Made by a program: the position numbers and the translations under genes
Shown: positions 1-64,000 of the stretch, piece by piece
How the letters are laid out: each line of letters begins with the position of its first letter
Position numbering within the stretch: position 1 is the stretch's first letter
Source of the DNA: Xestospongia bergquistia
Lineage: Eukaryota > Porifera > Demospongiae > Haplosclerida > Petrosiidae
Assembly (NCBI GenBank): GCA_963965975.1
Contig: OZ014422.1
Coordinates: forward strand, 4,735,155 to 4,799,154
Length of the DNA stretch: 64,000 bases
Reading direction: 5' to 3'
The notes under the pieces: model-generated
The model's database searches: none
What the model saw: the letters and a program-made list of their open reading frames with translations, nothing else
Told to the model about the DNA's origin: nothing

Positions 1-3000
1 TATTAACAGTTTAGTAAGTTGGTTTGCATTATCACTCTAAAGTCTTTAAATTAAAGAGTTTAGAACGTTTAGACTATTGAGTGAAGTTTATAATGTAAAG
101 AGCTCAGTCTAAAGGACTCTATGGGACTAACTAAATAAACTGTTATTAACTGTTTAGCAAGTTCGCTTGCATTAACACTCTAAAGTCTTTACTTTAAAAA
201 CGTTAGAAGGTTTAGACTATTGAGTGAAGTTTATAAAGTAAACAGCTCAGTTTAAAGGACTCTATGAAACTAAATAAATAAACTGCTTTTAACAGTTTAG
301 TAAGTTGGTTTGCATTAACACTCTAAAGTCTTCAATTTAAAGACTTTAGAATGTTTGGACTATTGAGTGAAGTTTTGAAAGTAAACAGCTCTGTCTAAAG
401 GACTCTATGGGACTAACTAAATAAACCGCTATTAACAGTTTAGTAAGTTGGTTTGCATTAACACTCTAAAGTCTTTAATTTAAAGAATTTAGAAGGTTTA
501 GAGTACTGAGTAAATTTTATAATGTAAACAGGTCAGTCTAAAGGACTCTATGGGACTAACTAAATAAACTGCTATTAACAGTTTAGTAAGTTGGTTTGCA
601 TTAACACTCTAAAGTCTTTAATTTAAAGACTTTAGAATGTTTAGACTATTGAGTGAAGTTTATAAAGTAAACAGCTCAGTGTAAAGGACTCTATGAAACT
701 AAATAAATAAAGTGCTATTAACAGTTTATTAAGTTGGTTTGCATTAACACTCTAAGTCTTTAAATTAAAGACTTTAGAAGGTTTAGACTATTGAGTGAAT
801 TTTATAAAGTAAACAGCTCAGTCTAAAGGACTCTATGAAGCTAAATAAATAAACTGCTATTAACAGTTTAGTAAGTTGGTTTGCATTAACACTCTAAAGT
901 CTTCAATTTAAAGACTTTAGAATGTTTGGACTATTGAGTGAAGTTTTGAAAGTAAACTGCTCTGTCTAAAGGACTCTATGGGACTAACTATGTAAACCGC
1001 TATTAACAGTTTAGTAAGTTTGTTTGCATTAACACTCTAAAGTCTTTAATTTAAAGAATTTAGAAGGTTTAGAGTACTGAGTAAACTTTATAATGTAAAC
1101 AGGTCAGTCTAAAGGACTCTATGGGACTAACTAAATAAACTGCTATTAACAGTTTAGTAAGTTGGTATGCATTAACACTCTAAAGTCTTTAATTTAAAGA
1201 CTTTAGAATGTTTAGACTATTGAGTGAAGTTTATAAAGTAAACAGCTCAGTCTGAAGGACTCTATGAAACTAAATAAATAAAGTGCTATTAACAGTTTAT
1301 TAAGTTGGTTTGCATTAACACTCTAAGTCTTTAAATTACAGACTTTAGAAGGTTTAGACTATTGAGTGATTTTTATAAAGTAAACAGCTCAGTCTAAAGG
1401 ACTCTGTGGGACTAACTAAGTAAACTGCTATTAACAGTTTAGTAAGTTTGTTTGCATTAACACTCTAAAGTCTTTAAACTTAAGAGTTTAGAAGGTTTAA
1501 ACTATTGAGTGAAGTTTATAAAGTAAAGAGCTTAGTTTGAAGGACTCTATGGGACTAAGTAAATAAACTGTTATTAACAGTTTAGTAAGTTGGTTTGCAT
1601 TAACACTCCAAAGTCTTTAATTTAAAGAATTTAGAAGGTTTAGACTATTAAGTGAAGTTTATAAAGAAAATAGCTCAGTCTAAAGGACTGTGTGGGACAA
1701 ACTAAATAAACTGCTATTAAAAGTTTAGTAAGATGTTTTGCATTAACTCTCTAAAGTCTTTAAATTAAAGTGTTTAGAAGGTTTAGACTATTGAGTAAGT
1801 TTTATAATGTAAACAGGTCAGTCTAAAGGACTCTATGGGACTAACTAAATAAACTGTTATTAACAGTTTAGCAAGTTGGTTTGCATTAACACTCTAAAGT
1901 CTTTAATTTAAAGAATTTAGAGGGTTTAGAGTACTGAGTAAATCTTATAAAGTAAACTGCTCATACTAAAGGACTCTATGGGACTAACTAAATAAACTGC
2001 TATTAACAGTTTAGTAAGTTGGTTTGCATTATCACTCTAAAGTCTTTAAATTAAAGAGTTTAGAAGGTTTAGACTATTGAGTGAAGTTTATTATGTAAAC
2101 AGCTCAGTCTAAAGGACTCTATGGGACTAACTAAATAAACTGTCATTAACAGTTTAGCAAGTTCGTTTGCATTAACACTCTAAAGTCTTTAATTTAAAAA
2201 CGTTAGAAGGTTTAGACTATTGAGTGAAGTTTATAAAGTAAACAGCTCAGTTTAAAGGACTCTATGAAACTAAATAAATAAAATGCTTTTAACAGTTTAG
2301 TAAGTTGGTTTGCATTAACACTCTAAAGTCTTCAATTTAAAGACTTTAGAAGGTTTAGACTATTGACTGAAGTTTTTAAAGTAAACAGCTCTGTCTAAAG
2401 GACTCTATGGGACTAACTAAATAAACTGCTATTAACAGTTTAGTAAGTTGGTTTGCATTAACACTCTAAGGTCTTTAATTTAAAGAATTTAGAAGGTTTA
2501 GAGAACTGAGTAAATTTTATAAAGTAAACAGGTCAGTCTAAAGGACTCTATGGGACTAACTAAATAAACTGCTATTAACAGTTTAGTAAGTTGGTTTGCA
2601 TTAACACTCTAAAGTCTTTAATTTAAAGACTTTGGAATGTTTAGACTATTGAGTGAAGTTTATAAAGTAAACAGCTCAGTCTAAAGGACTCTATGAAACT
2701 AAATAAATAAAGTGCTATTAACAGTTTATTAAGTTGGTTTGCATTAACACTCTAAGTCTTTTAATTAAAGACTTTAGAAGGTTTAGACTATTGAGTGAAT
2801 TTTATAAAGTAAACAGCTCAGTCTAAAGGACTCTGTGGGACTAACTAAGTAAACTGCTATTAACAGTTTAGTAAGTTTGTTTGCATTAACACTCTAAGGT
2901 CTTTAATTTAAAGACTTTAGAAGGTTTAGACTATTGAGTAAATATTATGAAGTAAACTGCTCAATCTGAAGGACTCTATGGGAATAACTAACTAAACTGC

Positions 3001-6000
3001 TATTAATAGTTTAGTAAGTTTGTTTGCATTAACACTCTAAAGTCTTTAATTTAAAGAGTTTAGAAGGTTTAGACTATTGTGTAAAGTTTATAATGTAAAC
3101 AGCTCATTCTAAAGGACTCTATGAAGCTAAATAAATACACTACTATTTACAGTTTAGTAAGTTGGTTAGCTTTGACACTCTAAAATCATTAATTTAAAGA
3201 CTTTAGAAGGTTTAGACTTTTGAGTGAAGTTTATAAAGTAAACAGCTCAGTCTAAAAAACTCTATGGGACTAACTAAATAAACTGCTATTAACAGTTTAG
3301 TAAGTTGGTTTGCATTAACACTCCAAAGTCTTTAATTTAAAGACTTTAGAAGCTTTAGAATACTGAGTAATTATTATAAAGTAAACTGGTTAGTCTAAAG
3401 GACTCTATGGGACTAACTAAATAAACTGCTATTAAGAGTTTAGTAAGTTGGTTTGCATTAACACTCTAAAGTCTTTAATTTAAAGACTTTAGAAATTTGT
3501 CACTATTGAGTGAAGTTTATAAAGTAAAAAGCTCAGTCTAAAGGACTCTATGAAACTAAATAAATAAACTGGTATTAAAAGTTTAAGAAGTTAATTTGCA
3601 TTAACACTCTAAAGTCTTTAAATTAAAGAGTTTAGAAGGTTTAGACTGTTGAGTGAAGTTTATAAAGTAAAGAGCTTAGTCTAAAGGACTCTACGGACTA
3701 AGTAAATAAACTGTTATTAACAGTTTAGTAAATTGGTTTGCACTAACACTCTAAAGTCTTTAATTTAAAGACTTTATAAAATTTAGACTATTCAGTAAAT
3801 TTTATAAAGTAAACTGCTCATTCCAAAGGACTCTATGGGACTAACTAAATAAACTGCTATTAATAGTTTAGTAAGTTCGTTTGCATTAACACTCTAAAAT
3901 CTTTAAATTAAAGAGTTTAGAAGGTTTAGACTATTGAGTTAAGTTTATAATGTAAACAGCTTAGTCTAATGGACTCTATGGGAGTAACTAAATAAACTGT
4001 TACTAACAGATTAGGAAGTTGGTTTGCATTAACACTCTAAAGCCTTTAATTTAAAGACGTTAGAAGGTTTAGACTATTGAGTGAAGTTTATAAAGTAAAC
4101 AGTTCAGTCTAAAGGACTCTATGAAACTAAATAAATAAACTGCTTTTAGTAGTTTAGTAAATTGGTTTGCATTAACACTCTAATGTCATTAATTTAAAGA
4201 CTTTAGAATGTTTAGACTATTGAGTGAAGTTTATAAAGTAAATAGCTCAGTCTAAAGGACTCTATGGGACTAACTAAATACTGCTATTAACAGTTTAGTA
4301 AGTTGGTTTGCATTAACACTCTAAAGTCTTTAATTTAAAGACTTTAGAAGGTTTAGACTATTGAGTGAAGTTTATAAAGTAAACTGCTTAGTCTAAAGGA
4401 CTCTATGGGACTAATAAAATAAACTGCTATTAACAGTTTATTAAGTTGGATTGCGTTAACAATCTAAAGTCTTTAATTTAAAGACTTTAGAAGGTTTAGA
4501 CTATTGAGTAAAGTTTATAAAGTAAACAGCTCAGTCTAAAGGACTCTATGAAATTAACTAAATAAACTGCTATTAACAGTTTATTAAGTTGGTTTGCATT
4601 AACCCTCTAAAGTCTTTAATTTAAAGAGTTTAGAATGTTTGGACTGTTGACTAAATTTTATAAAGTAAAGAGCTTAGTCAAAAGAACTCTGTGGGTCTAA
4701 GTAAATAAAATTTTATTAACAGTTTAGTAAGTTTGTTTGCATTGACACTCTAAAGTCTTTAATTTAAAGACTTTAGAAGGTTTAGACTATTGAGTAAATT
4801 TTATAAAGTATAATGCTCGTTCTAAAGGACTCTATGGGACTAACTAAATAAACTGCTATTAACAGTTTAGTAAGTTGATTTGCATTAACACTCTAAAGTC
4901 TTTAAATTAAAGAGTTTAGAAGGTTTAGACTATTGAGTAAGTTTATAATGTAAACAGCTCAGTGTAAAGGACTCTATGTGACTAACTAAATAAACTGTTA
5001 TTAACAGTTTAGCAAGTTGGTTTGCATTAACACTTTAAACTCTTTAATTTGAAGACTTTAGAAGGTTTAGACTATTGAGTAAATTTTATAAAGTAAACAT
5101 CTCAGTCTAAAGGACTCTATGGGACTAATGAAATAAACTGCTATTAACAGTTTAGTAAGTTGTTTTGCATTAACACTCTAAAGTCTTTAAATTAAAGTGT
5201 TTAGAAGGTTTAGACTATTGAGTGAAGTTTATAAAGTAAAGAGCTTAGTCTAAAGGACTCTACGGGACTAACTAAATAAACTGTTATTAACAGTTTAGTA
5301 AATTGGTTATCATTAACACTCTAAAGTTTTTAATTTAAAGACTTTAGAAAATTTAGACTATTGAGTAAATTTTATAAAGTAAACTGCTCATTCTAAAGGA
5401 CTCTATGGGACTAACTAAATAAACTGCTATTAACAGTTTAGTAAGTTGGTTTGCATTAACACTCTAAAATCTTTAAATTATAGAGTTTAGAAGGTTTAGA
5501 CTATTGAGTGAATTTTATAATGTAAACAGCTCAGTGTAATGGACTCTATGGGAGTTACTAAATAAACTGTTATTAACAGATTAGCAAGTTGGTTTGCATT
5601 AACACTCTAAAGTCTTTAATTTAAAGACGTTAGAAGGTGTAGACTATTGAGTGAAGTTTATAAAGTAAACAGTTCAGTCTAAAGGACTCTATGAAACTAA
5701 ATAAATAAACTGCTTTTAATAGTTTAGTAAATTGGTTTGCATTAACACTCTAATGTCTTTAATTTAAAGACTTTAGAAGGTTTAACCTATTGATTGAAGT
5801 TTATAAGGTAAGTAGCTCAGGCTAAATGACTCTATGGGACTAACTAAATAAACTGCTATTAACAGTTTAGTAAGTTGGTTTGCATTAACACTCTAGAGTC
5901 TTTAATTTAAAGACTTTAGAAGGTTTAGACTATTGATTGAAGTTTATAAAGTAAACTGCTTAGTTTAAAGGACTCTACGGGAGTAACTAAATAAACTGCT

Positions 6001-8230
6001 ATTAACAGTTTATTAAGTTGGTTTGCATTAACACTCTAAAGTCTTTAATTTAAAGACTTTAGAAGGTTTAGACTATTGAGTAAAGTTTATAAAGTAAACA
6101 GCTCAGTCTAAAGGACTCTATTAAATTAACTAAATAAACTGCTATTAACAGTTTATTAAGTTGGTTTGCATTAACACTCTAAAGTCTTTAATTTAAAGAG
6201 TTTAGAATGTTTGGACTGTTGAGTAAAGTTCATAAAGTAAACAGCTCAGTCTAAAGGACTCTAATGGACTAATGAAATATACTGCTATTCTCAGTTTAGT
6301 AAGTGGTTTTGCATTAACACTCTAAAGTCTATGAAATAAAGTGTTTAGAAGATTTAAACTATTGAGTGAAGTTTATAAAGTAAAGAGCTTAGTCTAAAGG
6401 ACTCTGTCTGTCTAAGTAAATAAAATTTTATTAACAGTTTAGTAAGTTAGTTTGCATTAACACTCTAAAGTCTTTAATTTAAAGACTTTAGAAGGTTTAG
6501 ACTATTGAGTAAATTTTATAAAGTAAAATGCTTGTTCTAAAGGACTCTATGGGACTAACTAAATAAACTGCTATTAACAGTTTAGTAAGTTGGTTTGCAT
6601 TAACACTCTAAAGTCTTTAAATTAAAGAGTTTAGAAGGTTTAGACTATTGAGTAAGTTTATAATGTAAACAGCTCAGTCTAAAGGACTCTATGGGACTAA
6701 CTAAATAAACTGTTATTAACAGTTTAGCAAGTTGGTTTGCATTAACACTTTAAACTCTTTTGTTTGAAGACTTTAGAAGGTTTAGACTATTGAGTAAATT
6801 TTATAAAGTAAACTGCTCATTCTAAAGGACTCTATGGGACTAATTAAATAAACTGCTATTAACAGTTTAGTAAGTTGGTTTTCATTAACACTCTAAAGTC
6901 TTTAATTTAAAGACTTTAGAAGGTTTAGACTATTGAGTAAAGTATAGAAAGTAAACTGCTCAGTCTAATGGACTCTATGGGACTAACGAAATAAACTGCT
7001 ATTAACAGTTTAGTAAGTTGGTTTGCATTAAAACTCTAAAGTCTTTAATTTAAAGACTTTTGAAGGTTGTGACAATTGAGTGAAGTTTATAAAGTAAACA
7101 GCTCAGTCTAAAGGACTCTATGAAACTAAATAATTAAACTGCTATTAACAGTTTAGTAAGTTGGTCTGCATTAACACTCTAAAGTCTTTAATTTAAAGAC
7201 TTTAGAGGTTTAGACTATTGAGTAAATTTTATAAAGTAAACTGGTCAGTATAAAGGACTCTATGGGACTAACTAAACAAACTGCTATTAACAGTTTAGTA
7301 AGTTGGTTGCATTAACACTCTAAAGTCTTTAATTTAAATACTTTAGAAGGTTGTGTCTATTGAGTGAAGTTTATAAAGTAAACAGCTCAGTCCAAAGGAC
7401 TCTATTAAACAAAATACTTAAACTGTTATTAACAGTTTAGTAAGTTGGTTTGCATTAACACTGTAAAGTCTTTAATTTAAAGACTTTAGAAGGTTTAGAC
7501 TATTGAGTGAAGTTTATAAAGTAAACAGCTTAGTCTAAAGGACTCTATGGGACTAACTAAATAAACTGCTATTAACAGTTTATTAAGTTGGTTTACATTA
7601 GCACTCTAAAGTCTTTAATTTAAAGATTTTAGAAGGTTGTGACAATTGAGTGAAGTTTATAAAGTAAACAGCTCAGTCTAAAGGACTCTATGAAACTAAA
7701 TAATTAAACTGCTATTAACAGTTTAGTAAGTTGGTTTGCATTAACACACTAAAGTCTTCAATTTAAAGACTTTAGAGGTTTAGACTATTGAGTAAATTTT
7801 ATAAAGTAAACTGGTCAGTATAAAGGACTCTATGGGACTAACTAAATAAACTGCTATTAACAGTTTAGTAAGTTGGTTGCATTAACACTCTAAAGTGTTT
7901 AATTTAAAGACTTTAGAAGGTTGTGACTATTGAGTGAAGTTTATAAAGTAAACTGGTGAGTCCAAAGGACTCTATTAAACTAAATAAATAAACTGTTATT
8001 AACAGTTTAGTAAGTTGGTTTGCATTAAAACTCTAAAGTCTTTAATTTAAAGACTTTAGAAGGTTTAAAGTATTGAGTAAATTTTATAAAGTAAACTGCT
8101 CAGTCTAAAGGACTCCATGAGACTAATGAAATAAACTACTATTAACAGTTTAGTAAGTTGGTTTGCATTAACCCTCGAAAGTCTTTAATTTAAAGACTTT
8201 AGAAGGTTTAGACTATTGAGTGAAATTTAT
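1..8230 (+). repeat. Satellite zone A (GGACTCTATGGGAC subfamily)
   Basis: Monomers share the block AAAGGACTCTATGGGACTAA or its variant CTATGAAACTAAATAAATAA, and mostly read CAGCTCAGTCTAAAG before it. The repeating order of the two variants at the far left suggests a multi-monomer higher-order unit: the group at about 290-840 resembles that at about 840-1400 and again 2290-2850. The last monomers with GGACTCTAT lie near 7970 and a transitional GGACTCCATGAGAC sits near 8115. After that the block changes to GGGACTTAATGGG. Confidence 0.85.
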
Positions 8231-11200
8231 AAAGTAAACTAGTCAGTCTTAGGGACTTAATGGGACTATCTATATAAGCTGCTATTAACTGTTTAGTAAG
8301 TTGATTTCCAGTAACACTCTAAAGTCTTTAATTTAAAGACATTAAAAGGTTTACACTATTGAGTGAAGTTAATAAAGTAAACTTGTCAGTCTTAGGGACT
8401 TAATGGGACTAACTAAATAAACTGCTATTAACAGCTTAGTATGTTGGGTTGCAATAACACTCTAAAGTCTTTAATTTAAAGACTTTAGAGGGTTTAAACT
8501 ATTGAGTGAAATTTATTAAGTAAACTACTTACTCTAAGGGACTTAGTGGGACTAACTATACATGCTGCTATTAACTGTTTAATAAGTTGGTTTGCATTAA
8601 CCCTCTAAAGTCTTTAATTTAAAGACTTTAAAAGGTTTACACTATTGAGTGAAGTTAATAAAGTAAACTAGTCAGTCTTAGGGACTTAATGGGACTAACT
8701 AAATAAACTGCTATTAACAGCTTAGTAAGTTGGGTTGCAATAACACTCTAAAGTCTTTAATTTAAAGACTTTAGAGGGTTTAAACTATTGAGTGAAGTTT
8801 ATTAAGTAAACTACTTAGACAAAGGGACTTAGTGGGACTAACTATATAAGCTGCTATTAACAGTTTAGTAATTGGTTTGCAGTAACATTCTAAAGTCCTT
8901 AATTTAAAGACTTTAGTGGTTTTAAACTATTGAGTAAATTTTTTAAAGTAAACTACTCAGTCTAAAGGACTTAATGGGACTAAGTAAATAAACTGCTATT
9001 AACATTTTAGTAAGTTTGGTCTGCATTAACCCTCTAAAGTCTTTAATTTAAGGACTTTAGAAGGTTTAGACTATTGAGTGAAGTTTATAAAGTAAGCTTG
9101 TCAGACTTAGGGACTTAATGGGACTAACTATATATGCTGCTATTAACAGTTTAGTAAGTTGATTTGCATTAACGCTCTATAGTCTTTAATTTAATGACTT
9201 TAGAGGGTTTAAACTATGGAGTGAAATTTATAAAGTAAACTGCTAAGTCTAAAGGACTTAATGGGACTAAGTAAATAAACTGCTATTAACAGTTTAGTAA
9301 GTTGGTTTGCATTAACACTCTAAAGTCTTTAAATTAAAGACTTTAGAGGGTTTAAACTATTGAGTGAAGTTTATAAAGTAAACAACTTAGTCTAAAGGAC
9401 TTAGTCGGACTAACTATATCAGCTGCTATTAACAGTTTAGTAAGTTTGCTTGCATTAACGCTCTAAAGTCTTTAAATTAAAGACTCTAGAATTTTAGACT
9501 ATAAAGTTAATTTTATGAAGTAAACTACTCAGTCTTAAGGACTTAATGGGACTAACTAAATAAACTGCTATTAACATTTTAGTAAGTTTGTTTGCATTAA
9601 CACTCTAAAGTCTTCAATTAAAAGACTTTAGAGACTTTAAACTATTTAGTGAAGTTTATTAAGTAAACTACTTAGTCTAAGGGACTTAGTGGGACTAACT
9701 ATATATGCTGCTATTAACAGTTTTGTAAGTTGGTTTGCATTAACCCTCTAAAGTCTTTAATTTAAAGACTTTAGAAGGTTTAGACTACTGAGTGAAGTTT
9801 ATAAAGTAAACTGTTCAGACTTAGGGATTTAATGGAACTAACAATACAAGCCGCTATTAGTAGTTTAGTAAGTTGATTTGCATTAACGCTCTAAAGTCTT
9901 TAATTTAAAGTCTTTAGAGGGTTTAAACTATTGAGTGAAGTTTATTAAGTAAACTACTTAGTCTAAGGGACTTAGTGGGACTAACTATATATGCTGCTAT
10001 TAACAGTTTAGTAAGTTTGTTTGCATTAACCCTCTAAAGTCTTTAATTCAAAGACATTAGAAGGTTTAGACTATTGAGCGAAGTTTATCAAGTAAACTGC
10101 TCAGTCTAAAGACTTAATGGGACTAACTAAATAAACTGCTATTAACAGTTTAGAAGTTGGTTTGCATTAACACTCTAAAGTCTTTAATATAAAGTCATTA
10201 GAGAGTTTAAACTATTGAGTGAAGAGTATTAAGTAAACTACTTAGTCTAAGGGACTTAGTGGGACTAACTATATATTCTGCCATTAACAGTTTAGTAAGT
10301 TGGTTTGCATTAATCCTCTAAAGTCTTTAATTTAAAGACTTTAGAAGGTTTAGACTATTGAGTGATTTTTATAAAGTAAACTAGTCAGTTTTAGGGACAT
10401 AATGGGACTAACTATATAAGCTGCTATTAACAGTTTAGTCAGTTGATTTGCATTAACGCACTAAAGTCTTCAATTTAAGGCATTAGAGGATTTAAACTAT
10501 TGAGTGAAATTTATAAAATAACCTGATAAGTCTAAAGGACTTAAAGGGACTAACTAAGTAAACTGCTATTTACAGTTTAGTAAGTTGGTCTGCATTAACA
10601 CTCTAAAGTCTTTAAATTAAAGACTTTAGAGGGTTTAAACTATTGAGTGAAGTTTATAAAGTAAACTACTTAGTCTAAGGGACTTAGTGGGATTAACTAT
10701 ATAAGCTGCTATTAACAGTTTAGTAAGTTGGTTTGCAGTAACACTCTAAAGTCTTTAATTTAAAGACTTTAGAGGTTTTAAACTATTGATTGAAGTTTAT
10801 AAAGTAAACTACTTTACTAAAGGCCTTAGTCGGACTAACTATATCAGCTGCCATGAACAGTTTAGTAAGTTGGTTTGCATTAACGCTCTAAAGACTTTAA
10901 TTTAAAGACTCTAGAATTTTTAGACTATCAAGTGAATTTTATGAAGTAAACTACTCAGTCTAAAGGACTTAATGGGACGAACTAAATAAACTGCTATTAA
11001 CAGTTTTGTAAGTTTGTTTGCATTAACACTCTAAAGTCTTCAATTTAAAGATTTTAGAGGGTTTAAACTATTGAGTGAAGTTTATTAAGTAAACTACTTA
11101 GTCTAAGGGACTTAGTGGGACTAACTATATATGCTGCTATTAACAGTTTAGTAAGTTGGTTTGCATTAACCCTCTAAAGTCTTTAATTTAAAGACTTTAG

Positions 11201-12100
11201 AAGGTTTAGACTATTGAGTGAAGTTTATAAAGTAAACTACTCAGACTTAGGGACTTAATGGGACTAACTATACAAGCAGGTAGTAACAGTTTAGTAAGTT
11301 GTTTAGCATTGACGCTCTAAAGTCTTTAATTTAAAGAGTCTAGAGGTTTTAAACTATTGAGTGAATTTTACTAAGTAAACTACTTAGTCTAAGGGACTTA
11401 GTGGGACTAACTATATATGCTGCTATTAACAGTTTAGTAAGTTGGTTTGCATTAACCCTCTAAAGTCTTTAATTTAAAGACTTTAGAAGGTTTAGACTAT
11501 TGAGTGAAGTTTATAAAGTAAACTACTCAGACTTATTGACTTAATGGGACTAACTATACAAGCAGGTAGTAACAGTTTAGTAAGTTGTTTAGCATTGACG
11601 GTCTAAAGTCTTTAATTTAAAGACTCTAGAGGTTTTAAACTATTGAGTGAATTTTACTAAGTAAACTACTTAGTCTAAGGGACTTAGTGGGACTAACTAT
11701 ATATGCTGCTATTAACAGTTTAGTAAGTTGATTTGCATTAACCATCTAAAGTCTTTAATTTAAAGACTTTAGAAGGTTTAGACTAATGAGTGAATTTTAT
11801 CTAGTAAACTGCTCAGTCTAAAGGACTTATTAGGCTAACTAAATAAACTGCAGTTAACAGTTTAGTAGGTTGGTTTGCATTAACCTCTAAAGTCTTTAAT
11901 TTAAAGACTTTAGAAGGTTTAGACTTTTGAGTGAAGTTTATAAAGTAAACTACTCAGATTTAGGGACTTAATGGGACTAACTATACAAGCAGCTAGTAAC
12001 AGTCTAGTAAGTTGTTTAGCATTGACGCTCTAAAGTCTTTAATTTAAAGACTCTAGAGGTTTTAAACTTTTGAGTGAATTTTACTAAGTAAACTACGCAG

Positions 12101-14478
12101 TATAGTTAGTCACATTAAGTCCCTAAGTCTGACTAGCTTACTTTATAAACTTCACTCAATAGTCTAAACCTTCTAAAGTCTTTAAATTAAAGACTTTAGA
12201 GGGTTAATGCAGACCAAACTTACTAAACTGTTAATAACAGTTTATTTACTTAGTCCCATTAAGTCCTTTAGACTGAGTAGTTTACTTTAAAAAATTTACT
12301 CAATAGTTTAAACCAACTAAAGTCTTTAAATTAAGATCTTTAGAATGTTACTGCAAGCCAATTACTAAACTGTTAATAGCAGCTTATATAGTTAGTCCCA
12401 CTAAGTCCCTTTGTCTAAGTAGTTTACTTAATAAACTTCACTCAATAGTTTAAACCCTCTAAAGTCTTTAAATTAAAGACTTTAGAGTGTTATTGCAACC
12501 CAACTTATTAAACTGTTAATAGCAGTTTATTTAGTTAGTCCCATTAAGTCCCTAAGACTGACTAGTTTACTTTATTAACTTCACTCAATAGTGTAAAACT
12601 TTTAAAGTCTTTAAATAAAAGACTTTAGAGGGTTAATGCAAACCAACTTACTAAACTGTTAATAGCAGCATATATACTTAGCCCCACTAAGTCCCTTAGA
12701 GTAAGTAGTTTACTTAAAAAATTTCACTCAGTGGATTAAACACTTTAAAGTCTTTAAATTAAAGACTTTACAGTGTTAATGGAAATCAACTTACTAAACA
12801 GTTAATAGCAGCTTATATAGATAGTCCCATTAAGTCCCTAAGACTGACTAGTTTACTTTATAAATTTCACTCAATAGTCTAAACCTTCTAAAGTCTTTAA
12901 ATTAAAGACTTTAGAGGGTTAATGCAAACCAACTTACTAAACTGTTAACAGCAGCATTTACAGTTAGTCCCACTAAGTCCCTTAGACTAAGTAGTTTACT
13001 TAATAAACTTCACTCAATAGTTTAAACCCTCTAGAGTCTTAAATTAAAGACGTTAGAGCGTTAATGCAAATCAACTTACTAAACTGTTAATAGCAGCTTG
13101 TATAGTTAGTCCCATTAAGTCCTTAAGTCTGAGTAGTTTACTTTATAAACTTCACTCAATAGTCTAAACCTTCTAAAGTCTTTAAATTAAAACCTCTGGA
13201 GGGTTAAAGCAAACCAACTTACTAAACTGTTAATAGTAGCATATATAGTTAGTCCCACTAAGTCCCTTAGACTAAGTAGTTTGGTTAAGAAACTTCACTC
13301 AATAGTTTAAAGCCACTAAAGTCTTTAAATTGAAGTCTTTAGAGTGTTAATGCAAACTAACTACTAAACTGTTAACAGCAGTTTATTTAGTTAGTCCCAT
13401 TAAGTCCTTTAGACTGAGTAGTTTTCCTCATAAAATTAACTTGATAGTCTAAAAATTATAGAGTCTTTAATTTAAAGACTTTAGAGCGTTAATGCAAACC
13501 AACTTACTAAACTGTTAATAGGAGCTGATATAGTTAGTCCGACAAAGGCCTTTAAAATAAATATTTTACTTTATAAACTTTAATCAATAATTTAAACCCT
13601 ATAAAGTTTTTAAATTAAAGACTTTAGAGTGTTACTGCAAACCAATTACTAAACTGTTAATAGCTGCTTATATAGTCAGTCCCACTAAGTCCCTTTCCTA
13701 ACTAGTTTACTTTATAAACTTCACTTAATAGTTTAAACCCTCTAAAGTCTTTAATGTAAAGACTTTAGAGTGTTAATGCAAACCAACTTACTAAACTGTT
13801 AATAGCAGCATATATAGTGAGTCCCACTAAGTCCCTTACACTAAGTAGTTTACTTTATAAACTTCACTCAATAGTTTAAACTTTCTAATGTCTTTAAATT
13901 AAAGACTTTAGAGTGTTAATGCAAACCAACTTTCTAAACTGTTAATAGCAGTTTATTTAGTTAGTGCCATTAAGTCCTTTAGACTGAGCAGTTTTTCTTT
14001 ATAAACTTCACTAAATAGTTTAAACACTCTAAGTCCTTAAGACTGAGCAGTTTACTAGATAAACATCGCTCAATAGTCTAAACCTTCTAAAGTCTTTGAA
14101 TTAAAGACTTTTGAGAGTTAATGCAAACCAACTTACTAAACTGTTAATAGCAGCATATATAGTTAGTCCCACTAAGTCCCTTAGACTAAGTAGTTTACTT
14201 AATAAACTTCACTCAATAGTTTAAACCCTCTAAAGTCTATAAATTAAAGACTTTAGAGTGTTTATGCATACCAACTTACTAAACTGTTAATAGCAGTTTA
14301 TTTAGTTAGTGCCATTAAGTCCTTTAGACTGAGCAGTTTTTCTTTATAAACTTCACTAAATAGTTTAAACACTCTAAGGTCTTTAAATTAAAGACTTTGT
14401 GTGTTAATGAAAACAAAATTACTAAACTGTTAATAGCACTTTATTTAGTTAGTCTCATTAAGTCCTTTAGACTGAGTA
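12101..14478 (-). repeat. Inverted block of satellite monomers
   Basis: At about 12101 the array flips: forward monomers stop after GTAAACTACGCAG and the sequence continues with TATAGTTAGTCACATTAAGT, the reverse complement of the forward end block. All monomers to about 14478 run in reverse (AACTTACTAAACTGTTAAT order), then forward order returns with TTTTTAGACTATCAAG. A further short reversed piece of under 90 bp lies at about 14790-14860. The palindromic junction at 12101 and the return at 14478 mark an inversion or inverted duplication inside the array. Confidence 0.93.
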
Positions 14479-14790
14479 TTTTTAGACTATCAAGTTAATT
14501 TTATGAGGAAAACTACTCAGTCTAAAGGACTTAATGGGACTAACTAAATAAACTGCTGTTAACAGTTTAGTAGTTAGTTTGCATTAACACTCTAAAGACT
14601 TCAATTTAAAGACTTTAGTGGCTTTAAACTATTGAGTGAAGTTTCTTAACCAAACTACTTAGTCTAAGGGACTTAGTGGGACTAACTATATATGCTGCTA
14701 TTAACAGTTTAGTAAGTTGGTTTGCTTTAACCCTCTAGAGGTTTTAATTTAAAGACTTTAGAAGGTTTAGACTATTGAGTGAAGTCTCTA
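13141..14790. repeat. Long near-identical inverted repeat (foldback) in the satellite
   Basis: The forward stretch 14479-14790 is almost the exact reverse complement of 13141-13452, including rare private variants: TTTTATGAGGAAAACTACTC, CTGCTGTTAACAG, TAGTAGTTAGTTTGC and TTTCTTAACCAAAC. I see only two or three mismatches over about 310 bp, far fewer than between ordinary neighbouring monomers. The two arms, about 1.03 kb apart, therefore come from one recent inverted duplication rather than from independent monomers. Confidence 0.85.
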
Positions 14791-17700
14791 AAGTCTTTAA
14801 ATTGAAGACTTTAGAGTGTTAATGCAAACAAACTTACTAAACTGTTAATAGCAGTTTATTTCTAAGTAAAGTTTATTTCTATTGAGTGAATTTTACTAAG
14901 TAAACTACTTAGTCTAAGGGACTTAGTGGGACTAACTATATATGCTGCTATTAACAGTTTAGTAAGTTGATTTGCATTAACCCTCTAAAGTCTTTAATTT
15001 AAAGACTTTAGAAGGTTTAGACTAATGAGTGAATTTTATCTAGTAAACTGCTCAGTCTAAAGGACTTATTGGGCTAACTAAATAAACTGCAGTTAACAGT
15101 TTAGTAGGTTGGTTTGCATTAACCTCTAAAGTCTTTAATTTAAAGACTTTAGAAGGTTTAGACTTTTGAGTGAAGTTTATAAAGTAAACTACTCAGATTT
15201 AGGGACTTAATGGGACTAACTATACAAGCAGCTAGTAACAGTTTAGTAAGTTGTTTAGCATTGACGCTCTAAAGTCTTTAATTTAAAGACTCTAGAGGTT
15301 TTAAACTTTTGAGTGAATTTTACTAAGTAAACTACTTAGTCTAAGGGACTTAGTGGGACTAAATATATATGCTGCTATTAACAGTTTAGTAAGTTGATTT
15401 GCATTAACCCTCTAAAGTCTTTAATTTAAAGACTTTAGAAGGTTTAGACTATTGAGTGAATTTTATCTAGTAAACTGCTAAGTCTAAAGGACTTAAAGGG
15501 ACTAACTAAGTAAACTGCTATTTACAGTTTAGTAAGTTGGTCTGCATTAACACTCTAAAGTCTTTAAATTAAAGACTTTAGAGGGTTTAAACTATTGAGT
15601 GAAGTTTATAACTTAGTCTAAGGGACTTAGTGGGATTAACTATATAAGCTGCTATTAACAGTTTAGTAAGTTGGGTTGCAGTAACACTCTAAAGTCTTAA
15701 ATTTAAAGACTTTAGAGGTTTTAAACTATTGATTGAAGTTTATAAAGTAAACTACTTTACTAAAGGCCTTAGTCGGACTAACTATATCAGCTGCCATTAA
15801 CAGTTTAGTAAGTTGATTTGCATTAACGCTCTAAAGTCTGTAATTTAAAGACTTTAGAGGGTTTAAACTATTGAGTGAAGTTTATAAAGTAAACTACTCA
15901 GTCTAAGGGATTTAGTGGGAGTAACAATATAAGCTGCTATTAACAGTTTAGTGGGTTGGTTTGCAGTAACACTCTAAAGTCTTTTATTTAAAGACTTTAG
16001 AGGATTGAAGTTTACTAAGTAAACTACTTAGTCTATTTAAGCTGCTATTAACAGTTTAGTAAGTTGGTTTGCATTAAGGGTCTAAAGACTTTAATTTAAA
16101 GACTCTAGAATGTTTAGACTATCATGTGAATTTTATGAAGTAAACAACTTTGTCTAAAGGCCTTAGTCGTACTAACTATATCAGCTGCTTTTAACAGTTT
16201 AGTAAGTTTGCTTGCATTAACGCTCTAAAGTCTTTAAATTAAAGACTTTAGAATTTTTAGAAACTCAAGTGAATTTTATGAAGTAAACTACTCTGTCTAA
16301 AGGACTTAATGGGACTAACTAAATAAACTGCTATTAACAGTTTAGTAAGTTTGTTTGCATTAACACTCTAAAGTCTTCAATTTAAAGACTTTAGAGACTT
16401 TCAACTATTGAGTGAAGTTTATTAAGTAAACTACTTAGTCTAAGGGACTTAGTGGGACTAACTATATATGCTGCTATTAACAGTTTTGTAAGTTGGTTTG
16501 CATTAACCCTCTAAAGTCTTTGATTTAAAGACTTTAGAAGGTTTAGACTATTAAGTGAAATTTATAAAGTAAACTGTTCAGACTTAGGGACTTAATGGGA
16601 CTAACTATACAAGCTGCTATTAACAGTTTAGTAAGTTGACTTGCATTAACGCTCTAAAGTATTTAATTTAAAGAGTCTAGAGGGTTTAAACTATTGAGTG
16701 AAGTTTATTAAGTAAACTACTTAGTCTAAGGGACTTAGTGGGACTCACTGTATATGCTGCTATTAACAGTTTAGTAAGTTGGTTTGCATTAACCCTCTAA
16801 AGTCTTTAATTTAAAGACTTTAGAAGGTTTAGACTATTGAGTGAAGTTTATAAAGTAAACTACTCAGACTTAGGGAGTTAATGGGACTAACTATACAAGC
16901 TGCTATTAACCTTTTTGTAAGTTGATTTGCATTAACACTGTAAAGTCTTTAATTTAAAGACTTTAGAGGGTTTAAACTATTGAGTGAATTTTTAAAAGTA
17001 AACTGCTAAGTCTAAAGGACTTAATGGGACTAACTAAATAAACTGCTATTAACAGTTTAGTAAGTTGGTTTGCATTAACACTCTAAAGTCTTTAAATTAA
17101 AGACTTTAGTGGGTTTAACTATTGAGTGAAGTTTATAAAGTAAACTACTTAGTCTAAGGGACTTAGTGGGACTAACAATATAAGTTGCTATTAACACTTT
17201 AGTAAGTTGGTTTGCGGTTTGCAGTCTTTAATTTAAAGACTTTAGAGGGTTTAAACTAATGAGTGAAGTTTATAGAGTAAACTACATAGTCTAAGGGACA
17301 TAGTGGGACAAACTATATAAGCTGCTATAAACTGTTTAGTAAGTTGGTTTGCATTAACGCTCTAAAGTCTTTAATTTAAAGACTTTAGAATGTTTAGACT
17401 ATCAAGTGAAGTTTATGAAGTAAACTGTTCAGTTTAAAGGACTTAATGGGTCTAACTAAATAAACTGCTATTAACAGTTTAGTGAGTTGGTTTGCATTAA
17501 CTCTCTAAGGTCTTTAACTTAAAGACTTTAGAGTTTTTAAACTATTGAATGATGTTTATAAAGTAAGCTACTTAGTTTAAGGGACTTAGTGGGACTAACT
17601 ATATTGCTGCTATTAACAGTTTAGTAAGTTGGTTTGCATTAACCCTCTAAAGTCTTTAATTTAAAGACTTTAGAAGGTTTAGACTATTGAATGAATATTA

Positions 17701-20700
17701 TGAAGTAAACTACTGTGACTTAGGGAGTTAATGGGACTAGTTTAGAAAGTAAACTAGTTAGTCTAAGGGACTTATTGGGACTAACTATATAAGCTGCTAT
17801 TAACAGATTAGTAAATTGGTTTGCATTAACTCTCTAAAGTCTTTAATTTAAAGCCTTTAGAATGTTTAGACTATCAAGAGAATTTTATGAAGTAAACTGC
17901 TCAGTCTAAGGGACTTAATGGGACTAACTAAATAAACTGCTATTAACAGTTTAGTAAGTTGGTTTGCATTAACTCTCTAAACTCTTTAATTTAAAGTCTT
18001 TAGAAGGTTTAGACTATTGAGTGAAGTTTATCAAGTAAACTGCTCAGTCTAAAGGACTTAATGGGACTAACTAAATTAACTGCTATTAACTTTTTGGTAA
18101 GTTGGTTTGCATTAACTCGCTAAAGTCTTTAATTTAAAGTCTTTAGAAGGTTTAGACTATTGAGTGAAGTTTATCAAGTAAACTGCTCAGTCTAAAGACT
18201 TAATGGAACTAACTAAATAAACTGCTATTAACAGTTTAGAAAGTTTGTTTGCATTAACACTCTAAAGTCTTTAATTTAAGGAGTTTATACGGTTTAAACT
18301 ATTGAGTAAAGTTCATATAGTAAACTACTTAGTCTAAGGGACTTAGTGGGACTAACTATATATGCTGCTATTAACAGTTTAGTAAGTTGGTTTGCATTAA
18401 CCCTCTAAAGTGTTTAATTTAAAGACTTTAGAATGTTTAGACTATTGAGTGTTTTTTATAAAGTAAACTACTCAGACTTAGGGACTTAATCGGTCTAAAT
18501 ATACAAGCTGCTAATAAAAGTTTAGTAAGTTGATTTGCATTAACGCTCTAAAGTCTTTAATTTAAAGACTTTAGAGGGTTTAATCTATTGATTGAAATTT
18601 TTAAAGTAAACTACTCAGTCTAAAAGACTTAATGGGACTAACTAAATAAACTGCTATTAACAGTTTAGTAACTTTGTTTGCATTAACATTCTAAAGTCTT
18701 TAAGTTGAAGAGTTTAGAGTGTTTAAACTATTGAGTGAAGTTTATAAAGTAAACTACTTAGTCTAAGGGACGTAGTGGGTCTAACTATATAAGCTGCTAT
18801 TAACAGTTTAGTATGTTTGTTTGCAGTAACACTCTAAAGTCTTTAATTTAAAGACTTTAGAGGGTTTAAACTATTGAGTGAATTTTATAAAGTAAACTAC
18901 TTAGTCTAAGGGACTTAATGGGACTAACTATGTAAGCTGCTATAAACAATTTAGTAAGTTGGTTTGCATTAACGCTCCAAAGTCTTTAATTTAAAGACTT
19001 TAGAATGTTTAGACTATCAAGTCAATTTTATGAAGTAAACTGCTCAGTCTAAAGGACATAATGGGACTAACTAAATAAACTCCTATTTACAGTTTAGTAA
19101 GTTGTTTTGCATTAACTCTCTAAAGTCTTTAATTTAAAGACTTTTGAGGGTTAAAACTATTGAATGAAGTTTATAAAGTAAACTACTTAGTCTAAGGGAC
19201 TTAATGGGACTAACTATATATGCTGCTATTAGCAGTTTAGTAAGTTGGTTTGCATTAACCTCTAAAGCCTTTAATTTAAAGACTTTAGAAGGTTTAGACT
19301 ATTGAGTGAACTTTATGAAGTAAAATACTCAGACTTAGGGACTTAATGAGACTAGTTTATAAAGTAAACTACTTAGTCTAAGGGACTTAGTGGGACTAAC
19401 TATATAAGCTGCTATTAACAGTTTAGTAAGTTGGTTTACATTAATTCTTAAAGACTTTAATTGAAAGCCTTTAGAAAGTGTAGACTTTTGAGTGAATTTT
19501 ATCAAGTAAACTGCTCAATCTAAAGGACTGAATGGGACAAAGTAAACAAACTCCTATGGACAGTTTAGTAAATTGGTTTCATTAACTCTCTAAAGTCTTT
19601 AATTGAAAGACTTTATAGTTTTCAAACAATTGAGTGAGCTTTATAAAGTAAACTACTTAGTCTAATGGACTTAGTGGGATTAACTATATATGCTGCTAAT
19701 AACAGTTTAGTAAGTTGGTTTGCATTAACCCTCTAAAGTCTTTAATTTAAACACTTTAGAAGGTTTAGACAATTGAGTGAATTTTATAAAGTAAACTGCT
19801 CAGTCTAAAGGACTTAATGGAATTAACTAAATAAACTGCTATTAACCGTTTAGTAAGTTGTTTTGCATTAACACTCTAAAGTCTTTAAATTAAATTCGTT
19901 AGAGGGTTTAAACTATTGAGTGATGTTTATAAAGTAAACTACTTAGTCTAAGGGGCTTAGTGGGATTAACTATATGAGCAGCTATTAACAGTTTAGTAAG
20001 TTGGTTTGCATTAACACTCTAAAGTCTTTAATTTAAAGACTTTAGAAGGTTTAGACTATTGAGTGATGTTTATAAAGTAAACTAGTCAGTCTTTGGGACT
20101 TAATGGGACTAACTATATAAGCTGCTATTAACAGTTTAGTAAGTTGATTTGCATTAATGCTCTAATGTCTTTAATTTAAAGACCCTAGAATGTTTAGACT
20201 ATCAAGTGAATTTTATGAAGTAAACTGCTCAGTCTAAAGGACTTAATGGGACTAAGTAAATAAACTTCTATTAACAGTTTAGTAAGTTGGTTTGCATTAA
20301 CTCTCTAAAGTCTTTAATTTACAGTCTTTAGAAGATTTAGACTATTGAGTGAAGTTTATCAAGTAAACTGCTCAGTCTAAAGGACTTAATCGGACTGACT
20401 ATATTAGCTGCTATTAACAGTTTACTAAGTATGTATGCATTAATGGTGTAAAGTCTTTAATTTAAAGTCTTGACAAGGTTTAGACTGTTGAGTCAAATTT
20501 ATAAGTAAACTGCTCAGTCTAAAGGACTTAAAGGGATTATCTAAATAAACTGCTATTAACGGTTTAGTAAGTTGTTTTGTTTTAACTCTCTATAGTCTTT
20601 AATTTAAAGACTTTAGAAGGTTTAGAGTATTGAGTGAAGTTCATAAAGTAAACTACTCAGTCTAAGGGACTTAATGGGACTATCTATATAACCTGATATT

Positions 20701-21989
20701 AACGGTTTAGTAAGTTGGTTTGCATTAACGCTGTAAAGTCTTTAATTTAAAGACCTTAGAAGGTTTAGACTATTGAGTGAAATTTATAAAGTAAACTGCT
20801 CAGTCTATAGGACTTAAAGGGACTAACTAAAGAAAGTGCTATTAACAGTTTAGTAATTTGGTTTGCATTAACACACTAAAGTCTGCAATTTAAAGACTTT
20901 AGAGGGTTTAAACTATTTAGTGAAGTTTATAAAGTAAAACTGCTCAATCTAAAGGACTTAATGGGACTAACTAAATAAACTGCTATTAACAGTTTAGTAA
21001 GTTGTTTTGTTTCAACACTCTAAAGTCTTTAATTTAAAGACTTTTGAAGGTTTAGACTATTGAGTGAAGTTTATAAAGTAAACTACTCAGTCTAAGGGAC
21101 TTAATGGGACTATCTACATAAGCTGCTATTAACAGTTTAGTAAGTTGGTTTGCATTAACGCTGTAAAGTCTTTAATTTAAAGACTTTAGAAGGTTTAGAC
21201 TATTGAGTGAAATTTATAAAGTAAACTCGTCAGTCTAAAGGACTTAAAGGGACTAACTAAATAAACTGCTATTAACAGTTTAGTAAGTTGATTTGCATTA
21301 ACGCTCTAATGTCTTTAATTTAAAGACTTTAGAGGGTTTAAACTATTCAGTGAAATTTATAAATTAAACTGCTAAGTCTAAAGGACATAATCGGACTAAC
21401 TAAATAAACTGCTATTAACAGTTTAGTAAGCTTGTTTGCATTAACACTCTAAAGTCTTTAAATTAAAGACTTTAGAGGGTTTAAACTATTGAGAGAATTT
21501 TATAAGGTTAAGTACTTAGTATAAGGGACTTAGTGGGACTAACTATATAAGCTGATATTAACAGTTTAGTAAGTTTGTTTGCAGTAACACTATAAAGCCT
21601 TAAATTTAAAGTCTTTAAAATGTTTAAACTACTGAGTGATTTTAAAAAGTAAACTACTTAGTCTAAGAGACTTAGTGGGACTAATTATATAAGCTTCTAT
21701 TAACAGTTTAGTAAGTTGGTTTGCATTTTAACGCTCCAAAGTCTTTAATTTAAAGACTCTAGAATGTTTAGATTATCAAGTGAACTTTATGAAGAAAACT
21801 ACTCAGTCTAAAGGACTTAATGGGACTAACTAAATAAACTGCTATTAACAGTTTAGTAAGTTTGTTTGCTTTAACACTCTAAAGTCTTTATTTTAAAGAC
21901 TTTAGAGGGTTTAAACTATTGAGTGAAGTTTATAAAGTAAATTACTTAGTCTAAGGGACTTAGTGGGACTAACTATATATGCTGCTATT

Positions 21990-24350
21990 AATAGTTTAGT
22001 AAGTTGGTTTGCATTAACCCTCTAAAGTCTTTAATTTAAAGACTTTAGAAGGTTTAGACTATTGAGTGTATTTTATAAAGTAAACTAGTCATTTTTAGGG
22101 ATTTAATGGGACTAACTATATAAGCTGCTATTAACAGTTTAGTAAGTTGATTTGCATTAACGCTCTAAAGTATTTAAATTAAAGAGTTTAGAGTGTTTAA
22201 ACTATTGAGTGAAATTTATAAAGTAAACTGCCAAGTCTAAAGGACTTAACGGGACTAACTAAATAAACTACTATTAACAGTTTAGTAAGTTGATTTGCGT
22301 TAACCCTCTAAAATCTTTAAATTAAAGACTTTAGAGGGTTTAAACTATTGAGTGAAGTTTATAAAGTAAACTACTTAGTCTAAGGGACTTAGTGGGACTA
22401 ACTAAATAAGCTGCTATTAACAATTTAGTAAGTTGGTTTGCAGTAACACTCTAAAGTCTTTAATTTAAAGACTTTAGAGGATTAAAACTATTGATTGAAG
22501 TTTATAAAGTAAACTACTTAGTCTAAAGGCCTTAGTGGGACTAAATATATAAGCTGCTATTAAGAGTTTAGTAAGTTGGTTTGCATTAACGCTCTAAAGT
22601 CTTTAATTTAAAGACTCTAGAATATTTAGACTATCAAATGAATTTTATGAAGAAAACTACTCAGACTAAAGGACTTAATGGGAATAACTAAATTAACTGC
22701 TATTAACAGTTTAGTAAGTTTGTTTGCATTAACACTCTAAAGTCTTTAATTTAAAGACTTTAGAGGGTTTAAACTATTGAGTGACGTTTATTAAGTAAAC
22801 TACTTAGTCTAAGGGATTTAGTGGGACTAACTATATATGCTGCTATTAAAAGTTTAGTAAGTTGGTTTGCATTAACCCTCTAAAGTCTTTAATTTAAAGA
22901 CTTTAGAAGGTTTAGACTATTCAGTTAAGTTTATAAAGTAAACTACTCAGACTTAGGGACTTAATGGGACTAACTATACAAGCCGCTATTAATAGTTTAG
23001 TAAGTCGATTTGCATTAACGCTCTAAAGTCTTTAACTTAAAGACAGTAGAGGGTTTAAACTATTGAGTGAAGTTTATTAAGTAAACTACTTAGTCTAAGG
23101 GACTTAGTGGGACTAACTATATATGCTGCCATTAACAGTTCAGTAAGTTTGTTTGCATTAACCCTCTAAAGTCTTTAATTCAAAGACTTTAGATGGTTTA
23201 GACTATTGCGCGAAGTTTATCTAGTAAACTGCTCAGTCTAAAGGAATTAATGGGACTAACTAAATAAACTGGTATTAAAAGTTTAATAAGTTGGTTTGCA
23301 TTCATATTCTAAAGTCTTTAATTTAAAGACATTAGAGAGTTTAAACTATTGAGTGAAATTTATTAAGTAAGCTACTTAGTCTAAGGGACTTAGTGGGACT
23401 AACTATATATGCTGCTATTAACAGTTTAGTAAGTTGGTTTGCATTAACCCTCTAAAGTCTTTAATTTAAAGACTTTAGAAGGTTTAGACTATTGAGTGTA
23501 TTTTATAAAGTAAACTAGTCATTTTTAGGGATTTAATGGGACTAACTATATAAGCTGCTATTAACAGTTTAGTAAGTTGATTTGCATTAACGCTCTAAAG
23601 TATTTAAATTAAAGAGTTTAGAGTGTTTAAACTATTGAGTGAAATTTATAAAGTAAACTGCCAAGTCTAAAGGACTTAACGGGACTAACTAAATAAACTA
23701 CTATTAACAGTTTTGTAAGTTGATTTGCGTTAACCCTCTAAAATCTTTAAATTAAAGACTTTAGAGGGTTTAAACTATTGAGTGAAGTTTATAAAGTAAA
23801 CTACTTAGTCTAAGGGACTTAGTGGGACTAACTAAATAAGCTGCTATTAACAATTTAGTAAGTTGGTTTGCAGTAACACTCTAAAGTCTTTAATTTAAAG
23901 ACTTTAGAGGATTAAAACTATTGATTGAAGTTTATAAAGTAAACTACTTAGTCTAAAGGCCTTAGTGGGACTAAATATATAAGCTGCTATTAAGAGTTTA
24001 GTAAGTTGGTTTGCATTAACGCTCTAAAGTCTTTAATGTAAAGACTCTAGAATATTTAGACTATCAAATGAATTTTATGAAGAAAACTACTCAGACTAAA
24101 GGACTTAATGGGAATAACTAAATTAACTGCTATTAACAGTTTAGTAAGTTTGTTTGCATTAACACTCTAAAGTCTTTAATTTAAAGACTTTAGAGGGTTT
24201 AAACTATTGAGTGACGTTTATTAAGTAAACTACTTAGTCTAAGGGATTTAGTGGGACTAACTATATATGCTGCTATTAAAAGTTTAGTAAGTTGGTTTGC
24301 ATTAACCCTCTAAAGTCTTTAATTTAAAGACTTTAGAAGGTTTAGACTAT
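21990..24350 (+). repeat. 1430-bp higher-order unit, tandemly duplicated
   Basis: The sequence from about 21990 repeats almost exactly from about 23420. ATTGAGTGTATTTTATAAAG occurs at 22061 and again at 23491, a shift of 1430 bp, or ten monomers of 143 bp. Private variants such as AGTCATTTTTAGGGATTTAA, TAAACTGCCAAGTC and GTTGATTTGCGTTAACCC are present in both copies. Similarity falls off near 22935/24365, where single-base differences increase. Confidence 0.85.
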
Positions 24351-25630
24351 TGAGTGAAGTTTATAAAGTAAACTACTCAGACTTAGGGACTTAATGGGAC
24401 TAACTATACAAGCTGCTATTAATAGTTTAGTAAGTTGATTTGCATAATGCTCTAAAGTCTTTAATTTAAAGACTTAAGAGGGTTTAAAATATTGAGTAAA
24501 GTTTATTAAGTAAACTACTTAGTCTAAAGGCCTTATTGGGACTAACTATATATGCTGCTATTAATAGTTTAGTAAGATGGTTTGCATTAACCCTCTAAGG
24601 TCTTTAATTCAAAGACTTTAGAAGGTTTAGACTATTGAGCGAAGTTTATCTAGTAAACTGCTCAGTCTAAAGGACTTAATGGGACTAACTAAATAAACTG
24701 CTATTAACAGTTTAGTAAGTTGGTTTGCATTAACACTCTAAAGTCTTTAATTTAAAAACATTAGAGAGTATAAACTATTGAGTGAATTTTATTAAGTAAA
24801 CTACTTAGTCTAATGGACTTAGTGGGACTAACTATATATCCTGCTATTAACAGTTTAGTACGTTGGTTTGCATTAGGCCTCTAAAGTCTTTAATGTAAAG
24901 ACTTTAGAAGGTTTAGACTAATGAGTGAAGTTTATAAAGTAAACTAGTCAGTCTTAGGGACTTAATGGGACTAACTATATAAACTGCTATTAACAGTTTA
25001 GTAAGTTGTTTTGCATTAACGTTCTAAAGTCTTTAATTTAAAGAATTTAGAGGGTTTAAACTATTGAGTGAAATTTACAAAGTAAACTGCTAAGTCGAAA
25101 GGACTTAATGGGACTAACTAAATAAACTTCTATTAACAGTATAGTAAGTTGGTTTGCATTAACACTCTAAAGTCTTTAAATTAAAGGCTTTAGAGGGTTT
25201 AAACTATTGAGTGAAGTTTATAAAGTAAACTACTTAGTCTAAGGGACTTAGTGGGACTCACTATATTGCTGCTATTAACAGTTTAGCAAGATGGTTTGCA
25301 GTAACACTCTAAAGCCTTTAATTTAAAGACTTTAGAGGGTTTAAACTATTGAGTGAAGTTTATAAAGTAAACTACTTAGACTAAAGGCTTTAGTCGGTCT
25401 AACTATATCAGCTGCTATTAACAGTTTAGTAAGTTTGTTTGCATTAACGCTCTAAAGTCTTTAATTTAAAGACTTTAGAATTTTCAGAAACTCAAGTGAA
25501 TTTTATGAAGTAAACTACTCTGTCTAAAGGACTTAATGGGACTAATTAAATACACTGCTATTAGCAGTTTAGTAAGTTGGTTTGCATTAACACTCTAAAG
25601 TCTTCAATTTCAAGACTTTAGAGGGTAAAC

Positions 25631-28600
25631 AGCTCAGTCTAAAGTACTTACTGGGACTAACAAATTAAACTGCTATTTACAGCTTTATAAGTTGTTTTGC
25701 ATTAACACTCTAAAGTCTTTAATTTATAGACATTAGTAGGTTTACACTATTACGTGATGTTTATAAAGTAAACTGCTCTGTCTAAAGGAGTTATTGGGAC
25801 TAACTAAAAATAATGCAATTAACAGTTTAGTAACTTCGTTTGCATTAAGGTTTTAAAGTCTTTAATTTAAAGACTTTAGAAGGTATAGACAATTGAGTGA
25901 AGTTTATAAAGAAAACTGCTGAGTCTAAAGGACTTATTTGGACAAACAAAATAAACTGCTTTTAACAGTTTAGTAAGTTTGTTTGCATTAACGCTCTAAT
26001 GTTATTAATTTAAAAACTTTAGAAGGTTTAGACTATTGAGTGAATTTTATAAAGAAAACTGCTCAGTCTAAAGGACTTACTGGGACTAACTAAATAAAGT
26101 GCTATTAACAGTTTTGTAAGTTGGTTTGCATTAACGCTCTAAAGTCTTTAATTTAAAGACCTTAGAAGGTTTAAACTATTGAGAGAAGTTTATAAAGTAA
26201 ACTGCTCACTCTAAAGGACTTATTGGCACTAACTAAATAAAATGCAATCGACAGTTTAGTAAGTTGGTTTGCATTAAAGGTGTAAAGTCTTTAATTTAAA
26301 GACTTTAGAAGTTTTAGACTATTGATTGAAGTTTATAAAGTAAACTACTCAATCTAAAGTACTTATTGGGACTAAAAAAATAAACTGCTATTTACAGTTT
26401 AGTAAGTTGGTTTGCATTAACGCTTTAACTTTAATAATTTAAAGACTTCAGAAGGTTTAGACTATTGAGTGAAATTTATAAAGTAAACTGCTCAGTCTAA
26501 AGGACTTGATGGGACTAACTAAACAAAATGCAATTAACAGTTTAGTAAGTTGGTTTGCATTAAGGATCTAAAGTCTTCAATTTAAAGACTTTAGAAGGTT
26601 TAGACTATTGAGTGAAGTTTATAAAGTAAACTACTCAGTATAAAGGACTTATCGGGACTAACAAAATTAACTGCTATTTACAGTTTAGTAAGTTTGTTTG
26701 CATTAACGGTCTAAAGTTATTAATTTAAAGACTTTAGAAGCTTTAGAGTGTTGAGTGAAGTTTATAAATTAAACTGCACACTCTAAAGGACTTATTGGCA
26801 CTAACTAAATAAACTGCTATTAACAGTTTAGTAAGTTGGTTTGCATTAAGTGTGTAAAGTCTTTAATTTAAAGACTTTAGAAGGTTCAGACTATTGAGTG
26901 AAGTTTATAAAGTAAACAGCTCAGTCTAAAGTACTGACTGGGACTAACAAATTAAACTGCTATTTACAGTTTTATAAGTTGTTTTGCATTAACACTCTAA
27001 AGTCTTTAATTTATAGACATTAGTAGGTTTACACTATTACGTGATGTTTATAAAGTAAACTGCTCTGTCTAAAGGAGTTATTGGGACTAACTAAAAATAA
27101 TGCAATTAACAGTTTCGTAACTTTGTTTGCATAAAGGTTTTAAAGTCTTTAATTTAAAGACTTTAGAAGGTATAGACAATTGAGTGAAGTTTATTAAGAA
27201 AACTGCTGAGTCTAAAGGACTTATTGGGACAAACAAAATAAACTGCTTTTAACAGTTTAGTAAGTTTGTTTGCATTAACGCTCTAATGTTATTAATTTAA
27301 AAACTTTAGAAGGTTTAGACTATTGAGTGAATTTTATAAAGAAAACTGCTCAGTCTAAAGGACTTACTGGGACTAACAAAATAAACTGCTATTAACAGTT
27401 TAGTAAGTTGGTTTGCATTAAGTCTCTAAAGTCTTTAATTTAAAGACCTTAGAAGGTTTAAACTATTGAGTGAAGTTTATAAAGTAAACTGCTCACTCTA
27501 ATGGACTTATTGGCACTAACTAAATAAAATGCAATTAACAGTATGTAAGTTGGTTTGCATTATGGCTGTAATGTCTTTAATTTAAAGACTTTAGAAATAT
27601 TAGACTATTGAGTGAAGTTTATAAAGTAACTGCTCAGTCAAAAGGACTTATTGGGACTAACAAAATAAACTGCTATTTACAGTTTAGTAAGTTGGTTTGC
27701 ATTAATGGTCTAAAGTTATTAATTTAAAGACTTTAGAAGCTTTAGAGTATTGAGTGAAGTTTATAAATTAAACTGCACACTCTAAAGGACTCATTGGCAC
27801 TAACTAAATAAACTGCTATTAACAGTTTAGTAAGTTGGTTTGCATTAAGTGTGTAAAGTCTTTAATTTAAAGACTTTAGAAGGTTCAGACTATTGAGTGA
27901 AGTTTATAAAGTAAACAGCTCAGTCTAAAGTACTTACTGGGACTAACAAATTAAACTGCTATTTACAGTTTTATAAGTTGTTTTGCATTAACACTCTAAA
28001 GTCTTTAATTTATAGACATTAGTAGGTTTACACTATTACGTGATGTTTATAAAGTAAACTGCTCTGTCTAAAGGAGTTATTGGGACTAACTAAAAATAAT
28101 GCAATTAACAGTTTCGTAACTTCGTTTGCATAAAGGTTTTAAAGTCTTTAATTTAAAGACTTTAGAAGGTATAGACAATTGAGTGAAGTTTATAAAGAAA
28201 ACTGCTGAGTCTAAAGGACTTATTTGGACAAACAACATAAACTGCTATTAACAGTCTAGTAAGTTTGTTTGCATTAATGCTCTAATGTTATTAATTTAAA
28301 AACTTTAGAAGGTTTAGACTATTGAGTGAATTTGATAAAGAAAACTGCTCAGTCTAAAGGACTTACTGGGACTAACAAAATAAACTGCTATTAACAGTTT
28401 AGTAAGTTGGTTTGCATTAACTCTCTAAAGTCTTTAATTTAAAGACCTTAGAAGGTTTAAACTATTGAGTGAAGTTTTTAAAGTAAACTGCTCACTCTAA
28501 AGGACTTATTGGCACTAACTAAATAAAATGCAATCAACAGTTTAGTAAGTTGGTTTGCATTAAAGGTGTAAAGTCTTAAATTTAAAGACTTTAGAAGTTT

Positions 28601-31600
28601 TAGACTATTGATTGAAGTTTATAAAGTAAACTACTGATTCTAAAGTACTTACAGGGACTAACAAAATAAACTGCTATTTACAGTTTAGTAAGTTTGTTTG
28701 CATTAACGCTCTAAAGTCTTTAATTTAAAGACTAGAAGGTTTAGACTATTGAGTGAAGTTTATAAAGTAAACTGCTCACTCTAAAGGACTTATTGGCACT
28801 AACTAAATAAACTGCAATTAACAGTTTAGTAAGTTGGTTTGCATTATTGGTGTAAAGTCTTTAATTTAAAGACTTTAGAAATATTAGACTATTGAGTGAA
28901 GTTTATAAAGTAAGTGCTCAGTCAAAAGGACTTATTGGGACTAACAAAATAAACTGCTATTAACATTTTAGTAAGTTGGTTTGCGTTAACGGTTTAAGGT
29001 TATTAATTTAAAGACTTTAGAAGCTTTAGACTATTGAGTGAAGTTTATTAAGTAAACTGCTCAATCTAAAGGACTTATTGGCACTAACTAAATAAACTGC
29101 AATTAACAGTTTATTAAGTTGGTTTGCATTAAGGGTGTAAAGTCTTTAATATAAAGACTTTAGAAGGTTCAGACTATTGAGTGAAGTTTATGAAGTAAAC
29201 TACTCAGTCTAAAGGACTTATTGGGACTAACAAAATAAACTGTTATTTACAGTTTAGTAAGTTGGTTTTCATTAATGGTCTAAAGTTATTAATTTAAAGA
29301 CTTTAGAAGCTTTAGACTATTGAGTGAATTTTATAAATTAAACTGCTCACTCTAAAGGACTTATTGGCACTAACTAAATAAACTGCAATTAACAGTTTAG
29401 TAAGTTGGTTTGCATTAAGGGTGTAAAGTCTTTAATTTAAAGACTTTAGAAGGTTAAGACTACTGAGTGAAGTTAATAAAGTAAACTACTCACTCTAAAG
29501 AACTTGCTGGGACTAACAATTTAAACTGCTACTTACAGTTTTATAAGTTGTTTTGCATTAACACTCTAAAGTTTTTAATTTATAGACTCTAGTAGGTTTA
29601 CACTATTGAGTGTATTTTATAAAATAAACTGTTCAGTCTAAAGGACTTAATGGGAGTAACTATATAAACTGCTATTAACAGTTTAGTAAGTTGTGTTGCT
29701 TTAACGCTCTAAAGTTTTTAATTTGAAGACTTTAGAAGGTTTAGACTATTGAGTGATGTTTGTAAAGTAAACTGCTCACTCTAAAGGACTTATTGTACTA
29801 ACTAAATAAACTGCAAATAACAGTTTAGTAACTTGATTTGCATTAAGGGTCTAAAGTCTTTAATTTAAAGACTTTAGAAGGTTTAGAATATTGAGTGAAG
29901 TTTATAAAGTAAACTGCTCAGTCTAAAGGACTTAATGGGACTAACTCAATAAACTGCAATTAACAGTTTAGTAAGTTTGTTTGCATTAACTCTTTAAAGT
30001 CTTTAATTTAAAGACTTTAGAAGGTTTAGACTATTGAGTGAAGTTTATAAAGTAAACTACTCAGTCTAAAGGACTTATTGGCACTAACTAAATAAACTGC
30101 AATTAACAGTTTAGTAAGTTGGTTTGCTTTAAAGGTGTAAAGTCTTTAATTTATAGACTTTACTAGGTTTACACTATTGCGTGAAGTTTATAAAGTAAAC
30201 TGCTCAGTCTAGAGGAGTTATTGGGACTAACTAAATAAACTGCAATTAACAGTTTAGTAAGTTGGTTTGCATTAAAGCTCTAAAGTCTACAATTTAAAGA
30301 CATTAGAACTTTAGACTATTGAGTGAAGTTTACAAAGTAAACTGCTCAGTCTAAAGGACTTAATGGGACTAACTAAATAAACTGCAATTAAAGTTTAGTA
30401 AGTTTGTTTGCATTAACGCTCTAAAGTCTTTAATTTAGAGACTCTAGAAGGTTTAGACTATTGAGTGAATTTTATAAACTAAACTGCTCAGTCCAAAGGA
30501 CTTAATAGGACTAAATATATAAACTGCTATTAACAGTTTACTAAGTTGGGTTGCATTAACGCTCTAAAGTCGTTAATTTAAAGACTTTAGAAGGTTTAGA
30601 CTATTGAGTGTATTTTATAAAATAAACTGCTCAGTCTAAAGGACTTAATGGGAGTAACTATATACACTGCTATTAACAGTTTAGTAAGTTGGGTTGCATT
30701 AATGCTCTAAAGTTTTTAATTTGAAGACTTTAGAAGGTTTAGACTATTGAGTGAAGTTTATAAAGTAAACTGCTCAGTTTAAAGGACTTATTGGGACTAA
30801 CTAAATAAACTGCAATTAACAGTTTAGTAAGTTGGTTTACATTAACGCTTTAAAGCTATTAATTTAAAGACTTTAGAAGGTTTAGACTATTGAGTGAAGT
30901 TTATAAAGTAAACTGCTCACTCCAAAGGACTTATTGGTACTAACTAAATAAACTGCAATTAACAGTTTAGTAACTTGTTTTGCATTAAGGGTCTAAAGTC
31001 TTTAATTTAAAGAGTTTAGAAGGTTTAGAATATTGAGTGAAGTTTATAAAGAAAACTGCTAAGTCTAAAGGACTTATTGGGACATACAAAATAAACTGCT
31101 ATTAACAGTTTAGTAAGTTTGTTTGCATTAACTCTCTAAAGTTATTAATTTAAAGACTTTAGAAGGTTTAGACTATTGAGTGAAGTTTATAAAGTAAACT
31201 GCTTTGTCTAAAGGACTTAATGGGACTAACTAAATAAACTGCAATTAACAGTTTAGTAAGTTGGTTTGGATTAACGCTCTAAAGTCTTTAATTTAAAGAC
31301 TTTAGAAGGTTTAGACTATTTAGTGAAGTTATAAAGTAAACTGCTCACTGTAAAGGACTTAATGGGACTAACTAAATAAACTGCAATTAACAGTTTAGTA
31401 TTTTGGTTTGCTTTAAGGGTGTAAAGTCTTTAATTTAAAGACTTTAGAAGTTTTAGACTATTCAGTGAAGTTTATAAAGTAAACTGCTCAGTCTAAAGTA
31501 CTTACTGGGACTATCAAAATAAACTGTTATTGACTGTTTAGTAAGTTTGTTTGCATTAACGCTTTAAAGTTATTAATTTAAAGACTTTAGAAGCTTTAGA

Positions 31601-32373
31601 CTATTGAGTGAAGTTTATAAATTAAACTGCACCCTCTAAAGGACTTATTGGCACTAACTAAATAAACTGCTATTAACAGTTTAGTAAATTGGTTTGCATT
31701 AAGTTTGTAAAGTCTTTAATTTAAAGACTTTAGAAGGTTCAGACTATTGAGTGAAGTTTATAAAGTAAACTGCTCAGTCTAAAGTACTGACTGGGACTAA
31801 CAAATTAAACTGCTATTTACAGTTTTATAAGTTGTTTTGCATTAACACTCTAAAGTCTTTAATTTATAGACATTAGTAGTTTTACACTAATGCGTGAAGT
31901 TTATAAAGTAAACTGCTCAGTCTAAAGGAGTTATTGGGGCTAACTAAAAATAATGCAATTAACAGTTTAGTAACTTGGTTTGCATTAAGGGTCTAAAGTC
32001 TTTAATTTAAAGACTTTAGAAGGTTTAGACTATTGAGTGAAGTTTATAAAGAAAACTGCTCAGTCTAAAGGACTTACTGGGACTAACTAAATAAACTGCT
32101 ATTAACAGTTTAGTAAGTTGGTTTGCATTAGCGATTTAAAGTCTTTAATTTAAAGACCTTAGAATGTTTAAACTATTGAGTGAAGTTTATAAAGTAAACT
32201 GCTCAGTCTGAAGGACTTATTGGCACTAACTAAATAAACTGCAATTAACAGTTTAGTAAGTTGGTTTGCATTAAATGTGTAAAGTCTTTAATTTAAAGAC
32301 TTTAGAAGGTTCAGACTATTGAGTGAAGTTTATAAAGTAACCTGCTCAGTATAAAGTACTGACTGGGACTAAT
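25631..32373 (+). repeat. Satellite zone C (GGACTTATTGGGACTAACAA subfamily)
   Basis: Monomers here read GGACTTATTGGGACTAACAA or GGACTTATTGGCACTAACTA and carry AAACTGCAATTAACAG instead of AAACTGCTATTAACAG. A distinctive monomer pair (block TACTTACTGGGACTAAC or TACTGACTGGGACTAAC, then TTTATAGACATTAGTAGG and ATTACGTGATG or a close variant) recurs near 25640, 26925, 27920 and 31780. The first three copies are about 1290 and 1000 bp apart, close to nine and seven monomers. This marks higher-order units of varying length. Confidence 0.85.
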
Positions 32374-32375
32374 AT

Positions 32376-32600
32376 TGAGGATCCAGGAAAGAAGCGATCC
32401 ATACTGCTGACTGTATATGGACCATCCACGTACCAGCTTCTCCTGCAGTCAGCCAGTCCTGCAGACAAAACGTATATCCGACGAACAACCTTGAACAATC
32501 ATTTCAGTCCTGCTCCTTCTGCCATTGTCCAACGTTTTAAATTTAACATGTTTCTTCATTTGAAGATATTTCTTGCTAAACTTATTTCTGAACTAATGTG
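32376..32600 (+). mobile_element. Ty3/Gypsy-type gag fragment (fossil)
   Basis: Immediately right of the satellite edge, the plus strand encodes a short stretch with residues resembling the Gag region of Ty3/Gypsy-like retroelements (GPSTYQLL, then NNHFSPAPSAIVQRFKFN). Only a few tens of codons of similarity remain. No LTR, protease or polymerase is visible, so this is a small remnant of a broken element. Age cannot be estimated without relatives. The family call rests on motif resemblance only. Confidence 0.6.
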
Positions 32601-32836
32601 ACCTGATTTACAAAAAAGGTCCACTTCCGTCAAAATATTTGTGACTTTATTTGTGAAAAAACACTAGTACTGTTACAACATTAATAGTTTTGTATACACA
32701 CAGTTGCTATATATGCATAAATATTCTAAGTGTATGCAAAACTGTTTTTGATATGTTTTAACAATGTTTATTTCTCAAATCAGGGCACAAATGTTTCGAC
32801 GGAAGTGCTCCTTTTTTGCAAATCAGGTCACAAATT
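32595..32836. mobile_element. Small foldback / MITE-like element
   Basis: The arm at 32595-32645 (GTGACCTGATTTACAAAAAA, then CACTTCCGTC) is repeated in inverted orientation at 32783-32835 (reverse complement GTGACCTGATTTGCAAAAAA, then CACTTCCGTC). The arms are about 50 bp with several mismatches, separated by about 140 bp of AT-rich sequence. No coding capacity is seen. The size and shape suit a non-autonomous DNA transposon; target-site duplication and superfamily are not clear. Confidence 0.6.
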
Positions 32837-33101
32837 ATCGGCCAACAATAGTCCACGTTTTGTGCACCACTACTGTTTAGAATAGAACACAAGCATATTA
32901 ATGAATATAAATATCCTCTGCTAGCATTGGAAGTATTATTTCTTATGAAAATTGTACATAGCATAATATGTGTACTTGCAGTTTAACTTTTTTAAAATCA
33001 CTAGAAAATCTAAATTTGTCCAACATAATTATTGCCAAGATAATAACCATACAATAATATATATCAGCTAATTCGACACAATGCTACCAAGTATAAGTAC
33101 A

Positions 33102-35608
33102 TTATGGACAAAATATAAGGAAGTGTTTCAGTTGATCCACTGCATCCATTGAAGGTTCAAATTCCAATTGTGCAGGCGGCTTTTCATAATTCACTGAACT
33201 TTCTTTGTCATAATAGATTAACAGTCTTAGCTCATCAATAGCCGAAGTAAGTGACAAAGATGGTGATGTACTGACTGGTCCCAAGTTGTCTTTATAGACG
33301 ACACTGTTCGTTTTGGGAGAGGTAGCCAAGTCCATAGACAAAGGTGGAGATAATGAGAACTCTTCAGAGAAAGTAGGAGGCTGTTGCAAATCACTGGACA
33401 AAGCAAGAGTAGGAAGCAATAAGTCATTAGGAAGAGGAGATGGAAGCAAGGAGTTATCAGGAGGCAATTTGATGTCATCTTCAGAGTGAGGGCAAGCTAA
33501 CAAAATGTTACCAGGTGGAAAATATGAAAGTTCACAAAGATTCTTTGAAAGAGATAAGGAATCATCTCCAGGACAATATGTGCCAGATGACCGAGTGCTA
33601 TTACAGAAAGAAAGTGAAGACTCCAAGTCAGATGTAGCTACAGCTCCTGAATTTGCCCTAGTAATAGAAGGTTTCATGTTGGCTTGATCCATTGGAGGAC
33701 AATCAATGGTAGGATCAATTTTATGAGTTGAAAATTTATGAAAACTATGAGACCCTCTACTATTCTCATGTTGTGAAAGCATGTACGCAGACCCAGAGGA
33801 GGGTACACGACGGTCACTACGACTCAATTTAATAGTAGCACGACGATGGCCTTGACTATCTGAGACTGGTTTCACTGCATGAACATCAACTTTACTGCCT
33901 CTTGCCTGTCGTGTCCTACATAAAAGCTATTTACACTATTGATACTTACTCATTATATTTACCGGGCATCTGGTAACATTTTGCTGTGAATCATAGAAAT
34001 CCATTCACTCCTATCTTCTTCATTACGAGCAGCCTACAGTTGACAAAATCTACAATCATACAATTGACTTGGGACTTACAAGGAGGTGAATACGGTTGGG
34101 AGTCTGAAGCTCAAAGGAAGAACCAAAACTAGCTGCTGTTGATTTACCAACATAATACAACTAAACAAAAACAATTATGTTAACATTCAATTTCAGTAGA
34201 AATAACCTTAGTAAGGTCAATATATCCTAAACATTGTTCTTTCTAATAAAAAAAGGAATCATAATAACTTGACTTTTAACCTCATACCTGCTGGGTTTTG
34301 TAGTAATACATATTTGAGCCTTGTATTTCAAAGTGGCGTTGTTTCCAAGCTTTAAATAAGCGGCCCTGTTTGTGAAGCATACCAGCGAGATCAATAGGTA
34401 CAATACTTGGATCAGGAATAATCTAAAGATGATCACAATCATATCTACAACTACAAATAATGTATGCATTCTTAGTCAGGTTAGGTGGAGGAATGGCAAT
34501 AGATAGTGCTACTTGCTAATATATCCTATTTGGGACCATATTGCAATTTATTTTATTAACAAAAAATCTAAATTTGTTTCATAAAGACTTTTAGATTTTA
34601 TTATTAGTGGATAACAAGAGTAAATGTTTTGTCAAATAACACTTAAAATAGCTATTCCATGTTAATTAAATTATTACTTGCAGATTAACTGTAGCTTTTT
34701 CTTATTGAATTTAGAATTTATAGTAATACATATTTGTTAAACACAAATGTTAACCAAATTGCCAATCCAGGCAAGTTGTTGGTAACAACACTAAATATTT
34801 GATTGTTAGACAATTTGTCCATTCCCAAATTGTATTCATGTATAAATATAGCCCTGTATCTTATATATCTATGTTATGTTTTCTGTAAAGTGATAAGTAT
34901 AAATTTTCAAGGAAAGTTATGACAGTTTTACTAACTTTTGGCAGTTATCCCATTTGGCTTGTTATTATTTACTTTGGCAATCTCTTATTATAGTTATACA
35001 CAATACAAAATATACGTAGATGTTAAGTACGATAATTAACTATTGTACACTTAAAAAATAAATAATTTCTTGTCAGATGGGTAAGAGAAAAGTCAGACTG
35101 TACTATAAGAACCATGAATCCATTCCCAGATCTCTAGTTGTACTTCTTCCAAAGTCAATTTATATTCATGCTACTTCTACTTCTCCATTCCATTCCTTGT
35201 CTGTGCTAATTCTTTGGATTATTGACTAAAGGTTGATCAACTATAGCCATGTTATAATGCCATTTCATTCTTTGTTGTGTTGGCTTAGCATATTATAGTT
35301 TATTATGATAGCTACATTATTTTATTACGCAGAATTGAAAACTCTCTTTTGGATTATTGCAATGTAATAAGCTGACACAACACATACCAAAAGTGAGTGG
35401 GCTTTCTAATTCCGGTTATGTACTCTATACAATTTATATTATAATACACAGTCTGATTAACCACACCTACCATTCTTCTATCCTGCTCTTCATAAGCTTG
35501 ATCTGAGGTAACAGTAGACGTAGAAGATTTTTGCCATCGCAGTTTGTTAGAATCGGATGCAGCAACCTCAGGTCGGTCATTATTACGATTCTTATCTCTC
35601 ACTTCCAT
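33102..35608 (-). CDS. PH-domain protein, 424 residues, six exons
   Basis: Spliced minus-strand gene. Exons 5' to 3': 35608-35471, 34422-34288, 34242-34207, 34160-34080, 34033-33963, 33915-33102. All junctions are GT-AG and the frame stays open (1275 nt with stop). Residues 1-55 are polar and probably disordered. About residues 59-150 form a pleckstrin homology domain: GMLHKQGRLFKAWKQRHFEI, then MYYYKT, GYIDLTK, and a C-terminal helix with the conserved Trp at about 141 (RSEWISMIH). The 12-codon exon 3 supplies the GYIDLTK strand. Residues 154-424, all in the last exon, are rich in Ser, Pro and Leu with loose LPPDN/LLPS/LPNDLL repeats and look disordered. PH domains bind phosphoinositides or proteins at membranes; the ligand here is unknown and I do not recognise the family. 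It is divergent from INTS1, with start codons 111 bp apart. Confidence 0.85.
34423..35470 (-). other. Intron 1 of the PH-domain gene
   Basis: A 1048-bp intron between codons 46 and 47, with donor GTAGGTGTGG and acceptor ATCTTTAG. I see no second gene in it. It contains a 45-nt scrap at 34911-34955 of the MITE that is full-length at 52115-52731. Confidence 0.75.
34911..34955 (+). mobile_element. 45-bp fragment of the 52.1-kb MITE
   Basis: GGAAAGTTATGACAGTTTTA and the following 25 bases match 52459-52503 inside the TTAA-flanked element with one visible mismatch (ATCCC versus ATCTC). Neither terminal inverted repeat is present, so it is a truncated copy. Confidence 0.75.
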
Positions 35609-35719
35609 AATGATTACAATGACAGAGATACCGTGACTCAGTACTGTACCGTATTAAACAAACGATGCTCTTATTACAGGTAACTTACTCAAAGTCACGT
35701 GTGCTGACCTTGGGCTGTT
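35609..35719. promoter_or_regulatory. Bidirectional promoter, PH gene / INTS1
   Basis: Only 111 bp separate the two divergent start codons, so both 5'UTRs and core promoters must lie in or very near this interval unless unseen upstream exons exist. It contains the E-box CACGTG at 35696-35701 (in context GTCACGTG, the type bound by USF/MYC/MiT factors) and an AP-1-type TGACTCA at 35634-35640. No TATA box is evident at a typical distance. Site function is inferred from sequence alone. Confidence 0.6.
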
Positions 35720-38700
35720 ATGAGCAATTCCAAGAAGAGCTTTGTAGTTGGTAGTAGTACTGGAAGACCTCCAAAAGGTACAACTTCATGTATATTAGAG
35801 GAATAATTATATATGTTGTAGGGCATCCTCCTTCTGGTGATTTTTTTGCTCTGGGTAATAAACCTGTTGTTCGTCAGGGTTCTCCAAACATATCTGGCCC
35901 CCCGATAAAAAAACCTCATGTTGAGGAAGATGAAGGTGAAGTTTTATTCTCCGATCCAATTCGTATTTCTCAGGTTAGTAAATGTGATTACTTTAATGTC
36001 AAAACATGTGCTTAAAGCTTCAAACAAAATTAACTGCACTGATTTTGTAGTGCTTGTAGCAGATGTTAGTAATGACGCTTGACTCGAAATTGGGCAATCA
36101 CAAGGGCTGGACATTAATTAGAGTTTTCTATGCATAAACACATGTTATTTCCTGGATACAAGAAAGTTGATGATGCTTAGATTATTTTGAAGTGCCATAG
36201 ACATACCAGAACTTTTACCAAGTTTAAAATTTGTACCATATGTGAAAAAACCTCAGAACAAGATCTATCCTAGCTAGATCACCATTTCTGCCTGCAAACT
36301 GATTGATTATTTGTAAGATCTTTCGGTGTATTGGTATATATATAGGATTATGTATTGTTTATGTTAGCTAGGATTCATAAAGCATTCACAATGAGACCTA
36401 CAAAAGTCCATGCTTTGTAATTCCTTATGTTGACCCTATGAAAGTAATTTTGTAAATGTTTAGGGTTATTGAGGAAATGTGGTAGACAAAGGAACAAATC
36501 CAGTATTTGACTGTTTGTGCATACATTGCTTGCATTAACTCAGTGATGCATTATCATAGGAAAGTGTCCGACAGATACCAAGAGGTTTTGATATGTTGTG
36601 AATATCAACTGTTCACAATTCACTTGATGAAAAGTCTTGAACATTCCTGGATTGACTATGCTTTTGGTATCACACTTATACAACTATTGATATTGTTTCA
36701 AGGGCAACATCTTATATGTCACCACATACAATTCTTCTCCTTTTATTTGCTCAAAAGTGATTGCCAGCTATTTTATTTCTATTTTTATTCTATTTTCTTT
36801 TAGTTGTGATTAGAGTAGAATATGATAGACAGCGTGATATTGTCTAGTGACTATTAACATTAACTATTATTAGGAATTTTTTAATATGTAATTTCAACTT
36901 TGAAGGTTACTGCAGTAACTCCTGTTTCTTCATCTAAAATATCTACCGTAATGATTCAGGCTATTGAAGGTCTTTTTAAAATGTTTATCGAGATATGTTG
37001 TTATTTGTTACTTTAGTGCGATCAACTGAGTTGGTTGCTGTTGCAATGGAATCTTTAGAAAATAATAATATTGTCAAAGCTCATAAAGTAATTTTTGGTG
37101 CTCTTAAGCAATTGAAAAATGCACGACTAAAAATTGACTTCAAGTTGAATGAGGCTTTAATCAAATTGGCTGTAAGTAAACCAAGTTTGTTTTCAGTTTC
37201 TTCATCGATAGAGGTTAGCCGTAAGTTCTTCTTCAATAAATTAAATTGTGTATCAATTTAGGGATTATTGTCAGTACTCAAAAGAGAGGCTGCTGCCATT
37301 TTTAAGACTCGCTGTGAACCAAGCACTTATGCATTAGCATGTAATCTATTAATGATTGCTTTAAGAGATTCCAATGACTGGCCAGAATCTTTAGCAAAGG
37401 TAAGTCTAATAAATGTGTCAGATGTGTTTTCACTTTTTTAGACTTACGTTGATGATGCATTGGGGGATCGAGTTTGGGTTGATCTTAAACCTTGTTTAAA
37501 ATTGGTTGATAACATTGTTACATTATTTAATACAAAGTCAATCGAAACAGAGGAACCAAGTGAATCTGATTCCACTGTCCAAGATCAAACAGAAACTGAT
37601 CAAGCATCACTAAATGCACTGATCAAAGCTATTCCTGTCCAGCCAAGGCATGCATGCATCGGTGACATTTATTTTGTTTACTAAAATCACTATAGATTTT
37701 CTCTTCCTGTTTGTCGATCAGTATTTGCATATGTGATTCAGCTAGTGCAAGAGCAACTAGGAAGAAGAGGATTGCAGCCATCAGATATACAACTAAGAAA
37801 TTACCTAAAATTTCTAACTACAACTGCTGGGTTACCAGAGATTCGTTTGTTTGTAGTTGAAAAGTTTGAACAATGGATTCAAAACTCTAAAGTGAGCATT
37901 GAGACTTTTGATGTGTTTTGATTGCCTCATCCAGTTAGTAAAACTAGTCTATGACCTTCTGTGTACAGTGGCAATTAATTGTTGCCAACATACTCCTGAA
38001 GATATTAAAGTGTTAGAGACCTTATTGAATGTGAAACTGAAAACCAGACTCTTTTTTCAGCAATATGTAGCATGCATCAAGTTAGTTAAACAAAAATTTC
38101 GATGTTACTGTGTCCTTCGCAGAGAATTTATCACTGTTCACTCTGAAAATTTGGAGATTGTAATGCATCGTGTAGTTACGAATGAGCTGACTCAATCTGT
38201 TCATCAGTCAATCAACATTCAGTTGTTGACAATGATATTTCAGCAGTGGCCTGATGAGGCTGCCAATGTAAAACATCAACTTGTAAACTCATTTATTAAA
38301 TACTTTCACAGGTAATGGGAACTATTTTTCAACATTTTCTTTGCTTTAGAGAAGATTATGTACGTTTGTTGAAAGGATTTTTACGGGAGTTGGTTCGGCA
38401 GGTTCGCAGTGAGAAGTTTCCATTTACTGTGTTCTGTAGAGCTCTGGTTCAGCAAAGATCTGATCCAGAGTTTGTTGGTCTAGGCCAGTTACATAAAGTA
38501 AGAAGTCTGTATGAATATTATAATTTCAAATTTATGATAGGATTATGTAGCCTCTTCAGTGGCTGACTTGTTAGCATGTTCCTGTATGTTGACTGCGTCT
38601 ACAGTTATTAGAGAAGCATATGTTAATTATAGTAAAGGAGACAGAAACATTATTTCTTATTTAAGAGACTTCTTTGAAACACTAAGTTTAATACAAAGAG

Positions 38701-41700
38701 ACAGCATCTGGTGGGTTCACTCAGTCCTACCATCTTTTTGTTTACAGCCAACAGATTACAAGACTTGGTAATTGGATAAATAGCTAATCCTAAATTTATT
38801 TCATGCTAATCCTAGTCTTCGTAAAGTACTTTTTCTTGAGCCACCTGAGAGTTATAGTAAAGACAACTGGCCTGCAGAGAATGAGCGAACTCCTATTTTA
38901 CAGCTAATGACTGAAAGTTGCCTTCATGGAGACTCACTGATGAGAATTTTAGTTCTGGGACTAACTAAAGAATTACCTCTTTCTCCAAGCGATGCACTTG
39001 ATATCGCTGATAAATTAGTTGCTAGAGCTGCTAGTGTTCATACTTCTGGTCAGAACATTATGTATATTACTATAATTGTTGTTTACAAAAGCCAAAGCTT
39101 TGTATAGATTACTGCTTCACATTTTATTTTTTACACAAATGTATTTTAGGTAATAGAATGACATTTAAAGACATTTAAAGAATAGTTTTTAAAAGTGGGA
39201 ACACTTGACTGAAAGTTGCATTAATGCCACATGTGTTATAGCTCTTCTATATACTCCCAACTTTTATTAGACATTTAGTTATGTAATGGTTGATCATCTA
39301 TGTATACATCCAACCTTTCAACAGATATTCCTAGGGTGCCATTGCTGGAGAATACTGAATTATTCAGAGCTGTTTTTGACATCACAGCATATCATCCTCC
39401 TTCATCTATATCTATACCTTCAACATTTAAAGCACCTAATTTAGCCATATCAAAACTATACTGGAAGGGATGGATATTACTACTTGTTCTGGCTGCTTTT
39501 AATCCAAAGACAATAGGTGCAATGCTTTTAATTTGGGTGTTGTTTATATATGTGCCTGTGTGTGTGTATTATATATGTATATGTACATACATACATACAT
39601 ATTTAATTACTTGATCTATCTCTTTTCAAGGATCTGTTGGATGGACTGATTACCCTACGTTGAAAGCCATGATGATTATGGTGATGACAAACAATTATTC
39701 CCTTACTGACTTTTTGTCAAAGATACAAGGTAATAAACCTGCTGCAGTTTTGGAGCAACAAGTGAGTGGATGTTTACCTGCTTAGCCTAACCATTTGTTA
39801 TAGTTAACACAAGATGAAAAAGAAACTGTCCTAAAATATGAGAATTATTTAGCACTGTCATCATTGACATCTGAAACAGTTATTACAGAGTCAACCAGTT
39901 ACTTGCTTAATCATGTTACGAGGTTACATCCACAGGGTCCAGTTAGAAAAATTCCATCCTCTGCGATTGACCTCATTAAATCTGTTAACAGTTCATTAAG
40001 ATTAGGTAAACTGCTTTGTCAGTGTAGAGAACCTGACTTTTTGCTGGAAATTATTCAAGAACAGGTTAATGATATTAAATCAGCAATTACTGATTTTTGA
40101 TTATTAGGGTACGAGTAAAGCAATGTCATGGCTGAGGGATCTTGTGGATGGGAGTCAGTCCTCACTGGATATCTTACCTGTACCTTGTCTCTGTGAGTTC
40201 CTCCTTGCAAGCTATCAAGAAAGGGGACTGACTGGAGAGCTTGACCAAGCATCAGAAGGTGAAAACATCTCTCATCGAGCTCATTTTAAAAGAAAGCAAC
40301 GTGTCCAAGAAAAGGTGTGGTTTCGCCAATTATTGTGCCTATAATTAATTTGTTAGAAAAAGAAAATTGTCTTTTCATAAACAAAGTATATGTCATTGTT
40401 TGCTAGATCATAAATCATGTCTTGTTATGTTGTAGAAGTATAGGCTTGTTAAGTACGTCAGAAGGCCATAGACTATTAGCTCCTGACTCTGTATACCTTA
40501 AGTTTTCTTCACAATTAATATGAGTATAATCTGTAGTATTTGTTTAGAGAGATTCCTAAGGTATTTAGTAATACTCATCTGTACTTTATCTAAAAATATT
40601 GAAAACTGTAAGAGTGCATTGCAAAAAGCAGTCTACCAAAGTATTAATATAAAGTGGATGACTTCTAAAGGTATAAAAGACAACTGAATTAGTATTTTTT
40701 TGTTTTTCCAAAGGTTTTTTGTATTGGTTGTCAAAACATTGTATATGAAAACTGGAGTAAAATTGCAATGCCTGGACTGAATTAAATGCACTTATCCACC
40801 CCCACACAACATTGCTGTCAAAATGTTTCCACTAAAGAAGGAAAAGGGCATGGTTTACTCATGGCATTGAAGCACAAATTGTATAGACTACATAGCTGAG
40901 ATTTGAAATGGCATGTGTGATCCCTAAGAACTGAATGAATATTTGAAAATGTACTCCCTGTTAAAAAGTCTATTTTTGTTACTTGGCAATGTGAACTGAA
41001 CACATTTGAAGCAGACAGTATTTTAAAGAATTAAGCTCATATTGTTGATCAACAATGTGTCTGTATGTCTATATTATCAATAACATGATATATAATGTTG
41101 AATAGTGAGTCTAGAATTGCTTACATTGTTCATTTCTACGGAAATCTGTTGAAATACATTTTTCCAAATGTAGGTTCTAAAGCATTATCATTACCGAAAT
41201 ATTTTAACATAAATTGTATTAAAGAATAAAATTACATTTGAGGTACATCTTTTCCCTTAATGGTAAATGAATGGGAAGCTCACAGAAATGCTTGTATTTT
41301 CAGCTCTCTTGAACTTGTACAGTCCAGTCATTCAGTTATGTTTTGAAAGATGAAGCATAATTGTGTTGGTTTAGCAGTATGGAGTTCACTAAAATTGCTT
41401 CATTATTTTATTTTGCATATTTGAAATTTTTAGCTATTTTGTCATTGTAATAGGCTGAATCATTACAATATTTATTCTAAGACAAGAAGTGTACTGAAAA
41501 TGCATGGGCATTTTCAATCCCAGTTACGTTGTGTAAATTTATTATTGAGTGGACTCCTAAACATAGACATATCAGGGCTAATGATGACAATAAAGGCAGT
41601 GAGAAGGCAAGGGATTAAAGCAAAAATGAGTTATTATATTTGGAATTGTATTTTATTTCAAATGAAATACTTAGTATCTTATTTGTGGAAACCATATAGT

Positions 41701-44700
41701 GAAAAATTTTGTAGTGGAAAGTAGTGCTGTTTGTATTTACTACCTGAGCAGATTTAAGTGATTGATGGCTTTTGTTATGTAATTTTTCTAAGACAATACC
41801 ACCATTACATTGTATATCAATGGGTGTCCTTATGGAAAATGAGAGACTGTTGTTTCTGCTTACATAGGCATGCACTAGCACTGGTTAGAAAGAGTTGCAT
41901 GTTATTCCATGAAATCCATCACCTTATAGGATTTATATGCAATAAGCAAAATATATGGTTGCATGTACTTCATTATTTGAATTCATATATATCCTAGTAT
42001 TCCTTAGATAATCAGAATCATCCTTAATTTGCCTATGTAGTAAGCACGAACAGCACTACTTTCTACTATTTTCACATGTTCTTACTTTCATCACTTCACT
42101 TAGTTGCCTTACCATTACCTCAGTGTTTGCAAGTCCCTTCAGTGTAGATGGTATAGACTGATTGGAAATACCCATGCACTTCCAGTACACTCCTTGTCTT
42201 TGTATAAACAATCAGGTTTTTTAATGGGAAAACGAGTGAAAGTAGAGTTTCAATTCTGCATAATAAAGTAGTAAAGCTGTTATAGTAAGCTCTAATGGGC
42301 AAAACAAATATGACAATGCTTCATCTTATATATAACTGAATAACTGGACTGTATAACTTTCTACAGTTTCTAGAGCACCAAAAGAATGAGTACCTTCATG
42401 ACTTTCCATAGGATTTACTGTCAAAGTCAGCTCTCTAATAATTTCATGGCTATTAAATAAATATCTAATGTTTTTAAAACATATTATAGCTAAAGACAAA
42501 GGTAGCTATTCCTATTAGTACCTTTTCAGAAGGCAACTTTTATCATAAGTCTCAATGCTACACAAATCTTTTCAAGCAGACTTATATTATGGAGCTAACA
42601 TTCAAGTCTTTAGGTATAATTTTCTAAACTATAGTAAGGCATGTAGTGGTGTATATGAAGATCATGTAATTAGAGGTATAAACCATGCTCTTTATTTAAA
42701 TGCCCTGAAAAGCTTTTTCAAATGTTGCTACTATTTATCCTATACTATCATAATGCATATTGAAAGGTGTTGATATAGTTAATTGTCTCCATTCTATAGG
42801 TTGTTCATCAACATGAGCAAATGATTTCTCGACTGAAGACTCTAGTCTCTAACCCAACTTCACCAACTACTTGTTTGGACATTTTAAACTATTTCATTGA
42901 TAAATTGTCATCTTCCATTAATTATTGGGCACTAAAGGTATAAATATTTATTTGAATACAATTGTTATCAATTTTTGCTATAGGCTCTTACTGATATTTT
43001 GTCTTGTAAGAGTGTGGATGATAGAAGAACTGGCAATAAACTGACCATGTCATGGTTGTTACAGTCTATTCCATCTCTTACTGTTTTCTCTTCTATATCT
43101 CAATCTCTTATCAAATCAATAATTTCAGCTTGCCAAGTGGAAATGAATGCCGATATTTTCATGGCATACTTGCATTTCATAACAACACATGTGTCACAAG
43201 AAATGTTACATCAAGTAACAACTAAACTTGCTTTTGTGATTTCAGAAAGGTATAATTTTTTTGGGAATGCCTATGAATTCTCTCATCAAGATGATGCAAT
43301 GATAGCCCTTTTAAGAATGCTAAGGGTTACATTTGATGCTTATTTACACACTGAGTTCCAACATTTCCATGAAACCAATGAACTTTTGAGTTTGTCCCTA
43401 CCCATCATTAGTTGTGATTGTCAGGTGGTGGTGCCAGCCAAATTCATTGAAGCCATTTTTATTGTTCTCTCTCTTGTGGATGTGGTATGTAGTGGGGATT
43501 CGCAACATCTTATAAACATTCTCCTACCTAGCGAAAGTAAGCACATGCCACAGCCTTGTTCTTTGTTGTCCAAAGAACCTCTACCATTAGTAAAGGAAGA
43601 AATATTACATTTTGTTTTTTGTAATGCTGATAAAAAACTAGTTGAGATGTTAATCTCACAATTTCAACCAAATCAACTCTATTGTTTGATGCTGTATGGA
43701 GTTCCACAAAGCAATATGGACATTGTGTTAGCCAATTTGCAAGTTGAAGCCACACAAGCTATCATTGACCAGGTTGAAGCACAACATCTTCGTGGTTGTA
43801 TTAGCGGTCATTTTTATTCTTCTTTGGTTTCTGATCAGAGGCATTCTTTGGATAAGAATGTGAAAACTGTTCTCTCAATGGGCACAATACCAAGATTAGT
43901 ATTCTCTACTGCTGTTGTTCAAACTTCGCATGACATACAGTCTTCTCTGTCAATGGAAGAAGCTTTTTCTCTTTTCCTTTCTACTAATGCAGTTGTGTCT
44001 CTTCGTAGTGTCCTCACTTTCTTGCAATACATCTTGTCAAATTATTATATGAAGGGAACATTGACTGATCTTGAGAAAAACTCTGTAGCCAACCTAATAG
44101 AATCTGTACAGTTATTAGCTGCTGACCAATTAAGAAAGGTAGAATCTGTATTTAAGGATGTTTTTGTTTGGCGATTATTTTATCTGCTCTCACATGTTGT
44201 GATACATTGTAGTGACGCTAATGATGCTTATCATGAACACTTGATATCTTTGAAGAATCAAATGAGTGACAACAGAGTTGATACACTTCATCAGATTATG
44301 GAGGCATGTGTTCACCTGCGAGTACCACCTTCAAAGAAGGTAGTCACAGTCAGTTATAGACTGAAAGATTCACTTCATAAGATGTTAACTGATATTATGC
44401 AGAATAGAGTTTGTGTGGAAGAAAATCTTCTTTGCTTTGTACGTTATTATGTCTTAGATGCCTTACAGGAACAAGGTATTCACATGCTACTCAAAGTAAA
44501 AAGTAACAACACAAGTCTAAGTGTAAAAGGATTGATTTGCGACTTGATTGAAATAATTGATCCTGAAATTGTGTCAGTTAGTCCACTAGTGCATTCGTGT
44601 TTGTTTTCTGTTGGTGACATTATGTACCTCTTGGAGAAATCCATTCATCAAGCATCATGGTCCACCTTTCAAAAATCACTACTTAGAGCTTTAAGTGATG

Positions 44701-47700
44701 CTATTATGTAAGTTATTATATTAAGCCTATGTTAGCAATGTACAATGCGATGGTCTTGACTGGGTACATTCAACAAAATTGTATATGCAACACCAACATC
44801 TTGTTTATTGTCAGTACCATAGCCTCAAATTGCAATCAAATGTTATGCTTCTCCATGTATTCAGAATTATGCAAGATACTTTAATCAATAGTATATGCTG
44901 TTTCTAATTCTCCTCAAGTATTTAAGTCTGCATGATATTGTAAAATTGTGCAAGCTTACTATGAGCTATTTTAGGTTCACAATAGTTACTTTATTAACAT
45001 CCTTGTGCGTATATATGGTGGAGAAGTTATAGTATTTTGGTTACCTGTTTAGTTTTCTGTTTGCCTGCATACCCTGCTATAACACTTTAAATAAATAATT
45101 AATTCCTATGCAGCAGTAGCGTATTTAGCTGGCAAATTTTTGGAATAATTGTCAAAATTTGCCTTCTATGATCATAATGCTAATTGCATGAGCGTCCTGT
45201 CAAAAAATTAAGCCTTATTAATCACAAAATTGTCCAAACATATCAAGGCAAAACTCCTAATTCCATCATTAAGAGTTACTTTGTTCTCATTCCTTGTTTT
45301 GATGTTTTTGTTTGGCAATTATTATATTTGCAGTACATGGATTATGAAGAAATAAATGCTGCTGTTTCCTCCTTAATATAGTTGCTTGCCTTGTTGACTT
45401 TTTGATACTTGATAGTAATAACAATGAAGTCTGATATTAGAACTGCCTCAAGAAATATGATCAAGCCATAAATAGTAAAGAAAAGGGAATGGAAACAAGC
45501 AATAGGTGGACTAATATTTCTGCATAAATTTATATGATTGTTGTGGTGCTTTGGCTAATTAGGATTGCACAAATAAAAGAGCTTTAATAAATTCAAACAG
45601 AGTATTTTTAAGCGCATATACTATCACTTTACTAGGAAAATGTAGAACATTTAGTGGAGGTATCCTGAGCAAGCAAGTTATGGGTGTGTTAAAAAAATTG
45701 ACATTGGTTTATGTATTCACTATAGTTAGTGAATTTTTAATTTAAAAGACATTTAACATAAAACCCATGTGATGAATGCAGATATATATTTATAAAAATT
45801 GGATCCAAGTTGTTCTCAGCAGAAAACAACTTTGGTTGCAGGTATTCCATATTATATGATACCGATGTGATAGATGGAAAAGATTCAAGCAAGTTGCAAA
45901 TGCAATTGCTCCATGTCTAAATGAAAAGTTCCCAGTCTTTTTTGGAATCTTGCTTGTTCCCATGCTGCAATTATCACTCCTTTAATTATATCTCACTTCC
46001 TTTATGTGTCCCTTCAATGCATTTATTTGCAGGTCTCTCTCTTTGTCTCACCAACCTGTTTATCTCCTATCTAGTCTTTCCTTGTATTCATGCCCTTGCT
46101 CTGTCTGTCTTCACAAGTCTTAATTTCTTCTTTCTGTATAGTCTGCTTTTCTTGGTTCCCTTTGCTTGTCTCAAGTCTCTGCATTCTCTTCTTCTCTGTC
46201 TATATCTAGCAAGTCTTTCCTCTCTTTTCTCTAAACATCTTCCTGATTCTCTTCATTTAGATGCTTTCTCTAATACCAGTATCTGCTATTTGCTATAATT
46301 ATAGTAAACAATAATGTGAGTACATCTTTAGATGCAACTTATGGATGGATTGACAGCAGATGGACAGGTTTTATTTAATAAAAATTGTGTGGCTCACTCA
46401 GACTTGCCCACAATTATAGTTAATGTAGTTGCAGTCATTAATAATGATTTGTATAGGTTGCTCTGGGTTGTGCAAATAAATATAGCAGTTCTTCATTTTG
46501 CTATAATAGCACTCATGCTAACTCATCAGATTATCTTTTTGAGTAACATTACTTTAAAATGCCCTTAAGACATATTTTGTTCATACATTTCAGGAATATA
46601 AATTCTACACTGTTGTTGAATGTGCTCTGGACTTGTGTTCATCTACCTACACTTTGGCAAGGAAAAGTAAAAAAAGAAGCTGTCATAGATAGTAATTTAA
46701 GCTTGGTGAGTTAGATCATGCATTGTAATACTAAGTCTGCTTTTTCATGCTTAGGGAATTGAGCCATCTAGACAGTTAGTTTTAACCAATGATCATGTGT
46801 TTACTGTCGTTAACCATGTGTTGCGAGAGATGTTACTGAACGCCAATTCAGTTATCATTACTAGACTGCCACTTCTAATCGCTTGCTCAAAGGACAAAAT
46901 TGCTGACATATCCAAGTATTTAGCCCAGTTAGTTAAATGATTTATAATTGATGATTTCATGACTGAACTTGTGTTATAGCCTTTTATCAAATGAAGCAAA
47001 TCAAATGTTAATTCATCTGTATCTTGCTGATGAGATTGTTGGTCAATTTATACCTAGTTTTTCTGATTGTTCTTTATTATCTCAGCCTTCCAGAGTAAGT
47101 GTACGTAGTTGATCATTTGCTAACATTTCTGTGAAATGCACTCTTCTGTTATATAACTTCTTTTGGAGATTGTATTGTTAGTGTTTGGTGTAGTTTGGAA
47201 ATATGAAGATAGGTTGTAGGGTTATGGAAACACATCATGGGCATGAATTAAGCTTAGTAATGTCTCATTCACTAAAGCTAAATAGTATGAATAGAATTCT
47301 CAGTAATGTGTAACATTTGTGAACTCAATAAGTATGCTGTCTATAGAAGAACTCAATTCATAACTAGAACAATGTTTATAGAGCATTTACATTATTATTT
47401 AGCAACATCCACTGGTCGTCAGTATTGTCACTTTATCATTACTTCTTTAACTTTCCTGCTAGATGGATTGTTATGTACGTGACTTATTAATATCTATGAC
47501 ATCTATCCCTAATGGAGATGATGATGACCACAAAGTAACATCAGCTAGTTTGCTATGTCGTCAACTTGTTGTTAGTCATCCTCAACTTATTTTAAGGTAA
47601 CTATTATCCAGATAATGATTATATCTTTTTATTGTATTTATCTTGTTTTAGGCATTTGCCATTTCTTGGTTGTTTGTTAAGAGGTCGAGCTACTTTAAGT

Positions 47701-50700
47701 CAAAAGCAGTTTTCTGATCATCTAATTGTGTTCACCAATGCTTTCCATTTACTTAACATGTTTCAACCTTCTGCCTTCCTTACAGTAATTGTGTATGATA
47801 TTACTTATCTGTTTTTAGAAAATTCTTTATAGGGTACAGAAATAGAGTGTTGTTTGGAACCATTTATGGATTTCCTTAAGGTTTGTTTTCAAAATAGTTG
47901 TATCTAGTATCTCATTTGGATCTATTAGTATCAGTGTTTAAGAAATGGAACATACCACATTTTGATGGGAAAGTTCCTGTCTTTTCTTTGTCGCTATTGT
48001 CAATACTTGGGTGCAGGTGCACATATGTTTCTCAGAAAACATCAAGAAACTCTTTAGTAAGTGGTTAACAATGAAATTGATATTGTTTGAGGAAATGTTC
48101 TGCTTTATTTACTTAGTGGATTAAAGAATGCATTTCCTAAACACCAAAATGTTATTCAGGATCTGCTTGATATGTTACCAGCTCAGTCCATGCCTAACTT
48201 GATGAATATTGAACACAATTGCAGTATCGATGCTTTATTGAAATGCCCACCAGTTTTATCCTCTTCTTACCAAGGACACTCTTATGTGCAGTTATTGCCA
48301 TTTATCCAGAAACTAGGGAATCATGAAAGTAAGTTGAATTTTGGTCTTCGTGTAAATAACTATGCAATGTATATTGATAGCTATTTTTCAAGTACTACAA
48401 GACCTTGAAGAGAGTTCAGTCAGATCGGTTGAGATATTGCATCAATTTGTGGTAAGGAATGCAATTTCACCCACTACTACAATTATTTGATTTTAAAATG
48501 ATCCTTTTTCATGGCTGGGATATTGCACATGCCAGGTGGTCTTATAATTGTTTTCCAGCCACATATATATCATTTAAGCGCAGCAGTAAGTAATATGTAG
48601 GTATTACCCTTGGAAAAATGGCTACCTCATATGCATATAATGACTTAAGTCCGAGTATAACAATTTTGCAGGATTTTATAATCACCAACAACTTACTTGA
48701 GTATTTGCAAACTGTTAAGAGTAGTAGCCTAATAAGTCTAGAATCATGATCAGAAGAAAGAACTATTAACTTGGCTGGCAGGCTAGCTTTAGTGATAATT
48801 TCAATCATACATTCATTATTATCACATTAATAGCTTGATATCACGTGGTTGCCATTCCTTCGTTTAATACTCATTACATTGTAATAGTAATAAGTATAAC
48901 GGTAATAATTAGCTCCAATTGAAATCTAATACTTGCTGCTTCAGCAGAAGATTGATATATTATAAAATAAGTAACAAAACATTTCAAAAAAAAGAAACCA
49001 ATGTAGGGATGAAATTGCATAAAGCAATAAATCAAGGCAGACTGGATGATAGCATAAGATTCTGAGAATAAGTAGCTTACTTAGAGATTCTGTACTATAC
49101 AGGGGCAGGGACAGCATATTAAAACTGGGGGGGGGGGGTCAGCATTCATGAAGGCGGAGTTATGTATACATGCTTTAGAATGGACAAAAGTATCTGTTTT
49201 AAAGAGCACAACCACATTAATTCTGACTATATGATCAGTAGTTACCAAAGTATTTCATTTCTGAATGCAAATTCTTTAGCTACAGATACTAAATTTAACT
49301 TGTCAGTTAGTTGTTTTAGAATGTGAAGTAATGCAGATGTTTAGCCTTTATTCAGCCATTGCTGACCACAAATAAGTAAAAACATGCTTTAGAGCTGAAA
49401 ATGTTCTTTCAGCTATAGCTGATGTTATACGTATAGCTAAAGTAACTTGTGTACAGAAGGTAACAATTCATTGAACACCTCATTGCTGTCCATGGCATCA
49501 CGTATTGTGTGACAGTCTTTACTTCTGGTGTGGCTTTCTTGATGATGTCATGAAGAAGTGGCAGCTGCACATTCAACTCAGACATGTCTACATCATCTTT
49601 GAAGCAGGAATCTCTTGAGATGAAAAAACTTTCTTGATGGAAGCTCATATCGAGGATTGGGTTTAGACACCATATGCTTAAATCCAGGCTTCTCGACTGT
49701 ATACAATGGCACAGCATGTTTGGCAAAATAATATGTAATAGTATGAGTCATTCTTTGGCTTGTGGACTACTGCGAGGGTATTTTGTTGATTGAGTCAAGC
49801 TCTCTTTAATAGTTTGTTGTGTCATTGTATGTTACTCACTGCTAAGTCCCAGTTGAAATACTGGCCAATAGTTCAAGGTGGTGATCACGCAAATGTTGAA
49901 TCAGGTTAGAGGTGTTCCTTTGTTTTGCACAAATGCCTACTCCACACTTGCGACAAATTGGCTGGTGCTGTTCTTCCTCTATTATCTTTCCATCTTCATT
50001 AGCTCTCGGACCGAAGTATAACCATGCTTTACTCTTTGTGTTTCTCTTTTTTACAATGTTAATCCCACACAGTTTCACAAGCCATTTTACAACTTTGCAT
50101 GTGTATCAATAATAATAATAATTAATAACCGTGATAATCGTTAATAGTGATAATCGAAGTTCAAAAAATAGCGCAGTTTGATTAATCATTCTATTAATAA
50201 TCGCTATATAATCGTAAAACCGTATAATCGCCCAACACTATGCAATAACTGAAACCATTCAGAGTTTCTTTTCATACTTTCTCCAAAAAATCATGCAATA
50301 GATTCTGACCCATAATTGAAATCAACGCAGTCACTGTTTGATGGCAAGTGAATCTGTTTTCCTTGACCCAGATTTTAAGCTCCTTAATTTTGTTGCTCCA
50401 TGTTAGTAGTTGTTGCTTCAGATTACCCTCTAACTCAGTGTGGCCTTGAAATGCAATATCTTGGCGAGCATGGTATTGTATACCCCTCAACTGACATAGA
50501 TGTTCTTGTCTGTTGAAGTTTCTTCATTTGTGAATTCAATTGACTCCCAATTGTAGGCCTTCCTATCCATTTCATTTTGCCTCCTTCATGAGCTTTGATC
50601 TTCTCTATAGCTTTTTCCAATTTTGAAATCTTTTTTGGTGAACATTTCCTCTATCTTTGCTAAATGTAAACTTGTGTTTAACAGCATCTTGGCAGCAAAA

Positions 50701-53700
50701 ACAAAACACCTTTCTTCATTGGATATGTATACTGAGCCATGGAAATTGCTTATACCAATTTGATTGAAAATTTGGATTTTTTGTAGTTAACATCTGTAAA
50801 GGTCTATCATTAGGCTGAAAAAGTTTCTCTTCACTACCACAGCACTGTGACGAGCACCTTGGAATTGTATGTGATGCTATTGGGTGTCTACCTCAATACC
50901 CTCCTCATCACTCATATTGTCAGATACTGATAGATCACTGACAGTAGAGGTAGTAACCTCTTCTTACTCATCAGACATTTTTCTTGTTCACAGTTATTTT
51001 CTCTTCCTCTCTTATGTCTAAGGAGCTGACCAAACACTGAAAAAGGCTGCATATCTTTTTGCCATTGTGAAGTCTACCTTTGGATCAAAGTGCAACAGCA
51101 TGTAGTTAGCATTTACAGTGTGGTAGGGTGCTAATGTAGTCTGAGTGTCTGAGTGTTAAAAAATGCATCCTACAAAAACACAAAAGAAGGTTTAGTCTCA
51201 CTGTTACAAGTTAAACCTTACAAAGAATACAAAGAATGTGATCAATTAATGCCATGAATTCATGAATTGCTCCTTCAATAAAGGGGGGCTGAGCCTTCCA
51301 CCTTTAAAAAATGGAGGAGCTCAAGCCTCCTTGCCTCCTAGGTCTATGCCAGTGTTATATGCTATATTTGCCCTTTTGTTATATGCTGATGCTACTTTGT
51401 TATTTGTTCTTAAGTTTTAGCTATACTACATGCTGGGATTTAGCTTTTTTGTATACATGCGTATGCCCACTTGCATCATTTTATTCCAATGTAGTTGTTT
51501 ACTACAGTTAAAAGCAATGAATGGAATTTAAATAACACACATTGTCAAGCTAAACAGGAATATTATTATAAAAATAGTCCTTGGAATATTTTGATGGTAT
51601 TTACGTTGCTTTAAGGGAGTGAATTATTGTTAACTTTGAAGACTGGAGAGTTGGGAGAAGCTATGGAACTACTCAAACACATTTTCTCAAGTAACTGAAT
51701 GCAGAACCTTCAATCAGCCATCCCCAATTCAAAACACTTAGAATGAATGTAATGATATTGATTGGTTGCTATGTGCATTTGTAGTTACTATATGAGAGTT
51801 AATTTCATTCCTTGATCTTAAAAGTTACATACAATAATACAATAAAACACTGAAAACTAACATACTACATACATAATACATGGTCCAAAACAATTGTTTT
51901 GCTGTGAAATTGTCATCTTCAAAACAATTATAGGATGGCAGGAGTGAGCAAGTTGTGTGTGAAGGTGTTCATGTGAAAAGTTTATTTTGCAAAAACCAAT
52001 TGAAACCATATATTCATTTGATCAAGAAAAGATATAATATTGAGAGAAAGGAGCTAGAGTTGAGACAAGCTTGGTATCACAGCTTTTTTTTCCTTAATAG
52101 AAACATTTAAATTATTAACCTCGCTGTGCATGGGCGCATAGCGAGGGTTACTGTAGTCTGTCAGTGTGTGTGTGTGTGTATGTATGTGTGTCTGTTACCC
52201 GGGCAAATGGCTTTGAACTGCTTTAACTTGGCAAACACGGCACTGGTAGCCACCAAACTATAGTGGAGGGTAGCAAAACTTCAATACTTATTGCCAAAAG
52301 GAACGTCAAATGAACAAAAAGCTTTAGAAGTCTGAAAAATCTTTGAAAAAAAGCACAGCTTTCAGTGAAGACTCAAGAATTCAATAAAAATCTCCTGCAT
52401 ATAGCTTACGACATTTTCAAACTTTTTAAAGTGAGAATTTTTGTAAAAATACTTCTTTGGAAAGTTATGACAGTTTTACTAACTTTTGGCAGTTATCTCA
52501 TTTGAGCGTGAACAAAAAATACTAGCACCATAGCTGTTATTGGAGAATCACTAACTGGAAAGTATTGGACCTTTTGTCAATTAGTAGTTGCACTAAAAGG
52601 CAAAGCTTTTTTCCCTTTGATTGAAGAGAAAAGCTGAGTCATCAATAATCATCTTGTGCATCACGTGGACGTCACTTGAAGTTGCTAAAAAGAATAAAGA
52701 AAGTCTCTGAATAAGACCGCAGCGAGGTTAAGCATTTAGGTGCATTCATTGACATTGTAATGACCTATAGTTCTACCTTTTCCTGTGCCTTCTGCAGTCA
52801 AACTCAGGTTGTAGAGCAGATGCTAGTCATTTCTATCTGTAGTGACATTGAATGTACATTAATCACCAGTAGTTTATTACAGCATGTGCTTGTTTAACCT
52901 CATCATTTACCTTATGAGTGAGAGTTACAGTGTGTGTGTGTGTGTCTGGGGCAATGCATTTTGAGCCTCTTTTACTTGGCAACAAATGTGTACAAAATTT
53001 GGGAAATAGATGGCAAATGTTCAGCATTATAAATTTGTTCTACCACTTAAAAGCTGCCAAGATTGACAAGGCTTGAAAAGTCAGAAAAACCTTTTAAAAC
53101 AATGCAGACAATATAAGAAAAACGACACAAGTGTAGGTACAATTATATGTGTAAGAAAGAACATAGTATTTTGTCCAGGCAACCAACTAAAGTCAAACTA
53201 ACCAATCAACCTATACAATGCATTGAATATAGTATCATATGAAGCTCTCTCGTCAGCAGACATGACAAACAAAAATCATTGATTCACCTTCTATGTTGTA
53301 AACCACAATCTGGAGTACTGATGTTTACTGCTAGCCCAAAAGCTTAGTTCATATTTTTAATGGCAATAGGAAGTATTTTTGCCTTTGTGGGAATGCAAAC
53401 ATAGCACCCTCAGGCTATCTCTGTCACAATATCTAGATCTATCTGAACTAGATTGATGCATATACATTGAGAATACCTCTGAAAATTGTTCTGGCGACTA
53501 AAGGAGGAAAAAGCTATACAATCTCCACATTTAACAAGGTGGGAGAGCGTTACATGTCTTTCTTTTGGATTTGTACATTATTGAGATGCCAGAAGTGCTA
53601 AAGAAAGTTCTTAGACTGTTAAATTCCCAACCTACAACTCTATCATGATCATCACTGTGGTGTTATGCCACACCTTTTGAAAACACAAGGTAAGCAAATA

Positions 53701-55154
53701 TGATAAAGGAAATGTTCAAGTGATTGGGAACTAATCACAGTCTGAGAGCAACTAGTACAAGTGCTGTATTTAAAATCAGTCTTCCTGAGAAAGTACAGGA
53801 CATATATCTGTTAAAGCTTCAAGACTTTATGAGTGTACAAATTGAAGAACAACGAGCAGTTATACCATTTTGTCCGGACCAATGCAAACTACTACAAACT
53901 ACTTGCAGAAACAATTAACAACAAATATATCACTCTCACCAGATTTGGAAAACTGAAAATAATCTTTCTTTGTTTTCATTTACTCTTTTCTATAGTTGCA
54001 GTGGAGTGGTTGATGTGGATGTTCTGGCTTGACTGGTACTACAGACCTGTTTCTTTTAACTTAACTTGAAAATTGAAAGAGTCATTTGTCTGTTTTTGTT
54101 TATTCTTTTATTTTGACTTGGAAAACTGAAAAAGCATCATTTATCTTTTTTATTTATTCTTTGCTAGAGTGCCAGTGGAGTAATTAAACAGGGTGTTCCT
54201 TGACATCTGTTTATAAATGATTTTTAACTTTGATTATAAAAATGTCTGACTAAGATCTAACTATTTCTAATTGTCTTAAGTGGCTGGTTAGATGATGCCT
54301 CCTAATCTCTTTTCTGTTACAATATATAAACATGTGTTATTGGTTTCGATATGCCCACGCTTTGTAGTACAAACTATTATAGTGAGATAGAATATCCCAC
54401 ACTGTTATAATTGACCATGCATACACAGACAACGTGATTGTAACTAGAAGCAGCCCAAGCCTATACATAGCTACATATACCTTCTCTAGTGTAATTGTTA
54501 AAAGTCTTCCAATAGAAAGATGGTATGTGAGAAAGGAAATACAGACTTTTCTTTTGTTTGAAGATCTGTTACGCCTACAGACATACCAAGTGCATGCTAA
54601 TAAACATTCATAAGTCACTTTCCTCACATTATAATATGGTATATAATTATTTGGAAGTGTTATGTTCCTGCCAGTAAAAGAATAAAGGACCAATGCATGG
54701 GGAATAATGAAAAGTTAATATAGTTAACCTATGTTTGATGTTGTAATTGTTCTATAATTCAAATATTATATTTACTTATTCCCTTCTTTTAGCCCATTCT
54801 TTGTCAACTTACTCAAAGTTCGGATCCAGCTTCTGTCGAATTAGCTCATGATCTTCTATTTCGTCATTTACGATACAGTCCACAATCATATAAAAAAATT
54901 TTACCTTCTATAATAGCCTGTCTACATTCTTCAAACTCAGTAACAGTTGCAGCTACCATTCAATATATCCCTGACCTCATTCTACTATCATCTGGTGAGT
55001 TAAATTTATTAGTGCTAGTAATGTTTTTATATTCTGGTCAGGTGAAGATGCTGCTTTCTTGATTTCTTTGCTGTTTAAACTTTCTGTTGTGTCTCCAGTT
55101 GACCAGGAACTTAAAAAGATTGTTTACTTATTGACTGCCCACACTAAAATTTAA
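35720..55154 (+). CDS. INTS1: Integrator complex subunit 1 (INTS1), 29 exons, 2009 residues
   Basis: Scaffold subunit of the nuclear Integrator complex, which cleaves snRNA and nascent mRNA 3' ends and attenuates transcription. Exons: 35720-35777, 35822-35973, 36906-36969, 37017-37213, 37262-37399, 37442-37647, 37696-37891, 37935-38080, 38123-38311, 38350-38497, 38541-38767, 38816-39048, 39325-39516, 39631-39761, 39804-40064, 40108-40314, 42800-42937, 42984-44707, 46594-46705, 46755-46927, 46980-47094, 47463-47596, 47652-47784, 47833-47880, 47935-48056, 48117-48328, 48393-48451, 54793-54994, 55042-55154 (6030 nt, open throughout). Collinear matches to remembered human INTS1 (2190 residues): GHPPSGDFFALG near residue 20, ACNLLM, QRDSIWWVH, DSLMRILVLGL, FKAPNLAISKLYWKGW, RLGKLLC, LPVPCLCEFLL, LWTCVHLPTLWQGK. 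Residues about 338-450 cover the region called the RPB2-binding domain. Start chosen because N-terminal spacing matches human. Mostly helical-repeat protein. Confidence 0.97.
35974..36905 (+). other. INTS1 intron 2 (932 bp)
   Basis: GT-AG intron after codon 70. A 98-codon open frame at 36507-36803 is hydrophobic, matches nothing I recognise and has no splice support. I see no other feature. Confidence 0.8.
37648..37695 (+). other. GC-AG intron 6 of INTS1
   Basis: The only reading that keeps frame between VQP and RFSLPVC uses the donor CCAAG/GCATGC with acceptor CTATAG, a 48-nt phase-2 intron. No GT in this stretch gives the right phase. GC-AG introns are a known minority class of the major spliceosome. 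Confidence 0.8.
40315..42799 (+). other. INTS1 intron 16 (2.5 kb)
   Basis: Long AT-rich intron between the Lys/Arg-rich segment KRKQRVQEK and VVHQHEQM. It has scattered short open frames with no recognisable similarity, and I identify no terminal repeats or RNA gene. Confidence 0.8.
44708..46593 (+). other. INTS1 intron 18 (1.9 kb)
   Basis: Intron after the 1724-nt exon 18, phase 2 (AT/G, Met). It includes a pyrimidine-rich stretch at about 45930-46290 with many TCTCT/CTTTG motifs that opens a spurious 125-codon frame. Nothing else is recognised. Confidence 0.8.
49100..51354 (-). mobile_element. Decayed hAT-superfamily DNA transposon
   Basis: Transposase remnants run on the minus strand. 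The N-terminal part, about 50760-50250, reads FQNWKKAIEKIKAHE, GRPTIGSQLNSQMKKLQQTR, then HARQDIAFQGHTELEGN and NSEWFQLLH, like TTF-type zinc-finger hAT proteins of the ZMYM/ZNF862 type. The C-terminal dimerisation motif AERTFSALKH lies at 49413-49383, with SFHQESF and VQLPLLHDIIKKA upstream at about 49650-49540. A frame change near 50485 and an in-frame stop (AMAE*RLNICITSH) near 49365 show it is dead. The ends look hAT-like: CAGGGGCAGGGAC then an 11-G run (49128-49138) on the left, GGGGGGCTGAGCC and TATGCCAGTG on the right near 51354. No clear 8-bp target duplication is seen. The middle of the transposase is missing, replaced by a second element. Confidence 0.8.
49842..50240 (-). mobile_element. 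5' fragment of a BED-finger hAT element, nested
   Basis: On the minus strand it begins with TAGTGTTGGGCGATTATACG (50240 leftward), a typical hAT terminus, followed by ATAATCG-rich subterminal sequence and a frame from 50078 to 49842 with a BED zinc finger: SKAWLYFG, C-x2-C (ICRKCG), then NTSNLIQHLRDHH. The finger supplies two Cys and the H-x4-H pair. The transposase core is absent. It starts exactly where the host hAT reading NSEWFQLLH stops, so it appears to have inserted into that older element. The left junction is not clear. Confidence 0.75.
52115..52731. mobile_element. TTAA-flanked MITE, piggyBac-like, 617 bp
   Basis: It begins TTAACCTCGCTG at 52115 and ends CAGCGAGGTTAA at 52731, giving perfect 12-bp inverted ends including TTAA on both sides, the target site used by piggyBac transposases. 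There is no transposase frame; the interior has a TGTGTG tract near 52164-52190 and the words GGCAAATGGCTTTGAACTGC and AAAGTTATGACAGTTTTACT. It is non-autonomous. The superfamily call rests on TTAA and the terminal CC alone. Confidence 0.75.
52894..53110. mobile_element. Diverged, truncated relative of the 52.1-kb MITE
   Basis: TTAACCTCATCATTTACCTT is followed by a TGTGTG tract, GGCAATGCATTTTGAGCC and TTTTACTTGGCAAC, the same order as in the 52115-52731 element. Near 53070, CTTGAAAAGTCAGAAAAACC parallels CTTTAGAAGTCTGAAAAATC. No right terminus is recognised. Confidence 0.6.
53945..54190 (+). repeat. Three diverged direct repeats
   Basis: The words TTGGAAAACTGAAAA, a T-rich stretch with TTATTC/TTACTC, and GCAGTGGAGT or CCAGTGGAGT recur at about 53945-54012, 54065-54118 (partial) and 54117-54185. 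The units differ in length and have drifted. Origin unknown. Confidence 0.55.
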
Positions 55155-55906
55155 TATAATGTATGATTTCTTCAATTTCACTAGTATGAACAATTGTTAA
55201 TGACTATTGTTATTTATTTAATTAGTTTTTTGCATGTAACACATGTGTAACTACTTATAAGCAATATAATTTTTGTGTGCAACTGACAGTGCATAATAAT
55301 ATGAAAAGAACAAGCAGATACATCCACTGGTTATGGAAACCCAGTGGGACAGTCCAAGATTACCATATTTTAATAGTGATCCCTAACCCTAAATATTAAG
55401 CATTCAAGTATGTGGTTTGAAGTTCTGACTCCCACTGGGTCATGCCTGATGGTTAGATTGTTCCACTTGCCTTTTTTGTCCATTTCAGTTCAATGGCTAG
55501 GTTTGGTTGCATATCATATCCAGCATCCTTAATACACTGTAATATATTTAATAAGGATAATTATATTTCAACATGTACAGTTATGGAAAATAGATAAGAT
55601 GCATGCATATATATGCACTTATGTGCTGCATCAATATAGCCACTACATGTACATATAATTATTGATCAAATTTTTGGGCTCATGAACCTGTCCTATAGAA
55701 ATATTTACTGTACATGACTAAATTATAAGCTTTATAGTCAAGTAACATTAATTTAGTAAATGAAACATTTGCCTGTAAACATGTCCAAGAATGTACGTCA
55801 TGGCTATATAGGCCAATTAATGTGAGAATGAAGAACACACAGTAATAACATCAACAAATAGAGAACAACCTTAAAATCAAATCTGATCATTATATTTAAA
55901 AGTATT
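55155..55906. other. Intergenic, INTS1 3' end to CLEC16A 3' end
   Basis: The 752 bp between two convergent stop codons must hold both 3'UTRs. No canonical AATAAA is obvious just after either stop. A short inverted repeat, ACCCAGTGGGA at 55339-55349 and TCCCACTGGGT at 55430-55440, could form an 11-bp stem or be a remnant of a small MITE. Confidence 0.7.
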
Positions 55907-58900
55907 TTAGTCTCTGTGTATTAAATCATTTGTTCTGTTATGTCCATTGCCATCTTTATCAAATTCTGAATTTAAGTGGAAGTCGTCTTTATCAAGTCCA
56001 GACTCTAACTGAGAGTCTACATCATTTTGTTCAGAATGTACTTGTGGCTGAGCAGTTTCTGGCTCAAGAGGAGGTAAAATCTTTAAAGGAAGTGTGACTG
56101 CCTCTGTGTTAGGCATATAATGAACATGTTCTGAAGATGTATCATTTTGCCTTTCTTTAATATTATATAATTCAAGAGTTTCTTGGTCTTTTGAAGAGAC
56201 TTTTTTAGAATCTACTGCCAATGCTTGTTTAGCAGTAACTGGATGACTGAGCTCAGATTTTTCAAGAAGTGAGTGGAAACTTTTGCCTTCACTTGCTTCT
56301 TGTAGAATCTCAAGTGATACATTATCATGCAGGAAAAATTTGTCTTCACTTGTTTCTTGTAGAATCTCAAGTGATGCATTATCATTCAGGAAAAATTTGC
56401 CTTCGCTTGTTTCTTGTAGAATCTCAAGTGATGCACTATTATGCTGATTACTTGGCACGGACAGAGGTGCTATTCCTAGAATAGTTGCAATGTGATTCAT
56501 TTTATGATGTCTAAGGCAATCCTTTCTTCGCAGGAGGCTTCGTTTTGTTGCCAAGCACCGAATGTGATCTTCAAAAACAAATTTAGCGGAAAGAGCTGGT
56601 CTTCGTTTAACTTGTGATTTGCTGCGATGGTGAGCAACAATGAAGAGTGCACAGTTGTCTGCAGGATCAGATGATATGTCCACATCCTAGCATTAAGGAA
56701 GGAAAGACATTGAGGTGTTGCCTTATGCATTGTCTAAGACAATATATATATATATACACACACACACACATATATATATATAGGCATTAATACAAGTCCT
56801 ACTATAATGTTAAACTGGGATATAGTTTAACTCCCATGTTTGACAACTTGACAGACTGTCAGAATGGAGGAGGAGCTAACTTAATAAACCAAAGCTGGCA
56901 GTAATATGCACAGACATATAGCTTGCTGATGTAGTTAGTGCTGTAAAAAGTAAATTTAAAAAGGCAAGTGCTAAGCCTGTATATAAACATGAAATCTTAC
57001 TTCCAACAAAAATTCAAATGCACACAACAAAATGGAGCTTTGAATACTGAAAAAGTAAGTACTTTAACAAGTTTGTTCTTTATTTGTTGCTTTTCTCATT
57101 ACATTTAACAATACAATAAAATTGGTTTGAGAGGACTTATACTGCCTGCCAAGCAATAAAAACTATACCTGAAGAAATGCAATGAATTTTACAACACCAC
57201 TACCTAACATAGACTTGTGTGGATTAACCAGCATGAATTCAGTATTGGTTACCAGCATGAAACGTTCAGTAGTACTACAAAATATATAAGAAATAGTAGT
57301 TAATATTAATGAAGTGTTCAAATAATATTTATAATTTAAAAAAAAAGAATTAAGTAGGGACTTATATTGAAGAGGTACTTTTATTGGAAATAATGCAGTA
57401 CATTAAATGTTTTTCCACTTAGTTAAAAGTTTGTTTTCACCCCTTTTTGCGTCCTATTTTATGAGGTGATGATGTGGTTGCTTGTAATTGAAATATACAG
57501 TATGTAAAGCTAACTCTGATATTTTTTATGGCAGTATGTTTTGTTTTGTGGTATAATTCCTGCTCTAAAGTTAAGGACCTTGTGTTGACAATACCTAGAA
57601 ATGACAAAGGCTAATCTTTAAGCTTTTCCAGACCATATGACTAAAATACAAGTAAAGAATGACATCTAAAATAAAACATAAAAGGCATGTTAAACATTAC
57701 ATTTTTTTAAATCCAGAATCATTCCGTAACCTTTTTTAATGCTCTTGATGGTAGCCCTAAAACTGAAGTCATATAGTTGAGTAGCTATTCTAGCACTAAG
57801 AGTATTACAAGCCAATAGATGATATTGGGAGCTGGAGAAAAATTCAGTTATACATGAGTCAAGAGGGAATAGTCCCTGTTTAAACAGTTAGTAGTCTTAT
57901 TTCACACTGACTAGTGTAACAAGCCAGACACAACCCCTATCATTGAACAATGGATGAGGAAGGGTCTGGGAATCATAATAGAGCAACTTGTTCTGGAATA
58001 GTAATGGACAGGACTGAAAATTTGATGATCTCGTGAGATGCTTGAAGCAGCAAGATGGAACTTGATAAAGCAATTAAAATAATACTAAAAGTACTGGCTA
58101 GTATTCATCAAAAGAGCAAGCTATTGCTATTAGGGACACTGACTTTGCTATGATATTTCTTCAAAACTCTTTCATGAAACATCAATATGATGATGCACAT
58201 GACATTTACAATGAAATTCCTACTTTGTAACATGTTGGAATTTGATTGGTACAGAATATTTCATGTGTGCTGAACAAGTTGCTCTATTACAATTTCCCAG
58301 ACCTTTCTCTGTTCATCTTTCAATCATAGGGATTGGGTCTGGCTTGTGAAACTAGCACTGATAATAAAAGGCAGTCTGGTATCTTTGCTTCATTTTCTTA
58401 AGACAGAATGTCTAAAATTCTTCATTAAACAGATTAACTCTAGCTTTAGGTGTTACATGATAATGACTTCATTCATTAACCAAAATTTGACTTGGGTAAT
58501 GTCATTGGACACCCCCAAATGTCAGTGTACATATCATTTACTGTCCTAAAAATTAAGCTAATGTATACCAGATAACCTTTCTTCTTGAAGTGTGATATTC
58601 AGTGTATGAGAATGCAAAATTAACAAGCTAAGCAGCAGTGAATATGAAGTGACTCATACACAGTTGTTTGTCTGGGCTCCTTACTTACAATGACTATTTC
58701 ATTACTAAGTGTAATATAGACAACACAAAAAGCTAACTAATACCACTGCTATCCCCAAACTGTTTCATATCATTTCGTTTATCTAGGCTCTGTGCTCATT
58801 TTTCATCAAAAATGAAGCAAAGTGTTCCTATAACAAGCTGAAAGCAACTAGTTTTCCACTAGGCTCAACCGGTCAAAATGCAGTTATCATATAGCATGAT

Positions 58901-61900
58901 TATGATAGTGACTAATACTTCAACAATTTATGTATCAAATTATCATTTCACATCTTAGTGATGTACAAACAACCAGATATGTTTTGTAAGTGAAGTCATT
59001 TAATCTATAGCAATAAAATTTAATGAGAACTAATTCCATTGATAGTGATGTTTGCTGGGTTAAAATTGGATAAAATTTTTGTCAAGTTTTAATGCAATAA
59101 TGGTGTGTGTAGTAGCAAAATTTCCCAAATTTTTAAATAAAACTTTGACTAATTTTTTCTGCCAATGTATGAGAGTGTATAATATTCCCCTACGATAATA
59201 ATTCACCAGGGAATACTGTCCATTGTATTTAAATGTCTCAAAGGCTGTAACTACTGAACATAGATAATAAATGCATAGTTGTTCTTTAAAGCTTAATGCT
59301 ATTTTGCAAGTGCTACCATTTGAAACACCACCAACCATTCTAAACTTGTTCTATAAGCTTGCTATGGAAAATGTACCGGGAGTTTGTCTCTAAGATGTTA
59401 CATCACTAACAAAAAACACTCAAGCGAGGAACCCTTGCTGCAGCTAACCTATGACACCATATAATGTTGGTTAGCCTCATAATTTTATTTGGAAGCAGAG
59501 GTTGTTTCAAGCTGATGCACAAAATATGTAAGTGACGCAGGAAGCCATACCAAAGGTATACATTCTGATAAGATCTTGGTGTCCTTGTCTATTTGACAAA
59601 ATTGATAATAATTCAGTTGAGATGACAATATTCACTACTGAAGTTTCTAACACCCTAGGGACATTCTAGTACATGAGTAATAATATATAGCACTGTTATT
59701 CAAAAGGTTCTATAAGAGTCATTCCATCATCTATATATTATGACCATAAACAAGGACTCACGTCTCTCCTATAACAACTTTGCAAGAAACAAGATCACAG
59801 TTACCTGCAAAAACATGAATAATAAACTCTTGCAAATTAATAGAATAAATACTTGTGTCAACAAGATCCTCTGTTGTTACTGATGTTGTAGATGGTGTCA
59901 AAGGTAGCTCAGTTTCTTCTTCGTGCCTCAGATTCAACCAAAATTCTCGAATAGAAAAGAACACTCTCATTGCCTATGTAATTAGAGCGGTAAGAAAGAA
60001 TACTGACAGTTCTCTTTCTTGTGATGCATAGTAAGGTCCCTCTAATGTTGCTAAAATTAATATTTATATTTCATTCCATTTAATTGACTTTTCAAATTTA
60101 AACTTTTAATTTTGTTATGAGAAGAGTTTACATATGTGCATATAATATATACATGTTTTCTTACTCTACGAGCTTTCTCAGTGTCGCCACAAGGAAGTCT
60201 TCGAGTAAAATCGATACCAGTCAGTGGTGTCTCAGTTGGAGGCAATAATAGAGATGCATCCATTAGCAAGTAGTTAACTTGTAGCCTAAATCTCTACAAA
60301 AAAAACAATGAATTAATGTCAACAGGCACATATTAGGAACAACTAGGAGGGCAAAGTGTTCATTGACAATTCCAACTTAATAATACCTGTAACATTTATG
60401 GTTACAAATGATTATATTTTAAAGACATAGGAAGTTACTTTGAAAATTAAGGAATTAAAATATGATTAATATCTTAAGCAAAACCTGCCATCTCAGTAAT
60501 GTTGTTATAGAGGCTTACTCTATTATGGGCATGTTCATCTTCAAACATTTCCAGGAACATATCATCACTAGTAGAACCCTATATATATAGTCAGTGGTGA
60601 TAACACACGTAACTTTGTTTCTTACTAAATTTTTATAAAAAACAGAGAGTTGAACACATGATCCTTCGACTGCTCTTTCTAGTTTCTTTTTGTGGTGATC
60701 AGTAAGAACTGGAGACGACATATCCACAAGTGATGTCAGTAGAGAAATACACATGTGAAGTGTAATCAAACGAACAGAACCCACTGCAGCTGCTTCAATA
60801 ACAGACAAAAGACGACCAACCAACTCATTGTGTAGGTAATACTTTTCATGGGTTTCCTAGCAATGGAATACCTTTGATAATTATTAAAAACAGCCAAAAG
60901 TAAGTACCTTTTAGATCCTTTTTTAAAAAAAATACAAGCATAAAGTAAAACATGTATAATGTCAAACTGTTTAAACAGAAAACAAGACAGAAATGAGGAA
61001 AACTAGTAATTACAGTGCTACATGTTTTTTAAATTAAATCTTAAAAATAGTAATTGAAAAAATTGTACTGAAGATGCTAATGTCACAGTAAAACACTGAA
61101 ATTAAGAAAACTAAAGCAGCGTCTGTTGTGTCACTATACAGTAGAATGCTAAAAGTAAATAGCAGAGAAGCAAACTAGCTACAAGGATCGAACTTTCAAA
61201 GAGTAATTAGTCAAATCCACAATCATGGTAAAGGCTAGTTAAATATGTGTGGCTTAATTTTATTTGTCACTTTATATTGTCAGAATATGAGTAGACACTC
61301 GAATACATATAATGCATGGTCCAAAACAGTTATGGGACAGTCAAGCATGTGAAACATACCAGGTGGGAAAATGTTGCTTTTATAAAGGAAAAAAATCTCT
61401 ATGGACTTGCTTTTTCAGAGAGGCTAACATTTCATTAAAAAGACTTCAGTACTGAGACAATGAGGATTCATAAGTAGGTTACCTCTGTACTGGTGTGACT
61501 TGCATCAAACATGTATTTGTTAGCTACTCATAATTTACTGAAAAACCTAAATAACTACATGCATGAGCTGTAAAACCTGGATGGTGGTGAATCGTTAAAT
61601 CAGTGGCATACAGAAATTGCTCGATCATTTCACTATTATAAATTTTTGTACATACAACTTTGAAGGTGAATTTTAGAGGTAAAATTTCAATTTTGGGTTG
61701 GGCAATAATTATTTTTGATGAACTTAGAGGCAACAATAACAAAAGCTACATGTTCACACAGCTTTAGCCATGATTCCATACACTGACCACATCGTAGAAG
61801 TAAATGTTTGTGATGGAGTTAAAATAATTTTGGAATAGAGGGGAAATTTATATGAAATTAAAATTACAAAATAATTACTTTTTCAAATTTAGGGTAACGA

Positions 61901-63933
61901 AATTTTGGAAGAATTATGGCACACATATATACAAACGAACAATGAACTTTGACACTCCATACAGTAATGTTAAGTGAACATTTAACATAGAATGGTGCAG
62001 AAATAATTAATTGTAGTGGCACTTCAAAACTTTTAATACTGTGTGTAGGTTGGCGTGAGTTTTAATAAACAATTTACTACATTTAGGAGCTATTAAGAAA
62101 TAGCTATGCATGATGCATGAATTTAAAATCTGTGTAGAATAACCATAGCAAGAATGCTTCCAGTTAGTAAGCAGACTGCAAAGTTTAAGAAAAATTAATT
62201 CTCCATTTAAAATTTCTAATTAATGCTCAACCTCCAAACCATATATTCTAATTTATGATATGTACTGTTTCTATCACTCCAAACATCATGAATCTTATTT
62301 CATGACTATTGTTTACTATTGCAAAGAACTGAGGCATCAAAACCATAAAACAATTATTTTTATGTACCTAGTAACCGTATTTTTACTATACTTGTCATGT
62401 TAGCTAAGCTGTCAAAGTTATTGTAACAACAAGGGTACTAGGTGTTATAAAGGAAATTCAATTTATGTTGTATGATCCACTTATTGATGAACTTGACATA
62501 TCATTACAACAGAAAATTAGCTGAATGAAAATTAAATGCTGCATATGTTTTAGCACACACACTTAAAAATATATACGACACCATGTGATCCTAATTGGGT
62601 CTTGCTTTACCAGATAGAACAAAATTACTTATTACCTTAGTTTCTTTCAAAGAGAATGCTTCCAAAAGATGAGGATCGACTCCTTCATTATGTATTAGAG
62701 CATAAAAAAGTGAAATTGCAAACAAAGAAAGTGAATCATCATTTGAAGGAGGTATCATAGAACTGAGAATAGAATCGATGAAGACAGTACTGACAATAGG
62801 TACATTGTGTACAGGTGTGACACTCATAACAACTATCTGTGACATAGGAAAAGAGATAGAGGAAGAAATTGTAATAAACAATGCAAACATATAAGAATAA
62901 AGTAGAAAAACAAAAGATTTAAGACAAAGGACTTGACTTGAAAGTGAATATAGCACAGAAACATTTGCCTTCCCTATAATGCTGATCACTGATTTTAATT
63001 GTAATTTGTAACATCATAATAACATAACATTAGTCCTTACTAGTGATAGCTCTGTTAACCACTACTTATGGAAGAATGCACTAGATTTTCACTTTTCCTT
63101 TACTTAGTGACAATGAGGAGCAGTCCCTTCTACACAGAATATGCCAGTGTACGTGATACATTGCATAATTGACATATTTGCTTTGATATTGATTAAACAA
63201 ACAGTCCATTTTAATAAGCCTCGTAACACACTTCATACCAAGTGTTTTGGCCTTTACAAAAGTAACTTTTCTTGACTAAGGTAGTGTATAGTTGTATCTT
63301 GAAACAATGTATTAGTGCATGGTATATTTATACATGCATGTATACCATATTTCCTCAATTGAAGGTTCTGATGTTTATTAGACTCAGAGCATTTTTAACC
63401 CAATTTTGAAACAAAGCAAGTGTTTAGCTAAGGTAGGCATTTATATATTAACCATTATCTGGCAACATATACAAAACATTGACTATTGAAGGTTTGTCAT
63501 GTTTTGCATTTTAAATTTACTTCTAAAAATTCCTTTTATCTTTAAAATCTTTAAATGAAAGCCTAACTGGTAACAGAAATTTTGATGTGGAGCCCCATCC
63601 TGACTCTTTTTAAGTCAGGCATATATTAAGGGGTTTTGCCTCCAGAGTTTAATCAAACCAGACATTTATCTTAAGTAGGTATTTAATGGACAAAATACAG
63701 TGAAGAGAAGAGAAGAGAGAGAGAGAGAGTCTAGCTTAAGCTTATCAACAAGATTAGAATACTTATATTGTTTCAACAAACTTCTTCTTCTTCTTCTTCT
63801 TCTGTTTCATTGATTTTTCTTCTTTTGTCAACCTCAAATTGTTTGTCACTACAAACTGTGACAGTCTTCTCAATACAGGAGTCTGTATTACTTGGTGATT
63901 CAATTACAACGAAACCATCATATTCAGGAATAA
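55907..63933 (-). CDS. CLEC16A: CLEC16A orthologue, C-terminal 607 residues (5' end outside window)
   Basis: Orthologue of CLEC16A (Drosophila ema, C. elegans gop-1), a cytosolic/endosomal membrane-associated regulator of endosome maturation, autophagy and mitophagy; the human protein acts with the E3 ligase NRDP1. Visible exons 5' to 3': 63933-63782, 62836-62636, 60856-60626, 60578-60519, 60293-60165, 59973-59853, 59804-59762, 57274-57169, 56686-55907, all GT-AG with open frame. Matches to remembered human sequence: LFYALIHNEGVDP, DMFLEMFEDE, YLLMDASLLLPPTETPLTGI, LPCGDTEKARRAMRVFF, NCDLVSCKVV, GVVKFIAFLQD, FVFEDHIRCLATKRSL. The N-terminal FPL domain lies beyond 64000. The first visible exon is an acidic linker ending in poly-Glu, placed by phase rather than similarity, so it is the least certain. 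The last 180 residues are low-complexity with a three-copy repeat. Convergent with INTS1. Confidence 0.94.
56281..56450 (-). repeat. Coding minisatellite, 57 bp x 3, in CLEC16A last exon
   Basis: Three in-frame 57-bp units (19 residues) start near 56285, 56342 and 56399 on the plus strand. They encode SLEILQETSEGKFFLND-type repeats. Only a few substitutions separate the units, and frame is preserved, so copy-number change would alter protein length without a frameshift. Confidence 0.92.
56687..57168 (-). other. CLEC16A last intron with TA/CA microsatellite
   Basis: A 482-bp intron. A compound TATATA/CACACA/TATATA tract lies at about 56741-56780. Nothing else is recognised. Confidence 0.85.
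57275..59761 (-). other. CLEC16A intron, 2.5 kb
   Basis: Phase-2 intron between GET and TERFMLV. It holds the inverted-repeat element at 57904-58360; the remainder shows only short unrecognised frames. Confidence 0.8.
57904..58360. mobile_element. MITE with ~90-bp inverted arms
   Basis: The left arm, 57904-57992 (ACAAGCCAGACACAACCCCT, then AGGGTCTGGGAAT and AGAGCAACTTGTTC), is matched by the reverse complement of 58271-58360 (ACAAGCCAGACCCAATCCCT, then AGGTCTGGGAAA and AGAGCAACTTGTTC). About 280 bp of non-coding interior separates them. The termini near CACTGACTAG/CAGTGCTAG might be hAT-like, but no target-site duplication is convincing. Confidence 0.8.
60857..62635 (-). other. CLEC16A intron, 1.8 kb
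   Basis: Phase-0 intron between FSLKETK and ETHEKYY. ATGCATGGTCCAAAACAGTT near 61312 resembles ATACATGGTCCAAAACAATT near 51876, a shared dispersed repeat word. Nothing else is recognised. Confidence 0.75.
62837..63781 (-). other. CLEC16A intron, 945 bp
   Basis: Phase-0 intron between the poly-Glu end of the first visible exon and IVVMSVTPV. The donor GTTTGTTG directly abuts the (CTT)n tract. It contains the MITE-like sequence at 63343-63701 and a GA-rich tract at about 63701-63729. Confidence 0.65.
63343..63701. mobile_element. Possible MITE with imperfect inverted ends
   Basis: The left end, TACCATATTTCCTCAATTGA then GATGTTTATTAGAC, resembles the reverse complement of the right end, CTGTATTTTGTCCATTAAAT then GATAAATGTC. 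The interior holds a small hairpin, CCTGACT/AGTCAGG, at about 63598-63618. The arms are diverged, so the borders are approximate. Confidence 0.5.
63781..63802 (-). repeat. (CTT)n trinucleotide tract encoding poly-Glu
   Basis: CTT repeats on the plus strand read as consecutive GAA (Glu) codons on the minus strand at the 3' end of the first visible CLEC16A exon. The intron donor is formed by the G of the last GAAG unit and the following TTTGTTG, so the tract borders the splice site. Confidence 0.75.
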
Positions 63934-64000
63934 CTGAAAGCTCCTATGGAATGACAGGTTTATAAAGATTTTAAACATGTGAGAATTATTTAAATCAAGT

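What the first reader, a model, noticed from the sequence alone, without database searches (positions are those of the whole stretch)
1..32373. A 32-kb satellite with a nucleosome-sized monomer and no match I can name
About half the window is one uninterrupted tandem array of a ~143-bp AT-rich monomer continuing past the left edge. Its length, homogeneity and lack of any open frame are typical of centromeric or pericentromeric satellites. The family is not one I recognise.
Basis: partly seen in the sequence, partly recalled or inferred. Interest (0 to 1): 0.72.

Follow-up and report, generated by a model that had tools for sequence, protein, structure and literature searches.

The report
Likely sponge centromere satellite DNA
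Half the window is the edge of a long repeated-DNA block whose 143-letter unit turns up at an inner site on each of the 15 chromosomes of what is probably a sponge, so it is very probably centromere DNA, although binding by centromere proteins has not been tested.

Summary
The array is real: 143-bp monomers fill window 1-32372. It is not one-directional: 12101-14482 is inverted. It is the right edge of a 0.56-0.58 Mb block on chromosome C12 of a 146.5-Mb, 15-chromosome genome. The family was seen on 15 of 15 chromosomes, one interior cluster each in the (capped) listings; rough total 33,000-40,000 monomers, 3-4% of the assembly. The consensus folds into three hairpin dyads covering most of the unit (z -7.5; array windows -2.6, flank 0.0), has no CpG, and the array has no CENP-B box. 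The genome encodes a divergent H3 with cenH3 hallmarks. Best reading: the CENP-A-carrying centromere satellite (0.75); pericentromere-only is the main rival; occupancy is untested. Beyond the first report: six 800-bp samples 116-138 kb apart on C5 are 99.5-100% identical, and two markers on C7 recur four times, 33,056-33,078 bp apart, at periods of 126-185 kb. This is recent large-scale amplification or an assembly artefact; C12 does not show it. One satellite fold-back with 16-kb arms was found. Four library searches gave no paper on sponge centromere satellites.

The parts
1..12103 (+). 143-bp satellite, forward block (85 monomer hits); continues left beyond the window
12101..14482 (-). 143-bp satellite, inverted block (18 monomer hits)
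14470..14849 (.). zone of short orientation switches between the inverted and forward blocks
14877..32372 (+). 143-bp satellite, forward block (125 monomer hits) ending in a sharp array edge
   Evidence: edge read
609..635 (+). example of the 27-bp near-perfect palindrome (13-bp arms, 1-base centre) that recurs in the monomers
   Evidence: sequence; consensus dyads
32374..32562 (+). gag-like 63-aa open stretch right at the array edge, probably a retrotransposon remnant; the resemblance is recalled, Pfam gives no match

Best explanation
The array is the right edge of the centromeric satellite block of one chromosome of a probable haplosclerid sponge; the same 143-bp family forms an interior block on every chromosome. 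Shown: array structure, presence on 15 of 15 chromosomes, strong predicted dyad (hairpin) structure of the monomer, recent in-register duplications, orientation switches, and a cenH3-like histone gene elsewhere in the genome. Inferred: the satellite carries the CENP-A nucleosomes of regional centromeres; as no CENP-B box is present, the dense short dyads, which could extrude as hairpins or cruciforms under torsion, are the DNA feature that favours CENP-A loading; the arrays are kept alike by unequal exchange or a similar copying process, which duplicates blocks from about 1 kb up to perhaps 100-200 kb.
For: One interior cluster on each of 15 chromosomes in the listings (lengths). On C1 the first 26-mer copy is at 18.352 Mb and only 1 of the first 100 listed 15-mer copies lies outside the cluster. 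Consensus fold z -7.5 against 500 dinucleotide shuffles; array windows mean z -2.62 (n=113), flank 0.00 (n=110); inverted repeats 133 in the array against 5-9 in five shuffles, 1 in the flank against 0-4. Block copies on C12 at 96-99% identity with shifts near multiples of 143. Divergent H3 at C7:7990076-7990429 with FC in place of FQ, loop 1 three residues longer and a Trp in it; best solved-structure match S. pombe Cnp1, 2.6e-27. Dyad enrichment at centromeres of several species is reported (PMC9070824, passages).
Against: No chromatin or cytological data. Ordinary H3.3 scores almost as well as Cnp1 against the cenH3 candidate (1.1e-26) and no start codon or N-terminus was found for it. CENP-C_C search negative (exon by exon, so weak). 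Hairpins are predictions; the D. melanogaster, human, ape and mouse centromeres lack such dyads (PMC9070824, passages). No clear 10-bp WW periodicity in the array. Listings are capped, so further copies outside the clusters are not excluded.
Confidence: 0.75

Rival explanations
1. Pericentromeric satellite only: it forms heterochromatin beside each centromere while CENP-A sits on another sequence, for instance the non-satellite blocks embedded in the arrays or DNA missing from the assembly.
For: Same chromosomal distribution would be expected. Non-satellite blocks are embedded at C12:4.32 and C5:4.60 Mb, and one of them recurs in arrays of C5, C7 and C15. In D. melanogaster the CENP-A islands are retroelement-rich within satellite (PMC9070824, passages).
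Against: Gene-bearing DNA begins about 5.5 kb from the array edge (INTS1), so there is no broad pericentromere on this side. No rival tandem family was seen in the sampled stretches, but the genome was not scanned for one.
Confidence: 0.17
2. Selfish satellite without centromere role that merely accumulates in low-recombination interior regions.
For: Satellites can spread without function (general knowledge); block duplications and interchromosomal sharing are frequent.
Against: Presence at a single interior cluster on 15 of 15 chromosomes is hard to get by chance accumulation.
Confidence: 0.06
3. For the macro-units only: the 110-230 kb near-identical units are an assembly artefact, that is, repeated graph paths, haplotype copies or several genotypes laid end to end.
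For: Four of six C5 samples are 100% identical over 800 bp. The X. muta note says the contig order in a repetitive region of its chromosome 2 is unknown (PMC12398682, passage). Marker positions were picked by hand from capped lists, without a null model. Only one of six C13 sample pairs is near-identical at fixed register, and C12 shows no such units.
Against: Four to six copies per chromosome exceed two haplotypes; on C7 the period varies (185,308; 126,325; 129,201 bp) while the inner marker spacing stays at 33,056-33,078 bp; C5 copies fall in two groups with 0.4-0.5% difference.
Confidence: 0.5

Closest known systems
Centromeric satellites rich in short dyad symmetries and without CENP-B box (e.g. 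African green monkey; proposal of Kasinathan and Henikoff, as described in PMC9070824, passages)
   Same: AT-rich tandem monomers, enriched predicted hairpins, no CENP-B box
   Different: Sequence is unrelated as far as I can name it (no satellite library was on hand); CENP-A binding not shown here
Tribolium madens TmSat1/TmSat2 (peri)centromeric satellites with macro-dyad symmetries (PMC13081366, passages)
   Same: Dyads inside the monomer and orientation switches in the arrays; one fold-back with arms of at least 16.2 kb
   Different: Only 1 of 4 junctions tested is symmetric; one satellite family rather than two intermingled; 3-4% of the assembly rather than 38%
Human alpha satellite (recalled)
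   Same: Interior arrays on every chromosome, block duplication in register, monomer of nucleosome scale
   Different: No CENP-B box; no short fixed higher-order unit on C12; candidate units on other chromosomes are 110-230 kb

Membership tests
Centromeric satellite | Long tandem array without coding frames | tested here: met
Centromeric satellite | Present at an interior site on every chromosome | tested here: met
   15 of 15 chromosome-sized contigs (lengths)
Centromeric satellite | Confined to that site on each chromosome | tested here: inconclusive
   Held for all listed places but lists are capped: first 100 of 6,693, 100 of 125, first 100 of 18,745 with 1 outside
Centromeric satellite | Occupied by CENP-A (cenH3) nucleosomes, at the primary constriction | not testable with these tools
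   No ChIP or FISH data; a cenH3 candidate gene exists
Alpha-satellite-like, CENP-B-binding satellites | CENP-B box | tested here: not met
   Best 6 of 9 core positions in the window array, 7 of 9 once in 200 kb of C12 (motif recalled)
Dyad-rich centromere DNA | Excess of short inverted repeats and predicted secondary structure over shuffles | tested here: met
Macro-dyad satellite arrays (Tribolium type) | Neighbouring subarrays in opposite orientation forming symmetric multi-kb palindromes | tested here: inconclusive
   Both orientations on 7 of 15 chromosomes in listed or sampled places; symmetric at 1 of 4 junctions
Subtelomeric satellite | Location at chromosome ends | tested here: not met
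   Clusters are interior; no satellite in the first 400 bases of the 20 contigs read, though 8 of those starts read N
Structured-RNA gene array (rDNA, 5S, tRNA) | Rfam match | tested here: not met
   0 matches at gathering score in the window

The most novel reading that the evidence does not exclude
Centromeres of this sponge are built, on several chromosomes, as a few near-identical tandem macro-units of about 110-230 kb, each made of a hairpin-covered 143-bp satellite with embedded non-satellite blocks at nearly fixed offsets, and in places folded back as multi-kb palindromes. That would be a centromere architecture far coarser than the few-kb higher-order repeats recalled for human alpha satellite, in an early-branching animal lineage, with DNA shape rather than a CENP-B box as the shared signal.
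Probability: 0.4. Interest if true: 0.75.

Novelty: new member of a known kind. Interest (0 to 1): 0.52.

Why it matters
Four searches of the held library gave no paper on sponge centromere satellites, so the centromere DNA of this phylum looks little described in open-access print. A satellite seen on all 15 chromosomes together with a cenH3 candidate makes sponge centromeres directly testable, and gives an outgroup for asking whether dyad-rich, CENP-B-free satellites are an old animal arrangement. Fold-back satellite arrays are said to be documented only in Tribolium (PMC13081366, passage). If the 110-230 kb units are real they show amplification of centromere DNA at an unusual scale.

Tried and rejected
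Short regular higher-order repeat: TRF scores best at 429 bp, but shift identities show no fixed unit and recent copies on C12 are irregular multiples of about 143 bp. Rejected for the C12 parts read.

Macro-units on C12: no dominant shift above 45 kb in the 200 kb held, and the best genome matches to window 1001-1600 are 93% (the window's own copy was not among the rows listed). So C12, in the parts read, does not show the 110-230 kb pattern.

Nucleosome phasing from sequence: no clear 10-bp WW peak; the nucleosome argument rests on length alone. The TG+CA expectation printed is wrong by a factor and not used.

Species: 15 chromosomes and an 18.99-kb mitochondrion match the X. muta note, but its chromosome 1 is 35.36 Mb against 28.17 Mb here, so it is not that assembly; paper search found no other match. 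The SSU rRNA family search gave no answer twice. The 26-mer has no exact match in genome contigs or viral contigs.

CENP-C domain: no match, which an exon-by-exon search cannot turn into absence.

L064 first looked like a broken transposase; that was the wrong frame. Another frame is open for 199 aa and matches PF13843.

C2: satellite at 12.80 and 12.83 Mb but at none of 7 points from 13.0 to 14.8 Mb; the 99% piggyBac-like copy at C2:13274251 is therefore not shown to lie in an array.

Rows picked by hand: I used 4 of 9 C7, 6 of 16 C5, 5 of 12 C13 and 5 of 9 C4 places of the 50-mer, namely those that recur at long spacing, and likewise chosen places; there is no null model for the spacing. The sixth C5 unit has no copy of the embedded 47-mer.

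Full report
THE OBSERVATION. The window is C12:4735155-4799154 of a 146.46-Mb assembly in 21 contigs. TRF and a profile scan confirm a 143-bp array from 1 to 32372 with a sharp right edge. It is not uninterrupted in orientation: 12101-14482 is inverted, with short switches to 14877. The 211 full monomers average 91% identity to their consensus and 84% to each other. No frame of 120 aa or more lies in the array; Rfam has no match in the window.

EXTENT ON C12. A 200-kb stretch to the left (4440001-4640000) is 98.6% satellite with two more orientation switches. Of 12 further C12 points, three (4.10, 4.15, 4.19 Mb) are not satellite, eight are, and 4.32 Mb is an insert that encodes part of a piggyBac-type transposase (PF13843, 4.5e-51). 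The block thus runs from 4.19/4.21 to 4.7675 Mb of a 6.995-Mb chromosome. TTAA, the piggyBac target (recalled), is three times denser in the array than in the flank (32.1 against 9.6 per kb).

GENOME DISTRIBUTION. Fifteen contigs are chromosome-sized (5.4-28.2 Mb); the other six are 19-98 kb, one of 18,997 bp. Query 30001-30400 lists hits on 12 chromosomes; a 50-mer adds C4, C9 and C13 (100 of 125 hits listed). Listed places form one interior cluster per chromosome. Sampled points agree on C1 (18.45 and 18.60 Mb yes; 18.34, 18.80, 19.00 no), C8 and C9. On C1 the first 26-mer is at 18.352 Mb, and 1 of the first 100 listed 15-mers lies outside the cluster. Whole-genome counts: 6,693 (26-mer, control 0) and 18,745 (15-mer, control 2). 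With 0.47-0.56 copies per monomer in pooled samples (single samples 0 to 1.1), that is very roughly 33,000-40,000 monomers, 4.8-5.7 Mb, 3.3-3.9% of the assembly.

MONOMER STRUCTURE. The consensus has 29.6% GC and no CpG. As single-stranded DNA it folds into three stem-loops over most of the unit, -29.2 kcal/mol, z -7.5 against 500 dinucleotide shuffles. Sampled 143-nt windows average z -2.62 in the array (n=113, every second window) and 0.00 in the flank (n=110). Inverted repeats with arms of 9 or more and loops up to 12 number 133 in the array (five shuffles: 5-9) and 1 in the flank (shuffles 0-4). There is no CENP-B box. This is potential, not proof of cruciforms in cells.

TURNOVER. Within 200 kb of C12, blocks are repeated at shifts of 1.3-13 kb near multiples of 143 bp with 96-99% identity. 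357 of 1,332 full monomers there have an identical twin, median distance to the next 5.2 kb. Unequal exchange or a similar in-register process explains this.

MACRO-UNITS. On C5, six 800-bp samples 116-138 kb apart are 99.5-100% identical, against 84% for random monomers. A non-satellite 47-mer recurs five times on C5, 29.4-30.7 kb after the chosen marker, four times on C7, 33,056-33,078 bp after the marker at periods of 185, 126 and 129 kb, and twice on C15. Marker spacings of similar size occur on C4, C6, C13, C14 and C15 (chosen positions). Against a uniform picture: of four C13 samples one pair is 99.9% identical and the other five pairs 56-79% at fixed register; C12 does not show the pattern; markers were chosen by hand; artefact of assembly is not excluded.

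ORIENTATION. Both strands occur on C2, C3, C8, C9, C10, C12 and C14 in listed or sampled places, 7 of 15. At C12:4461675 the two sides, read outward, align at 90.4% over 16.3 kb starting within 42 bases of the junction; this is the best-scoring register, the next being 89.4% over 15.0 kb, so it is a fold-back, with a 56-bp perfect inverted repeat at the junction by eye. The other three junctions tested do not stand out.

CENTROMERE PROTEINS. The histone family search gives 13 matches, of which 11 were read: two canonical H3 on C7, a two-part H3.3-like gene on C12, three H2B, three H2A-type pieces, and C7:7990076-7990429, a divergent H3 with FC in place of FQ, loop 1 three residues longer and a Trp in it. 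Its best solved-structure match is S. pombe Cnp1 (2.6e-27), with ordinary H3.3 close behind (1.1e-26). The hallmark rules are recalled; its N-terminus was not found. CENP-C_C gave no match.

FLANK. Right of the edge lie a 63-aa gag-like stretch (resemblance recalled, no Pfam match), INTS1 exons from 37.9 kb (PF12432, PF22929), and a probable CLEC16A gene at 55.9-63.0 kb (one stretch over Pfam's cut-off, one below it). Gene-bearing DNA starts about 5.5 kb from the array.

LITERATURE. Searches gave no paper on sponge centromere satellites in the held open-access library, which lacks most subscription journals. I saw the outline, abstract and passages of PMC12398682 (no 'centromer' or 'satellite' in its text), passages of PMC13081366 and of PMC9070824; others only as search listings.

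VERDICT. A satellite family of a known kind, new as far as I could check, and very probably centromeric. The unusual parts are the dyad-covered monomer, the fold-back and above all the near-identical 110-230 kb units, which need long-read checks.

Noticed in passing
C5:4.57-5.19 Mb (L087-L092) and C7:4.75-5.22 Mb: Near-identical copies of satellite stretches and of an embedded 47-mer recur at 115-185 kb spacing: macro-duplications or assembly artefact.
   Followed up: partly
C12:4445451-4477900 (L017-L020): Satellite fold-back with arms of at least 16.2 kb at 90.4% identity and a short spacer.
   Followed up: partly
L083 (C7:7989950-7990550): Divergent H3 gene piece with cenH3 hallmarks, a candidate sponge CENP-A.
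   Followed up: partly
L064 (C12:4320001-4320600): piggyBac-type transposase inside the array; 98-99% copies also at C10:2700434 and C4:4304682, within the array spans of those chromosomes, and at C2:13274251 and C6:8827348, not shown to be in arrays.
   Followed up: partly
L073 (C5:4600001) and L076 (C5:5280001): A second repeat family: L073 begins and ends with a similar stretch about 570 bp apart and shares a stretch with the right flank of the C5 array (by eye).
   Followed up: no
window 37896-44711 (+) and 55907-63013 (-): INTS1 exons and a probable CLEC16A gene close to the array edge.
   Followed up: partly
window 56275-56444: Three copies of a 57-bp tandem repeat lying in frame in the CLEC16A-like open frame, giving a 19-aa repeat.
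   Followed up: no
L049 (C14:1-400): Telomere-like start with a mixture of CCCTAA and CCCTAAA units, 54 CCCTAA in 400 bases.
   Followed up: no
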